Source of the DNA: Sinohyriopsis cumingii
Taxonomy: Eukaryota; Mollusca; Bivalvia; Unionida; Unionidae
Direction of reading: 5' to 3'
Length of the DNA stretch: 64,000 nt
Assembly: GCA_028554795.2 (NCBI GenBank)
Contig: CM068824.1
Coordinates: 158,298,289 to 158,362,288, forward strand
Shown here one piece after another: positions 1 to 64,000 of this stretch. Numbering within the stretch: the first letter of the stretch is position 1; each line of letters begins with the position of its first letter. A program made the position numbers and the translations under genes. Below the pieces are notes generated by a model that was not told the DNA's origin, did no database searches, and saw nothing but the letters and a program-made list of their open reading frames with translations.

Positions 1-2
1 AA

Positions 3-221
3 GAAACTGCTATAGTTAATGAAATAGCGGCCAATACTACATTAAACTTAGCTGAAAGAATGCGGAATTGCCCATTCACTGTTTCTACAGATGAAACCAA
101 TGATCAAGGAAACTTCAAGATCTTTCCTCTTGTTATCAGAACTGTTGATCCAGTATCATCATCAGTAACATCAGACTTTCTCTCTCAATCCCTGTTTGTG
201 AGTGAGTTTTCTCCCAAGTGA
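3..221 (+). pseudogene. hAT-type transposase-like fragment
   Basis: An open frame enters from the window edge and ends at TGA (219-221), giving about 72 residues. The segment around CPFTVSTDETNDQG followed by FPLVIRT resembles the start of the catalytic region of domesticated and active hAT-superfamily transposases (ZBED/SCAN-type proteins), where an aspartate sits in an S-x-D-x-S/T-N context. Nothing downstream continues the domain, so this is a truncated copy or an exon end. It could also be part of a host zinc-finger gene derived from hAT. The family assignment rests on motif memory only. Confidence 0.4.
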
Positions 222-744
222 GAACAAAATCAGAGTTCAGGAGTAAATTGAGAGCAGAGATTGTAGAGGTACTTTTAATTTCAACATTTTAGACCAGGGT
301 CAGCTATAAACAGGGTTCTTCCTCCACCAGTTATACTGGCCGCCATATATGGCCTATCTTGTGCTGAAAAATGGCGTTAAACCCTAGAACAACAACAACA
401 GCTATAGACAGTATCTACACTGAAAATGAACTGCAGGATCTGAAAAGTGCTTACTACTGGCCCCTTAGGATGAATTGAGTAGTCCTGGACTTGAATTTTG
501 TGAATTTGTATATTACAATATACGTGGGTACTGGGTTTTACACACAAATATTTATTATCAATATGCATTACTGGTATTTAATGATGTTTTGAGAGAATTT
601 ATTATGTTTATTCACTCTAACATACTTATGTTCCTCATTTTCATGATCTGTTCCGCATTTTTGGTGGTGGCGTTCCTCAAAAACTTTTTATGAGGTAGGC
701 ATGTCTGCAGATAATTGTAATACTTTATCGAAAAGGTTTTAGCC

Positions 745-835
745 TGGTAGGGCTGGATTTGCTAGGTAGTTGTAGTTCTCCTAAGATATTATGGTCGGTT
801 GACGAGTTTGAATAAGAAAAAATTCCCAGGTTTTC
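745..835 (+). repeat. Solo copy of the DIRS-like terminal repeat
   Basis: This stretch (GGGCTGGATT, then GTAGTTCTCCTAAGATATTATGG-like sequence) matches, in the same orientation, the right terminal repeat of the DIRS-like element near 8790-8865. No RT or recombinase sequence lies beside it, so it looks like a solo terminal repeat or the end of another copy. Confidence 0.55.
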
Positions 836-1222
836 CGCACTGGTTATCCATGCTATTTTTAAAAGACTATGTATATATTCTGTATTATTAAAAGGACTTT
901 TAATTTCTTTCAGTTTGGTGTTCGATTGATGTTTGTAATTTGGGTTATAGAGTATACAGTTTGACCTTGCTTCAGATGTGCACCTATAAAAAATACTGTT
1001 AGCTCCTCTTTGGTTATTTTAACCTATTGTACTTCAAAGATAAATTGTGAAAAGAACGAGGTAGTCAGAAGCTAATCCTCGTGGACGTTGCGCAATGGTT
1101 AAGCTGACTCAGGTTCGCATCATAGATATAATTCATGTACACGATGTGCAATGGTTTAGCAGACCCAGGTGTACGGCAAATATGTATTCCGAAGGAGTGT
1201 ATGAGCTGCGACGAACGAGTAC

Positions 1223-1396
1223 CTGTGGGTGTAGGGGCCTCCAGCAGGGTTCCAAGAAAGAAAGAGTTGTTTGGCGTCATAGTAAAACTGGTACTCTGTA
1301 CGCGGATTGGCGATATCTTGGTTAACTGCGAGATCAGCAATATTATCTTCTCCATGAAAACCTTACTGTATTTGTAGGTTCCATTATCATAAGTAT
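1223..1396 (-). CDS. Host gene, sixth identified exon (LolA-like secreted protein)
   Basis: On the minus strand a pyrimidine-rich acceptor (CTTTTTCTTTCAG) precedes the exon and the donor CACAG/GTACTC follows it. The exon opens with two bases of a split codon, fits the phase-1 donor at 1687, and ends in phase 1. The reading frame contains ISPIRVQ and a FFLGTLLEAP stretch, like the sheet-forming segment of invertebrate LolA-like domains. Further 3' exons are expected left of here but none was found before the window edge. The family name is inference from pattern; the exon structure is seen directly. Confidence 0.6.
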
Positions 1397-1686
1397 CTGA
1401 AAGAAAAAGAAACAAACACAAAATACGAAATCAGTTGTGCTCCGTGTCAGGTCAAGGCCATCGACACACATCATGATAAGAAGTTATGACTATTGAATGA
1501 TCGCAGATGTTTCACAGAGTGTTTGCATCTTATGATTGCTATTAGTTTTGTCATTTAACAATATGTTTTTAAAGTTATAAAAGTATTTTCAATTATTTCG
1601 AATTGACTCTTAGCGGTTAATATTAACATTTCTCTCCAGTGGAGAGAACAGAAAAGTATATATTCGGTCTCTCTATTCATTCCTAC

Positions 1687-1810
1687 CAGGAAAGTCGATT
1701 CTAAAGTCCATCCGTTGGTCGGGTTTGAAGCAGGTAATAATGTCAAAGTTGCTAAGGGCAGGACGCTCCTGGTCAAAGTTGTAAATGTTGTAACTGGCTG
1801 TGTAACCAAC
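1687..1810 (-). CDS. Host gene, fifth identified exon (LolA-like secreted protein)
   Basis: The acceptor ATTCACAG/GTTGG and donor CCTG/GTAGGA bound 124 bases (41 codons plus one base). It begins in phase 0, matching the phase-0 donor of the exon at 9603-9710, and ends in phase 1, matching the acceptor at 1396. It encodes an aromatic and acidic stretch (YNIYNFDQERP, then NFDIITCF) typical of the central part of LolA-like extracellular proteins. The intron upstream (1811-9602) contains the DIRS-like element. Confidence 0.65.
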
Positions 1811-1940
1811 CTGTGAATATTGATGTAGAGGTGAAAACACAAACGAAATGCAGCGTAACTAGTTTCAATAAGTAATTGAAAATTAAGCAAAGAAACAGTG
1901 ATATGCTACGTTACCTAGCTACCTAGCTATCTGACCATTG

Positions 1941-2509
1941 AAAGTGGGTTCTGTGTGTGCATGTGTGTATGTGTGCGTGTGTGCGAATGTAGTGATCGCA
2001 ATCGCTGGGTCATATGTCTGAGGCCATGTGATACATGTCTTCAACAGTTGCTAACAATAAAAAATCCTATAAAGTCGACAAAATTTACATGTTGCTGAAA
2101 AACCTATTCTTCCTTTCTTCATTGTCCTTAAGTTTTCAAATATATTCGTCAAAATCTAAGATAGTTAAATATTTGATTGATACTATTCCCAATTGCTAAT
2201 TACACAGGTTGAAGTTCTGCAAGTAAAATTTGTTTGAGAGAAAGCATCAGAATATAAGGAGACTATTAATGAAGAAATAAGTTTCTGTCTTAACTCACCC
2301 AACTTTCTGCTGTAATATCCAGTCTTATGGGAACACTTGTGGAATGCTGCGTAGAATAGCCGACATTGCTGACTGCCGTCCAGTCACTCTATGATAATAA
2401 TAATAATAATAATAATAGAGGATCTCAAATGGTTAACGACTTAATATTGTACTTATGAAACTAGTTCAATAATTTCCAGCTTTTGAGAGAGAGAGAGAGA
2501 GAGAGAGAG
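1941..2509. repeat. Microsatellites: TG-rich, (AAT)n and (GA)n
   Basis: Three simple-sequence tracts lie in intronic DNA: a TG-rich tract at about 1945-1985, an (ATA)n tract at 2395-2416 and a (GA)n tract at 2487-2508. No coding potential was seen between them. Confidence 0.8.
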
Positions 2510-3340
2510 CATTTGACATAGACATCATTATTCAACATTGAATTTCCAATGGAAATTGCTGTGTGATGTCACATAGCTCGCTTGCTTTGAGTAGCTTATG
2601 CACCATACATATATATTTCGATGAGACTGTTTGCAATGTTCCAAAAGGCGGGGCATGGAAAATTCACATGGTCGTAGCCAATCGGTAATAAGAATACTGC
2701 GTAAGAATTTCACTTATTTCGATCAATCAGATTCACATAAAGTGATACGTTAGCATGTTGACATCAAAAATATTACAATGCACAGAGTGTGTATATAGTG
2801 TACCAACTATGTGATAAAGATAATAATAACAATAATACTGAAGTCAAATGGACATTCTAAGACAGACAGGACGCAAAAGTGGCGTCTTTTGCAGTAAAAC
2901 ACTAGCATTACGTAACAAATATAGGTATACAGATTTGCTTTCATTTTAATGCAGCAAGACGTGAATTGTCCCGTTACAAATCTACCAACAGCCTATCCCA
3001 ACTCCATTTCTGTTGTTTATTTATGTATTTGTTTAGTATGTTTAAGCACATTACTGGTTCTGTGAGCTAATTGTCCTTCTCAAAGATAAACCGAGGCATC
3101 TGACCCGGGCAAGTATGGAACCTGCGACTCCTGGAATAGGAATCTGACGCTCTACCAGAACAGTTCACGCAACTCTGAGACATACCACTATTTTACAACA
3201 ATCTGATTAACCACAACGTTTGAATTTCAAGCGCATCTTTCTCGGCCTTTTAAAGTACATTATTGAGTTTTAAAACTCTAAAGTTACTGGTAGGAGTGAA
3301 AACCAATTTTTCCCAGTAAAATATGTTTCTTCAAAAATAC
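2510..3340. other. Intronic sequence, nothing recognised
   Basis: I see only AT-rich host sequence with short trinucleotide runs near 2820. Short open frames here lack any recognisable motif. Confidence 0.6.
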
Positions 3341-3485
3341 TTACCCAGTCATAATACCTTACAGGAAGTACCACTACCTCGCAAATCCTGCTCTCCCAGA
3401 TAAGGAAGCTTAAAGTCGTCTGCCGACCTATTTGGCGGTCGAGCAGAGTGATATCACCTTACTTGTAAGACTTAGCGGAACAGTG
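3341..3485 (+). repeat. Left inverted repeat of the DIRS-like element
   Basis: It begins around CCCAGTCATAATACCTTAC and runs through a GTCTGCCGACCTATTTGGCG-like segment. It is an imperfect inverted copy of the right-end repeat, with several scattered mismatches. Confidence 0.6.
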
Positions 3486-4259
3486 TAAAAATATCACAGT
3501 TATTACTGAAGAGGAGAGGGCATGCTCCATATGGATGTAACTGCGGGATGGTTGGGGGTGTATGTGTATTATGATTGGGTAAGTATTTTTAAATAAACAT
3601 TTTAATAGTAAAAATTTGTTTCTTCTTCGAATACGTTACCCAATCATAAAAACTTAGGAGAAAGGTAAGAGGTGGAATGATGGACATCACTTTACCCCGG
3701 ATATACCATCTCCGGTCCCCTAAGGTATCGAAACAGTTTCTTGGTAACGCGACTGGAGGAGACTCCATCTGTGGAGGCGTGGCTTGATAAGGCAAAACAT
3801 TCTCCTCCGCAAATTCAGCGGAATTCGTGAAATTGCATCTTAAGTTGTTGATCAGTCTGGAAGGGAGGCCAGTTGAGCTATGAATATAGGTCTTACCAGA
3901 TCAAATTGACCTCTCCGGTATGAAAGATCTCGGAGATAAAAGCTAGAGAATGGACCCATATCCATTCCGCAGCTTGACTGATGCCGGTTAGCGAACAGTT
4001 ACGGTATGATGCTAGGAGGGCGGCAGCTGCTCGAACCGCTTGAGCCAAAACGCGTACAAGTTCGTCGAGTTGGGGTTATTTTCCTATATGTTGAGCAAAT
4101 AACCCCCTTACTCCAGGATATGATGTTCGATTCCGATCGATACTCCTGTCCTTTTTTGAGAAGTAGAAAGAGGCGTGATCTCAACGGCTCTGTTCGTATT
4201 AATAAATCACCTGAAAGCCCGGACTGGGTGCTTTTCTCCACGACTGGTTGGGAATATGT

Positions 4260-5354
4260 TTAATTCTGAAGGCCTGTTTGAGATGATCCAGAAGTGCTGG
4301 TTCGTGGCTCCGGACAATGATAAACAACTGCCGTCGTGATTATATGAGTAGATAAAGGAAAACCCGAATACAGAGGGGTTTCCGATGAAAGATTTATGAT
4401 GTAGTTAATCCACAACTCCTCCCGACGGAGTGGTGCGATGATGATGAGGTTAGAGGCTGTCTGTACCACTTAGAATTAGTGGTGTTGGGGGTTGGTGTAC
4501 GAGTTCAGGTTGGTCCAATGCAACGATAGGAAGTCCACTGCCAAAGTTGTTGGGTCCGGGACGGGCGAGACAAAGGATGGGGTTTTGAAATTCCCAATTG
4601 TCGCAGACAGGCCCACCAACGGTCGGTCACATCGGGTACAGATCTGAGTGAGACGCAAGGAGTGGAGAGACCATTCCTTCTGTACTAGCTGATAGTTCCG
4701 TGACTAGGAGTTGGTCAGAGCGTTGAGTCCCGGGATATTGTGAACCTATATGGTATGTTGATGACAACGCCACTTCAAAAAGTGCAACGCCATGACGAAA
4801 AGGTCTAGGGACTGGGGTCCTACTTATTGTTGAAGATAAATCACCATTGTACGATTGAGTTCCTCCTTGTTCTTTGAGATAAGTCCCACACCATGACGTA
4901 AAGGTCTGGGGACTGGGGTAATCCTTGTTGCCGAAGATAAATTACCATTGTACGATTGAGTTCCTCCTTGTTCTTTCAGATAAGTCCCACACCATGACGC
5001 AGAGCACTAGGGACTGGGGTCCTCCTTGATCCTGGTGATAAATCAACATTGTAGAATTGAGATAATCTATTTTGTTGAGATAAGTCACCACTGTAGAGTT
5101 GGCCGACATAATGAGAACTCCCTTACCCTCTGAGTATTTACTGCCCCCAATGAAACACTTTCACAATGGCCGTCCTCTCCAGAATTATTGATATGAAGAT
5201 GTCGTTCGTGGGGAGAGCATGCGCCGATGGCGTCCCAAAATGATGGTAGTGGGCGAGTTCTCCAGCCTTTGGTACTTGCATCCGTGCAGACTGTAATCTC
5301 GAGCGGGTGGACGCGTAGATGCATACCCATCGCGAGCCAAGTTAGGTTGCTCAC
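4260..5354 (-). pseudogene. DIRS-like RNase H / C-terminal pol remnants
   Basis: Three consecutive minus-strand frames carry pieces of one protein. At 5085-5354 a CTDASTKGW motif followed by PHERHLHIN resembles the RNase H part of DIRS pol. At 4476-4658 a segment resembling 'FVSPVPDP...DFLSLHW', and at 4260-4469 an IIIAPLRREELW segment, resemble the post-RNase H region of the same polyprotein. Frame changes and the tandem repeats at 4785-5085 interrupt it. Non-functional. Confidence 0.55.
4785..5085. repeat. Three tandem copies of a roughly 100-bp unit
   Basis: Each copy contains a GACTGGGGT core and an 'AATTGAG' segment, and copies recur about every 100 bases. The third copy is more diverged. 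The array lies inside the DIRS-like remnant and breaks its pol frame. Confidence 0.7.
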
Positions 5355-5473
5355 AATTCCGCCGATGGTGCCTCAGTTGGGTGCAGATGTTTAGAGGATG
5401 GTTCAGTGGGCAAACATGAGGACTTCATTCGTGCAGACAAAACAGTAGCAATGCAATAGAAGGAGACCTAGGG

Positions 5474-6010
5474 TCATGATGTCCACTGCGCATTGAGTAA
5501 TCCCGTGTGGACAGAATTCCTCGAAAGTAAGGTGCTACCATGGGTCATTTCAATCTCCAATCCTAAGGTCACAACTGATGGTGCATGTGTATTGAATTCC
5601 ATACCTAGGTGAACGAATTGCTGAGATGCGACTAGGTCGAATTTTTCCTTGTTGATGAGAAGTCCAGATTGACAATGGCTATCATGACTGGTTAGAGCTA
5701 ATTCGCTGATGTTGCTGCAGGATGTTGTCCGAAAACCTGAGATTTCCGCGATAGAAATGGTCCGGTTATGCGCCATTACTCGATTTATCCGAAGAGGGAA
5801 GACCCCGGGGCCGACGTTGAGCCTCAATTGGAATGCCCTGAGTCGATATATGATGTCGTAGGCAGATCGCAGGAACGTTCTGGAAGCCTTATGAATAGAG
5901 ACATGGAGGTATGAGCCATTTAAATCCAGAGTGATGGCAATGTCTCCCTCATGGATATCGTTCAAAATGTCCTGTGATATTCCAGTGGGAACCAAGGAGC
6001 GTGGATACAA
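5474..6010 (-). pseudogene. DIRS-like reverse transcriptase remnant
   Basis: A 178-residue open frame carries the RT landmark ITLDLNGSYLHVSIH, the DIRS/gypsy form of motif A where a catalytic aspartate precedes a tyrosine-leucine-histidine stretch. Further on, LLINKEKFDLVASQQFVHLG resembles the KS/Q-FLG motif of RT palm and thumb. The expected YxDD motif is not recognisable in frame, so the enzyme is dead. Confidence 0.6.
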
Positions 6011-8699
6011 GGATTGAGGGTGCTGCGGCCGATGATCAGACTTAGATAGTCGTTTGCCGTTGTTACAACGAAAAAAGGTGTGGAACGAACGCTAGAACCC
6101 TCTCGATAGGATGGCTTTCAGAGGTTAGTGTTCTATGGGTGAATCTTGGGTCCTTTTGTTGATTCCCCGAACTATTCCCTGTATCGACTCTGTGGATGCA
6201 GAGGGAGGGAAACTCGTTGATGGTTTGTTAGCGTACTTCATCCATCAGGATTTTAAACAGAAGGCAGAGTAGAAAGGCCGTGTTCTTAACTTGAGACGCT
6301 CCCATGCATGCCCTGAGCTATTCGGAGTGGGAACAAGAGTCCAACAGCGAAGTCACGGTAACAATATTGCTCAGTAACTGCAAAGTATAAACAAAGACCA
6401 TCCGGTCCATACGTATGGAATGTGGCTATGTCATACCCAATGCGGCGAGATCATGGTGAATACTGGGGTTCAGAATGATTTGCTGATGAGAGATCCGCCG
6501 ACGAACTGATGATGAAGTCGGGCTAGAAAGCCCGTAACTCTCCCTGGCTGCGAACATCGTATTATCAACAGATGCTGAAGCGCTGGTGCATGTTGTTGAT
6601 GGAGATGGAGTCGGAGGGCAAAGCTCCAGGGGTGGAAAAACATCCTCAGTGGAGGTTCGGAGGGCAGAATCTACCCGTTCCCTCGTGTATGGTACAATAG
6701 ATGACGGTACAGGTAGAACAATCAACATCATCTTCGTTGCGTGGAGTGGGGTTACAGTCCCCTGTAAGGCACTGAGAATTACCTGGCGAAGAGTGATGAG
6801 GTATGTCGCTCACTAAACTCGTAGAATGCCCTGAATTAGAAACCGTGACTTCAATACAGTCGCTGAGTAAAATGGCCCTTTTCGTGTCAGAGTGTAGAGA
6901 AACTGCAAAGCGACATCTGTTGAGGCGGCAAGATCTACTCATGGTATCATGCCAAACGAGTATCATGAGGTGGTACGAGTTAGACTGGTCCAGTCGGGTT
7001 CGACGCCCTGGAAGCTCGGGCTGTTATTCGTTGAGCCCGTAATAGTGATGACTGACCCTTCGTGATCCTTAGTATATGGCCTAGGCTGGTCTCAACAGAA
7101 ATAGGCTGGTCTCAACAGAAATAGGCCATCAGTGTGAGGAGGATATCGTTAGGATCATCATTTGGGAGGGTTATGGTATATTTGTAACCCGTCTGTATGT
7201 GTACTGAATGAGAGGGAAATTGTTTGTTTGTTAGATCTCTCCCATCATGTAGGAATGATGTCGGACCCCGAGGCGTAGGGGAAGTTACAAACATGACGAG
7301 TCCTGTGGTGGTGACTTGGGTTCTGGCCCTGTTTCCAAGCGTGTCAATGTCCGGCGCTTGGAGGCTAATGGTTAAGTTGAATGATATCCCTTATTCCCTT
7401 AATGATTCACACTGAGGGAAATAAAATCAGCATGCAGGCTGGTGACGTCTTCAGTCTCAGCTGTATGCTGTATGCGCTTTGCCCATAGTTCTAATCAGTA
7501 CGACAAAACAGAGCAAATGGATAAAGCTGTAGCCTTGCACCTGTCTTAGAACGCAATGTGCGTGCAGAGCTCAATCCTTAAATGGTTGACCCAGAAATTG
7601 ATAAGTCTATACTGTAAGGAAGCATACGGATAAAATATCACGATAATACCACCCGTTATAAACCTGTGTGCCTCCACATGTGATGTTTGAATACCGTGTG
7701 GGCGCATAGCTATACCAAATGATGGTTACCGGGAAAAAGGGATAGCAGACACTTTCAATTACAATGCTTACCTGTAGGCAAGGTCAAGGACAGCCTTTAC
7801 AGGTTGAATCATTGAAGCATGTGCTCCAAGCTAAAAATTATGTGGTAAAAGAACTCACCTTTTTACACAAGAAAGGACGGAACTATACATATATAAGGAG
7901 TTCTTCAGTGCATAAAGACGTGCATACATTTAAATAATGTAGCCCGAACCTAACTGATGAAGTCGCATCGGCTGCACGTGCAGGCTGACTAAGAGCTCGA
8001 TAAATATGAAGTAAAGTTTATAAACATGACTCAAGGGTTGCCTATAGAAACATGCATGCGCAGGAGGTGGTTGAATAAACCATGTATAGAGCGCCGACCT
8101 GTACTTGTCTGACGAGAATGGTATAAATACATGAATGTACCAAGGTGTCTACATTACACACAAAAACCGTCACGTAAAAGGGAACTGAGGCACCGTTATC
8201 GAGACGTACACAGTAGGTGCGACAAAGCCCCTAATGAGGCAATATTTGTAGGGGAAAAGGCCCAGAGAATTACCATACAAGTAAATACTTTAAGGTTGGC
8301 GCCAGAACGTTACTGAAGCCTTGGATAGAAACTTGCCAATATGTACCCATTTATAAAGGAATTACACATACATAGGAGTTATATGAGCACTAGAGACTTG
8401 CACGTATAAAATAAGCATAGCATAAACCGACTGTGAAGTCGCTAATTCTCCACATGCAAATACCTTAATGTGTGACGACGACAAAGTGTGGCAACTTGTA
8501 AAGGTGGATTTTTGTGGTGATAGAAAGAGAGAACAAGTTGGAAATATAGATGGAGTGTTTTTTCCTTTGGAAGTGAAAAACTCCTCCAACTTGTAGTGGC
8601 ATATCTTTCACATAGCTTCTGGATTTTGCGAGGTCTCTCGTAAGAGTGTGCTTCTTGGCACGGGCGGAAGTAAAAACTGATATTCTTACACTGTGCCGA
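6011..8699 (-). other. Inner part of the DIRS-like element, no intact gene
   Basis: Mixed short frames on both strands; the one at 6426-6731 is Ser/Thr/Pro rich, as in some gag leaders. A direct duplication of a 20-bp GGCTGGTCTCAACAGAAATA unit sits near 7083-7124. Nothing else could be assigned. Confidence 0.4.
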
Positions 8700-8890
8700 C
8701 AAGTCTTGTATATAAGGGTAGATCACTCTGCCCAACCGCCAAATTGGTCGGCAGCCGACTTTTAGCTTTCCTTAGCTAAAAATGTAGTATCTGGAAGGGC
8801 TGGATTAGAGAGGCAGTGGTAGTTCTCCTAAGGTATTATGACTGCGTCACGTATTCGAAGAAGAAAAAAGTGTTTTTAAAGGTTTGAATT
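8700..8890 (-). repeat. Right inverted repeat of the DIRS-like element
   Basis: Reverse complement partner of 3341-3485, sharing the GCCAAATTGGTCGGCAG-type core and the CTCCTAAGGTATTATGAC end. The end sequence is also found as the solo copy at 745-835. Confidence 0.6.
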
Positions 8891-8919
8891 AGTTATACGA
8901 TCTGATAGTTATGTTACTG

Positions 8920-9075
8920 CTATATATGTAATATATAATATATGTAGTATATAATTATACAATTAATATGCGATATATATAATGCGTAACTATATACGTA
9001 ATATGCAATATATGTAACACGTAAGTATACAAGTAACATGCAATATATGTAATACGTAAGTATATATGTAATAAG
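8920..9075. repeat. AT-rich degenerate tandem repeat
   Basis: Alternating TATATGTAATA/ACGTAAGTATA units of about 30-40 bp repeat through this stretch directly beside the DIRS-like element. No coding potential. Confidence 0.6.
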
Positions 9076-9602
9076 TTTAATAAATAATCTTAGTATAGTT
9101 CATGTCTGTATGTCATAAGACATACATTTACTGTCAATAATGATAAGATAATATAAAAGACGTTTATCTTTAATATTTATGAAGGAATGTGCGCTACTTC
9201 CAAGAAAATCAAACTATGACTTCCGTTTCTATTTTTTAAAATATTTCTTAAATACATATTTTTTAGCTCACATTCATGTAATAATGAGCCATATTTGGCA
9301 GTTCTTGTAGATTTTAGAGTTAAGATAGCCAAAAATAGTATTTTGAAACTGAATGCAAAGTAGTGTAACATTGGTCTTCGCAGGAAATGGGGTTTGAAAA
9401 ATCTCTGTCTGATTTTTTACTTTTGTTGTAATCCTATTTAGAATCCAATTTACATCTGTTGTTTATTAGATACATTCATAGTTTGTTACTATATCTACAA
9501 GATAGACTTAATAACCCATAAATTGTCTATTTCGCAGATCTAATCGGATAGAAGACAGAAATTAAAATATAATAAGATCCAGACAAATAAAGAGACACCT
9601 AC

Positions 9603-9710
9603 CGCCAAAAAATAATATTCAAATGTTGTGTTAAATGGTCCGTATCCGTCTAGATGAAAATCGTTTCTTTTAGAGATGAAAACGTCACAATTCATGTCCC
9701 GGCATTTTCG
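9603..9710 (-). CDS. Host gene, fourth identified exon (LolA-like secreted protein)
   Basis: A strong acceptor (TCTAATTTTCAG/CGA) and donor (GCG/GTAGGT) bound exactly 36 codons, phase 0 at both ends. The encoded piece starts RKCRDMNCDVFI and continues with aromatic residues to EYYFLA. That resembles the 'Y-x-G-Q then R-x-R-G-I-x-C-D-V' junction of LolA-like extracellular domains. The preceding exon ends in TYEGQ, so the splice joins a familiar motif. Confidence 0.7.
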
Positions 9711-10493
9711 CTGAAAATTAGAAAAGAATCATTCTAAAGTGGAACCTCTTTCATACAAAGCTGTCTGGATTATCAGTGTATCTGAAATGCAGTTTTGTCC
9801 CTCCACGTACAAAATCTGCATATATCTGTATCCGACTGAATTCAGTGTCCAGGAAGAGTTCGGCTGAACGAGATCCTTTATTTAAGATCTGCGTGCTTTG
9901 AATTAGAGTTGTATCGCTCGTAAATAGTGGATGTATGTTTTTAATCATTCGAACCACAAAGAGCCAGCTAAATCTCAATAGTTTCCAAGTTATTACCCTG
10001 TGGCTAATTCACTAGGGGTAGGGATGAACCCCTAGGCCAGTGTCAGCTACATGTATAAATTTTTTAAAAAATCATGTTTATAAGTGTATATATGTTTATT
10101 GGGTACGGTTCTCCATGGTTGTAGGAAAAGACCCTGTTGCATCATAATGGATGTTCCGCTTGACATGTGTAAACACTTTTGCCAGTGATCACATATACTA
10201 ATTTTATGAATATGTGGTATAAAAGTCGGGCGTTATAGTAAATGTATGTGAAATCACGCACGCACACCTCAGCCCCAAAGCGCTATAAAAAGATCTGAAA
10301 TCTCTAACAATCTACATCCAAAAGGCTGTTAATAACCCAAGTGTCGAGCTCTAATATTCCAGTAGGAGGGAAATCAAAAACACTATCCACAAACGTACGC
10401 ACAGCAGTGCGTATGTAAAGATACGGACAGACTGTATCACAATTTTAACAGCCTTCTTTAAAGGCATGTGGAAGATAAACATGCTACACTCAC

Positions 10494-10678
10494 CTGACCT
10501 TCGTAAGTGTACGAAGTATTGTCAAGATAAAACAGTTTGGAGGCATTTTTCATTTGAAAGAAAAACTCGGGGCGTCCGTCAGCTATTTTTGTTTTGTTCA
10601 AAGCGGCCGTAAATGTGGCACTCTGGATGGGCATTATCGTACAGTTGCCAGTAGTCCTGTCAACGGCATACGCAATAC
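10494..10678 (-). CDS. Host gene, third identified exon (LolA-like secreted protein)
   Basis: Acceptor TTCTCTCAAG/GTATTG and donor GGTCAG/GTGAGT bound 185 bases: two bases of a split glycine codon plus 61 codons. It encodes AVDRTTGNCTIMPI and later SKLFYLDNTSYTYEGQ. A conserved cysteine after a 'D-x-T-G' turn and an ending Y-x-G-Q are typical of invertebrate LolA-like/ependymin-type secreted proteins. Potential N-glycosylation sites (NCT, NAS, NTS) support an extracellular location. Phase 1 at the start agrees with the donor at 11107. Confidence 0.7.
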
Positions 10679-11060
10679 CTTGAGAGAAAAAAATACACAC
10701 AATGATAAAATAAATAGGAAACATTATATTTAAAGTAGAACTTTAATATTTGCCAGGAGTTTATTTGCAAAGAAACAAACATTTTTTTAATACTTAAAAC
10801 AGCTAGTACACCTGGCTCTATGTATGTTTTTTTTAATAAATATAAATCAGCCCATTCTATTCCACCCACCTATACAGTTCCCGTAAAACATCGGATGATG
10901 CATAGATGACGACATGTATAAAAACCGTTGGTGTCAAATGATATACGTTTAGTTTCGGTATATTTTATTAATTCATAATAACTTATGGGTTAGGCTATAA
11001 GTCTTTTCCAATGTATACTCTGCCAAACAGAATTATGCGATACAACAACCTTAAGCAGTA

Positions 11061-11068
11061 AAGCTGAA

Positions 11069-11103
<35 letters not shown>

Positions 11104-11106
11104 CAC
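11061..11106. repeat. (GT)n(GA)n microsatellite beside a splice donor
   Basis: A dinucleotide tract directly abuts the donor site of the exon at 11107-11218 on the minus strand, so the intron begins with GTGCTC followed by a CT/CA repeat. Confidence 0.8.
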
Positions 11107-11218
11107 CGGTGATGTAATCGTGTATCTCGGAGGCAGTATCCGTGGACCAGAATGGGTATACTGACGCTGATGGACGGTAGTCAAATCGTACTAGCTGGTG
11201 CTCATAGTCATACCATAT
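11107..11218 (-). CDS. Host gene, second identified exon (LolA-like secreted protein)
   Basis: Acceptor CTATTATTACAG/ATATGG and donor CACCG/GTGCTC bound 112 bases (37 codons plus one). The piece starts IWYDYEHQLVRFDYRP, the 'YD-x-x-x-x-L-V-R-x-D' strand of LolA-like domains, and ends HDYIT plus one base that completes a glycine with the next exon. It begins in phase 0, matching the donor at 61806, which lies about 50.6 kb away across both viral elements. Confidence 0.7.
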
Positions 11219-11737
11219 CTGTAATAATAGCAAAAACATTTATGCATGAAAATATAGATATTGCCAAGAGCATGCCATCATAGCCGATCTGGGTTGATCC
11301 GATGCATGGATTCAAGCTACAATCTTTAGGTCAAGGGTCTGAAACGCTCACGGCTGATCCAATGCTATTCGAAAATGATTAAATAAGGAGGAAAGGGATT
11401 AACAGAGAACATGTTTTCATTATATTGCTTTGATTTGACCGGTTTGTATTAAAATGTATTTTGATGGGGTTTTGTTTCATTCTTTCTTCCGTTAATATAT
11501 TATAACTGGACTTGTACCTATTTTAATGTTGATGTCATTCTTATATAATTTACTTATCTGTGTTCTCTAGAGTAGTAAACAACTGATGCAATTAATGAAT
11601 GTTGACGGTTGAATCTAGAATTGTGTTCTTGTTCTTCGAAGTGTCAAGAAAATGCTAAAACAATTTTATCAGTAACTATAGGTATCTTGATGAGGTTTTC
11701 CTTTTAATATGACCAACTTGGTCAGGTCCATCTTAAC

Positions 11738-11808
11738 ACACACACACACACAGGCACGCACGCGCGCGCGCGCGCTCGCGAGCACACACACACACACACA
11801 CACACACA
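11738..11808. repeat. (AC)n/(CG)n compound microsatellite
   Basis: An AC tract, a GC-alternating core that could form Z-DNA, and a second AC tract lie about 130 bp outside element 1. Confidence 0.85.
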
Positions 11809-11931
11809 CGAGAATAATATAAAATACAAAAGTAAACACATTTCACTCAAAGCTTTCGAAAGCAAAATTTGGTCTGTAAGTGATGTCTCTCGGCGCTTTG
11901 GGGGAGCTTTAATTAGTCTTTAAACATAATA

Positions 11932-11936
11932 CATAC
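11932..11936. repeat. Target site duplication CATAC (left) of element 1
   Basis: CATAC directly abuts the first base of the left TIR and recurs immediately after the right TIR at 27126-27130. Five bases is within the range produced by retroviral-type integrases. Confidence 0.85.
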
Positions 11937-12193
11937 AGCAGCAGAGGGGGCGAATCGGACATTTTGTCCAATCGTTATTTTGCTTAATTATTACTTTCTG
12001 CACTCAACGATCTAGTGTCGTCAGCGCCTGGTAAAAAAAAACGACGACGTCGTTGGGGGATCGTCGCGTCGTCATTTGGTTTAATTAACACCTTCTGCGC
12101 GTCGATCCCCAGCGTCGTCAGCGTCCGGTAAGCACATCGACGACCGCGTCGATGTCATCGCCCCCTCTGCTGCTAAGTGGTTATTTACAATGA
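11937..12193 (+). repeat. Left terminal inverted repeat of element 1
   Basis: About 257 bp matches the reverse complement of 26868-27125 almost perfectly. The TIR itself starts AGCAGCAGAGGGGGCGA and carries an inverted copy of that string (TCGCCCCCTCTGCTGCT) near its inner end (about 12158-12174). Between them are two imperfect tandem copies of a roughly 60-70-bp unit, each with CTTCTGC/CTTTCTGC and AGCG(T/-)CGTCAGCG. The stop codon of the penton-like gene (12185-12187) lies inside the repeat. Confidence 0.92.
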
Positions 12194-13039
12194 TCTTACA
12201 AACAGAGTAACCACTAACTCCTCCTTTTGTAGATCAATTAGGTTATTTGACTGTTCGGTGAGTCTGAAATTAATTCTCGTTAAAAACCGATTATGGCATC
12301 GCATATAGACCGGATTAATCGGACTCTCAACGATTAAGAATCCCGGAGGGGCTGTTGGTGAAAACGAATAAAGGATATATCCCTGTTGAGCTTGATTTGA
12401 TTGCTTGGTATCTACCTGGTAACTCCCTTCGATAACATCACACACTAGATTGATTGCTATCACCGATGCAATATTTACGTTGTATGGAGCAATATGCCTA
12501 CCACCATCTCCGTTATCGTGTTTGAGGATAGTTGATCGGGGGGTGTCCGCGGGTGGATTCTCAGGCCATCCTAGTATGGTTCTTATTGAACTGTTATAAA
12601 TATCAACCATATACCCCGGTGTGCTTATTTCAATCGTCGACGATAACGTCGGTTCATGAACCGTAATAGCGATTTTTGATTCCTTTCCTGTGATCGATTT
12701 TATCCTGCGTTGAAATTCTTTATTGATTTGTTCTATTTGGTATGACCCAGTTGGTATTGTAACCTCATTCCAGTCTGGGGTTCCATCGGGCTTATTTGTC
12801 CATGCAAAAACCAGCGAGTTATTAGGTTGTTGTCCGTTAAATGCGTCCGCTCGGATATTAGGCCAACTGTGATATACTCGCAATTTTGCTAGCGCTATTT
12901 CCTTCACTGGAACCGGCGATGGGAAGTTCACACTGAATTCGGGTTTCGTTGACGTTATTGATATCATACTTGTTTGTACCGGAGTGGTGTTCTCCGCGAT
13001 CCGCTGAAGTAATTGAAACCCTTCGGGGTTCAGCGACAT
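12185..13039 (-). CDS. Penton-like minor capsid protein (single jelly roll)
   Basis: The product has 284 residues. The C-terminal pattern of a polar loop, IDLQKEELVVTLFVRSL and stop is the closing strand typical of Polinton/adintovirus penton-like minor capsid proteins. The N-terminal part (PVKEIALAKLRVYHSW) also fits the family's first conserved strand. This protein forms the capsid vertices. It is last in the leftward virion block and its stop lies in the left TIR. The upstream region on its strand, just before ATG, is AATAATAATA. The gene is intact. The assignment rests on pattern and gene company; a structure prediction would settle it. Confidence 0.7.
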   Translation of the reverse strand: MSLNPEGFQLLQRIAENTTPVQTSMISITSTKPEFSVNFPSPVPVKEIALAKLRVYHSWPNIRADAFNGQQPNNSLVFAWTNKPDGTPDWNEVTIPTGSYQIEQINKEFQRRIKSITGKESKIAITVHEPTLSSTIEISTPGYMVDIYNSSIRTILGWPENPPADTPRSTILKHDNGDGGRHIAPYNVNIASVIAINLVCDVIEGSYQVDTKQSNQAQQGYILYSFSPTAPPGFLIVESPINPVYMRCHNRFLTRINFRLTEQSNNLIDLQKEELVVTLFVRSL

Positions 13040-13044
13040 TATTA

Positions 13045-13590
13045 TTATTCGTTGTCTTTAGTGTCTAATTTCAACAACCAGGTGGTTCCGGCTTCCAGTT
13101 GAAAATCCTCGATTTTTGACATCGCGGAGCTATACAACTGGACCATCGTGGAGAATTCAACATCGGATACGAACAAATTATCAATCGATAATGAGATCAA
13201 CCCGGATAATTTCGAGTACGCGTCGGATACTATTTGATGTTTTACTGTATACTCGTTGAGTTTTTTCTGAAAACACGATGATATCTTCCTAGTGATTGCG
13301 TTGGCAACTCCAGCAACTGTTGTCATTGCGGAGACAGCGATTGGAACAGCGATCGGGGTTATCGTGGTCATCGTGGTCGCCGTGGATAAAATAACACCGG
13401 CGCCAGCTACTATACCCGACACCGAGTACACGACCGCGTCGATGGTGGTTATTTTTCTGCGGTATTTTTTTATTTTTGCGCGGTATTGTTCGGAAAGCGT
13501 TTTCAAATTCGCGGAGAATTCTTTTGCGGTATCGAATCGATATTGATGTGACGTCGGTGATACCTCTGATTCAATTACCCTGGTGGTCAT
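13045..13590 (-). CDS. Hydrophobic virion-block protein of unknown function
   Basis: The product has 181 residues. A charged N-terminal third (coiled-coil-like KEFSANLKTLSEQYRAKIKK) is followed at about residues 50-95 by a long Ala/Thr/Val/Ile stretch containing VVYSVSGIVAGAGVIL, long enough for two membrane passes or a membrane-active hairpin. The C-terminal part is mixed. It lies between the penton-like and fibre-like genes, with only 5 bp between its stop and the penton start. A virion membrane-active or membrane-anchored role is inference from position and hydrophobicity. Confidence 0.6.
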   Translation of the reverse strand: MTTRVIESEVSPTSHQYRFDTAKEFSANLKTLSEQYRAKIKKYRRKITTIDAVVYSVSGIVAGAGVILSTATTMTTITPIAVPIAVSAMTTVAGVANAITRKISSCFQKKLNEYTVKHQIVSDAYSKLSGLISLSIDNLFVSDVEFSTMVQLYSSAMSKIEDFQLEAGTTWLLKLDTKDNE

Positions 13591-13615
13591 TTTTATTTTA
13601 AAAGAGTTAGTGTTT

Positions 13616-15079
13616 TTAATTACTTAGATCCGCTACAAATTCCACATACCATGTAATGTTTGCCCCGGCTAGATTTCTATCAACGGCATAAATTGTAAAC
13701 AGTTCAGTTGCGTTCTTGTCTATAATTGTTGATATTGTATTGTTAAACCCGGATGAACTCGACGATAATATATTAAACTGCATCATTGAAACCAGTGTCA
13801 ATCGATAAATACCCTTAACAGTTGCGGTGATATTTACTGTATTCTGTGTAGGAGTCCAATCGAATGATCCATGCCGAATTGTGTATACTGTGTTGATGAT
13901 GTTCTCATGAGGGGTTTTTATTTTTTCGAATTGCTCTGCTACTCTCGGTAGTCCGTCTTTAATCGCTTCAACATCAGTTCTGATTATTCCTACTTCCTGC
14001 CAATGCGCGTCTATATTATTCTTGTTCGCTGCAACATTAGTTTTGATTGTTTCTATTTCCTGTGTATTCTCGGTCATACTTTTTTTGTTTGCTGCAACAT
14101 CAAGTTTGATTGTTCCTATTTCATATGTATGCACGTCTATACCTTTTTTGTTCGCTGCAACATCAGTTTTGATTAATCCTATTCCCCGCCAATACGCGTC
14201 TATATTTTTTTTGTTCGCTTCAATATCAGTTTTGATTGTTCCTATTTCCTGTGTATGCGTGTCCATATTATTTATGATCGTTGTAACATCAGTTTTGATT
14301 GTTTCTATTTTCCGTCCATGCGAGTCTACATTATTTATGATCGTTGCAACATTAGCGCCGATTATTTCTATTTCCCGTTCATGCGCGTCTACACTCTTTT
14401 TGTTTGTTGCAACATCAGTTTTGATTGTTTTTATTTCCTGTCCATACGCAGTGATATCATTTATAGTTATTGTAATCTCATCCGGCTTGGTATTTTTTTT
14501 ACCAAAGAATTTATCAAAGTTGTCATCGATCCTGTTAACATTTTTTCGCAACGGGGGTAAATTGGCCGACATCTCCATAAGATCCGAAATAGCATTTTTT
14601 ATTTTTACAAGATTTGGTTCGTCTGCCGTCGTGGATCCCCGAAAAAATCTTTCGACAATGTCTCGCATTTCGCCGATGTGCGTTATTATCGACCTGAACT
14701 GTTCTCCCTGCAAGTTAAATTCACCACGTAAACCCTTTAACGAATCCGACATGGTTACATAATTGTTGCCAAGTGTACTTATTTTTCTATTTATTGTCAA
14801 GATGGATTCACCCGGTTTGAGTCGTCCGTCGCCGGTATACAGCGCGATAGCGTTCTCGGCGGCATCACGCTGTCGTATTAAAACGTCATCCAGCGACACA
14901 TTACTGGATTTCAATTTACCCTGGCGGTCTTGAAATACAACTATTTCGTCCGGGTCAACACTGGTTAAATTCAACGTATCAGCGATTTCATCCTCAATTA
15001 GTTTTTTTATGTCATCGGTGGCGGGTGTTTCCGTGGGCTTTTTCAGCGCCGAAACCGGTCGTCCCCAAATATCAATCAT
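13616..15079 (-). CDS. Fibre-like protein with 21-residue coiled-coil repeats
   Basis: The product has 487 residues. After a head of about 200 residues, a run of eight or so 21-residue (63-bp) repeats of the form (I/T)KTDVAANKK-x-I-D-x-H-x-x-E-I occupies roughly residues 205-385. Three heptads per repeat fits a trimeric shaft. The last 90 residues are beta-rich (TVNITATVKGIYRLTLVSMM) and could be a receptor-binding knob, as in adenovirus and phage fibres. It is encoded next to the penton-like gene, as expected for a vertex spike. The fibre role is inference; no specific family was recognised. Confidence 0.65.
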   Translation of the reverse strand: MIDIWGRPVSALKKPTETPATDDIKKLIEDEIADTLNLTSVDPDEIVVFQDRQGKLKSSNVSLDDVLIRQRDAAENAIALYTGDGRLKPGESILTINRKISTLGNNYVTMSDSLKGLRGEFNLQGEQFRSIITHIGEMRDIVERFFRGSTTADEPNLVKIKNAISDLMEMSANLPPLRKNVNRIDDNFDKFFGKKNTKPDEITITINDITAYGQEIKTIKTDVATNKKSVDAHEREIEIIGANVATIINNVDSHGRKIETIKTDVTTIINNMDTHTQEIGTIKTDIEANKKNIDAYWRGIGLIKTDVAANKKGIDVHTYEIGTIKLDVAANKKSMTENTQEIETIKTNVAANKNNIDAHWQEVGIIRTDVEAIKDGLPRVAEQFEKIKTPHENIINTVYTIRHGSFDWTPTQNTVNITATVKGIYRLTLVSMMQFNILSSSSSGFNNTISTIIDKNATELFTIYAVDRNLAGANITWYVEFVADLSN

Positions 15080-15104
15080 CGTTATTGTAAAAAAAACGGC
15101 GTTT

Positions 15105-15545
15105 CTAATTAACCCGCCGGGCCTCTACGACCCCACTAGTGTATTCGTTTACAACCACATGAGGTGGTTTCCGCGATGATGAAATCGCCGCAAGTACGTT
15201 CAATACCTCGCGGCCACATATCGGTGGGTCACTTAATCGCTGTGTTGGCAGCGTGGAATAAAAAACCCGGGCTGAACACGCCCGGGCTGAACACGCCCGG
15301 ATATACCGCATGAACTCTTTCGGCGGAGCTAACCCGTATGAATCAAAATAGACGATCGCACGCGGATCAATCGCGTACGCAACCCAATGAGTTCCCGCTC
15401 CGGAGGACCCATCGAGGTTAATTATGCCGGTTTCAATATTTCCTGGTGCCGCCGGTAATTGATCTCTCATAAAAACACCTCTGAAGTTTTTTATCGCTAG
15501 CGCGTTTGCGGCGTCTATTAAATCAAAATTAGACATTGGAGTCAT
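15105..15545 (-). CDS. Adenain-type cysteine protease
   Basis: Virion maturation protease of the adenovirus/Polinton family (C5/C48 clan). Catalytic residues appear in order: histidine in GTHWVAY, aspartate in YFDSYGL and cysteine in ICGREVL. I place the start at the Met of MTPMSNFDL because it lies past the stop of the upstream gene (15557) and SNF-DL is the family's usual beginning; the frame is open to an ATG at 15602. A 15-bp direct duplication (about 15271-15300) repeats RACSA. The gene appears intact. It would cleave capsid and core precursors such as the pX-like protein. Confidence 0.85.
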   Translation of the reverse strand: MTPMSNFDLIDAANALAIKNFRGVFMRDQLPAAPGNIETGIINLDGSSGAGTHWVAYAIDPRAIVYFDSYGLAPPKEFMRYIRACSARACSARVFYSTLPTQRLSDPPICGREVLNVLAAISSSRKPPHVVVNEYTSGVVEARRVN

Positions 15546-15556
15546 TAACTCCCGAG

Positions 15557-16033
15557 TTAATAAACGGTTCCCGGTAGTCTTAGACCCTTTCCCGAGTACC
15601 ATGAATACGGGGTTCCCGGTAGTCTTAGACCCTTTCCGGCCACGGGTCGTTTTTTTTTGTAGCCTTTCCCGGTTGCCTTCTTCAATGCCATCCCCGCCGC
15701 GGTACCAACGGCTCCTAACGCCGCCGCCTTAGCCACTGCTGGTGCGGCCGCGGCAATCAATGCCGGAATCGCAGCTAACAGCGGAAATATCCCACCGGTC
15801 TTTTCCATGTTTTTAATTGCTGCGGCTGAAAAATCTATTTGAACACCCTTTTTATTCTTCATCGCATCATTGAAATGTTTTATTTGACGCGCCGTCAACG
15901 ATATCTTATGATTACCACCTGCCATCTGTGACGGCTTCAGCGTTATTGTGGTTCCGCATTGTTTAGCCGACTTTGATCGTAATTTCTTGACTTGACCATC
16001 AGTCAACTCTACACTGACGACACTATACGACAT
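15557..16033 (-). CDS. Polinton-associated membrane-active-like virion protein
   Basis: The product has 158 residues. The N-terminal half holds two 'LT-x-x-Q-x-K-K' type segments (ELTDGQVKKL, SLTARQIKHF). Then come a TGGIFPLL motif, an Ala-rich hydrophobic helix region (residues about 90-125) and a tail of basic residues with two copies of GKGLRLPGT. Small proteins with repeated LT-x-x-Q units, a GG-F-L hydrophobic patch and a basic tail are widespread beside Polinton-type capsid genes in invertebrates; their function is unknown. The amphipathic/hydrophobic region suggests membrane lysis or core binding (inference). The start is preceded by GTTTACAATAAA. Confidence 0.6.
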   Translation of the reverse strand: MSYSVVSVELTDGQVKKLRSKSAKQCGTTITLKPSQMAGGNHKISLTARQIKHFNDAMKNKKGVQIDFSAAAIKNMEKTGGIFPLLAAIPALIAAAAPAVAKAAALGAVGTAAGMALKKATGKGYKKKRPVAGKGLRLPGTPYSWYSGKGLRLPGTVY

Positions 16034-16062
16034 TTTATTGTAAACGCGTTTTGTGCTTTCAA

Positions 16063-17475
16063 TTACATGTTTTCCACTGGCGCATTAACGATTCTCATTC
16101 GTCCACCAACGCCTTCTAGCAGCATTGATTTATCGCTGAGAATGACAGCAACCGCTCTATAATTGGCACCACCCGGGGGGATTATACGAGCTCGGAAGTG
16201 TATATCAACGACGGATTGTCTCGTTAAATCAAGATGTTCCAGCGAAAAATAATAAATCGGATACAGGTTTTTAAAATCAAGTTGTGATATTTGCAAACCG
16301 GTGTCGACGTTTTGATCACGACCCATATATGACAGCAATCGATGATACACACGTGCGATATGGTTTTGACCGTAATTAAGTTGTATATCCTCAGATGGTT
16401 CCTGCTGGCCGTTTATTCTCAGCGAGACGTCAGTAACGCCTAATTGATCAAATATCATATGGCTGGATAATTGATTATCAACTCTCGTCATATCCTGCAA
16501 CGCAACAAATATATGACGCGGAGCCGAAATACCTTGTTGTGATGCCAGGTTCCATGTGAATATACCATTGATATTTGATTGCTTAGTATCTGTTGTTGTT
16601 GTTAGCCAACTTAGTAATGATTTTCCTCCCTGCTCCATGAAGGATAACAATCGTGCCTCTGTGGTAATGGATGGAGTCAACACCGGCATCCACAATGACA
16701 TTTTAGTTAAAACGACTTTACCAGGGTCATTATTTGGATTTGCAGTATCCGCTGGAATTCTCCAAATTGCATTTCTATCATCACCTTTTCGCACAAGTAC
16801 CACGGTATGCTTTGCTCCGTAGATAACTTTTCGCACGTTCCTACAAAATCCAAATATATGATGCAGTGGAATCGCACATGAGAAAGATCTACGCGGTCCT
16901 GTTAACATTGATATGCGTGTTACGGCTCCGATGTTGAAATTAGGATCGCTGTTTATAATCATATTCTCAATATCAGCATCAGCGTCACCAGCATTTTTTT
17001 TTGGTCGTCTTACCACAAATTGCGAGTTTCCGGCAGTGTTTCTAGTATCCTTTGCAAACATCATAGATGGACCCGCTGATCTTGTGTAATCGTCGGAATA
17101 TCTTGCTAGCCCGATTATTGTTGTAGCAACATCAACATCGCGTTCTATAGACTCGATCTCTCGCCCGTCAATGAGATATTTTGCGCTCTCAAACAGCGCC
17201 ATTACGCCGTTATTGACTAAGCCAACTTTGGTACCATCTGGATACGGTGCTGGTACAGCAGGAGTATCGGCCTCTGTTACAAGTTCTCCTTCGATTTCAA
17301 TAAACGCTTCACACGGTAAAAAGTATTTACTGGTATCATGGACTTGAAGTTCAATTCGCGATCGTATGTCGGGTTGTACTGCATAATAGGAATAAAATTG
17401 ATAATTACGGACGGAATCATCCTTGTGCACTGGTGCGTCCATATCAAACGCCGGGTCAGCTGTTCGTTTAAACAT
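16063..17475 (-). CDS. Major capsid protein, double jelly roll
   Basis: The product has 470 residues. Landmarks are an N-terminal strand with a DTSKYFLPC motif, NNGVMALFESAKYLIDGREIES near residue 90-110 (first jelly roll), and IPLHHIFGFCRNV near 200, the strongly conserved joint of Polinton/adintovirus and nucleocytoplasmic-virus-like capsid proteins. A second beta domain ends near residue 450. The length fits the family (about 450-650). It is the centre of the leftward virion block and the gene is intact. The upstream sequence on its strand is ATTATTAAATAAA directly before ATG. Confidence 0.85.
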   Translation of the reverse strand: MFKRTADPAFDMDAPVHKDDSVRNYQFYSYYAVQPDIRSRIELQVHDTSKYFLPCEAFIEIEGELVTEADTPAVPAPYPDGTKVGLVNNGVMALFESAKYLIDGREIESIERDVDVATTIIGLARYSDDYTRSAGPSMMFAKDTRNTAGNSQFVVRRPKKNAGDADADIENMIINSDPNFNIGAVTRISMLTGPRRSFSCAIPLHHIFGFCRNVRKVIYGAKHTVVLVRKGDDRNAIWRIPADTANPNNDPGKVVLTKMSLWMPVLTPSITTEARLLSFMEQGGKSLLSWLTTTTDTKQSNINGIFTWNLASQQGISAPRHIFVALQDMTRVDNQLSSHMIFDQLGVTDVSLRINGQQEPSEDIQLNYGQNHIARVYHRLLSYMGRDQNVDTGLQISQLDFKNLYPIYYFSLEHLDLTRQSVVDIHFRARIIPPGGANYRAVAVILSDKSMLLEGVGGRMRIVNAPVENM

Positions 17476-17505
17476 TTTATTTAATAATACGCTGATGCAT
17501 CTAAA

Positions 17506-17943
17506 TCATCGTCGTCGTTTTAAACCACTCCCCGCTATTATGTTTGCGGTGTCATCTTGATTACTGTTTACCAACGACTCTAGTTTTTCTTCCACGGCGT
17601 TATTTATTACTTTACTGACATTCGCAGGCATCACTGTCGTTGATGGCATCTGTTTTTTTCTTGAAAATCTCTTGGATTTCACCAACGACATTAGTTTGTC
17701 CCGCGCGGCTGAAAGCGCCTTTCCGGCAACATCTCCAATAGCACTAATTCCCTTATCACGAATAACATCAATAGCCTTCATTCCTAATTGTTTGGCTAAC
17801 GGCGCTACTTTTGGAGCCATTCTTGTAAATAACCCCGCAATGGTGCTACCGAGACCATCTCCATAGTACGCACGGTAAACAGGCAATCGCGAGTTTACCA
17901 CGTAGACGAGTACTGGTTTATCATGGTTGTAGTGTATGATCAT
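17506..17943 (-). CDS. pX-like basic core protein
   Basis: The product has 145 residues from the ATG at 17943 (the frame is open a little further with a GTG). It begins with a short hydrophobic strand, then LPVYRAYYGDGLGSTIAGLF and APKVAPLAKQLG. This 'YR-x-x-G-x-GLG then P-x-x-K-P-L' signature matches the pX/protein-X-like gene of Polintons and adintoviruses, and recurs in element 2 at 50600. It ends in a basic GSGLKRRR tail with KSKRFSRKK inside. The proteins are thought to be protease-cleaved core or membrane-active components. Intact. Confidence 0.7.
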   Translation of the reverse strand: MIIHYNHDKPVLVYVVNSRLPVYRAYYGDGLGSTIAGLFTRMAPKVAPLAKQLGMKAIDVIRDKGISAIGDVAGKALSAARDKLMSLVKSKRFSRKKQMPSTTVMPANVSKVINNAVEEKLESLVNSNQDDTANIIAGSGLKRRR

Positions 17944-17969
17944 CCTTATTAAAAACACCAGTTTTCCAA

Positions 17970-18232
17970 TTAATCATCCACGAGTTCGTCTATGAGCGTT
18001 CGATATGTATTAATGTCTATGATACCGCCTGCAAATAACCGCTTGCAAATATCAGCAGCCTCATTGATTATTTCCGTAGAGTTATTTCCGGCTCGTTTTC
18101 CTCCAATTAATACCTCTAGCCGTGATATATCACTGAGAACACTATTAGGGCAGGTAACACTAGCGTTTTCAACTAGACCACTACCACTTGGATACCCCTC
18201 TCCGCTTGTTTTTTTAGAACCAGCTTTTTTTT
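17970..18232 (-). other. -1 frame extension of the 18173-18976 gene
   Basis: After the stop of the upstream frame (18173-18175), the -1 frame is open for about 75 further codons past the overlap, ending at TAA 17970-17972. It has no ATG. It overlaps the 3' end of the upstream gene and is entered at an A8 run (plus strand T8, 18225-18232) that reads AAA-AAA-AAG in the zero frame, a classical -1 slippery heptamer (A_AAA_AAG). The content is protein-like: a Gly/Ser linker, then a helical acidic end (LIDELVDD). Either programmed frameshifting, transcript slippage or a one-base homopolymer error explains it. Confidence 0.6.
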
Positions 18233-18976
18233 GACGTTTTTCTCGGTTTCTTCTTTTTGCTGTTGTAGTATTTCTTGTTGTTGTCGTATATCATAATCAT
18301 CAATTCCTTTTTTAAATTCTTTATATCCCAATTCTTTTGTATCCAAGCGATCAATCTCTTTATTCGTTTTATACAACCAATTAACCCAGTCATCTCGTTT
18401 TATATTACTGTTTTTATACTCGTCTTTTAAAAAGTTTTTTCTTGAATGATAGCTTTGAGCGGCAAAATTACCAAAAACCCTATACTCGTCGGATTTCAGT
18501 AATTGAGGTCGTTTTATTTGTGCTATAGCCTCTTCAGTGAGTTTATCTATAAAGGGGACTCCTTTTTGAGTGGAAATTTTTTGAAGTTCACCAACATCAC
18601 CCTGTTCAGAATCATCAATATCAGCTAATCGTTCATACTCTCGTTGGGTTTTTATATCACTGGAAAGTTGTTTTATCCGTTGCTGTGTTTGTTCTGTCTC
18701 TGCTGCTATCTTTTCAAGTACAGGAAGAAGAGGCGCCTCTTTCCGTTCGCCCTCCTTAGGAATATCCCCGTATATTGCTCGTTCTGTTGCAGCTGTAACA
18801 TCCTTAGTCGCTTTAGTTACCGGGGCAAATAACTGTTCGCTTCCAACAGTAAAATCGGTTTGCATTTGTTGTCGCGTTTGAAGTTTCTCTCTCACTCTGT
18901 CTCGTAACGGTATGAACTTTTTAAGCGCTGCTAGCCGCTCTCTGGCTAACCGAGTAGTAAGTGATTCACCTACCAT
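18173..18976 (-). CDS. Coiled-coil virion-block protein, unknown function
   Basis: The product has 267 residues. It is Lys/Glu/Gln-rich with predicted long helices (LARERLAALKKFIPLRDRV, then a Q-rich helix near residues 235-250). No known domain was recognised. The start ATG is preceded by ATTTACAATA, the start-adjacent motif shared with neighbours. The C-terminus in this frame (a short Val-rich end) looks artificial, and the -1 frame continues to 17970. Position upstream of the pX-like gene suggests a structural or scaffolding role, but that is inference. Confidence 0.65.
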   Translation of the reverse strand: MVGESLTTRLARERLAALKKFIPLRDRVREKLQTRQQMQTDFTVGSEQLFAPVTKATKDVTAATERAIYGDIPKEGERKEAPLLPVLEKIAAETEQTQQRIKQLSSDIKTQREYERLADIDDSEQGDVGELQKISTQKGVPFIDKLTEEAIAQIKRPQLLKSDEYRVFGNFAAQSYHSRKNFLKDEYKNSNIKRDDWVNWLYKTNKEIDRLDTKELGYKEFKKGIDDYDIRQQQEILQQQKEETEKNVKKKLVLKKQAERGIQVVVV

Positions 18977-19000
18977 TATTGTAAATTGATCCGCAATTTT

Positions 19001-19381
19001 CTAATTTTCCGCCGAGTGTACCATCGGGGGCTCCACGGAGTTTTCGTCTATAATCCTTCTAATGTTTTTGATCTTACTAGAAATCTCCCGGCGTCGTTCA
19101 TAAACACGTCCGAGTTTTTTTCGTATTATTTCAACGGCAGTGAATAGTCCAATGAATGCATTTGCGTCATTGTGGTACAGGTTCTCATTAATCGTATGTT
19201 GTAATCGTTTTATAAAAAAGTACTCGCGGGCCAGGGTAAAACGCCCCCGTTTCGACTGTTCGTTAATAATCTCATAATCGGATAATATTTTTTCACTGTC
19301 GAGACCATCAGATAATTCAATTCCTTGATTTTTTAATTTTGAAATCTCAGTTAATATATTATTGATGTCTTCGATATTCAT
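19001..19381 (-). CDS. Small helical protein at the head of the virion block
   Basis: The product has 126 residues from the ATG at 19381; the frame is open further upstream only into the tandem repeats at 19459-19637, so the internal ATG is preferred. It begins MNIEDINNILTEISKLKNQG and is helical and charged throughout, with two basic clusters near residues 80-105 (RKKLGRVYERRREISSKIKN). No family recognised. Its upstream sequence GTTTTATAAGAATA resembles the start-adjacent motif of the other virion genes. Confidence 0.6.
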   Translation of the reverse strand: MNIEDINNILTEISKLKNQGIELSDGLDSEKILSDYEIINEQSKRGRFTLAREYFFIKRLQHTINENLYHNDANAFIGLFTAVEIIRKKLGRVYERRREISSKIKNIRRIIDENSVEPPMVHSAEN

Positions 19382-19458
19382 TATTCTTATAAAACATCTT
19401 ATTTCTAATATCAAAAATTTTAATAAAATTATTGGGGTCATTTTTGACCCCGTTTTTT

Positions 19459-19637
19459 GTATGGACAGTACAATGCCGTAAATCTCCACTCGAGTGTTGT
19501 GGCAGATTGCAGGCATACATGGACAGTACAATGCCGTAAATCTCCACTCGAGTGTTGTGGCAGATTACAGGCATACATGGACAGTACAATGCCGTAGATC
19601 TCCACTCGAGTGTTGTGGCAGATTGCAGGCATATACA
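19459..19637. repeat. Three tandem copies of a 58-bp unit
   Basis: Units starting with ATGGACAGTACAATGCCGTA follow head to tail and differ by single bases (AAATCTCC/AGATCTCC, ATTACAGG/ATTGCAGG). They open the non-coding control gap between the virion block and the replication genes. Spurious frames through this array code for repeats of themselves and are not genes. Confidence 0.85.
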
Positions 19638-20285
19638 TATACTTAATTAAGGACATTCACATCTTGGAACCCCAAAGCATACATCTCCGGGAGGGAGGCC
19701 TAGGGTGACAAACGTCATCGTAGACCGCCCAGAAGATATGCTTGGGGGACATCACTACATGTACTTAATTAAGGATGAATATATTTACAATGAAATGATT
19801 GATGGATGATGGGACGGCACAAGACAGCACAAACATAAAACGGCGGGGCGGAACTCTACGGCCAATTCAACCAATCAAAAGCAACCCAATTAAATTAACC
19901 CGGTTGCATGATTGTGAACAAAAGACAACCACACGCCCGGGTCAAGAGCGTGGGTTAGTTTTGATTAGTTGAATTGGCTTTCGAAAGCCCCAGGCTTATA
20001 ACGAGTCATCTTATATATAAAGTGACTAATACAGCGGCGTCAGTCACAAGGTGTGTGTTAATTTGAATTCCCTTGAATCGTTAAACCCTTAAATACTTAT
20101 TAATGGTGTTTCACGGCATTTAAATGAAACCAAATACTTGAATAAAACATTAAAAAAAAGAATACAGCTGTTAGATAATAGCGTGTATTTCATTAGTTTT
20201 CATCGTAAAATGATTAATTAATCGCAACATTAATTGGACTTCAAGGGACGCAACATTAATTAGACTTCAAGGGACGTAACTCTTG
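19638..20285. promoter_or_regulatory. Structured non-coding gap of element 1 (possible origin/control region)
   Basis: There is no gene here. I see two TACTTAATTAAGGA direct repeats (near 19638 and 19760) bracketing a hairpin (CCCCAAAGCATACATCT against AGATATGCTTGGGG). There is a long imperfect inverted repeat of about 29-bp arms (19860-19888 and 19952-19980, GGCCAATTCAACCAATC type). A TATATATAAAG box lies at about 20012, followed by a GTGACT/AGTCAC pair; a hairpin near 20107-20128 and an AATAAA lie at about 20140. Two 26-28-bp direct repeats (20224-20278) end the gap. A short transcript between the TATA box and AATAAA is possible. Origin function is inference. Confidence 0.45.
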
Positions 20286-20816
20286 TCATGCGACGCTATC
20301 ACAAAACGAGTTATCTCCCTTTGATGTTATATATGAAAATCGAATTCTATGACCCGTCTTTTTTGAGATCGCTGTTTGATATATTCGTTCTGCAACAAAT
20401 TGTATTGAGGCGATACAAATGTCAAAATATTTTCCTGCCTCATTCATCGACTGAAATATTTTTTCCTCGTGAGTTGTTGTATCAAATGACTTTACGGGTT
20501 TTGCTTTCTTTGAGTATTTACCAGTTTGGCCTTTTTTACTATTTTCACTCTGAGAGATGGCTTGCAGATTACACAGTCTATTATTCTGATAATTAGAATC
20601 AATGTGATCAATAACGAGACTATCTTTGATCAATCCGTGGAAACATTCATAGATGATTCTGTGACAGAGATATTTTTTCCCTCCAGCAGTAAACATCAAA
20701 TATCCGTGATTGTTTTTCCATCCAACCGGCTTCTTCAGTCTACGATTTCTAACAATGCCGTCGCGAGATGCCTCGTAATTGACGAGCAGGGGATGCGGCT
20801 GAAATTCTTGGTCCAT
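20286..20816 (-). CDS. HNH homing-type endonuclease
   Basis: The product has 176 residues. An N-terminal part resembling the NUMOD-type DNA-binding/YEAS-x-DG-x-V-RN segment is followed by an HNH core: CHRIIYECFHG, then SLVIDHIDSNYQNNRLCNL and QAISQSENSKKG. The His-Asn-His order is complete. A C-terminal region contains an E-A-x-x-Y-x-DI-x-x-x-S repeat typical of NUMOD1/AP2-like DNA-binding modules. Such free-standing nucleases are usually selfish passengers, but here it sits beside the polymerase that carries its own HNH domain. Confidence 0.75.
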   Translation of the reverse strand: MDQEFQPHPLLVNYEASRDGIVRNRRLKKPVGWKNNHGYLMFTAGGKKYLCHRIIYECFHGLIKDSLVIDHIDSNYQNNRLCNLQAISQSENSKKGQTGKYSKKAKPVKSFDTTTHEEKIFQSMNEAGKYFDICIASIQFVAERIYQTAISKKTGHRIRFSYITSKGDNSFCDSVA

Positions 20817-20829
20817 TTGTATAATAATA

Positions 20830-21153
20830 CTACTTGTCTAATTCATTATTTGGTTTAATTATGAATCTTTCAACGTAGTCTTGGGGGGTTTTGATGACGA
20901 AGTCGGCGGTGGGGTTGATGACGGCGTTTTTAATTCGCTTGTCATAATAGCGTTTTAGTTCCCTGTATCGCTTTCCGCCACAATTGATACACAACTGTGA
21001 TTTTCCTCTTACACCGACGTGGCAAACCAAGCACGGGAGGGGGCCAAGAGAACCATTACGAACGCTTTGTAAATGATACCCGCAGAATTCACCTCTACAT
21101 GATTTATTGCACGGGGTTGTCGACCCAATCATCAACCATTTGCAGTGATTCAT
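20830..21153 (-). CDS. Small cysteine-rich zinc-binding protein
   Basis: The product has 107 residues from the ATG at 21153 (another ATG lies at 21171). Cys/His pairs suggest two or three zinc sites: the N-terminal CKW..., PCNKSCRGEFCGYH, then PCLVCHVGVRGKSQLCINCG. A basic helix follows. The pattern resembles short viral zinc proteins that occur beside replication genes, and a role in DNA replication or transcription is inferred. It is transcribed divergently from the polymerase; only 39 bp separate the two start codons. Confidence 0.6.
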   Translation of the reverse strand: MNHCKWLMIGSTTPCNKSCRGEFCGYHLQSVRNGSLGPLPCLVCHVGVRGKSQLCINCGGKRYRELKRYYDKRIKNAVINPTADFVIKTPQDYVERFIIKPNNELDK

Positions 21154-21192
21154 TATACTATATTCTTTCATTTAAATACTTGTTTTAATTAT
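21154..21192. promoter_or_regulatory. 39-bp divergent promoter between zinc protein and polymerase
   Basis: The two start codons face away from each other across 39 AT-rich bases including TTTAAATACTTG and TTTTAATTAT. No room exists for a conventional upstream promoter unless it overlaps coding sequence. Confidence 0.5.
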
Positions 21193-24100
21193 ATGGATGA
21201 GTTCGAGAGATTGGCAGCAATTAAGCCCCGGAAAAATATTAGGTTTAATCTCGATAGAGTCCTCAAGGACACACCAAAAGCGTTAATAAACGATAAAACC
21301 CTGTTGAGTAAAATACGCGATTGTATCAATGAATTCAAGCGTGATGGCGCATCTCACAGTTGGTCAACATTTCGAATTGATGGCATTGTTGATGCTACCA
21401 TGAACGACAACCGCGCAGCAATGATAATATCACAACTTGACGGTAAAAGGTATTTCTTCAGAGTAAAATTCATTGTCCGGGTGGAATCAGGCGATTGGAT
21501 CATGCGTGATAAATTTGAACCAGTTCTCAGCGACAAGAAAACAGTCACTGTCAGCCGCGACTCCAAGCCGGGGTTGTTAACCGGAATTGACAAACCATAC
21601 TATGAACGAGCGTATCCTGAAACAGCAGTTGTTTATGGAATATACCCGTTAAATAAGAAACCTGATATCGGAAAACTGAAACCGATGAAACAGTCAACTG
21701 GGATAAATTGTGTAGCAGAACGAATAATAGAGCATTTTACAAATGCATGTCGAGGAAACAAATTGACTGATTTACGACGTAGCAAAATCAACCAGTGGGA
21801 ACTAACCGTAAAAGAGCGTGGAGCAACCATCAGCGACATAGCGAGATTAGAAACGTCGTTGAGATTTCCAATAACCGTTACAACGATAACCGGTGAAGTA
21901 TTATACGAATCGAAGTATAAATCGAAGGGAGCCCCAATCAAAATTATTGATCATAACGAACACGCATGGACGCCCGTGATCACAATATTTCCACGGGATA
22001 GAACAGTAAAGTATATACCCGAAGAATTCCTGGGAGATCAATTCTCCAAGGATGGTTTTCTCGCGGAGAGGAAACTATTTGATGCTATTGCCTACTTGTG
22101 TAAAAACGACCCTGTATCAGTGTGGTTACTTCGCAGCGCTGAAAACGATGCGGATACCTTTGATCAGTTTGTAAGACCAAACGGTGAATTATATCGCACT
22201 GAAGCATTTCACAACAGGATGAAAAAAACCGCCATAGAATTTGAGGAGCATGATGAACAACTGCTAACAAATTGTTTTACGATTCCATCGGTTGTAGCTC
22301 ATGTTGCAGCAAGGAAAAATGCGTGGAGACCAACGCGCAGGGAATTTCTACCGGATGTACAATCCAGTTGTTTGGAATACTATCACGGTGGACTATGGAA
22401 CACTGAATACAACCGCGACGCTATGATCTCGGTTGATATGGTTGCCTGTTATCCAGCGAGTTTTCTCGGGTATGGATCCGCCGCTGAGTACTTTAGACGA
22501 TTTGGACACCCCAGTCATGAAATGACTCGTGTTGCTATTAATGGACCACTGCCTGATTTTGATTTAACCGGATTCGCTCGCATAGTATCATTTGAATTCG
22601 CGGCAGGACTCCATCGCTGTTGCTATATTTGGATCGGTAGACACATGGCTGAAAAGAAGTGGCTGCCAATAGCGCTGCTACGGTATATGATTGATTGTAG
22701 CATGCTAGTTTCGTTGATTGTCAGTGACGCGATTATATCATACCGGGCACAGACTGAAGTCTGGTTACCAGAACCGGAGCGTCTAGATAGCATAATTGAC
22801 GAGTCCAGAAAAAACATTGATGCCGACGAGGAATATATCATCGAATGGTCCAGGAGGATATTTAACCAACGAAACCGCGAGGCAAAAGATCTCGGTAGAA
22901 GAATAATTGGTAAGTTCACACAAGGTGGAAAAAACCACGACTACAAACGATATTGCTCACGGCTGATTATAGATGACGCAGAATATGATTTCGTAATCAA
23001 GGACGCAGTGGCAAAAAATAGATACGTGAACTGCAAAACAGCTTTCTTGTCCAATGGAACAAGGTTGGGTACAGTTGTTACCTACAGCGACGGAGACAGC
23101 CCGGCATACCCGCATTTGAGGGCGTCTATGCTGGGTTACGCCGCTATCAATTTATTCTCGATGATAAATAGATTTCCTAACACCGCGGTTAGAGTAGCCG
23201 TTGATTCGTTTTATGTTGAAGTAGCGTATAAGGAAAACGTAGCCGAGTTTACTAGTCCGGACGAGAGTTGGGGTACATGGAGAATTAAAAATGAAATACG
23301 ACGAGATTATTCCCCGTCAGCAGATGTCGCCGTTGAAAACAATTACCTACGCGGTGATAAATTGTCAGAATGGTCTAATGCACCACCGTGTTCTGATCCA
23401 ATTTGTAGACACAAGACGGTTTATTTAAGCGGCTGTGGCGGGTCAGGAAAGACGACTCGGGCAATTGAATTATTTCGAACGCGGGCAAGTATAATCGTGC
23501 TTACACCGACCCATAGACTAGCGCGAGAGATAAAACAACGAAATGTTGACGCCGTTACTTATCACAGCTTTTTTCGATACAGCGGCGGTGAGTGGACTCC
23601 TGATCGAATGGGTGAAAAATTTATTCCCGACATTATCATCTGGGATGAGATATGTACTGTTTCGTTAGATACTTTACAAATGTTTCTTGAGTGGTTGCTG
23701 CGCGCGAATACAGCGGTAATCATGTGTGGGGATCATGGCCAACCACCACCATTTGTCGGCGAGGGTCCACATGATTGGTTAAGGGGTTTTGTGGACTATT
23801 ATGAAGAAACCGATACTGATTACCGAGCACTTGATGAACAACTGCGCGAGGTTAAAAAACTAATCAGATTACAGCCGGATAGAGTTCAGTGTGAAATAAT
23901 CCGCGAGGTAATTCCGGAAACGCCGTTGAATGAATTCTGGGAAACATGGAGACCAAACGATTTGATTGTAGCGAGTAGAAAGATAGTCAGAGACACACTT
24001 CAGCGGAAGTTGTTTACGTTGCATAAGGAAAAGTTTCCAACGCGTCCAGTGCCGTTATGTTATAGACCCGCGGACACACGGCGGCAGAACATTGAAGTTG

Positions 24101-24672
24101 AAATTCCAGGCCGGACAGAAAAACAAATTCTCGTGCTGAATGATATCGTGCTCGTTGATATCGGTGTCGTCGAGGACGCGCTACGTGCTGATAAATCCCC
24201 GTGGACGCTAGGATACGCAACAACAATACATTCCTCGCAGGGACTAACCATCACGGACACAATTGTTTGGATAGTTGATAATCGCATCGAATGGTCGAAT
24301 CTAGTCTATCTTGCAGTGTCCAGAGTACGAAGGATAAATCAGCTTCGAAGAATTGTTATTGACGAAGCCACCGACGAAGCCGGCGACAAAGTCACCATCG
24401 ATGCAAGCGTCATTGATAGAAAACTCTCGGGTTACCGCCAACAGGATAAAAAAAAACAGCGGCGTTTTGATATTGATGCCGAATTAATAATCTCGCTACG
24501 ACAACAACAGAATAATCACTGCGCGAGTTGCAATTGTATAATGAGTTGGCGTTATTCGGATAAAGACACTCGCCAATTTACCGTGGATAGGATCGATAAC
24601 AGTCTCGGTCATGTCAAAAACAATGTGAGGTTGACCTGTCTTGAGTGCAATAGACGCAACGGCGCTAGTTAA
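21193..24672 (+). CDS. DNA polymerase - SF1 helicase - HNH fusion protein
   Basis: The product has 1159 residues from MDEFERL. The middle of the N-terminal half has a family-B-like palm: DMVACYPASF near residue 415 (motif A) and VAVDSFYV near 671 (motif C, a degenerate DTDS). A superfamily 1 helicase follows: Walker A GCGGSGKTT near 747, Walker B IIWDE near 817, GDHGQPPP near 847 and IHSSQGLT near 1013. The last 50 residues form an HNH zinc domain (CASC near 1110, VDRIDN, TCLECN). No classical DIE/NxxYD exonuclease motifs were found. It is transcribed rightward, opposite to the virion block. It probably replicates the element. The polymerase family assignment is tentative; the helicase and HNH parts are clear. 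Confidence 0.8.
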   Translation: MDEFERLAAIKPRKNIRFNLDRVLKDTPKALINDKTLLSKIRDCINEFKRDGASHSWSTFRIDGIVDATMNDNRAAMIISQLDGKRYFFRVKFIVRVESGDWIMRDKFEPVLSDKKTVTVSRDSKPGLLTGIDKPYYERAYPETAVVYGIYPLNKKPDIGKLKPMKQSTGINCVAERIIEHFTNACRGNKLTDLRRSKINQWELTVKERGATISDIARLETSLRFPITVTTITGEVLYESKYKSKGAPIKIIDHNEHAWTPVITIFPRDRTVKYIPEEFLGDQFSKDGFLAERKLFDAIAYLCKNDPVSVWLLRSAENDADTFDQFVRPNGELYRTEAFHNRMKKTAIEFEEHDEQLLTNCFTIPSVVAHVAARKNAWRPTRREFLPDVQSSCLEYYHGGLWNTEYNRDAMISVDMVACYPASFLGYGSAAEYFRRFGHPSHEMTRVAINGPLPDFDLTGFARIVSFEFAAGLHRCCYIWIGRHMAEKKWLPIALLRYMIDCSMLVSLIVSDAIISYRAQTEVWLPEPERLDSIIDESRKNIDADEEYIIEWSRRIFNQRNREAKDLGRRIIGKFTQGGKNHDYKRYCSRLIIDDAEYDFVIKDAVAKNRYVNCKTAFLSNGTRLGTVVTYSDGDSPAYPHLRASMLGYAAINLFSMINRFPNTAVRVAVDSFYVEVAYKENVAEFTSPDESWGTWRIKNEIRRDYSPSADVAVENNYLRGDKLSEWSNAPPCSDPICRHKTVYLSGCGGSGKTTRAIELFRTRASIIVLTPTHRLAREIKQRNVDAVTYHSFFRYSGGEWTPDRMGEKFIPDIIIWDEICTVSLDTLQMFLEWLLRANTAVIMCGDHGQPPPFVGEGPHDWLRGFVDYYEETDTDYRALDEQLREVKKLIRLQPDRVQCEIIREVIPETPLNEFWETWRPNDLIVASRKIVRDTLQRKLFTLHKEKFPTRPVPLCYRPADTRRQNIEVEIPGRTEKQILVLNDIVLVDIGVVEDALRADKSPWTLGYATTIHSSQGLTITDTIVWIVDNRIEWSNLVYLAVSRVRRINQLRRIVIDEATDEAGDKVTIDASVIDRKLSGYRQQDKKKQRRFDIDAELIISLRQQQNNHCASCNCIMSWRYSDKDTRQFTVDRIDNSLGHVKNNVRLTCLECNRRNGAS

Positions 24673-25609
24673 GACCACGTGGGGGCAATTGAGTATCGTT
24701 AGGTATCACTTGTAGTTGCTCGCGTGTAAATCCGCGCTGAGGAGCAGTTGAATCCAGTCTATAGATCGGTGGTCTACCAGTTGATCGTGTTATCGTTGAT
24801 ATGTTATGTGTGGTAACACTCCAAATAGGATCGGTAGCCCTTTTTTTACCGCCTTCAAGCTCTCCTGGTTCATACAGATATCTCACGGTGACATCGCCAA
24901 GAATCGGCTTAGAAACGCTATTTATTTTTAATTTTCCGGGTATATACTCGTATTTAATCGCGTCGCTGGGCTTCATGTTGATTACTCGGGTAATCTCGTT
25001 ATTTAACGCTGCAATTACACCTGGCAACCTTTTAACCCATTCACGAGATCGTTTTTCTTGGATAAATTCCTTCGCGTATTGATATCCAAATAACCGTTCA
25101 GCGAGAGTCCGATTGAATCGTTCAACAATTGCCTGATCACGATGTAGCGCAGTATGACCTCGTCGTATCGCGACGCTATGATGTTTTAGCGTTGATAAAA
25201 CAGCGCCGCGAAATTCACTACCAGGATCAACTTGTAATAGATTTGGCCAGCGCAGAGGGCCTCTTCGATAAATTCTTTCAAACGCAGCGGCTACTTCAGT
25301 TGCCGACTTTGTTTTTAACGGCTCCGCTTGTTTGTATCGACTCGCAACATCAACTACGGTTAGCGCGTATTTGTAACCGTTGTCATGCGGCAAAAATAGC
25401 ATATCAGCCTGATGAACTTCATTAGGTACGCTGACATCAAAGCGCGAGAAGTTGATTTGTTTAGGCGGTGGTAGATAGATTTGCCATATAGCCTGTTTGG
25501 ATAACCAATTAGCCGCAGTGGTCTTTGTTACCTTTGCAGCGCTTGCAAGCTTACCAATTGCGGCCTTCCCCTTCCAGTATCCTCTCGGAGAATAATAGAT
25601 GGATTCCAT
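24665..25609 (-). CDS. RVE-type (retroviral/Polinton-like) integrase
   Basis: The product has 314 residues from the ATG at 25609; the frame is open to 25666, but the start-adjacent motif GTTTATAATAACAAC favours this ATG. The DDE triad is complete: Asp in HQADMLFLPHD, Asp in LLQVDPGSEF and Glu in AIVERFNRTLAE. An N-terminal helix-turn-helix (AAKVTKTTAANWLSKQ) and a basic C-terminal SH3-like part (VGD-like VTVRYLYEPGE) flank it. It inserts the element with short target duplications, consistent with the 5-bp CATAC. Its stop overlaps the polymerase stop convergently by 8 bp. Confidence 0.88.
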   Translation of the reverse strand: MESIYYSPRGYWKGKAAIGKLASAAKVTKTTAANWLSKQAIWQIYLPPPKQINFSRFDVSVPNEVHQADMLFLPHDNGYKYALTVVDVASRYKQAEPLKTKSATEVAAAFERIYRRGPLRWPNLLQVDPGSEFRGAVLSTLKHHSVAIRRGHTALHRDQAIVERFNRTLAERLFGYQYAKEFIQEKRSREWVKRLPGVIAALNNEITRVINMKPSDAIKYEYIPGKLKINSVSKPILGDVTVRYLYEPGELEGGKKRATDPIWSVTTHNISTITRSTGRPPIYRLDSTAPQRGFTREQLQVIPNDTQLPPRGLN

Positions 25610-25634
25610 GTTGTTATTATAAACGCTATCGTTT

Positions 25635-25985
25635 TCAATTACCAGCGCCAGAAGCTCCGCTTCCAATCATTAATTTACCTTTCATAGCCGATTTTACCAA
25701 CCATGAGGCCAATTTTTCTTTGACGGATTTATCAGGAATAGCATTTAATGCGTGAATTAATTTTACATCCGCGATATGACGCTGTTGCAGATCGCTACTT
25801 TTGTAAGCAACATCATGAACATGACACGCCTTATCGATAGCGTTTATTGGATACTCACCGGGTTTGGGCTGATTTTGATCATCGAGTCTGATATCTAATC
25901 GTGTTCCGGGGCCACAGTAGCTATATCCTGGGAGGTGTTTTTCTCCTGGATACTTTGCCCACGGTGTTCCGGGGAGTTTTGCCAA
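25635..25985 (-). CDS. Phospholipase A2 domain, parvovirus-VP1-like
   Basis: The frame holds the calcium loop YCGPGT after HLPGYS, and the catalytic HD in DKACHVHDVAY, the hallmark of secreted-type PLA2 as found in parvovirus VP1 and in some adintoviruses. Such domains breach the endosome during entry in parvoviruses. The ATG at 25985 lies inside the zinc-ribbon gene, and the same frame is open further upstream to the A8 run at 26009-26016, so the domain may be the second half of a zinc ribbon-PLA2 protein made by -1 frameshifting. A helical C-terminal part follows and ends SGAGN. Confidence 0.8.
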   Translation of the reverse strand: MAKLPGTPWAKYPGEKHLPGYSYCGPGTRLDIRLDDQNQPKPGEYPINAIDKACHVHDVAYKSSDLQQRHIADVKLIHALNAIPDKSVKEKLASWLVKSAMKGKLMIGSGASGAGN

Positions 25986-26173
25986 TTTGGCTGCGATGTC
26001 ACCTCCTCGCTTTTTTTTAAAACATCTCCGGGTCTAATAGAAATAAATCTAAATTTCTTTGTACCGCATTGTACACACTTACCAGTAAGCGCCGATCTGT
26101 TATTTCTTGTTGTAGCGGTTGTCATATCATTTGTGCCAGTACGCACTCTACACTTCACACAATATAGATCCAT
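25895..26173 (-). CDS. Zinc-ribbon protein (DUF5679-like) overlapping the PLA2 frame
   Basis: The product has 92 residues. Two CxxC knuckles (YCVKCRVRTGT and GKCVQCGTKKFRF) with an NNRSALTG spacer match the small zinc ribbon family DUF5679 found in many large DNA viruses. After about residue 52 the frame becomes low-complexity antisense-like coding of the PLA2 start; the sensible continuation is in the -1 frame past the A8 run. The start codon lies only 5 bp from the oppositely oriented ATPase start. Confidence 0.7.
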   Translation of the reverse strand: MDLYCVKCRVRTGTNDMTTATTRNNRSALTGKCVQCGTKKFRFISIRPGDVLKKSEEVTSQPNWQNSPEHRGQSIQEKNTSQDIATVAPEHD

Positions 26174-26178
26174 AATTT

Positions 26179-26853
26179 ATGTATAGAGATATGAATATAA
26201 TTGATTTTTCGGCGACTAAAACAAGAGAACCAGTTAAGCATGTTGCAGCGTTACCAAACTCGATCCGGATGATTATCATCGGACCATCTGGATCCGGCAA
26301 GACGCAATTGTTACTCAATTTAATAATGAGATGGATGAAGTGGGATAAGTTGTATTTGGTTGCTCCTAGCGTAGATGATCAACGATGCTACGAGGTGTTG
26401 AAAGATTTCAACGAGAATGCATCAGCGATCGCTAAAAAAAATGTTATTGAGTTTATTACGGATATCAATGATGCACCGGGTATCGATGATATTGATGGCG
26501 ACGTTAACAATCTAGTCGTGTACGATGATGTTATGTTAGACAATCAAAAAAACCCAGCTAGGATATTTTCCAGAGGCAGGCATAAAAACACTGACGTGAT
26601 ATATGTCACTCAACGATACACTCAGATTCCAAAAGTAATTAGAGACAACTGTAATATTCTTGCTGTGTTCAACGGCGTTGATACACACACGCTACGAAAT
26701 ATTTGGCAGACATGGTGCGGCGGTGACATGGACTTTAATGTTTTTCGAAACTTTTTTAGTCATGCTCAGTCGACCCCACATGGATTCGTAACGATAAATT
26801 TACATGATCCTCGGACACGATATCGTATCGGACTTGACCAAATATTCGGTTAG
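26179..26853 (+). CDS. FtsK/HerA-type genome packaging ATPase (A32-like)
   Basis: The product has 224 residues. Walker A is GPSGSGKTQ near residue 32; the Walker B strand is NLVVYDDVM near 110; a sensor-like RHKNTDVIYVTQRY follows. This is the ATPase that pumps DNA into Polinton, adenovirus-like and nucleocytoplasmic virus capsids. It is rightward and the last gene before the right TIR, whose inner edge is only 14 bp past the stop. Two possible starts (26179, 26191) both keep the domain whole. Confidence 0.88.
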   Translation: MYRDMNIIDFSATKTREPVKHVAALPNSIRMIIIGPSGSGKTQLLLNLIMRWMKWDKLYLVAPSVDDQRCYEVLKDFNENASAIAKKNVIEFITDINDAPGIDDIDGDVNNLVVYDDVMLDNQKNPARIFSRGRHKNTDVIYVTQRYTQIPKVIRDNCNILAVFNGVDTHTLRNIWQTWCGGDMDFNVFRNFFSHAQSTPHGFVTINLHDPRTRYRIGLDQIFG

Positions 26854-26867
26854 TTGTAAATAATTTT

Positions 26868-27125
26868 CATTGTAAATAACCACTTAGCAGCAGAGGGGGC
26901 GATGACATCGACGCGGTCGTCGATGTGCTTACCGGACGCTGACGACGCTGGGGATCGACGCGCAGAAGGTGTTAATTAAACCAAATGACGACGCGACGAT
27001 CCCCCAACGACGTCGTCGTTTTTTTTTTTACCAGGCGCTGACGACACTAGATCGTTGAGTGCAGAAAGTAATAATTAAGCAAAATAACGATTGGACAAAA
27101 TGTCCGATTCGCCCCCTCTGCTGCT
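26868..27125 (-). repeat. Right terminal inverted repeat of element 1
   Basis: Reverse complement of 11937-12193, differing mainly in the length of an internal poly-A/T run (11 versus 9). It includes the start-adjacent motif ATTGTAAATAA at its inner edge. Confidence 0.92.
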
Positions 27126-27130
27126 CATAC
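27126..27130. repeat. Target site duplication CATAC (right) of element 1
   Basis: CATAC immediately follows the final CTGCTGCT of the right TIR and matches 11932-11936. Confidence 0.85.
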
Positions 27131-30100
27131 ATGATCTGGTTGGTTGGTAAGGTATAGCACAGTTTATACTCAACGGGGACTAAAAATATTTTTAGCATAA
27201 ATCTTGGGTGAAATTAAAGTTTTGACTATAGTAGTTTAAAAATTAAGAGTGTTGGACACCTTAAAATGTTTGAAATATTTAAATCTTCATTTCTCGTGGG
27301 CTTTTGCCATACAATAATTAAATCAATGAATTCAAGAGTATATTCTAATTCAAACACATTATTCCATCATTACCCTACTTCAGTACTATACTGGCTATAG
27401 CATACGTCATCGCCTTCCATTTTCGATTTTCTTCGGGACAAGAACTCAAATTCATTAGAACATTTTATTACTAGGACTTATAATTTTTAATTCTTGGATT
27501 ATTCTTGGATTATTTTTGGATTTGATTCTTAAAACAGTAAGTTCTATTCCTCATTTTTACCTTGTTTTTCTATGGAAATAAATTATTTGTTAAATTTTAC
27601 AAAGCTTGTTGTCTTCACTCTTTTCTTGTTACTGTTTATGACAGCCTAAACACGTAACAACATCGTGACTACCATCCAGAAAGTCCAATTCTTTACAGAG
27701 ACATCAGTCAAGTGCGGAAAAATATTAAACAAAACAAAAATGAAATTAAATATACGCTAAATTCAGAGAATTGCTAACTGCATATTCTGCATGACTACTT
27801 CACAAGCAAGCGATAAAAATATTCCCTTCAAAAGTTTAATTTAGTCATGCGGAGGAATAAGTCAAAACATTGTTGAAATGCCAGCATATGAAAAATACAG
27901 TGATCTATATAAATACATATGGACAGCGATATATATTATCTCCAAATGCTATTAAGTTTGAACTAAGAAAGTAAAAATGAAAAAGGGGGATAAAATTCAT
28001 TATCTTTTCATAGAAATCTTCAAAGAGCGAAAAGATGAACAGATAAAATTTAACGATGGAGATGAGGTTCACAGTAAAATATTTAGGCTCTGTTCCAGAA
28101 TTAATTCCGAGAAAACAGTATCTGTGGCGGAAAGGTTTCACAGAAGTCGGAAGAAAAGAATGTGGAAATATTTAATTCAAAACGAAGCCACATAATCAGT
28201 TCACTGATGTCAGAGCTAAGCTAAGTGAGGAATATAATAACACAAATCGCATACAATAGACGTGACTCAAGTTGACGTAGCCAAGAAGGAATTTTATTAA
28301 AAGTATGGATAGTGTTTGGTCACTTGACAGCTGGTACAGTTGGAGCGCCTTAATACAAATAGGTCCAAGATTTAGTATTTAAAAATACCAAAAAACATTC
28401 TCGAAGGGACAAAGGCTCAAAACTGTACAAACTGGCTGACGAGATCTCGAACAGCATGAAAAGGCAATATAAGTCCCAGATATGTTGATAGACTCATGAC
28501 GACATTTATAGCTCCACATTTTATACCATGTACTATGTTAACGCATAATAAAACCTTCAATCACAAAGAACCACAATAAAATGAAGCAAAATTATTTGAA
28601 ATGTGGAAAAGTTTGTATAATGTGATTGAAAATGAAACAGTGAACATTGCACAGTTTGGTGATGTAATGATTCTGAATATTCAGTTTTCACAATACCAAC
28701 ATATTATATTTAGATGCAATGGAAACTAAATTGTGAAATCAAATGGATCATTCATTCAGAATGCAGTAGATGAATATATGTAGACCAAATGCAATAACAA
28801 AATAAAAGATGCAAAGACTGTGTGAAAAAACGAGAGTAAAGGTAGAAATGAGTCCCACATATCAAAGACATTTAAATTATTCAGTAGGATAATGTATGCA
28901 GTATTTAAATAATTCGACCCAATGCGATCAACAGTTACCGAGCTATTTAGTTTAAATGCCTGATCTAAAATTCTCTTAGCAAAACATGATTCCGTTCATA
29001 CACATGTCCGTCTGAAGCAGATGCATCGATATTCTCAGCTATATGTTTAAATGTATACGGATATTTTAAAGTAATAATCAGCTGTGGATGGAAGTCATAG
29101 CATGGGGGGCTGGGGGTGGAGATGGATGGAGAGATTCTGAAGCTGATACAATTGAATGGTAGAGAACATTGTCAGCTGATGAAATTAATTTTATGACAAA
29201 TTAAAATAATCTAATCTAATATTTGGCAGAGCCTAGTGGGGAGACAAATAGTGTTACCCTCGGCTGGAATTTACTTGTATCTGTGCTAACCCATACATAA
29301 ATTAATTTTCTCATCCAGTTTGTTTTTCCAGTTCAATTAAAATATTGCGCTTTTGCTATATAGTTAGCACTTTTAACGCATGCAATATTCATTAGATAAT
29401 ATTATTTGCTCACATTTTTATTTGTGTCATCTGGGTCTAAAATGCTTACTGAAAATCAAAACCAAATATCTTAGAATCCACCTATATCAGCCGCTTATAG
29501 AAAAGAAGCATAAAATAAAAAATAAAGCAATTATTTTATATATAATCATAATTGTTAAGTGTTGTAAATAGTACATAATGAGTGTCTTGTGCCACGTGCT
29601 ATTTTTAATAAACACCGTATATTAATACGAACTGTCGACCCAAAGAACAAATTTATTCACATGAGAAAAGCAACATAAAAGCATTTAATAGTATTGCTGT
29701 GTCTATACATTTAATAGATGCATATCATATGAAAATAACAATAAGTAATTAATATTTGTATAAGGATAACTTGTAACTTTCATCAGTTCTAATTTGGAAA
29801 TAGTCAATGGTAGCCAGTGATATGGTACAGGGTGCACAACTCTAATGAATGGTATAACGCAGAACGATTTATGTGTTCGAACATTCGAGGATATTTAGGG
29901 ATCCGTTTCACTATCATATATAACTCCTTTTTCTTTTGAAACTGTTTGTGAAATACTGGTCTTGTGACTGATATATTTGATTAGCAAATTATCCACATGA
30001 GGGAAATACCTCTCAAAAACAATACCTGGCTGATAACCATCTGAAAACCTTTCTACTTCATGATTTTGGTGGAAACTTGTATTTTCTGTCCTGAAAAAAT

Positions 30101-30845
30101 GGCAAGTGCTGCCATTACGAGTGCAGTGATATGCTAATGTGAAATCTTCTGGTGGAATAACGTTCGATGAATGAATGAACCACTCTGATTGGTAAGGCAG
30201 GAGTTTTCATTCGTAATAGCATAGGTATGTTATTTCAACTGGGGTGGATCGGGGTGTTTAGCAAAGTTAAAATTAGGCAGGTTTGACAGAACACATTTCT
30301 GGTTGTTATTAAGTTTGCGGTAGTTGTGGATATAATACTACTTTTGTGATATTTGATGTGTATAGCCTGCGTGTAACGAATATTTTTCAATTAGTTTCTG
30401 AAACATATTTTCTCATGCTTTACTTTCAGAAGCCAACTTGTGCAAGTTTACAGCCATTTTGTTTTCATTTAGGTTCTAAACTTTCCTGCCCAAACTGGTG
30501 CCCATAGAAAATATAATTGCTTATTTGGCCTAAGTGCATCTACATGAATTTCATGGCAAGGTAGAATAGATTGTAAGGGCACAAACATCATATACCATTC
30601 TTAAATACATGACACCTATATCGAAATACGGGTTAGCGTATATTCTTGGTTTTTCTTTTTTTGTGTTTCTTACGTCCTTCTCTGTCCTTATCTTCGTCAG
30701 TCGTTCGTTAAACTCTAAATATTCTAAATTAATTTTATAATCTTGCTCTAATGAGACATCACCCCACTTTATTCGCCTCTTTACTTCGAAGTGCAACACG
30801 TTCATGTCTGATCAGCTACCAAATAGCTAGACTCTATGTGTGTGT

Positions 30846-30848
<3 letters not shown>

Positions 30849-30899
<51 letters not shown>
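30849..30899. repeat. (TG)n microsatellite
   Basis: About 25 TG units in an uninterrupted run. Confidence 0.9.
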
Positions 30900-30900
<1 letters not shown>

Positions 30901-31865
30901 AAAATGTTTTGTAACATGTTTTATCCAAGTTGTAGAGACCTTAAGTTGCTTTATAAGTGAAGTTCTTTTTCTTATATCTCTAAAGACAACGAGGGTTTCT
31001 TCCATTGAAAAAGTTGTTCTTAATGCAAGGATTCCGTGACTGAGACAGCCGGCTGAGACAACTAGACTGAAATGTAAGGTTTGCAAATCAGTTACATTTC
31101 TATGTTGTGATAATAAGATGAACCATCAAACTTGTTTTGACTTAAGAACAACAAAAAAATATGAAACTACTATTAACCGAGGAGTTTTAGATAATGCCAA
31201 ATAATTTTGACGTCATAGTTTAGTTCGGTTTGTAATATACCATTTTTACAATAATTTATTTCTTTCTTTATGTTTTCTTCAAGCCTTTTTATTTGTCATA
31301 ACGTAAGAGTACTTTTTAAAGCTTTTATTTTTCAGGGTCCTATTGCAAAAGCTTTCTACAGGCGCCCATCTACAAGTCTTCGTTGGCATAAATAAATTAG
31401 ATGGAGGCACGGAAGAAAACAGTTTCAGCTGGTAAAATATTTCTGCAGGTGGATTGTGTTTCCTGAGGATAGTTACTGGTGGAGTCGTTCGTTTAGCTTT
31501 TACTGGTTTTAGCATTGTTTAGTACTACTGCTAAAGTTATTACGGAAAAATTTATTTACAATAAGTTTTAAAATATTATCAAAGAGTAACATCTGCCCTC
31601 ACTAAGTTGAAAGTATCAAAGACTTGATATCAACATAATTCGTGACACTGAAATCAACCATGAAAAGTTCATTGTGATCATCGCCAAATACAACAGATAC
31701 AAAACAAAGATAGCGCAGTCAAGATAACACGTAATACATAAACAGCGGCATTGACGAAAAGAAGAACTCAGAAGCGAACGAGTGCACAAATTTACAGCAA
31801 GGAACAGAAGTTTTAAAGCAAAAATAATAAAGGTTTGGGTTGAATTGATTTTTCCTCAAAACAAA

Positions 31866-32275
31866 TGGAAATCTATATTTCAATAGACTTACTCCACTAG
31901 AAGGAAATTTATATTTCAATAGACTTAATCCACTAGATGGAAATCTACATTTCAATAGACTTACTCCACTAGAAGGAAATCTACATTTCAATAGACTTAC
32001 TCCACTCGAAGGAAATCTATATTTCAATAGACGTACTCAACTAGAAGGAAATCTATATTTCAACAGACTTACTCCACTCGAAGGAAATCTATATTTCAAT
32101 AGACGTACTCAGCTAGAAGGAAATCTATATTTCAACAGACTTACTCCACTCGAAGGAAATCTATATTTCAATAGACGTACTCCACTCGAAGGAAATCTAT
32201 ATTTCAATAGACGTACTCCACTCGAAGGAAATCTATATTTCAATAGACGTACTCAGCTAGAAGGAAATCTATTTT
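31866..32275. repeat. Minisatellite of about eleven 36-bp units
   Basis: Units of the form GGAAATCTATATTTCAATAG plus ACTTACTCCACTAGAA recur every 36 bp with small changes (ACGTACTC, CTCGAAGG, CAGCTAGA). Variants alternate in a higher-order pattern toward the 3' end. Confidence 0.9.
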
Positions 32276-33117
32276 GCTAATACAACTGATAACATATATG
32301 ATAAACAATCCATTTCACTTCAGATTTTGCTGCTATGTCTTACAATATTTCAAAAGAACTCAGACAAAAATATAATTTACTGCATCAATGACAAGAACGA
32401 AACAAAGATGTTTAATTCTTGACTTAATTAAACTTAACACATTTGAGTATCATATGGATAAATTCATTGAGGGGAATGACTGAAAATGACCATAATAGAA
32501 ACGTATTCACGTTAAAAGTTTGAAACACAGCTCAAAAGTTCTTGGCATCAGAGCTGAAGCTGGGAAAGTTCGAAATTTCCACGATATGCCAGTAACGTAT
32601 ATTTTCCCTGTAGAGATGATAATAGCTGTAATCACGTATACCAGAGTTGTTCTTCCTCCGGCAGACCACACTTTCCGCATAGTCTTTATCTCTATTCAGA
32701 TGGGAGCTAATAAATAGAGGATCTAATAATTTTTCTTTGATCGTTGAGACAAAAACAGATCTAAACGATGATGCACTTGGTTAAACAATCGAGTGACTTA
32801 AACCACAACAATAACAGTATTACCAATCCAGTAGATCCGGTAGAAACAAAAATTGATGCAGCTCAAAGAACGTTTGTACAAAAACGGGTTGATATTCAAT
32901 AACGTAACACTCGTAAGGATAACAAGTTCAAGGATATTAGACCAATGAGACAGCATATTAATTAGAATAAATGACTGTTATTGAACCGAGTGGCTATTAA
33001 GGAGTTGAAAAACTATCAGCGATACAAAAACAGATTCAAGATAATAGCACTAAAACGATGTTAGATGCATATGAATTTATGAAGGAGAGATGGTGATAGA
33101 GAGGGAAATTAGCTACC

Positions 33118-33123
33118 ATCCCT
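33118..33123. repeat. Target site duplication ATCCCT (left) of element 2
   Basis: ATCCCT abuts the left TIR and recurs at 57709-57714. Six bases is the canonical Polinton/Maverick duplication length. Confidence 0.88.
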
Positions 33124-33490
33124 AGTAGTATATGGGGACACCCTAGGGACAATGGGACTTACCATTAAAAAGACACCTTGGGACACTCTGGGGACAATGG
33201 AAATTTAACATGGGAGAAATTGCTGGGACACTCTACGGACAAGGGGAATTAACCTGGGAATCTATTTTGGGTCAGTCTAGGGACAAGGGAAAATTAACAT
33301 CGGAGAAAAAAGCAATTCTAGGGACAAGAGGAATTGAACATGGGATTTTTTTTAAAAAAATCAAAAAAAAAAATAAATAAAATAAAATAAAATAAAAATA
33401 AAAAAAAATATAAAAAGGGGTAGGCAATTGAAAGTCTATCTCTTTTCGAGAAATGTGAGTGGCCCTGAAAAGGGCCTTTGGGTTTATATA
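33124..33490 (+). repeat. Left terminal inverted repeat of element 2
   Basis: It matches the reverse complement of 57343-57708. The outer 200 bp is built of diverged units with GGGACA(A/C)-GGGAATTAACATGGGA character; then comes an A-rich segment and a shared inner part (GGGGTAGGCAATTGAAAGTC) ending in a histone-like hairpin. Confidence 0.9.
33461..33476 (-). terminator. Histone-like 3' stem-loop (minus strand, left TIR)
   Basis: On the minus strand the sequence reads AAAGGCCCTTTTCAGGGCCA. It has a six-base-pair stem, a four-base UUUC-type loop, AAA before it, and a purine-rich GAAAAGAGATAG about 15 bases after it. That matches the consensus of replication-dependent histone pre-mRNA 3' ends (stem-loop plus U7-binding downstream element). 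It would end the small minus-strand gene at 33543. Confidence 0.7.
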
Positions 33491-33542
33491 TGCCCTTAAC
33501 ATAAAGGGCATCTGTGACTTCTTCTTGTCCTTAGGCTTCGTC

Positions 33543-33689
33543 TCACTGTAGGACCGTAAAAATCAGGACTCTTTTGAGGCATCCTTGCCTCTCCACGTAA
33601 ATCCTACGTATCCATAGGTTGCTGGCGGTCCTATGGACAACTGTCCATTCGGATCGGACATACATCGGTATGTCCGTCCTGAACATCAT
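33543..33689 (-). CDS. Possible small basic protein at the left end of element 2
   Basis: The product has 48 residues from the ATG at 33689. It is basic and aromatic (SEWTVVHRTASNLWIRRIY). A TATA-like CTATAAATAAG lies about 90 bp upstream on the minus strand (near 33772-33782), and a histone-like hairpin lies 67 bp downstream. That promoter/terminator framing is the only reason to list it; the protein matches nothing I know. Confidence 0.3.
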   Translation of the reverse strand: MMFRTDIPMYVRSEWTVVHRTASNLWIRRIYVERQGCLKRVLIFTVLQ

Positions 33690-33855
33690 CGAAGACACAA
33701 GGGTTGATGATTCGACTGTGGTCCACACCTTGAGTCGTCGAGAACAGGTAAATCAATGCAGTGAACTGCGCTTATTTATAGGTAGAGGAAGGATTGAAAC
33801 GGATTGAGTTCATTGACCAATCCAAACACGCGTTACAAAAGTCAGTCAGCTCGCA

Positions 33856-33900
33856 TCCAATCAGAAGTGAACAGTCTGTGACGTCACGTGGTCTATATAG
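33856..33900 (+). promoter_or_regulatory. CCAAT / CRE / E-box / TATA promoter of the 33950 gene
   Basis: CCAAT at about 33857, a perfect CRE/ATF palindrome TGACGTCA at 33879-33886 overlapping an E-box CACGTG (33885-33890), and a TATA box (CTATATAG, 33893-33900) line up 50-95 bp before the ATG. This is the spacing of a conventional RNA polymerase II promoter. Confidence 0.65.
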
Positions 33901-33949
33901 ATTCGCTACCTCCTGTGTGCAGTCAATCGATGCGAGACAGTGATTCAAC

Positions 33950-34501
33950 ATGACGGAAACTCAGAAAACGATCCATTGGGGTGCACCAGCAGTGGAGACT
34001 ACACAAGGGAACCCGGACTTACTTTCAGAAGAGGTAAATTGGGATTTTGTGGATTTTCTCTCCTCGCAAGAATTTGTTCCGGAACCTTCGTCACCTTCAT
34101 TACCACACGTGGAGAATTTTAGACAGAGACAGAAAGAAGAATTGGAGAAATTTATAAAACGACAAAAGGAAGCGGAACAAGCTTTTCTTTTACAGCAACA
34201 ACAGCAAGAAGAGTTAAGAAAAAAACAACAACAACAAGAAGAAGCAGCAGCAAAGAAACAAGAGGGTGAAAATCAAACGGTCACGGTACTGTTAGACATT
34301 TTAGCGGAGTTAAGAAGTCTGAAACAAATGTATCAGACTTCCTTATCACGACCGAAGAGAATACGACCTTCCCGAGCTAAACACGCCAACCCTGTGACTA
34401 AGCCTACCCTACCACCCTTAGTGATTTCAGCCAAATCATCATCATCAGAAGTAGGCCTCGGCCGTGGCAAAGGCGTAAGGCAGTTAAAGTTGATTGCTTA
34501 A
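33950..34501 (+). CDS. Glutamine-rich coiled-coil accessory protein
   Basis: The product has 183 residues. An acidic N-terminus (SEEVNWDFVDFLSSQEF) is followed by a Gln/Lys/Glu coiled coil at about residues 60-115, a leucine-rich helix (VTVLLDILAELRSLKQMYQ) and a basic Ser/Gly tail. The reading frame is intact although the core genes of the element are broken. A full CCAAT/CRE/TATA promoter precedes it and a histone-like hairpin follows 25 bp after the stop. No family recognised; a regulatory DNA-binding or scaffold role is possible. Confidence 0.7.
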   Translation: MTETQKTIHWGAPAVETTQGNPDLLSEEVNWDFVDFLSSQEFVPEPSSPSLPHVENFRQRQKEELEKFIKRQKEAEQAFLLQQQQQEELRKKQQQQEEAAAKKQEGENQTVTVLLDILAELRSLKQMYQTSLSRPKRIRPSRAKHANPVTKPTLPPLVISAKSSSSEVGLGRGKGVRQLKLIA

Positions 34502-34526
34502 ACTCACCCCTACACCAAAAACCAAA

Positions 34527-34542
34527 GGCCCTTTATAGGGCC
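34527..34542 (+). terminator. Histone-like 3' stem-loop after the 33950 gene
   Basis: AAAGGCCCTTTATAGGGCCA with a six-pair stem, TTAT loop, ACCCA directly after, and a purine tract CGAAAAAAGATAGAC about 12 bases on. The flanks match the inner TIR sequence, so the unit was copied from or to the TIR. Confidence 0.65.
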
Positions 34543-34790
34543 ACCCACTTCTCTCGAAAAAAGATAGACTTTCAATTGCCAATAACTCAAAAACAAAAAA
34601 ACAAAAAAAAACATCTTACCCATATAGGACGTGTATATGAGTGCGTGAGTGTAGCTTCTTATTTAAAATCAAAACTCAAAGACACTTACCTTTTTATGCC
34701 TAATTTATTCTTTTATCAATAGTTACAATCCAATTCACAATTCACAACAGAGCACTTTAAAAAGTACATTCACTTCTTCTGTCTCACTGT
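34543..34790. other. AT-rich spacer
   Basis: A-rich tract followed by unremarkable sequence between two genes that converge on it; a downstream poly-A signal for the minus-strand CCHC gene may lie near 34700-34760. No gene. Confidence 0.5.
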
Positions 34791-35252
34791 TTAGTCTCTC
34801 TGTTTTTTAAATTTCTTCACCGTCACAGTCTTTTCCTCCTCTTCCTCCTCACTTTCTTCTCTTCTTCTTTTCTTCTGCTGTTTCTTTTTTTTCACCTGTC
34901 TGCTATCTTCCTCCTCTTCTTCTTCCTCTGAAGAATCCCTCTCTTCTTCTGAAGAATCCTTCTTTTCTTCTGACTCCTCTTGTTTCTTTTTTGGGCAATC
35001 TGGAGACCAATGTCCTTTTTCTTGACAATAATAACAGGTATCTTGACTTTTGTCTCTTTTAACCCCTGTTTTTCTTTTTTGACGGTTTGGACACTCTGAA
35101 GCCCAATGCCCTTTCTTCTGACAGATATAGCAAGTATCTTCACTTTTATCTCAAAAAGAAGGAGAGTAGTCCGAAGGCTGATCTGAAGAAAATTTTCTAA
35201 TGATCCCTCACAAAGCTCTGATGAAACGTTCGATTTGGCGAGTCTCTTCCAT
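34791..35252 (-). pseudogene. Two-knuckle CCHC zinc protein, broken by two TGA codons
   Basis: A single frame of 154 codons runs from the ATG at 35252 to TAA 34791-34793. It contains two CCHC knuckles (CYICQKKGHWASEC and CYYCQEKGHWSPDC), a Glu/Ser acidic block and a Lys-rich C-terminus. In-frame TGA codons at 35208-35210 and 35151-35153 interrupt it before the knuckles. The shadow frame starting at 35302 is not the gene. A TATA box (GTATATAAAAG, 35306-35316) stands upstream. CCHC proteins bind single-stranded nucleic acid; a role as nucleocapsid-like or replication protein is inference. Confidence 0.7.
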
Positions 35253-35305
35253 CGTTGTGCTCGGTTAGAGAGTGAAATGAATAGTGAAAGGACAAGACAC
35301 ACACC

Positions 35306-35339
35306 CTTTTATATACGCTGGTCTGCCATGACTATAAAT
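35306..35339. promoter_or_regulatory. Back-to-back TATA boxes, CCHC gene and PolB
   Basis: A minus-strand GTATATAAAAG (35306-35316) and a plus-strand TATAAAT (35333-35339) lie in a 134-bp divergent intergenic region, each about 50 bp from its start codon. Confidence 0.6.
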
Positions 35340-35386
35340 TAGTCCATGCTGTTTAAATTTTAGTCATTTGACGTTTTTCACTCAAG

Positions 35387-38300
35387 ATGAAACGATCCAA
35401 TTCATTTGAGAAGAAAGAAGAAGAAAGTAAGAGGCAGAAACGTGATATATCGCCTCGTACCAGAGCTGAAGTCTTGGCACAAATTCATGCCAGTGATTTT
35501 GAAGAGGAGATGAGTGAACCAGAATCCAAACCCTCTAAACAAAGTTCACCACCCTTAGTTAACCCTGAAAAGTACTATGACATTCGAGAGACAGAAAAGC
35601 GCTCCTCTAGAAAATTTAGAACCACGGCTTACAAATACACGGTGAAGTTTAAAGATTTCAAGGCCGAAGTACCCTTAGAGAAAGTAGAAGGGTTCATCAC
35701 CGGGATGTGGGATTCTTTACTCACCACACTCAAGCGACAATGTCAACCCAAAGAAGACGATCGCTTGAGACTTTCCATACAACACGACGGTTTGAAATCC
35801 CCTGTTTGGATCGAGTTTAGCACCCCTGCAGAATTGACCGCTTCCAAAGTCATGGACAAGATTCAACACGTGCAACAATCCAATGACCAGTTTGACATCA
35901 CCGATGGAAAAGCCACACTGGACATGACCCACGTCTCTCCTCCTCAAGGGACTGGACGCAAAAAGATGTTATTGGTGCACGAGCTTCGCAGCACCAAAAC
36001 AAGTCTCGTCCGAATTCACAACCCTCAAGACTAGATGTGTTTAGCCAGGGCTATCGTGGTGGGACGAACCTATGCCAACAAAAACGACACGGTAGAATGG
36101 AAAAGAGCCTGGGAGAATATTCGAAAATCGGACCGAGCCAAACAACGAAGTGAAGCAGAATTCCGGTTGCAACAAGCCGACTTGCCCAAAGACACACCCT
36201 GCGGCATTCCTGAAATGCAAAAATTGCAAGATGTCCTAGCTCCACGCTACACCTTGAAAGTGCACCCTCAAGAAATGCGTGGGCCTCTGTTGTTTCGAGG
36301 GAAAGACTTTAAGGATGGAAAATACATTCACGTCTATCATCACGATGACCATTTTGATACCATTACCAGTATCACCGGATTCCTGGGATACAGTTATTAT
36401 TGTGAGAAATGTGACTATGGCTATAAAAATCGAGAACAACACAAACATTGCGGATCGAAATGCTCAGGATGTTTGACCTCTCCACCCTGTCTGAGCAAAG
36501 GGCAAAAACAAGTGCATTGTCCAGCTTGTCAGCGCACGTTTGTCAGTCCTACCTGTTACCAACAACATCTGAAGACGCAAGGTTCACAGCAGAAATGTGC
36601 CTGTCAACTGCTGAGATTGTGCCCTACGTGTGGACAAGGTCTACGTACCAATAGTACCAAGGCACACGTATGTTCAGGAAAGAAAAATTGTCACATTTGT
36701 CACCACATCGTGGACTTGGAACAACAATGCTACGTACAAAAATACCAACCCCCACCAGAGAAAGAGGATGGACACAAGAAGAAAGGCAATTTCATCTTTT
36801 TCGATTTCGAATGCATGCAAGAGACCGGTATTCAAATTCCTAATTTCTGCGTGCCTCATCGAGCGTGCGAGAAGTGCATTCAGGAACCTATCTTCAGTCA
36901 TTGCCCTCACTGCAGTAAGATTCCCAGAGGGCGTGAAAAAATCTTTCGAGGACCGGATACGTTAGCCGATTTTGCACAATGGGTCTTAGACCCCATCGAC
37001 AAGACGTGGAGCCAAGAGGACATCGAACGTTACGGAGATTGTCATCGTCATGCCACAGTGATGGCTCACAATTTCTCCGGATACGATGGACAGTTTCTTT
37101 TGAGGTACTATACGGAACATGGTACCGAACGTCCTAAAGTGATTTTGAACGGAGCCAAAATCATTTCCATGCAAGTGGGACAAGTACAGTTTAAAGATTC
37201 GATGAGCTATTTGGCCATGCCTTTGAGTCGAATGTCTAAAACATTTGGAATGACAGAAATGGCAAAAGGGTACTTTCCACACTTTTTCAATACGGAAGCC
37301 AATCCACACACCGTTCTACCCCATTTGCCTGAGGCTCACTATTACGACCCTGACAACATGCATACCGAACAACGAGACGCTTCTACGCTTGGTACCAGGC
37401 TCACGCCTCCGGACCTTTCGACTTTCAGGAAGAAATGCTAAAGTATTGTCGTTCCGACGTGGACATTTTACGACGTTGCTGTGGAAAATTTCGAGAACTG
37501 TTCATGGAACACGGAGGGGTCGATCCTTTGAAAGAAGCTTGCACCATTGCCAAAGCGTGTTCCTTAGTGTATCGACAACGATTCATGCCTGAAAACACCG
37601 TAGCTGTCATCAGTCCTCAAACGACCAACTATGTCAAACGTCAATACTCGGTCAAAGCCCTACGCTGGTTACATTACTTGTGCAACAAGGAAGACAAATG
37701 GATTCAGCATGCCGGCAACGGAGGGGGCGAAAAGACCATTGGAACGCATTCGGTCGATGGCTGGGACTTAGAAAATTCCAAGATCGTGTACGAGTTTAAC
37801 GGTTGCTTATTTCACGGATGTCCTGTCTGTTACCCTGACCGTGACACTAAAAATCAGTTTTTACAACGAACCATGGAAGACTTGTACCAGGACACTTGTC
37901 AGCAACGCCTGAAGTTAGAACAGGAAGGATACCAAGTAGTGGAAATGTGGGAACATGAATACGATCACCGTTTGAAAACCGATCCCGAATTTAAACGCCT
38001 CGTGGAAAGTTACCAGTTCATGGACCCCCTGAACCCAAGGGATAGTTTGTACGGAGGAAGGACCAATGCCACCTGTTTGCTGTACCAAGCCGACGAAGAG
38101 AAAGGAGAAGAAATCAAATACTTGGACGTGTGTTCGCTGTATCCCTACGTGTGCAAATATTGTCGCTTTCCTGCAGGGCACCCACAATTGTTGACGGAAC
38201 ACATCGACCTGAAAAACATTCGACAATACGAAGGCTTGATCAAGTGCAAAGTTTTGCCTCCCGCGGACTTGTACCATCCCGTCTTACCTCACCATTGCCA

Positions 38301-39454
38301 AGGCAAACTGATGTTTCCTTTGTGCCGTACTTGTGCCGAAACGTGCAACCAAGACCAACCTTGTCAGCACACCCAGGAAGAACGGGCTTTGACGGGAACC
38401 TGGGTCAGCGCAGAATTGTTCAAAGCTCTGGACATGGGATACCAACTGTTAGAAGTGTACGAAATTTGTCACTTTTCCAAGACACAACAATATCACAAGG
38501 GTGACCCCACTCAGAAAGGCATTTTCGCAGACTACGTGGATGCCTTTTTGAAACTGAAGCAAGAAGCCAGCGGCTATCCTTCCTGGTGTAACACTCCCGA
38601 AGACCAAATACATTTCAAAGAGAAATACTGGGCACAAGAAGGCATTACTTTAGATCACATCGAGAAAAACGAAGGCAGGCGATCGTTTGCCAAAGTGATG
38701 TTAAATTGCTTGTGGGGTAAAATGGCACAGCGACCGTGTTTACCCAAAGACGGAATATTTGACAGAACCTTCCCGCTACTTTCAGATGATTCACGACAAA
38801 ACCAAATACATGAAACACGTGGACGTCGTTCGAGAGGATTTGATCTTGGTCAATTACGAAGAAGATCTGGACTTTGTACAAGACGACCCTTTTGGAAATG
38901 TCATTATTGCAGCTTACGTGACAGCTCATGCTCGCTTAAAATTGTAGGAAGCTTTAGAACTGTTAGGGGAACGCGTCCTGTACTTTGACACGGACAGTTG
39001 CATTTACATCCATCACCCGAGTCAACATCACCCTGACATCGAAGGAGACCGTTTAGGAGCCTAGACAGACGAGCATCCCGACGACAAGATTCTAAGTTTC
39101 GTCAGTGGCGGTCCAAAAAATTACGGCTACGAATACCGGGACAAACAAGGAGAAGTGCACACGAAGTGTAAAGTGAAAGGATTGACTCTGAATTATCGTA
39201 CCAGTCGAGTGGTGAACTTTGGGGTATTGAAAGAAGCCTTGCAATCTGGAGAGGATGAACACTTTCAAGTGACCACCTATCAACCCAACAAGATTGTACG
39301 TTTACCCACTCACCACAATGTCAGACGACCCTTGGAAAAAGTCTGTCAAATCGTGTACCAGAAGCGAGTGCGACTTCCCAATCATTTCACCTTACCGTAT
39401 GGACACTTCGGTATTGGTCCGTATATAAGAAGGAACCCTAGGCAAGATCGATAG
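35387..39454 (+). pseudogene. Protein-primed family B DNA polymerase (Polinton PolB), broken
   Basis: All palm and exonuclease landmarks are present in order: FFDFEC (Exo I), HNFSGYDG (Exo II), YCRSDVDIL (Exo III), LDVCSLYPYV (motif A), KVMLNCLWGK (motif B) and YFDTDS (motif C). A GGPKNYGY segment follows, as in Polinton PolBs. An N-terminal domain with several zinc-like Cys/His clusters (36400-36920) precedes the exonuclease. Five lesions break it: TAG at 36032-36034, a frame change at about 37370-37430, a frame change at about 38745-38760, TAG at 38945-38947 and TAG at 39062-39064. Replication enzyme of the element, not functional as read. Confidence 0.9.
39421..39430 (+). promoter_or_regulatory. 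TATA box for the gene at 39487
   Basis: GTATATAAGA overlaps the 3' end of the PolB frame and lies about 60 bp before the next ATG. Confidence 0.55.
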
Positions 39455-39486
39455 TTCAGTGTGACTACCAAGACCAAGCGAACAAG

Positions 39487-39832
39487 ATGAATACTTTCAG
39501 AGAAACACAAAACAAGTCTAGAAAGGCACAATTCAAGTGTGGGGCTTCTGAAGTGGAATGCGATTGTGAGCCTTGCGACTTTTCAACCTGTGTTAGTGAC
39601 AGTACCAGAAGAACCCGTCACCCAGGACAGGACTGTCGTGGACATGCCTGAAAGACCCTTTCGGGAGGACACTTGTGTGACCTTACCCCCTATAGAACTG
39701 GTCAGAACATTACCCAAAACATGTTGTACAGACACTTGTTTTTATTCCACGTTGATGGTTATCATGTGCCTTTTATCCTTGTACTTAAGCCTTTGGCTTT
39801 TATGTAGTTTTGTCTTTCGTATTCATGTTTAA
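39487..39832 (+). pseudogene. Small Cys-rich membrane protein, probably frameshifted
   Basis: The ATG at 39487 opens a 54-codon frame with six cysteines (KCGASEVECDCEPCDF) that stops at 39649-39651. An overlapping frame in another register runs to 39832 and ends in a clear membrane segment (STLMVIMCLLSLYLSLWLLC). The combination of a soluble Cys-rich head and a single C-terminal anchor suggests one original gene. The exact break cannot be fixed without a homologue. Confidence 0.45.
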
Positions 39833-39860
39833 AACATTCAATAAACGTGTCCTGAAAAAG

Positions 39861-39870
39861 GTATATAAAC
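39861..39870 (+). promoter_or_regulatory. TATA box of the packaging ATPase gene
   Basis: GTATATAAAC is 46 bp before the ATG at 39916, the same spacing as at other genes of this element. Confidence 0.6.
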
Positions 39871-39915
39871 TCTTGTCTTGTTTGTTTTCGTGTCACAAGT
39901 GACATTCCTCACACT

Positions 39916-40612
39916 ATGGCTACCTCTGCTGTCTCTGCTCCCTCTTCCTCCACTGTCAAAGTCATCGACGAACACTTAGATCGTGCCAGTTGGGAGGCTT
40001 TGTATCTTCGCCATCCCTTTAACATGCTCATTGCTGGACCTAGCGGTTCAGGCAAAACCGAATTCGTCAAACGTTTGATCGAACACAAACATCATTTGAT
40101 CGATCGTCCACCTCAACGCATCGTGTGGTGTTACAAAGAGTGGCAATCGGCGTACAACCTCTTGCGAGAAAGTCAAGGCGATTCCATCGTGTTTGTGGAA
40201 GGCATTCCTAAAGAAGACGACGGCATAGTCTCTGACTCCCGTCAAACCCATTTGGTCATTTTTGACGACATGTTAGGAGAAGACGAATAAGAAATTAAAC
40301 TGTGGTTCACGCGCAAAGGGCATGATTGTAATGCCAGTGTCGTTTACATCACTCAAAATTTGTTTCAACAAAGTAAAGCCCATCGCACCATCAGTCTCAA
40401 TGCGCATTACGTGGTCTTGTTTAAAAGCCAAACAGTTAGGAACGCTTTGGCTGACTCAGGCGTACGACGATGCCACTCAAACTCCACACGCCTATTTACT
40501 CGTCGATTTCAAACCTACGACCCCCGATGATTTGCGATTTCGTACCCACTTGTTTCACCACTGGTGCCAAGACGGAGGGCCTGTCCTGTACACGTCTACG
40601 TCCTCGACTTAA
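39916..40612 (+). pseudogene. Polinton packaging ATPase, broken
   Basis: Walker A is GPSGSGKTEF near residue 36; the Walker B strand is HLVIFDDML near residue 113. TAA (40288-40290) interrupts directly after Walker B; the same frame then continues with WFTRKGHD and SVVYITQNLF, the conserved post-Walker B region. At about 40430-40445 the frame changes, and the C-terminal part (YLLVDFKP, RFRTHLF) runs to 40612 in another register. The C-terminal third also looks shortened relative to typical Polinton ATPases. Confidence 0.85.
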
Positions 40613-40680
40613 CTTCATTCCACAAAAAAAATCTATAAAAACCTCAGACACTTTTCGTCTGTCTCACACACATTTTGAAC

Positions 40681-41641
40681 ATGGCGTCCCTTCAGTCGCA
40701 TATTCCCGTCAAATTGATTCGTGCCTTGTATGGCATCAGTCGAGAAAAAAAATCCACAAACACGAGCTCGTGTCTTAGAAGCTAGTCTCAAAGAAGTCTT
40801 ACGATGGTTCACGGTGACGGCACGTCAATTGCTACAAGGGATCATTCAGATTCCTCATCATACCAAACGCTTTTTTGATCGAAAGAAAGTCGCTTTGACC
40901 CAACTGGCCGATCCCCGCATCGACACTCAAACCAAAAAACAAATCATTTTGAAACCTGGAGGGAGCGGTACTCTAGGAGGGGTCATCATTCACTCTCTCT
41001 TAAGATGGGATCCTAATGCCCCCAAAGTTCTCCCCAAGAAAAAAGTCAAACGAAGCTCCAAGAAGAAGAAAAAGACCAGGTCCCCAAGGAGACCCGTGTC
41101 TCCAAGAACTTCTCCAGTGGCGGGACCCTCCTCTTACCAATCACCACCCCGGAAAAAGAAAAGAAGCCCCCAGAAAAAGAAACAGAGAAAAAGTCCCCAG
41201 AAAAAGAAGAGCCCACAGAAGAAAACTAGTCGCAAGAGAGACACTTCGGCCAGGACGCAACCTTACACTCGCAAACCACGACCTGCCACAGCGGTGTCTG
41301 CGTCTCCGGCAGCCTCAAGTTCATCCACTTCTCCGTTGATGACACCAAGAACTGAAGAGTACTTGGAGACGTTGATCACACCAAGAACTTCTCCGTTGAT
41401 GACCCCAAGAACTTCCCCAGTGGCAGGACCCTCCATTTTAGTGGCAGTGGCTGCTGCTTACAAAGTACTTTCTGCCAAAATCAAAGTCCAAGAAAGATCG
41501 GGCATGTTACAAAGTTTACTGGATTTGTCCAAGCAAGAATTGGCTCGATTTAGTCCGTTACGTACCCCTGCACGACGTGTCATGCCTGTCCTCAAGTTGA
41601 TACGACGTAAAGACAATCATTGGCGACGTGTTCCAGTATAA
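40681..41641 (+). pseudogene. Polinton core-like protein with SPKK-type basic tail, frameshifted
   Basis: The ATG at 40681 opens a frame that changes at an A8 run (40745-40752) into the long frame to 41641. The first 100 residues resemble the conserved Polinton small-protein family with a helical 'LEASLKEVLRWF' region and a GGSGTLGG glycine motif. A long tail follows with repeated SPKK/SPQKKK units (41030-41240) and TPRTSPVAGPS repeats (41098 and 41400), similar in style to histone-tail and minor-groove-binding motifs. A TATA box (TCTATAAAAA) stands at 40632-40641. Chromatin-like packing of viral DNA is inference. Confidence 0.6.
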
Positions 41642-41689
41642 AAAAGGTGTGTGAACAAGTAGGCTATCAGTGTTTTGGTGCTCCTAAAG

Positions 41690-42079
41690 ATGTCACCCTC
41701 CACAAAACATCCCTCTTCTAAACAACCCCAAGGAAAGAAAAGGAAAGGACTGCCACCACGTTTAGTCAAACATGGGGACATGTTATCTGTCCTGTCCAAA
41801 GCTTCTCCACCCCTACGAGAAAAACTCATTCAATCGGCCTCCAAAGAGGTCATCGATACCGTGTGCGAATGCTGTTTGAACGTCTTGAAAGGCACGATCC
41901 CTTTGTCCAAACACCAGAAACAATGCTTAGGCAAACATCGTCACGTTCAAAAGAAAATTCCCATTCGTCAAAAGAAGAAGATGTTGGTCCAACGTGGAGG
42001 CATTTGACCCCTCTTGTTAGGCACATTGCTGAAAGGAGTCTTGGGAACCATGCTGGGAGGGCTGGTGGGAGCAAGATAA
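41690..42079 (+). pseudogene. Polinton conserved small protein, one TGA
   Basis: A frame of 130 codons; TGA at 42005-42007 falls just after the conserved QRGG motif, and the same frame then continues with a hydrophobic Leu/Gly end (LLGTLLKGVLGTMLGG). The middle (CLNVLKGTIPLSKHQK) is a widespread signature of short proteins beside Polinton and some DIRS genes. It is a shorter paralogue of the gene at 40681. TATA-like TATAAAAAAG at 41637 precedes it. Confidence 0.7.
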
Positions 42080-42128
42080 AAAGGCCCTCTGAAGACCCAA
42101 GATCTCAGAATCAACCCTTGACAACCCC

Positions 42129-42740
42129 ATGGAAGGACGAAAACTAGCTTTAGTGCCTTACAAACGATGGATGGAATACCATCGTTGGCAAGAACAACGC
42201 ACCCCGCATTTACCTCCCAATCCCCATTTGAGCGTGATGTCCCAGTTACAACACGAATTGCAGTCCTTGATGGATCGCCAAGATTTGTCCGAAACAGAAA
42301 AATTGCAAAAGTACGGTCAACTCTTGCAACGACTGCAACACTTTCACCAGAAAGCTTTAGATGAAACAGCTCTACCCACTCTGAAAGATTTTAAGACCTT
42401 GATGAAACGTCCAGCACCATCACCAGTACCACCACTACCAGTGACCAAGACAGAAAAAGAAGAAGAAGAAGAAGGGTTTCAAACTGCACCAGAAAACGTA
42501 CACAAGTTAACAACACCACCTACCTCCAGAATTGGATGGATTAAAAAGATGATGACCACCCCTTCTTCATCACAAGAGAAAAAGAAGGTGAAGACAGAAG
42601 TGAAACAAGAACCGATATCCCCTGTTCAGACATCCTCCTCTGCGACACCTATTGCCGGTCGCACACGCAAAGCATTGCAATCCAAGAAAGTACCCCAAGA
42701 GAAAAAGAGTAACATCCTCCAAGAGTGGGTGCCTTATTAA
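42129..42740 (+). CDS. Polinton conserved protein with 'LVPYKRW' start, intact
   Basis: The product has 203 residues. It begins MEGRKLALVPYKRWMEYHRW, then a helical domain (SETEKLQKYGQLLQRLQHF) and a Pro/Lys/Glu/Thr-rich tail with a short conserved end (NILQEWVPY). Proteins starting with basic residues plus 'LVP' and an EK-x-x-x-Y-x-x-x-LQ-x-L helix are found in most Polintons next to the integrase; function unknown. The open frame is unbroken. Confidence 0.7.
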   Translation: MEGRKLALVPYKRWMEYHRWQEQRTPHLPPNPHLSVMSQLQHELQSLMDRQDLSETEKLQKYGQLLQRLQHFHQKALDETALPTLKDFKTLMKRPAPSPVPPLPVTKTEKEEEEEGFQTAPENVHKLTTPPTSRIGWIKKMMTTPSSSQEKKKVKTEVKQEPISPVQTSSSATPIAGRTRKALQSKKVPQEKKSNILQEWVPY

Positions 42741-42755
42741 CACACAAACCAACAA

Positions 42756-43865
42756 ATGGAAAAAGTCTTAGCCAGCATTTACTACGATCCGTCCCATCCT
42801 GTAGGTTACGCAGGAGTTCAAAAATTGTATCGTGCTCCCAAAACGCGACTGAAAAGTCTCCGTTTACCTCAAGTGCAACGATGGTTACAAGACCAAGCTA
42901 CCTACACGTTACACAAACCCATTCGACGCAAGTTTTCCAGAAGTCACACCCAAGTGGAAGGCATCGATCATCAATGGCAAGCCGATTTAGCCGATGTCTC
43001 TCATTTGGCCAGCTACAATCGTGGCTACAAATATTTGTTTTGTGTCATCGACGTCTGTTCCAAATTTGCCTAGGTCGTACCCTTGACTTCCAAATCGAGC
43101 AGCGAGTTAGTGCAAGCCCTGCAACGAGTGTTGAAACAAAGCAGTCGTCACCCTCTTCGATGGCAAACGGACAAAGGCACCGAATTTCTGAACCAAGCTT
43201 TCCAAAAAGAATTAAAGAAACGTGACATTCATTTTTTTACCACCGAGAATCCCGAAACCAAAACCAGCATCGTGGAACGTTTTCAACGCACTTTGAAAGA
43301 ACGCATGTGGAAATATTTTACGCATCACCACACTCTGAAGTACATCGACATCTTACCGCACCTGGTGCAAGCGTACAACCAATCTTACCATCGAAGTATC
43401 AGACGTGCCCCGCAAGAGGTGACTCCGGAAAACGAAGTGTTGGTGTTTGAGCGCCTGTTTGGTACGTCCCCGACGAGGGCTGTCCCCAAGAAAAGTGGAG
43501 TGTTGACCGTAGGAGATTAGGTGCGCATTGGCAAAACCAAACGCACTTTCGACAAAGGTTACTTACCTAACTGGACGACCGAATTGTTTCGTGTCACTGA
43601 ACGAGTGCATGGCCGTCATCCTGCCGTCTATAAATTGGAAGACGTGAACGGAGAAGTGCTCAAAAGAACGTTTTACTTACCCGAGTTACAACGTGTCACC
43701 AAAAAAGAAGACGACGTGTACGACATCGAAAGCTTTCTCGAACGCAGAACCCGTAAAGTGGGCAAACGACGTGTCAAAGAAGTCAAAGTACGTTGGAAAG
43801 GATATCCACCCAGTTTTGATTCTTGGATCGACGCTTCGCAAGTCATCGACTATAAAAAGAAGTGA
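42756..43865 (+). pseudogene. RVE integrase with C-terminal chromodomain, two TAG stops
   Basis: One frame runs through with TAG at 43071-43073 and 43518-43520. The DDE triad is intact: WQADLADV, WQTDKGTEF and SIVERFQRTLKER. The zinc-like N-terminal part is short. After a GYLPNW segment, a chromodomain closes the protein (YDIESFLERR, VRWKGYPPSFDSWID), a targeting module typical of Polinton integrases that recognises histone marks. The first stop sits where family members usually have tryptophan (inference), suggesting a TGG to TAG change. Confidence 0.88.
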
Positions 43866-43870
43866 CCATC

Positions 43871-44287
43871 ATGCCCTTTCACACAGACGCAGCTACTACT
43901 GCTACCACTCCTTCATTCAGTTCTTCTCTGCAAGATTTGCAAAAACAACCCTTGTGGGTGTGGTGTGGAGAACGTGTGCCTAAAACACAAATCGTCTTTT
44001 TCTGCCAAATCTTCGTGGTGTATTGTGTCATCGGGGCAGCCATCGCCAATTTAAGTTTGCAACAAGGAGACAAACAATTGTGGACCATTTTATTGAGCAG
44101 CTGCATCGGTTACCTGCTTCCGAATCCCTCCCTGAAATTCGCCTCAGACGGGAACCACGGGAACCTTGTGTCCAGTGCCAGTGTCAGTCACCACTCAAAT
44201 AACAACAACAACAACCCTATTTTGGGCGGAGACACGCCTCTGACGTCCAGTAACCCCTCGGACAGCCACAGAACTCTGGAATTATGA
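43871..44287 (+). CDS. Polinton two-pass membrane protein, intact
   Basis: The product has 138 residues from the ATG at 43871. Hydrophobic segments IVFFCQIFVVYCVIGAAIA and LWTILLSSCIGYLLP are joined by a short NLSLQQGDKQ loop, and a Ser/Asn-rich tail follows. The 'VP-x-x-Q then two-pass ... GYLLPNP' layout is a recurrent small virion-gene neighbour in Polintons. Its stop overlaps the penton start (ATGA at 44284), so the two are likely translated from one transcript. A TATA box (TATAAAAAGA) lies at 43851. Confidence 0.65.
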   Translation: MPFHTDAATTATTPSFSSSLQDLQKQPLWVWCGERVPKTQIVFFCQIFVVYCVIGAAIANLSLQQGDKQLWTILLSSCIGYLLPNPSLKFASDGNHGNLVSSASVSHHSNNNNNNPILGGDTPLTSSNPSDSHRTLEL

Positions 44288-45212
44288 GTCACCAAAACCA
44301 ATTTTACTTAACCTTACCCAGTGACAGTTCCATGGAGGTGTTTCCCAAGAACACGTTGTGCTGTTACACGGCCAAATTACCTCAGATCATCCCATTAGAC
44401 CACGAAGCCCATTGGGAAGTGGCTTTAGTAGAAATCATTCACCCGACTCAAGTTCTCAATGTCCTTCCCAATCAAAATTATTTTGATGTGGAAGTTCATG
44501 ACGAACCATAGCAACAGTACTTGGATACCTATGTCAAATATGACAAGAAAACCCCTGGCACAAAAAATCAAAAGTACACCACCTATCACTTGTTCGTTCC
44601 CCGAGGCTATTATTTTAGTGGTCAACATTTGGTGTGCACCATAACCTCCAGGTTTAATGTCGTGTTTTTGAAAGCTTTGGAAAGTGTCAAAAAAAGTGTC
44701 ACCGTGGAATACCACAAAGCAGCTCGTCGCTTCTTGATGAAATTTGACGGGGGTAAAATCGTCTCGATTTTATTTTGTCCTGAATTGTTTGACATGTTGG
44801 GCGGAGACATGGACATGAGAAAGGCCATGCTCAAGAAAAACGAATTACCAATCATTTACGACAACGAGTCTTTTAGCAAGTTAGTTCGTGCCCCGGTAGA
44901 ACTGAACCAAGGACTGAATTTGATGTTTGTGTACTCCGATGTGGTGGAGTATAACGTGGTGGGACAGACCTCTGTACCGTTACTGCGTGTCATTCCTTTC
45001 AAAGTGGATTCTGCCACGGTCACTGACGAGGAAGGTGGAAACACTTACCACGTTCACCGCGAATTTGTACATCCTCACTATTTGCATTTCAGCAAGTCGT
45101 ATTTGGACACGGTCAACATTGCTATAAAAGGAGATCTGGGACAAAATATTCCATTCACCAAAGGAAAAGTCACGGTGAAACTCCATTTTCGAAAACGGTT
45201 CTCTCACGATTC
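44284..45212 (+). pseudogene. Penton-like minor capsid protein, one TAG, tail hit by LINE
   Basis: A single frame from the ATG at 44284 is interrupted by TAG at 44509-44511 and otherwise runs to the LINE junction. It has the Polinton penton pattern: FYLTLPSDSS near the start, WEVALVEI, HLFVPRGYYFSG, and a closing strand GKVTVKLHFRKRF. The LINE entered at the second-last codon, so the native stop was separated; the frame now reads a few Phe codons from the LINE poly-T before stopping at 45241. The original end lies beyond the LINE at about 50594. Confidence 0.85.
45199..45212. repeat. 14-bp target duplication of the LINE (left)
   Basis: TTCTCTCACGATTC here is repeated exactly at 50579-50592. 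It marks the LINE insertion by target-primed reverse transcription. Confidence 0.92.
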
Positions 45213-45467
45213 TTTTTTTTTTTTTTTTTTATTAACCCCGTAATAGGTTGACCACTGGGTCGGGGGACCATCCCAGGATCACCTTACAATCAAACATTTC
45301 TGGTTATCAGATAATCTAGGGATAATAAATATAATCTACAGAGAAAGTAAAAAAGAAACACACACACACACACGCATATACACATGCATATGGCACAAAA
45401 TCTAGGTGACATGGCTTTTGTGATATTACAGTATTTTGTTCCTGTTTACCCTCAAATCAGAGACAAG

Positions 45468-48400
45468 TTAAATGTTCATTGTTGAGGTCCATTTTTGAAG
45501 AAATTGGTCCTCTTTTTTATTTACCTTGGCAGTGTAATTTTCAATGTTCTTATGCATTGCAACTATTTGCTTAAAAGCAAAAATAGAAGGATTTTTCATA
45601 TTGAATCTGCAAGTATAAATATAATATTTTGCCAAAATAAGCAGAAAATTACCCAAACTGTCCAGTTGTTCACTTCCTAAAAATGTTTCTTTTTTGGACA
45701 GATGTACAATATTTGGGCAAAAAGGTGCAAAAACTTCAATAAAACGGTACCAAAACTGTGAAGTAATACTGCAGTCATAAAAGAGATGCTCAATACTTTC
45801 AGTTTCACTCTTACAGAAAGTACATTTGTTGTCATCAAATATGTTAATTCTTTTAAGAAAATCATTAGTAGCGATTATTCTATGGATTAATTTAAAGTTA
45901 AAAGAGATCAACTTGGTATCCTTGGTACAGCATTTTGCCCGGCTATATATACCAGACCACTGCTCACTACTTATATTTTTATTTAATACTTGCATCCAAG
46001 TTTCTTGCTTCGCAGTGTGTTGCCTTTTAGCTTCCTGTAAAAGATCTTTGTAAATAAACTTGAGTGAATCTTGTTTTCGCAAGTTCGTTATTTTATCCTC
46101 CTGCTTATCAAAATTATTATGTACTAGGTGGTTTTTTATGGCATCTTTCCATGCTTTAGGAATTCTGGATATTAAGGAGAAGTATTTCAAGAAATCATCG
46201 CTTCCAGTTTTTTGTTTTATTATCTCAAAAGGTATTAAATTACCGTGAACATCTACTAGATCGTTCAGAATTTCAAAACCAACTTCTGTCCAGGATTTGT
46301 ATTGATAGATCATTTTAGGGGGGACAAAATTTAAAATACTCATGGATAGATACTCGTTAGGATTTTGCGGTTCTTCTTTCCATTTAGATACTGCCAAAAT
46401 TACATCTCTCCAAAAACTGTTTTTAATGAACTTACAAAATTCTTCTAATTTCCTTCTCCCTAAATTCCAAATATCCTTTTTATTTCTGAGTATAGTTGTA
46501 TTGACTAAGTTCTGCCACGTTCCATTTTCCTTTTCCAGCAATCTTTTAACCCATCTTATCTTAATATACCTAATGAATGAAAATATGTGTATCATATTTA
46601 GTCCTCCCTCGTTTTCTGGGGAAACTAGTATATCACGTTTTATTCTCTCTACTTTTCCACCCCATACAAATTTAAATAACATGCGATTTAGTTCTGCTTC
46701 AACTTTTGCTGATGGGTTAGGAAGTGCTGAAAAAAGATGTATGAATATGGGCAGAACAAGAGTCTTTACAACAATTACTTTACCAACTATTGATAGATGT
46801 CTTTGACTCCAGCTTGCCAGTATTCGTTTTGCCTTTGTTAGTTTCTTCATATAATTGATTTCCACCATCTGTTGTAAATCTGGAGAAAATTCTATGCCAA
46901 GGAGTGTAAAGTTAGAAGAGGACCAAATTAGGCCCATTTCGGGACATATTCTTTCATTAGAAAATTTCCTGTTTCCAATCCAAATAGCTTTTGTTTTTGT
47001 TATGTTACATTTAAGTCCCGATAATAGAGAAAAACCTTGCAAGATATTCATAGTTGCTTCAAGAGAAAAACTAGATCCATCAAGAAGAATAAAAGCGTCA
47101 TCGGCATACTGACCCAATTTATATTCACTGGCGTCAAAGATTACTCCCCGTACATCCACGTTTTGCTTTAAAGTTATAGCTAAAATCTCAACTCCAATGA
47201 TAAACAAATAAGGTGCAAGGGGATCTCCTTGACGACATCCTCTTTCAAGTCTGAAAAAAGATGACATATGTCCATTATTTATAACACAACTATTAGAGTC
47301 ATTACAAAACAGTTTAAACCACTTACAAATGGAATCACCAAAATTAAAAGATTGTAGAGCTTCTTCTACAAAGATCCAGTTAATTGAGTCAAAGGCTTTT
47401 TCGAAATCTATTAACAATAATAAACCATATCTGTTTTCATTCTCAAGTTGGTCCATGATATCATATAATAGTCTGGTGTTTTCTCCAATGAATCTACCCT
47501 TCATATATCCTTTCTGAGTATCGCTGATTATTGATGGAAGAACCTTTTTAATCCTAGCTGCAATTGCTCCCGAAGCAATCTTATAATCAGTATTTAAAAG
47601 TGATATAGGTCTCCAGTTTTTAAAATATCTTCTGTCTTTTTCCTCCTTTGGTAGACAGGTGATGACTCCTTGAGTCTGAAAATCTGAAAGTTTTCCTACA
47701 GTATATCCGTAATTTATTGATCTACATATAAATCCCCCCAGAGACTTCCAAAAGAATTTATAGAACTCTACAGTGAATCCATCCGAGCCAGGACTTTTTC
47801 CATTTTCCATCCGTTTTAGAGACATACCAAATTCATTAATTGTAAGCAGACCCTCGCATGATTCTCTTTCCTCTCGACTAAGTTTAATATTGTGATTAAA
47901 AAATCTATTTCGAGTTTCATGAATAGCCTCATCATCAAGCTGAGCAATTCTACTTTTGAACAATTCCATATAAAACTGTTTTTGTGCTTCTAAAATATCT
48001 ATTTGGTCAGATATATTTGTCCCATCATCTAAAATAATTTCCTTTATTGTCTTATTAACATAGTTTCTTTTTTCAAGATTTAAAAAGTACTTTGTGCTTT
48101 TTTCCCCAAATTCATACCATCTAGCTTTAGATCTTAATATAACACCTTCTATGTATTTTTTCCTAGATTCCTCTAATTCTGTTTTTTTTCTCTCTAAATT
48201 TTCCAGAATTTCCCCATTTATGTTATTCGACAGTCCCCCCTGAATTTCTATTATTTCCTGCTCAATTTTCTTTAATTTTTCCCGTTTCTCTTTTGATTTC
48301 CTAATAGAATAACCTATAGTTTCAGATCTTATTTTCATTTTCAAAATTTCAAAGAACATTTGGTCGTTACAGGAAAGAGAAACATGGAGAGAGTCATCTT

Positions 48401-49247
48401 TATTTCCCCCTACATAATATTCATTTACAGTGTCAGTTATACACTTTTTGACCAAATCAGTATACTCAATGTTCCTCAACAGTTGGTTATTAAATTTCCA
48501 ATATCCTTTTCCCCTTGGAAACGTTGAAAACGCCACACTCAAAACAATAGCTGAATGATCAGTCTTGTACCCTGGTAAGATACATGCATCCGCTGTATTC
48601 ATATGAATGTCATCTGATACAAGAAAGTAATCTAGTCTACTTTGTTTCAAGGGAGATTTTTGCCTCCAGGTATACATCTTTAAGTCTTGGTTGGAATTTC
48701 GCCAGGGATCAATTAATTCCAATTCGTTTTTCAGGTCTTGAATCGCTGCCCTAGACTGTTGGTGTTTGTCATGTAAAATATTATAAGTATCCAAATCTAA
48801 GTCTTGAACAGCATTCCAGTCTCCGCACATTATAATTGATGAGTTCTCAAAACATAAAGTCTCCTCCTTTAACTTTCTAAAAAAGCTAGGATTATCATCA
48901 TTATAACCATACAAATTCACGAGGGTTATTCTGTTGCCATTAATTGTAATATCTAAAATAATAAATCTCCCTTGACTGTCACATCTTTCTCTATGAATTA
49001 TAAATTCAAAAGTATTTCTAAAAAATATTGCAACCCCAGCACTCTTACTAGAGCAGTGGCTAAATATACATTTGTATCCCCATTCAGCTGCCCAATATAT
49101 TTCATCGTTCTTTGTACTATGAGTTTCTTGCAAGCATATTATAGATACATTCTTTTGTTTTACCCAGTGAAAAATATCCCTTCGTTTTAAGACTGAACCT
49201 TGCAGGCCTCTAACATTAATAGATATAATTTTTATTTTATTATCCAT
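45468..49247 (-). CDS. LINE ORF2: endonuclease-reverse transcriptase
   Basis: The product has 1259 residues. The APE-type endonuclease carries ISINVRGLQG, CLQETHS, CGDWNAV, RLDYFLVSD and KTDHSAI in order. The reverse transcriptase follows: SPGSDGFTVEFYK, LLIDFEKAFDSINW, GCRQGDPLAPYLF and the catalytic QYADDAF near residue 715. A CCHC-type knuckle near the end (CTFCKSETESIEHLFYDC) is typical of L1/Tx1-like elements. No stop or frameshift, so it may be active, although this copy lacks a 5' end. Confidence 0.92.
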   Translation of the reverse strand: MDNKIKIISINVRGLQGSVLKRRDIFHWVKQKNVSIICLQETHSTKNDEIYWAAEWGYKCIFSHCSSKSAGVAIFFRNTFEFIIHRERCDSQGRFIILDITINGNRITLVNLYGYNDDNPSFFRKLKEETLCFENSSIIMCGDWNAVQDLDLDTYNILHDKHQQSRAAIQDLKNELELIDPWRNSNQDLKMYTWRQKSPLKQSRLDYFLVSDDIHMNTADACILPGYKTDHSAIVLSVAFSTFPRGKGYWKFNNQLLRNIEYTDLVKKCITDTVNEYYVGGNKDDSLHVSLSCNDQMFFEILKMKIRSETIGYSIRKSKEKREKLKKIEQEIIEIQGGLSNNINGEILENLERKKTELEESRKKYIEGVILRSKARWYEFGEKSTKYFLNLEKRNYVNKTIKEIILDDGTNISDQIDILEAQKQFYMELFKSRIAQLDDEAIHETRNRFFNHNIKLSREERESCEGLLTINEFGMSLKRMENGKSPGSDGFTVEFYKFFWKSLGGFICRSINYGYTVGKLSDFQTQGVITCLPKEEKDRRYFKNWRPISLLNTDYKIASGAIAARIKKVLPSIISDTQKGYMKGRFIGENTRLLYDIMDQLENENRYGLLLLIDFEKAFDSINWIFVEEALQSFNFGDSICKWFKLFCNDSNSCVINNGHMSSFFRLERGCRQGDPLAPYLFIIGVEILAITLKQNVDVRGVIFDASEYKLGQYADDAFILLDGSSFSLEATMNILQGFSLLSGLKCNITKTKAIWIGNRKFSNERICPEMGLIWSSSNFTLLGIEFSPDLQQMVEINYMKKLTKAKRILASWSQRHLSIVGKVIVVKTLVLPIFIHLFSALPNPSAKVEAELNRMLFKFVWGGKVERIKRDILVSPENEGGLNMIHIFSFIRYIKIRWVKRLLEKENGTWQNLVNTTILRNKKDIWNLGRRKLEEFCKFIKNSFWRDVILAVSKWKEEPQNPNEYLSMSILNFVPPKMIYQYKSWTEVGFEILNDLVDVHGNLIPFEIIKQKTGSDDFLKYFSLISRIPKAWKDAIKNHLVHNNFDKQEDKITNLRKQDSLKFIYKDLLQEAKRQHTAKQETWMQVLNKNISSEQWSGIYSRAKCCTKDTKLISFNFKLIHRIIATNDFLKRINIFDDNKCTFCKSETESIEHLFYDCSITSQFWYRFIEVFAPFCPNIVHLSKKETFLGSEQLDSLGNFLLILAKYYIYTCRFNMKNPSIFAFKQIVAMHKNIENYTAKVNKKEDQFLQKWTSTMNI

Positions 49248-49967
49248 GAAAACAGCAGAAATTTTACAGATACATATTCTTGTACAGGAATGTATGAAGT
49301 AATTATCACCTTGAGTTTATCATATGCATGGCTTTCACACTCACACTCACACAGAATACAAACATCCATAATAAAATCATCCATGGTGTTACAGTAAAGG
49401 CTGTAGCTTTGGCTGCATTTGACATTGATACAGTATACTATGGACAACAAGTGAAACAACTCCATTTGTGATAACTCTTATGCATCTCTGACAGACCTTT
49501 CTGGAGCTAGAGATAGTTTTGTAAACCAAACGGCACAGATTAAAAAGGATATAAATTACAACTTAATGAATGAAAAAAAAGGGTAAAAGGGAAGAAAAAG
49601 AAAGAGTGAAAGAGCACATACAAGGAAGTGGTGGGTGATTGAATGTATGAGCAAAAAATGTGAGACTGAGAGATTTATCATGGAAGAGTAATGTTGAGAA
49701 AAGTGAGTAAATAACTTAGTAAATGTGTATATGAGAGTATAAGAGTGAAAGATGATTTATAAACTAGTGAGAGAATTTATTAGGGAGAGATATAACAGTG
49801 GACCAGCGAATCATCAGACATATAAATTATGGATAAAATTGGTGAGGGAAAGAAGTGTCTTATAAACAAAATATTAAAACAAACTAGAGTAGAAAAAGGA
49901 GTATAAAAACGAAAGTTCACATACCTATTCGGTCAATTTCATAAGTTCACAGAATTGCTTATTACAC

Positions 49968-50578
49968 TTATAATCTAATTTTCTCATCAATTTCATCATA
50001 GATGTCAAATTTTATCCTTTTTCCTGATTTGGTTTTACCATACACAGATCCATTAAAGTACCATGCCCTGTCAATTTCTTGATGCCTGGATAATTTATTT
50101 ATAAGTTCAGTATTCAGCCTGGTTACATCCTCTACCAGTCTAATTCCTTTGTACTGCAGAAACTCCTTCCGCTTCTTGATAATTGGAAGTTTACAATCCA
50201 GACTCCAGAATTTGACAATCACTGGCCTTGGTTGTCCCTGTCGACCTGGAATCCTATGCACAGCCACTATGTCCCTGTTATCTAAATTAATTTTTGTAAC
50301 TTCCTTCACCAACTTCGGAATTCTTTCTCTCAGATTTTCATTTTCCTCCTCCTCCAGCCCTAAAACTTTTATGTTCAGCTTCCTTGAATATTGTTCGAAC
50401 TGGTTTGAAGCTGCACTTGCTTGCTTTGATCTCCTCTCATAATCTTTCATATCAATCCTCATTTTATCATTTTCCTTCTTTACTTCTTGTAATTTTTCTA
50501 ACAGTTGGTGGTTTTCGAATTCCAGTGAATCCACCCTGTCCATCAACTCTCCTGTCCTCTCCTTTATTACCCTCTCAC
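49968..50578 (-). pseudogene. LINE ORF1, 5'-truncated
   Basis: The frame is open to the insertion boundary with no upstream start. From the internal ATG it gives about 190 residues: coiled coil (LLEKLQEVKKENDKMRIDMK), RRM-like domain (NIKVLGLEEEENENLRERI, DIVAVHRIPGR) and C-terminal domain (RPVIVKFWS). This is the L1 ORF1p nucleic-acid chaperone layout; only the N-terminal portion is missing. Confidence 0.85.
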
Positions 50579-50592
50579 TTCTCTCACGATTC
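50579..50592. repeat. 14-bp target duplication of the LINE (right)
   Basis: Exact copy of 45199-45212; the native penton stop codon follows it directly. Confidence 0.92.
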
Positions 50593-50599
50593 GTAAGTC

Positions 50600-51024
50600 A
50601 TGTATCCAGTGTACCGAGGGGTTGCTCGACAGCGAGGACACGGTTTAGGAGATATGTTAAAATCGGCCTTTCGTTCGGTGGCCCCGGTGTTGAAACCGAT
50701 GGTGACACGAGGATTGCACACCTTGAAAGATGCGGCACTGACACACGGCAAAGAATTTCTCCAAAATGTCATCATCGACAACCAAAATCCTAAAGAAGCT
50801 TCATGAGTGCAGGCAAAAATGTCTTGCTGCAAACGGGCAAAGACCTTTTGGGCCGACGAGAAACACCTATAAATGCCCTGCACGCTACCGAGTCAAGCAT
50901 TCAGCAAGGACAAGGCAGAAAGAGACGACGAAGAAAACACCCTTTCACCAGAGTTCACACGTCTAAAGCTAGAAAGGCAAAGAAAAGAAGAACCGTTCGA
51001 GACTTAGACGTTTTCGATTATTGA
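50600..51024 (+). pseudogene. pX-like core protein of element 2, frameshifted
   Basis: The first frame (68 codons) begins MYPVYRGVARQRGHGLGDML, the Polinton pX signature shared with the element 1 gene at 17506, and stops at 50804-50806. A second frame in another register runs from 50803 to 51024 with a strongly basic stretch (GRKRRRRKHP) and a short acidic end (RDLDVFDY), the expected C-terminus of the same protein. A one-base change near 50800 is the likely break. Its TATA box (GCTATAAAAG, 45121) has been pushed 5.4 kb away by the LINE. Confidence 0.75.
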
Positions 51025-51036
51025 GAAAGAGAAAAA

Positions 51037-52355
51037 ATGATGCACCGAGAGTCTTGCGCTTGTTCCAAGTCGGAACTGGATCTGTTTGCTATGCCCCCCA
51101 CCATGATGACCATGCAAGAATCCCAGTGGGTGGAATTTCATCCCGTCTCCTCTCTGACGGATTCCGCTCCCATCGAGTTTGAAATCAAAGGACAGCCCGA
51201 AGATTACATCGATCTGAATAGCAGTTACCTGTACTTGAAAGTGAAAGTGATCAAAACGGACAACACCAATCCAGGAGGCGATGCTAGAGTAGCTCCTGTC
51301 AACAATTTCATGCATTCCTTGTTCAGCGAAGTGGACTTGTACTTGAATAACAAACTGGTCAGCAGCAGCATGGATACTTACCCATATCGTGCCTACCTGG
51401 AAAATCTCTTGACGTACGGAAAAGAAACCAAGAATACTCATCTGGATGATTGCGTGGTATGGAAACCTGACACGGCAGGTGTAGGCACGTTTAGCGACAC
51501 AGTCCTAACAGAAGATGACAATCCTCACAATGTGGGGTTTAACGACCGTCGTAAGAAAATTCTGCAAGGGCGAAGTTTAGAACTGATGGATCGTTTGCAT
51601 TTGGACAAGTGGTTACAAGAAAAGTATTTGCTGAACGGGGTGGATATCTGTCTGAGACTGAATCGTAGCAGTGCCGCTTTCCATTTGATGGCCCATGCCA
51701 ATGAATACAAAACTATCATTCAAGAAGCCCGACTTTAGGTGTGGAAGTGTTACCTAAAGTGGGAAACGACGTCAGTCAGACGTTGAGCAGAACGACCGCC
51801 AAGTATCCGATACGACGCGTAGAAGTGAAAACGCTCACCATTCCCGCTGGACAGCGATCTATGATCGAAGATCATCTGTCCCAAGGACAGTTACCCAAGC
51901 GTTTGATTGTTGGTATCGTCAGGAATTCAGCCTTCAACGGAACCCACGATCAAAATCCTTTTGAGTTTCAACATTACAATGTGTCCAAGATCGAAGTCAG
52001 TCGCGACGGCAAGAACTTGTGTACCCGACCCTTTGAGCCCAACTTTGGTGTCGCGAAGAATTATTTGAGATCGTACTTGTCCCTGTACGAAGCCACCGGA
52101 CAGTTAGGAACCAACACCAGTCACGATATTTCGTACGACGATTATGCAGGAGGCTACGCTTTGTGGGGTTTTGATTTCACTCCAGACCAAGGCAGTGACG
52201 AGGGACATTTCCACCCTATAAAATCGGGTCAGATTCGTGTGGAACTTCAGTTTGTAAATCCACCTTCGGATCACACAGTGAACGTCCTCCTGTATGCAGA
52301 ATTTGACAATACCATAGAAATCAACAGTTTGAGAGAAGTCATTCTAGACTATTAG
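51037..52355 (+). pseudogene. Polinton major capsid protein, frameshifted
   Basis: The first frame (51037-51738) has the conserved N-terminal jelly-roll landmarks: SSYLYLKVKVIK, PVNNFMHSLFSEVDLYLN and YPYRAYLENLLTYG. The second (51741-52355) has AKYPIRRVEVKT, GQLPKRLIVGIV, NPFEFQHYN and a second-barrel end. The frame changes at about 51736-51741, in the hinge between the barrels. The combined length of about 440 residues is normal for the family. As read, only half a capsid protein would be made. Confidence 0.88.
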
Positions 52356-52360
52356 AAGCC

Positions 52361-52864
52361 ATGGAAGACTGTTATCCCTCTTTACCTAGTGGAGAAACTT
52401 TGAAGATGGAATGTGAGGAGACCGGGGAAGAAGAATCTCAAGACAAAGACGAAGAAGTTATCATGATGAAATCAAGATGGCCAGAACAAGAAGCCCATTT
52501 AGTCTCCTGTTTTGCCAAACACTTGGTCGAAAAAATGACGGAATTGATCAAGAAAGATTGCTATGGATGTCAAAACGATCATCCCAGTCAAATTCAACAC
52601 GATAAATGCCTAATGCTGAGTCAAGAAGAAAAATTGAACGAGTATCTGGACGAAGCTTGGAGTCTCATCTCGGACGAAGTCGTGTTGCATCAGTGGTATA
52701 AAGACTTGCGTGAACATTCTTGTCCACCATTAACCACTCAAGAGATCCATCGTATCGAAGCTCTCCTGAATCAGAGTGAGGACACGAAGCGAAGAAACGG
52801 TTATTTGTCAGACATTTTCAAGCAAAAAGTCAGGATCGAATTGATGACTTATTATTACCTGTGA
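52361..52864 (+). CDS. Polinton conserved 'CxGC...HPSQ' protein, intact
   Basis: The product has 167 residues. It carries an acidic N-terminus, a possible zinc motif CYGCQNDHPSQIQHDKC and a helical C-terminal half. Proteins with a C-x-GC then P-S-Q-x-x-H-x-C-L pattern commonly sit just before the protease in Polintons; function unknown. A TATA-like CCTATAAAAT lies at about 52215, inside the capsid gene. Confidence 0.65.
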   Translation: MEDCYPSLPSGETLKMECEETGEEESQDKDEEVIMMKSRWPEQEAHLVSCFAKHLVEKMTELIKKDCYGCQNDHPSQIQHDKCLMLSQEEKLNEYLDEAWSLISDEVVLHQWYKDLREHSCPPLTTQEIHRIEALLNQSEDTKRRNGYLSDIFKQKVRIELMTYYYL

Positions 52865-52891
52865 AGAAGAAGAAAAACAAACACACAAAAC

Positions 52892-53452
52892 ATGGATACC
52901 TGGGAACTTTATTACCTTTTGAACCACAGTTCGTACACGGCTTCTTGGAATCCTGTTGTATGTGCTAAAGATGAACTCCCTCATCGCAAACCTCAAGACT
53001 ATCTAGCTTATGTCATCAACACGGACGACAGTCATCTCCCAGGAACCCACTGGGTAGCCGTCTACTTTCCTTAAGAAGGATGTGTGGAATATTTTGATTC
53101 GTATGGATTGCCCCCTTTGGAAGACGATATCATTGACTTTATGAGAAGAAATGCTCAGACCACCCGATTCAATAATGTGAAATTACAAGGCACAGATTCC
53201 TTGGTGTGTGGACAGTACTGTGTGTATTTTCTGCATTATCGCAGTCTGGGTTATTCCTTAGAACATTTAGTGACTCGTTTTGATCCTCGTTCTTCTTCTA
53301 CAAACGATGTGAAAGTATATCAATGGTTTTGTGACCATTATGCTTATATTTTGTCTCAAGCTAGGAAACGTAGTGTCCATCAATGGTCTAATGACTTCCA
53401 ACAGTGGAAATCACAATTTCATTCACAACGTTGTCAGCCCTGTCCAAAATAA
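52892..53452 (+). pseudogene. Adenain-type protease of element 2, one TAA
   Basis: One frame carries all catalytic landmarks: GTHWVAV (His), YFDSYGLPP (Asp) and VCGQYCVYF (Cys). TAA at 53072-53074 separates the histidine from the aspartate. The protein is about 187 residues with a Gln/Trp-rich C-terminal extension. The gene follows the 52361 gene after 27 bp. Orthologous to 15105-15545 in element 1. Confidence 0.88.
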
Positions 53453-53698
53453 TGTGTGAGTTAGAAAAAAAAATGTTTGTCATTTGAAACAAAATGTTTG
53501 ATGTTATATTGTTGGATTATTGTTAAAAATGTTAGAGTTGTTTGTTAGTGCTAAGTGATTTTGAATAAAAAAAATGTTGTGTTTTAAAAAAAATGCCTTT
53601 GTGGTTTGTTTGACTATAGAAATCTTGATTCATGCTCTTTGACTTCTTACTGTCCCTCTCATGACACTCATTGAACGTTCCGGCTCGAAAACCGTGGA
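53453..53698. other. AT-rich 3' region of the protease gene
   Basis: T/G-rich sequence with an AATAAA near 53565 that can serve as poly-A signal. No hairpin of the histone type here. Confidence 0.5.
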
Positions 53699-53726
53699 GG
53701 GATGTTTTCCTTCACGTCCGCGCTTT
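53699..53726 (+). promoter_or_regulatory. Cassette promoter box 1
   Basis: GGGATGTTTTCC followed by CACGTCCGCGCTTT. The same box occurs at 54551, 55259 and 56631 at a similar distance before small genes; a TTTAAA lies just after it. Confidence 0.65.
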
Positions 53727-53788
53727 GACTTTAAAGCCGGGGCAGCCTCCAGTCTAACCATCCATTGTCGACTCATCCTCCTACGAAG

Positions 53789-54142
53789 ATGTGCTCCAAA
53801 CTAGCTAAGCTCAACGAAGCCTACGTGAATTTGCATAGGGTCAGACACAGTCTGATACCGAAGCCAGAAGAGATAGAGAATGTGAGAATGCTAAAAGTCA
53901 CTGAAGACCTGATAGAAGAGCTCTTCAGAGAAGAAGTGAACAGGGAGAAAGAAGAATGGACAGAGAAGTACAGACTTCAGAAACAGCAGAGAGAGCAGCA
54001 ACAGCAGCAGCAGCAACCTGAACCTGACAGAGGCTTTGTCGATTGTCGTATCGACACCAAAGAGTTCTTCTTCTCTTTCCGAAGAAGCAGACCTATTGTC
54101 AGAAAGTCTATCGTCAGAGGACATCGCATTCTTAGAAACTAA
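53789..54142 (+). CDS. Cassette 1 small coiled-coil protein
   Basis: The product has 117 residues from the ATG at 53789. It begins MCSKLAKLNEAYVNLHRVRH, then an acidic/basic coiled coil with a Gln run and a basic C-terminus (RSRPIVRKSIVRGHRILRN). The N-terminus aligns with the cassette 2 protein (LAKL, then H/L at the same spacing), so the two are paralogues. It is preceded by promoter box 1 and followed by a histone-like hairpin. Intact; function unknown. Confidence 0.65.
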   Translation: MCSKLAKLNEAYVNLHRVRHSLIPKPEEIENVRMLKVTEDLIEELFREEVNREKEEWTEKYRLQKQQREQQQQQQQPEPDRGFVDCRIDTKEFFFSFRRSRPIVRKSIVRGHRILRN

Positions 54143-54169
54143 AAGATTGCCATAGCAAACAAAAAGAAC

Positions 54170-54185
54170 AGCCCTTTTCAGGGCT
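54170..54185 (+). terminator. Histone-like 3' stem-loop, cassette 1
   Basis: AGCCCTTTTCAGGGCT with ACCCA directly after and a purine tract (TAGAAAAGAAATAG) about 12 bases downstream. It starts 27 bp after the stop codon. Confidence 0.65.
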
Positions 54186-54550
54186 ACCCAATACTCTAGA
54201 AAAGAAATAGTATTCCATGTGCCAATGTGTGTAGGTAGAGTAGTGTGAATATAAACACTGACTCTTTTTTTATAGTGTGAGTGTATGTGTTTGTGTATAT
54301 GACTGTGTGTTTGTAAGTGCTCACGTACGTTTGTGTGGATAGTAGATTATGATGAAGTTTTTTTGCAGTTTGACATGTGGGGAGAGTATATTTGGGGTTT
54401 GATTGGATTGCTTTGCGTATGTGGATAGTATATTATTTGTTTAATAAAAATTTTTAGAATAGTGATGGGTAGTATAAAAAGTGAGTGAGTGTTTCTTTTA
54501 GGTCCGCGCGTTTGTTTGGTTATGATCTAGGTAAGATCATTTTTGTTTTA
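54186..54550. other. Cassette spacer, duplicated
   Basis: The stretch GTAGAGTAGTGTGAATATAA, then CACTGACTCTTTTTTT and GCTCACGTACGTTTGTGTGG, recurs at 55040-55170, showing tandem duplication of the whole cassette. A partial promoter box (GGTCCGCGCGTTTG) sits at 54500-54513. Confidence 0.65.
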
Positions 54551-54579
54551 GGGGATGTTTTCCATCACGTCCGCGCTTT
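54551..54579 (+). promoter_or_regulatory. Cassette promoter box 2
   Basis: GGGGATGTTTTCC then CACGTCCGCGCTTTC, one base different from box 1 in the linker. Confidence 0.65.
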
Positions 54580-54642
54580 CAGTCTAAATTAAAAATCGTT
54601 CGGCAGTCTAGCTACCCTTGTTGATTGATCAACACCACCAGA

Positions 54643-54960
54643 ATGAACACCAGACTAGCTAAACTGCTTGAACTTCATGTACACCTGGAATATGCCAGGC
54701 GTATAGTGAATGAGCTGGCTGCAGAGGCCATCGTAGAAGAGGGAAGGATGAAAGAGGAGGAGAGAAGAAACAAAGAAGAGGAGGAGAGAAGAAACAAAGA
54801 AGAGGAAGAAAAGGAGAGAGGAAATTTCAGAATCCCAGAGACAGAAGATTGGGGTTCTGAAGCCACTTATCCCGCCTCTGCTCTCCCCCAAAAAAGAGTG
54901 AAAAGAGACTGGGGAAGAAGATGTGTGTGTGGTGCCAGGCCAGGAAGGTGCCAGCATTAG
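54643..54960 (+). CDS. Cassette 2 small coiled-coil protein
   Basis: The product has 105 residues from the ATG at 54643. It begins MNTRLAKLLELHVHLEYARR, then a duplicated EEERRNKEEE unit (21-bp repeat twice), and ends in a basic Cys-containing tail (RRCVCGARPGRC). It is a paralogue of the cassette 1 protein. Intact; the internal repeat suggests recent slippage. Confidence 0.6.
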   Translation: MNTRLAKLLELHVHLEYARRIVNELAAEAIVEEGRMKEEERRNKEEEERRNKEEEEKERGNFRIPETEDWGSEATYPASALPQKRVKRDWGRRCVCGARPGRCQH

Positions 54961-54988
54961 ATAGGTGCATCTGGAGTTAAAAACAAAC

Positions 54989-55004
54989 AGCCCTTTTCAG
55001 GGCT
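54989..55004 (+). terminator. Histone-like 3' stem-loop, cassette 2
   Basis: AGCCCTTTTCAGGGCT, ACCCA, then TTTAGAAAAGAAATAG: the same unit as at 54170, 28 bp after the stop. Confidence 0.65.
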
Positions 55005-55258
55005 ACCCAAACCTTTAGAAAAGAAATAGTAATCGATTTGCCAATGTGTGTATGTAGAGTAGTGTGAATATAAACACTGACTCTTTTTTTTCCTTGTGTG
55101 TGTGTGTGTGTGTGTGTTTGTAAGCGCTCACGTACGTTTGTGTGGATAGTAGATTATTGGATTTCATTATAATGCTTTGCGTGTGGATAGTAGATTTGGG
55201 GTTAGTTTATTGCTGCTTCACGTATGTGAATAGTAGATAATATGAAATGAGAAAAGTA

Positions 55259-55289
55259 GGGGATGTTTTCCTTCACGTCCGCGCGCTTT
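55259..55289 (+). promoter_or_regulatory. Cassette promoter box 3 (no gene behind it)
   Basis: GGGATGTTTTCCTTCACGTC plus CGCGCGCTTTAA. The retroposon at 55322 and box 4 follow; no small gene lies between. Confidence 0.6.
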
Positions 55290-55311
55290 AAGTAATGATC
55301 TAGGTAATATC

Positions 55312-55321
55312 AGTTTTATGT
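55312..55321. repeat. 10-bp target duplication of the composite retroposon (left)
   Basis: AGTTTTATGT, repeated at 56616-56625. Confidence 0.7.
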
Positions 55322-55936
55322 ACATAGGACCACAACCACATAACCCTAACTGCTACCACTGCAGGGTCCCAGAAGACATAGAGCATATTTTTAACAACTG
55401 CCATACACTTGAAAAAGAAAGGGCTAAGTTTAAAGTTAAACAGCATAAAATTGGATCCCCTACAACATACCCAGAATTCTTGATGAACACAAACCCCAAT
55501 ATTAATCTAACATTCAAAAATATCATAAGTTTTATACACGAATTCAATCTACTCAAAAAAATCTAAGAAAGTAAATCAAAGACCAGTTAAAAATATAACA
55601 AATCACTGTTTGGGAATTATGACGGCCGGCTCGGTCTCGTGGGTTCACAGACTGACACAGCCGTTCATAGCCCGAATAATAAAAACCAGTTAAGGACGAA
55701 TATTACAAAATCACTGTTTGGGAATTATGACGGCCTGCTAGGTCTCGTAGGTTCACAAACTGACACAGCCGTTCATACCCCGAATAATAAAAACCAATTA
55801 AGGCCACAAAAAATTAAAATAGGAAAATAGGAATTAATTAAAACAGGACTCCATAATAACATACAAACAACCATAAAAACAAGTTTTCATTCCAAACCAA
55901 TAAGATAGGGAATCAAAATAAATAAGGAATTGATGA

Positions 55937-55968
<32 letters not shown>

Positions 55969-55972
<4 letters not shown>

Positions 55973-56292
55973 TCCTAACCGTCTCCTTGTCTCTTAAACA
56001 ACATCTGGCTGAACTTTTAAATCAAGCTTCCACAGCTATTTCTACTAACATACTCAGCCAAATCCAGGCAATGTTGGCAGACGACACTGAAGAATTTGAA
56101 ACTTCCACGCTGGCAGCGGCCCTGGAAGTATCATCATCCAGCGGCGATGAAGCTGATGAACCTGCACCACCTAAACAGAGTGGAAAAAAGGAAGGCTCTG
56201 TCTACCGGAATATCGGACTGGGAAAGGCAATTGATGATATCAAAAAAGCGGGCCACTTCGTCAATGCCACAAGACCGGGTGTCCTAATGTGA
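55969..56292 (+). pseudogene. Open-frame fragment behind the poly-A run
   Basis: About 107 residues without their own start (the upstream Lys run is poly-A). It contains Ser/Glu-rich text (EVSSSSGDEADEPAPP) and a conserved-looking end (YRNIGLGKAIDDIKKAGHF). It looks like the C-terminal end of a retroelement or viral protein; family unknown. Confidence 0.35.
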
Positions 56293-56433
56293 CCTCATCG
56301 CTGCCGACCAATCGTGGCGGGAGTCACATACTGCTTGGTTTGACACCTGGGGCATTTCAATCCAACTAAGAAACACGAGTGTGTGGTGTGACTATTCCTA
56401 CTCATGTCTATTAGCCTTTCAGTCAGGTTGTTA

Positions 56434-56594
56434 AGGACTAGTTAGTCCTACACCTGAGTGGCTAAATTAAAAAGTACTCTTTGAGTACATAAAAGCCTGG
56501 GGGATGAGGCTCCTTTTCCTTCCCCCAGGAGTAATTAAAAATCACGCAGTGCGTGAATAAAAAAGTGGTACATGTTCAAAAGAACGAAAACCAC
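56434..56594 (+). repeat. Cluster of five hairpins at a retroposon 3' end
   Basis: In order: AGGACTAGTTAGTCCT (56434-56449), GTACTCTTTGAGTAC (56474-56488), CCTGGGGGA paired with TCCCCCAGG (56496-56529), TCACGCAGTGCGTGA (56542-56556) and GTGGT...GTTCAAAAGAAC...ACCAC (56565-56594). An ACTA repeat follows and then the target duplication. Confidence 0.7.
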
Positions 56595-56615
56595 TATAAT
56601 CCAACTAACTAACTA

Positions 56616-56625
56616 AGTTTTATGT
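56616..56625. repeat. 10-bp target duplication of the composite retroposon (right)
   Basis: Exact match to 55312-55321. Confidence 0.7.
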
Positions 56626-56630
56626 CTTAG

Positions 56631-56659
56631 GGGGATGTTTTCATTCACGTCCGCACTTT
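56631..56659 (+). promoter_or_regulatory. Cassette promoter box 4 with TATA
   Basis: GGGGATGTTTTCATTCACGT plus CCGCACTTTC, followed by CTATAAAAC (about 56662), 55-90 bp before the ATG at 56721. Confidence 0.65.
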
Positions 56660-56720
56660 CACTATAAAACTAACAGTGTTTGCCATTGGAGCCCATTCCA
56701 CGGAATAAGCAGACAAGAAG

Positions 56721-57317
56721 ATGCCAGCAGCTTCAGCTTTGTATAACAATCTTATGGGAAGTTGGTATTGGATGGTGGATGGATTGAATGTAGCAGAAAG
56801 GCTTGAACAGGAATGGAGGCATGCAGTGACAAAAGACTTCGTCTCAAGACAAGTAACCAGCCTCCAATTAGCCATCGATATTGTGAAAGAAATGATAGAG
56901 GATGAGGAGAAGAGAATCAGAGGTTTCATTAACCCACCGTATGTGAAAGTGGGCAAGTTGAAAGAAGCCATAGTTTATGTGACGAGTGTAAGGTGTTTTT
57001 TAGAAGACATTGTAGAATGGATAGATTGGTCTTTTGTGAAGTGGGGCTTAGACAAGCTTAAGAAAGCGGAAGAAGTAATGAGGAAAGTGCTGACCGAAGA
57101 GGTCAAGAACATCAAAGAAAAGTGGTCTAGGGAAAGAAATGAAGAAGAAAATAGAAAGAGAAAAGAACACTTCGACAAACTCAACCATAACTGGATAAGA
57201 ATACAGGAGAAATTCAGAGCGCTGGGTCACCCGGACTGGATACCGGAAGCAGAAAAGAAGAAGAAGAAAGGAATGATGGAAAAAATAAGGGGATGGATAA
57301 AGAAGTTAAGGAGTTAG
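56721..57317 (+). CDS. Cassette 4 helical accessory protein
   Basis: The product has 198 residues. It begins MPAASALYNNLMGSWYWMVD and is helical throughout (ERLEQEWRHAVTKDFVSRQV, then KLKKAEEVMRKVLTEEVKNI), with a basic amphipathic end (MMEKIRGWIKKLRS). It is longer than the cassette 1 and 2 proteins and not obviously paralogous. It lies next to the right TIR and is framed by promoter box 4 and a histone-like hairpin. Intact; function unknown. Confidence 0.65.
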   Translation: MPAASALYNNLMGSWYWMVDGLNVAERLEQEWRHAVTKDFVSRQVTSLQLAIDIVKEMIEDEEKRIRGFINPPYVKVGKLKEAIVYVTSVRCFLEDIVEWIDWSFVKWGLDKLKKAEEVMRKVLTEEVKNIKEKWSRERNEEENRKRKEHFDKLNHNWIRIQEKFRALGHPDWIPEAEKKKKKGMMEKIRGWIKKLRS

Positions 57318-57342
57318 AAGAAGAAGAAGAAGAAGAAGAAGA

Positions 57343-57708
57343 AACCCAAAGGCCCTTTTCAGGGCCACTCCAATTTCTCGAAAAGAGATAGACTTTCAAT
57401 TGCCTACCCCTTTTTATATTTTTTTTATTTTTATTTTATTTTATTTTATTTATTTTTTTTTATTTTTAAAAAAAAAACAAAAAAAATCCCATCTTAAATT
57501 CCCCTTGTCCCTAGAATTGCTTTTTTTCTCCCATGTTCAATTCCCCTTGTCCCTAGACTGACCCAAAATAGATTCCCATGTTAATTCCCCTTGTCTCTAG
57601 AGTGTCCCAGCAATTTCTCCCATGTTAAATTTCCATTGTCCCCAGAGTGTCCCAAGGTGTTTTTTAATGGTAAGTCCCATTTTCCCTAGGGTGTCCCCAT
57701 ATACTACT
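57343..57708 (-). repeat. Right terminal inverted repeat of element 2
   Basis: Reverse complement of 33124-33490 with scattered differences (about 5 percent) and changes in A/T-run lengths. It ends CCCCATATACTACT. Confidence 0.9.
57351..57366 (+). terminator. Histone-like 3' stem-loop in the right TIR
   Basis: AAAGGCCCTTTTCAGGGCCA, then about 13 bases later CGAAAAGAGATAGAC. It lies 34 bp after the stop of the 56721 gene and is the mirror image of the left-TIR hairpin. Confidence 0.7.
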
Positions 57709-57714
57709 ATCCCT
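57709..57714. repeat. Target site duplication ATCCCT (right) of element 2
   Basis: Matches 33118-33123 immediately outside the right TIR. Confidence 0.88.
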
Positions 57715-57980
57715 TTTGCTGGACTTGCAAAAAGTAATTGAAAGAACCGGGTTTTTCTTTACTGCAAATTAGAGACTGGCATGGCTAAGTTACTTACTGA
57801 TTAAATCCTTAACAAAACTCTGAAGCTAAACTATGAATTATAAAACAATGTTCAAACTGCCTTTAATAGAACAATGCTTTAAGAAGTGAATTTAAATAAA
57901 AAAACTGAGGAGCCATTTTAAGACCTAGTATAAACAGTGGTAACAGTATCAAAATCGTTGCTCATAAAAACAGCAAAGTA

Positions 57981-58115
57981 AACTGTCACAACAACAACCA
58001 TGATTGTAACTGTCACAACAACAACCATGATTGTAACTGTCACAACAACAACCATGATCGTAACTGTCACAACAACAACCATGATTGTAACTGTCACAAC
58101 AACAACCATGATTGT
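57981..58115. repeat. Five 27-bp tandem units
   Basis: AACTGTCACAACAACAACCA plus TGATTGT repeated five times almost without change. Frames in both directions reflect the repeat only. Confidence 0.9.
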
Positions 58116-58889
58116 AGGAACAAAAGATAATTGTTTAACTTTAACAGACGGCAACTATGTGTTAAATATATTTTTTCTAGGTAGATTTGATGATGATGAA
58201 ATATTTTGCCTGACAACTGAACGGAAGAATATCAGAGGAAAAGAGAAAAACTCAAGAATAATAACATGTCATAGACACCTGACTACTGGAATGAAGAATA
58301 GGCAACCCAGTATTTAAACAACCTGGACGATATTTTTTTCAGCACATGCGTTCAAACACGCAGAAACTAATGCAAAATGCGAGAAAGCAAGCGCAACCAA
58401 AAGTTAATGATTTCTACTAGTTTCTAATGATCATGAAAATTCGAGTTTGATTAGTGCTTTACGGCACATCAACACCAGTAGGTTATTTAGTGCCGACTCA
58501 GCTGTAGTATATAGTCATGTGATTACAACAGTATCATGGCATACAAAAATCTGTGATAACCTGTATCGGTTAGAACAAACATGATCGAATAAGGCATCGT
58601 CAAAAATATTAAACTGAGAAAGTTACGATTACGGACGGGAAATTCACAAGGTACTAAAACTATAAAGGTTGTGTTGTATGTAAAGGAGTTCAGAAAGCCA
58701 CTTACCTTTCTGATCTACCATATAATTGTCCGTTGTATCTTTATCCTCAGGATTTAAAATTCTATTTACCATATCCTCCGAAGTGATAGAATGTGGGAAT
58801 TAAGACAATAAAGTAAATATTACTTGTCTGCAGTTACCTCAGAATCAACTTCGCATTTGGTAAACCATAAATACAGGAACGTAGCTTCT

Positions 58890-58891
<2 letters not shown>

Positions 58892-58937
<46 letters not shown>

Positions 58938-58998
58938 TCAGACAGACAGACAGTCAGACAGACAGAAAGAGACAGAGACAGAGAGAGATAGAGAGAGA
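58892..58998. repeat. (GA)n / GACA microsatellite
   Basis: Long GA tract followed by interrupted CAGA units. Confidence 0.9.
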
Positions 58999-59318
58999 GA
59001 AACAGACAAAAGGACAGAGTAATCGATTGAGCAGCAAATATAACTTTCAAGAACTTCAAAACCTAATTCCCTCAGTCTCGGCTAACAAATATTCTTTGCA
59101 AAAACAAAATGAAAATCTTTATTTTGTCATTTACAGCAAGGAAAAAAAAACGATATTAATAGTACTTGAAGAGAACCATGTCACTGCGGAGAAAATGAAA
59201 TTGTAACTACTTTGAAACCGAGCAAAAGGACAACATGTTTAACGTATTTAAAGTTTCTCTTTTTTCTACAGAGCGCTCATGTGGCCTTAAGGTTATACAA
59301 TTATTTTACCTCCCCCCA

Positions 59319-59319
<1 letters not shown>

Positions 59320-59358
<39 letters not shown>
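59320..59358. repeat. Poly-A run of 39 bases
   Basis: An uninterrupted A tract, preceded by CCCCCCAC. It could be the tail of an unrecognised retroposon. Confidence 0.85.
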
Positions 59359-59359
<1 letters not shown>

Positions 59360-61805
59360 ATAAGGATGCAATACATTCATTTGTACGATTTTAGTAACAT
59401 AATCTCTTGATAAGTTTCTTGTTTTACTAAACAACAAACTTTACGTTTTGAATTTACTTTCGTTTAATTACATATTTATTTTCGGTCCTCTGAAAACTTT
59501 CCTTTCATTCTCTTCGCCATCCCTTAATAAAGTTTTGATTGTAACCGGCAAATGCTTTGATAGTTATACCGGTCATTTCATCTTTGCAAATACCGGGTAA
59601 CTTTACATTAATCTGTCGCAATCTAAATGCGTTGTTCTTTGGATATTGACTTGCATTATAAAATATAATGTTGTTTCATGTAGCTATATAGACGTTCTGT
59701 CCCAATATGAATGTATAATGAATCTATATTTATTAGTGGTAGAATGTATTAGTTAAAGGAATATTGGAGATCCAATGTAATCTCCAGATCGACTTTCAAT
59801 ATGCAGCCAGCATCATTATCAACGTATATTTCAAACTGATTTTAGTTTATCAACCAAATTTGTTCATCATCTAATGTTAGTAAATATTGATGCATGGCCC
59901 ATAAATAAAGATTTGTGGAATCAAGATACATGACATATGATTTGGATTTTTCTCATCGATCTTTTTATCATTTGTTCCCTTCATCATCCCCACAGAATTC
60001 GTTGTTTGTCTGAGTATCCCTATTTTGTACTTTAATATGACTTACTCTCGTCATAAACATGTCACAATCCGTAAACGTTGTAACTGAGCACGTGATGTGA
60101 GATAGACCTGGTCCACTACAAAAGTAAGTTGAGGCTAACTCGTAATTTTCCATACAGACATTTTTAAATTCTTCATAAATGTCGTATTGCGTCAATGTTA
60201 ATCATGATGTAGAAGTGAATGTTAGTGTGACATCACATCATGTACATGCCAGTGGTCGTCATTTCATGTTTGAATCCTTAAGTGTTTCAGTGTTTCTATA
60301 AATCTTTCCTTGCTTAAAATATTTGCCAGCTGTTTTAATGACTAATCCATGAATCTAAAGCGATCTACGCTCTTAATTGGTTTTCTCACAATTTTTATAT
60401 ATTTTTCATCCGTTACGAACCTATCGACCATGAGCGTTTTGCTAAAGGATATTGTAACACACAAAGGTCTCACAACCGAGTGATCCAAGCAATACCTGAG
60501 TGCGTCTGGCTAGAGGTTTATGTTTCCTCTCTTTCCACGAACCTTAAGACGACTGTAGTTGCCAACTGAAGGATTCTTAAACGCACAAATACCACAAATA
60601 CTATTTCTCTAATCAACTAACAACTACACATTCAAGAGATCCTAATATCACTGTGGCATGGTTAGTCATGCTTCACATTTGTCCATTCTACGAAACTAAT
60701 CCATGCTACCATAAAATCTAGTGAATTGTGAAAATTATGCGGTCTGATGTCAGTAACTGGCTAATTACTCAGTTTTAAAAATATCTTCCCAACAACAACT
60801 CTACATAATAAAAAAATATCACTATAATGTTAGGAAAGCTTTAAAGAGACATTAGTACCCTAGGTTTGTTTCAAAATGTATGTCCCGTGGACATTAGATG
60901 GTATTTATTACCTATTCCTCTAAATCACAGTTTACAAGTGTCTTGATGAATCAATGAATCATTCACTTTCATGGCAGGACTAGTTGTGATTGGCTAGTCA
61001 GAGATGTGTTGGATATTTGTCATTCAAGTTACAGTCATTTCGAGCTGATTCTCTGATTGAATGCATTTAGCTGTTTGCATTTCATATTACACATCTGACC
61101 GCTGCATGACACTATTACGTGTTTGTTTCATATCTGTGGTACGATTATATTTTCATAATCACAATTAAAAGAATTACGGAACTTAATTGGTATCGATAAT
61201 TTATAAATTGTAAAATTTTGTGCATGTATCCCCCTCAATTCCTTTCAATTTCGAATGCGTATTAAAGTGGTTAAATTTCTTTTCTAACCTGTTTTGGAAA
61301 GGCTTGATTCATGTTATTATTATTCATCGAAATATGTAACAGGCAAAATTTAAAAATATACTTTATTATTAGCCGTTTTGATATGTGAGAAAACAAAAAT
61401 AAGACATTGATCTTTTGGCATAACTTTTTACAAGGCCCATGTACACTCTCTGTGTCTGTCAATCCCTGTAGGCAGCGATTTTAAAGTTGGGTGCACACGA
61501 TCGCTTCCAGGACAGGATTCGTCTTCCATCTCACGGTGAATTAGGAGGGGTGAAACCTTGATTTCTTATTATATAATTCATTATAAACCTACAATAATGC
61601 ATATACATTTTTTCGGTAATGTCAATTCAGTTCAGACTAACTGGAAATTCTCTATATCCATGTTCATACTAATAGTGTAAATCTTAAAAAGCAACATTTG
61701 GAGTCTTTATAAACAAGCCAATAAAACCTAAAGAGTAACCTTCATGTACATAGCTCGGATGGAAGAATTTGGGAATGGTTGAATACAGATGGAATATGGA
61801 CTTAC

Positions 61806-61928
61806 ATCTGCCTGGGACTCTTGCTTGCTTGCCATGTTTATTGTTTCTATCCTGTACGTATACTGGCCCATTAGTTGGGGAACCGGTCTCGTCTGCTTCC
61901 GGTTACTGCAAACCATTCCTTTTGGAGT
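61806..61928 (-). CDS. Host gene, first identified exon (LolA-like secreted protein)
   Basis: Acceptor CTCCATATCTTCAAG/ACTCC and donor GCAGAT/GTAAGT bound exactly 41 codons, phase 0 at both ends. It encodes TPKGMVCSNRKQTRPVPQLM, then YRIETINMASKQESQAD. The 'P-x-G-x-x-C ... P-x-x-P-x-x-x-x-x-R-I-E' layout is the start of the LolA-like domain, and the next exon (11107-11218) supplies the following YD-x-x-x-x-L-V-R strand in the right phase. A signal-peptide exon must lie further right; none was recognised. Confidence 0.65.
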
Positions 61929-63689
61929 CTTGAAGATATGGAGAACATTTTACGTGAATATTGATTCCTTCATACATTAATATTTTATGCAATTTTAAAA
62001 CTAACTTCAACTAAGAAAACAAATATGCACATAATCATTATATCTTTTTTCTCCTAAACGGTATTTAAATTTTCGGTACAATTTTAATCTAAAAATTTGG
62101 TTACATGTTAGCTTACCAGGGTATACGGAAGGTTGTGACCCTTTTGAACCTCATATGCCCTGGTTTAAGAAGGTCATAACATTCTGTACATGCAACCTAA
62201 ACTGGTTGTTCGAAAAGGATAACGCATAATGATTTCTTAGATGTCATTGCTATAGGATTCGCCCACCCTTCCTGCATCTTATAATACCCCATCGATTTTA
62301 AAAACGAAAAAAAATCGATGTTAAAAAAATACACAAAAATTGCCCATTTTATTCATTAATTTATAATTTCTAACCTGATTATCGCAAGGGGACATATAAT
62401 AGTGTCATCTCCTTCACGTTTGAATTCAAACGGGAAATTCTTCACTAAGGCGGCAGATATATTTGCAGGGGCAAGACTGTATCTTTTAGACACTAAAAGT
62501 GATGTAGATCATCGTCTTCGATATGCTCGGAATAATTACGTAAATTTGGGACTTACATCCTTTTTAACGCTTGCCCTTCTAATTTGGTTCAATTATTTAA
62601 TGGAAATATTTCAAACTAAATATTCCAAATTTTAGTTGCAGACGACATATACCTTTTACTTTCTAGTCCAAGTAACCACACCCCTTCACTGAAAATTGAC
62701 TTTTCCAAAATTCGGGAAACAGACCGTGTGATGGTTAGCTTTTTCTTTTTGTTTGTTCTTTTACAATACAACTCCTTTAGGTGTGAAACACAAAGAAGGT
62801 GACAGTACTGGATCCCTTGGCAATATTCAGGTTAGAAATTATAGATTGATGCATTGAATAACTGTTTTGTGCATCTTGTATATCCTCAATGTCTTTCGTT
62901 TCTAAAATCTGTAAGTGTAGTATCAGCTGCCGGAAGGGTAGGCTAATATTATAGCTACATCTTATTAGTTGTAGCAGCTGTGCCAAAACAAAATCATGCC
63001 GCATTAACGCGAAACAGCATTCTTAAAATAAATGTCTTGCCTTCTTTTGGGAATAATTTTTGCACGTAAATAAGCTACACAGTAACTTAATATACACATA
63101 CATTAAAAATAACATTGCATTTCAAGTGTTGGTATAAATGAATTTGATATACCAATGCCATTAGTATATCAAATTTTGATCCGCCCATGGCGCAATAATA
63201 CGCATATATAAACATTCTCGCGACCATCTGAAGTTGAGTCTAGATTAATGATCAAATGATCAATTTTCACACAATAATCATTACTGACGTATAAAAATAA
63301 CGATAAAAAGTATTAACAATCCCCGTTTTCTCAATGAATATATGTGCACTTTCCTTGGGATCTATCTACAGTGTTTATCAATTATACAAAGTTGCAAACC
63401 ATGTCGACATTATTGGGTGAATTTCTCGGTTATGTGGTACACATACTGTGATGTATTTAATGTTTTGTTGTTGTTTCTTAAACATACTATAACGTATCGA
63501 TTATATCGATTATATTTAATTAAATATGAAAATGTCCAAAGGCCTCTCTCTCTCTCTCTCTCTGAACAATCGAAGCAAAATACGGGTAAAATCTATGAAA
63601 TGACGAGCGTAGAGGATTTTCGTTTGTGTAATTCCACGATCTCTCTGGACTTATAAATGATGGTAAAAGTTAAGTCAAACTGACCGAAG

Positions 63690-63736
<47 letters not shown>

Positions 63737-64000
63737 ATGGTCGGTGGTACTGTTACTAAAACAGAATAATGACTTAGGTCAACTGTAAACGTATTAAAAT
63801 ATTTTAATTACCTCTTGTTGGTTCGTCATTTCACTTAGTTTCTATTCCACAATAATTTCCATCCGCCAGTACGTGAATCGCTAAGCTTTCATGTGAATGG
63901 CGTAGCTAACCTTGTGTTTTTAGCGCTATACTTTTATCATTAAAACCATCGTTCATGTTTAAGTCATAAGTATGTATTATATTGATTTAATCAATGTGAA
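61929..64000. other. Host sequence, upstream part of the gene or flank
   Basis: AT-rich, with an imperfect inverted repeat around 62113-62165 (ACCAGGGTATA paired with CATATGCCCTGGT) and (TC)n/(GA)n tracts at 63543-63563 and 63692-63733. Open frames at 62402-62635 and 63342-63656 show no family signature. No exon could be supported. Confidence 0.5.

What the first reader, a model, noticed from the sequence alone, without database searches (positions are those of the whole stretch)
33461..57366. Polinton genes end in histone-type 3' stem-loops
Five hairpins (33461 minus strand; 34527, 54170, 54989, 57351 plus strand) follow small element 2 genes. Each has a six-pair stem and four-base loop; three of the five are exact or near matches to the metazoan histone consensus GGYYYUUHUHARRRCC. 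The plus-strand ones are followed by ACCCA or ACTCC and a GAAAAGA-type purine tract at the distance where U7 snRNA pairs. Known: replication-dependent histone mRNAs end this way, without poly-A, and are made in S phase. Inference: these genes use the histone 3'-processing pathway, tying their expression to host DNA replication. I know of no description of this in Polintons.
Basis: partly seen in the sequence, partly recalled or inferred. Interest (0 to 1): 0.92.

Follow-up and report, generated by a model that had tools for sequence, protein, structure and literature searches.

The report
Polinton genes built like histone genes
Small genes at both ends of a virus-like jumping element carry the RNA-end signals, and some also a promoter block, of the host's own histone genes, which suggests that the element's genes are switched on and finished by the machinery that makes histones while the cell copies its DNA.

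Summary
Observation confirmed. All five hairpins match Rfam RF00032 (histone 3' stem-loop) over its full length: two above gathering, three below (E 4e-5 to 2e-4); no other RF00032 match in 64 kb at E<=5. The element (33124-57708) is a Polinton with a 6-bp target duplication. In the host genome (2.9 Gb) all 75 of 75 scored RF00032 hits lie in copies of this Polinton family (capped, not a census). Genes not used as seeds keep a hairpin in 71 of 74 cases; random windows have one in 75 of 2969. The host's H3-H4-H2B-H2A-H1 unit ends each gene with the same kind of hairpin and GAAAAG 13-14 nt later; 142 of 157 Polinton modules have [AG]AAAAG at 13 nt. New: right-end Polinton genes also carry host histone promoter blocks, 24 nt identical to H2B's and 23 nt to H4's. 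Best reading: these genes borrow replication-dependent histone expression at the 3' end, the right-end ones at both ends. Not shown: RNA ends, S-phase expression, host U7 (not found), SLBP (inconclusive), other host species.

The parts
33124..57708 (.). Polinton (element 2), 6-bp target duplication ATCCCT on both sides
   Evidence: terminal inverted repeats; PolB and ATPase domains
33124..33485 (.). left terminal inverted repeat with hairpin at its inner edge
   Evidence: 95.8% identical to the right one over aligned columns
57342..57708 (.). right terminal inverted repeat with hairpin at its inner edge
33461..33476 (-). histone-type stem-loop after the leftmost gene
   Evidence: RF00032 33481-33436, 41.0 bits
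33436..33447 (-). GAAAAGAGATAG, histone-downstream-element-like tract 13 nt after the hairpin
33543..33689 (-). leftmost small gene (48 aa here; 76-78 aa in 14 of 19 copies read)
33950..34501 (+). small gene g33950 (183 aa)
34527..34542 (+). histone-type stem-loop after g33950
   Evidence: 29.5 bits
34556..34567 (+). downstream purine tract
53700..53723 (+). host histone promoter block A before g53789
53789..54142 (+). small gene g53789 (117 aa)
54170..54185 (+). histone-type stem-loop after g53789
   Evidence: 30.5 bits
54199..54210 (+). downstream purine tract
54492..54514 (+). promoter block B, 23 nt identical to the host H4 promoter
54554..54577 (+). promoter block A, 24 nt identical to the host H2B promoter
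54643..54960 (+). small gene g54643 (105 aa)
54989..55004 (+). histone-type stem-loop after g54643
   Evidence: 31.6 bits
55018..55029 (+). downstream purine tract
55261..55282 (+). first promoter block A before g56721, parted from the second by a later insertion
56633..56654 (+). second promoter block A before g56721
56721..57317 (+). small gene g56721 (198 aa, predicted all-helical)
57351..57366 (+). histone-type stem-loop after g56721
   Evidence: 37.5 bits
57380..57391 (+). GAAAAGAGATAG, downstream-element-like tract

Best explanation
The small terminal genes of this Polinton family are expressed like replication-dependent histone genes of the host. SHOWN (sequence): each ends in the host's kind of histone stem-loop and downstream element in the host's spacing; right-end genes also carry promoter blocks found at the host's H2B, H1 and H4 genes. 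INFERRED: the transcripts are bound by SLBP, cleaved through U7 snRNP a few bases after the hairpin, exported without poly(A), and made when host histone genes are active (S phase; perhaps also in germ cells and cleaving embryos). INFERRED: the replication and structural gene blocks end instead at ordinary poly(A) signals, so one element uses two 3'-end systems, with the small terminal genes probably an early or regulatory set timed to host DNA synthesis.
For: RF00032 hits. 75 of 75 scored genome hits in Polinton copies. Non-seed genes with a hairpin: leftmost gene 24 of 24, g33950 26 of 28, g54643 20 of 21, g56721 1 of 1; two of the three misses still show the module with a damaged stem. Host histone unit: 5 of 5 genes with RF00032 hits, GAAAAG at 13-14 nt, stop to hairpin 27-38 nt. 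For g56721, hairpin identity 98% where the ORF is 71% identical (most diverged quarter of 91 pairs). Outer pair G-C in 125 and A-U in 25 of 157 modules, 7 others. Promoter blocks: 24- and 23-nt exact matches, 1.5e-6 and 5.9e-6 expected by a simple base count; the tested rest of the window gives at most 16 nt, simple repeats left out. Block A (at most 2 changes) lies upstream in 9 of 9 g56721 and 2 of 2 g54643 matches with 320 nt upstream, and in 0 of 48 g33950, 0 of 51 leftmost, 0 of 26 g35387, 0 of 16 PolB N-terminal, 0 of 1 PolB C-terminal and 0 of 1 integrase matches. AATAAA 112 nt after the gene ending at 53452 and 81 nt after the one ending at 45243.
Against: No RNA evidence. Host U7 not identified: RF00066 gave nothing (65 of 801960 candidates scored, control rang nowhere); of 197 pattern matches 21 were read and none is convincing. 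SLBP domain not found at E<=1e-3 (exon-wise search, control rang nowhere). Three of five window hairpins score below gathering. Copies share descent, so their conservation is not independent; for g33950 the hairpin (97%) is hardly better kept than the ORF (95%), and for g56721 the 8-nt downstream element is at 87%. Left-end genes lack block A.
Confidence: 0.84

Rival explanations
1. The hairpins are DNA structures of the terminal repeats, serving replication or packaging, and resemble histone ends by accident.
For: Two of five lie at the inner edge of the terminal repeats, and the module is shared between both ends.
Against: Three lie outside the repeats; all five are in sense orientation after an ORF; loop, flank and GAAAAG at 13 nt match the host histone genes, which a DNA hairpin would not need; promoter blocks also match.
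Confidence: 0.04
2. Passive capture: the element once picked up pieces of host histone genes, and the signals are hitch-hiking remnants with little use.
For: Exact 23-24-nt identity with host promoters and a 17-nt shared hairpin string suggest exchange with host histone genes.
Against: In g56721 the hairpin persists while ORFs diverge to 71%; four gene families keep it in place; spacer sequences differ from the host's. Capture as origin remains compatible with function.
Confidence: 0.06
3. A virus-type hairpin terminator, as known for mimiviruses and virophages (recalled, not read here), with polyadenylation at the hairpin.
For: Polintons are related to virophages (recalled); hairpins sit shortly after stop codons.
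Against: That rule concerns variable palindromes (recalled); here there is one nearly fixed histone-type sequence plus a downstream element.
Confidence: 0.03
4. Mixed mode (compatible with the best explanation): histone-type processing is used only in some cells or times, and poly(A) sites further down serve otherwise.
For: An AATAAA lies 257 nt past the 54170 hairpin; C. elegans histone genes keep AATAAA signals behind their hairpins (PMC1924863, passages seen).
Against: No RNA data either way; I did not score poly(A) signals behind each hairpin in the copies.
Confidence: 0.2

Closest known systems
Metazoan replication-dependent histone genes (SLBP/U7 3' ends, RF00032)
   Same: Hairpin, GAAAAG-type element at 13 nt, short 3' UTR as in the host's own histone genes; for the right-end genes promoter blocks of H2B, H1 and H4 as well.
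   Different: The proteins are not recognisable histones: no histone motif in any frame of the 75 loci; no Pfam histone hit for four of the five hairpin genes (the 48-aa leftmost ORF was not scanned).
Polinton/Maverick elements
   Same: Terminal repeats, 6-bp target duplication, PolB, ATPase.
   Different: No report of histone-type gene ends in the listings of the searches made.
Hairpin-terminated transcripts of mimiviruses and virophages (recalled)
   Same: Hairpin after the stop codon.
   Different: To my recollection no histone-type sequence and no downstream element.

Membership tests
Polinton/Maverick | long terminal inverted repeats and 6-bp target duplication | tested here: met
Polinton/Maverick | protein-primed type B DNA polymerase | tested here: met
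   PF03175 in 36035-37441 and 37435-38988, in two frames; protein priming itself not tested
Polinton/Maverick | packaging ATPase | tested here: met
   PF01580 25.4 bits, cut-off 24
Polinton/Maverick | retroviral-type integrase | tested here: inconclusive
   rve only 14.2 bits (cut-off 32.6) on the fragment 42756-43073; neighbouring open frames to 43865 not scanned
Polinton/Maverick | double jelly-roll major capsid protein | tested here: inconclusive
   51037-51738 and 51861-52355 gave no Pfam hit
Histone-type 3' end | RF00032 covariance match above gathering | tested here: met
Histone-type 3' end | purine-rich downstream element in the host's own spacing | tested here: met
   [AG]AAAAG at 13 nt in 142, 14-15 nt in 3, absent in 12 of 157 modules; host 13, 13, 13, 14, 14
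Histone-type 3' end | base pairing with host U7 snRNA | tested here: inconclusive
   U7 not identified
Histone-type 3' end | SLBP in the host | tested here: inconclusive
   no PF15247 match at E<=1e-3, exon-wise search, control silent
Histone-type 3' end | cleavage after the hairpin, no poly(A) | not testable with these tools
   no RNA data
Replication-dependent histone promoter | promoter blocks of the host's histone genes | tested here: met
   right-end genes only; not met for the left-end genes
Replication-dependent histone gene | encodes a histone | tested here: not met
   no histone domain in four of the five hairpin genes (fifth not scanned); no histone motif in the 75 loci

The most novel reading that the evidence does not exclude
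A whole family of virus-like mobile elements runs its terminal genes as mock histone genes: histone promoter blocks bring them under the S-phase histone activators (perhaps in the histone locus body), and SLBP/U7 finish their mRNAs, so the element's gene programme and its own DNA synthesis are timed by host chromosome replication.
Probability: 0.6. Interest if true: 0.93.

Novelty: new variant of a known kind. Interest (0 to 1): 0.87.

Why it matters
Histone-type 3' ends are generally taught as the mark of histone mRNAs (my own knowledge). A mobile element that uses them, with host histone promoter blocks, would be a clear case of a selfish element tied to the cell cycle through the histone pathway. 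It gives a direct, testable way to ask when Polintons are expressed, and would explain why poly(A)-selected RNA data could miss these genes.

Tried and rejected
Viral collections: two stem-loop patterns gave 0 contigs; relatives of the PolB part (18), g56721 (27) and the protein at 44512-45240 (119) gave none, so spread beyond this host is untested. Only protein relatives were found, on contigs of 628-1005 bases (5 for g56721) and 1342-7520 bases (12 for 44512-45240), without DNA.

Fold of g56721 (mean pLDDT 80.5) gave no viral match with E<=0.001; its function stays open.

U7: the recurrent pattern match inside the histone repeat was read and rejected: no stable hairpin directly behind it, and pairing with the downstream elements no better than shuffles, best z -1.4. 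One search counted 98 forward and 99 reverse matches but listed only a first part; from that part I read 20 with flanks (18 ending in CTAG and 2 in CTTG); none has a stable G+C-rich hairpin directly behind it.

The likeness of block A to the vertebrate H4 element bound by HiNF-P is recalled; searches did not verify it. A molluscan host is a guess from genome size and chromosome-sized contigs only.

Biases: the 157 modules were picked with at most 3 changes from the hairpin string, and those with at most 2, so conservation is overstated there; the gene labels are rough (its g54643 class is mixed) and are not used; an earlier sorting by tblastn put all 65 modules in one unsorted class. Modules too near a locus end were dropped. 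One search used a rule that allows one broken pair, and searched 260 nt after the leftmost gene against 140-nt random windows.
Full report
THE OBSERVATION. Against Rfam they match RF00032 over all 46 positions: 41.0 bits (33481-33436, minus) and 37.5 bits (57346-57391) above the gathering score of 34; 31.6, 30.5 and 29.5 bits at 54984, 54165 and 34522, below gathering but with E 3.8e-5 to 2.3e-4 for the whole 64 kb. No other RF00032 match appears in the window at E<=5. They are related to each other: all five belong to a ~63-nt module, two lie at the inner edge of the terminal repeats, and two sit in a segment duplicated at 87%. So the count of five overstates independence; the test has to come from other copies and from the host.

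THE ELEMENT. Element 2 runs from 33124 to 57708 with the 6-bp duplication ATCCCT on both sides. It holds a type B DNA polymerase in two overlapping frames (PF03175), a packaging-type ATPase (PF01580) and an inserted LINE on the minus strand at 45468-49247. The hairpin-bearing genes are small ones at both ends: a leftward gene at 33543-33689, then 33950-34501, 53789-54142, 54643-54960 and 56721-57317. The stop codons lie 25-33 nt before the hairpins on the plus strand.

THE REST OF THE GENOME. The window's assembly has 2.9 Gb. RF00032 gave 75 scored matches, all above gathering, out of 589472 first-look candidates, so this is a lower bound; neither the window's own hits nor the known histone-repeat places are among the 75. 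All 75 were read with about 1.5 kb on each side (30 as loci, 45 fetched). All 75 encode relatives of this element's genes and none has a histone motif. Because loci were chosen by a hairpin, I counted genes other than the seed: the leftmost gene keeps a hairpin in 24 of 24, g33950 in 26 of 28, g54643 in 20 of 21, g56721 in 1 of 1; random 140-nt windows of the same loci in 75 of 2969 (the leftmost gene was allowed 260 nt). Two of the three misses show the module with a damaged stem.

THE HOST'S OWN HISTONE GENES. PF00125 found a tandem repeat of about 8.3 kb. One unit (L077) holds H3, H4, H2B, H2A and H1 on one strand, named here from their sequences, each followed by an RF00032 match of 35.0-39.4 bits. 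Stop to hairpin is 27-38 nt, and GAAAAG begins 13 nt after the hairpin in H3, H4 and H2B and 14 nt in H2A and H1. In 157 Polinton modules an [AG]AAAAG element begins at 13 nt in 142, at 14 in 2, at 15 in 1, and is absent in 12. The H2B hairpin is identical to those at 57351 and 33461 over 17 nt. Further downstream, Polintons and some host genes share a loose TTTCAATTTTGCC-like stretch (seen by eye), which might be a longer U7 contact (inference).

SELECTION. Among 14 copies of g56721 (91 pairs) the most diverged quarter has 71% ORF identity but 98% hairpin identity; the 8-nt downstream element is at 87% over all pairs and 89% in that quarter. For g54643 (18 copies) the means are 85% ORF and 94% hairpin; for g33950 (50 copies) 95% and 97%, which is hardly a contrast (copies chosen with at most 2 changes in the hairpin, so this is inflated). 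The outer pair is G-C in 125 and A-U in 25 of 157 modules, with 7 other combinations: a paired change, though probably few events.

A SECOND HISTONE FEATURE. Right-end genes carry a block GGATGTTTTCCNTCACGTCCGC, with small changes. The same block stands before host H2B and, with small changes, H1. Exact shared strings are 24 nt with H2B (host 2230, element 54554) and 23 nt with H4 (host 1401, element 54492), both before g54643. By a simple base count 1.5e-6 and 5.9e-6 such matches are expected; window 1-33000 and 57800-64000 share at most 14 and 16 nt with the unit, simple repeats left out. Block A precedes 9 of 9 g56721 and 2 of 2 g54643 matches with enough upstream sequence, 60-74 nt before the ATG (84-85 nt in the host), and 0 of 48 g33950, 0 of 51 leftmost, 0 of 26 g35387, 0 of 16 and 0 of 1 PolB and 0 of 1 integrase matches. 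The left pair shares a divergent region with CCAAT and TATA boxes (read by eye), which is generic. Block A resembles the vertebrate H4 element bound by HiNF-P; that likeness is recalled. That HiNF-P and NPAT activate H4 genes, and SLBP and U7 process histone mRNA, is in PMC5706932 (passages seen).

MECHANISM. The simplest account is that these genes are expressed as replication-dependent histone genes are. Steps shown by sequence: matching 3' signals in host spacing, upkeep across copies, host promoter blocks on the right-end genes. Steps inferred: SLBP and U7 cleavage, no poly(A), S-phase timing. Genes of the replication and structural blocks may use poly(A) signals (AATAAA at 45324 and 53564), so the element may divide its genes between two 3'-end systems.

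WHAT FAILED. Host U7 was not found: the Rfam model gave nothing with a silent control; a pattern gave 197 matches (98 forward, 99 reverse; reversed-pattern control 44 and 33), of which 20 plus the one in the histone repeat were read, none convincing. SLBP was not found by an exon-wise domain search with a silent control. No relative was found in viral contigs, so generality beyond this host is open. The protein-first, unbiased genome count was asked three times and never answered.

LITERATURE. Ten full-text searches of the open PMC library: no listed paper is, by title and abstract start, about histone-type ends in Polintons or other mobile elements. Two listings were cut (20 of 37 papers, 15 of 414). 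I saw passages of PMC5706932, PMC1924863 and (one reference entry) PMC6713331, nothing more. Subscription papers and preprints are hardly covered.

VERDICT. The parts are known; their union in a mobile element is, as far as these searches reach, not described.

Noticed in passing
window 12137-26923: A second, different Polinton-like element (DJR capsid domain, HNH, helicase, integrase, weak adenovirus-type protease) with inverted end sequences; no RF00032 match.
   Followed up: partly
window 45468-50543 minus: LINE insertion (endonuclease, RT, zf-RVT) inside the Polinton, with an upstream ORF at 49968-50543 that may belong to it.
   Followed up: no
window 55321-56617: Insertion of about 1.3 kb flanked by TTTTATG, with (by eye) a zf-RVT-like piece and a poly(A) run, parting the two promoter blocks of g56721; in five other copies looked at they are 66-70 nt apart.
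   Followed up: partly
window 33543-33689 minus: The leftmost gene is shortened here (48 aa) compared with 76-78 aa in 14 of 19 copies read.
   Followed up: partly
L077 5362-5383 minus: A palindromic U7-like string recurs at the histone repeat's period on several contigs; judged not to be U7.
   Followed up: yes
L077 downstream of the hairpins: Loose TTTCAATTTTGCC-like stretch shared by Polintons and some host histone genes beyond GAAAAG; might be a longer U7 contact.
   Followed up: partly
window 57954-58143 and 31795-32347: 27-nt and 36-nt tandem repeats; the first gives a sub-threshold MIR7526 match.
   Followed up: no
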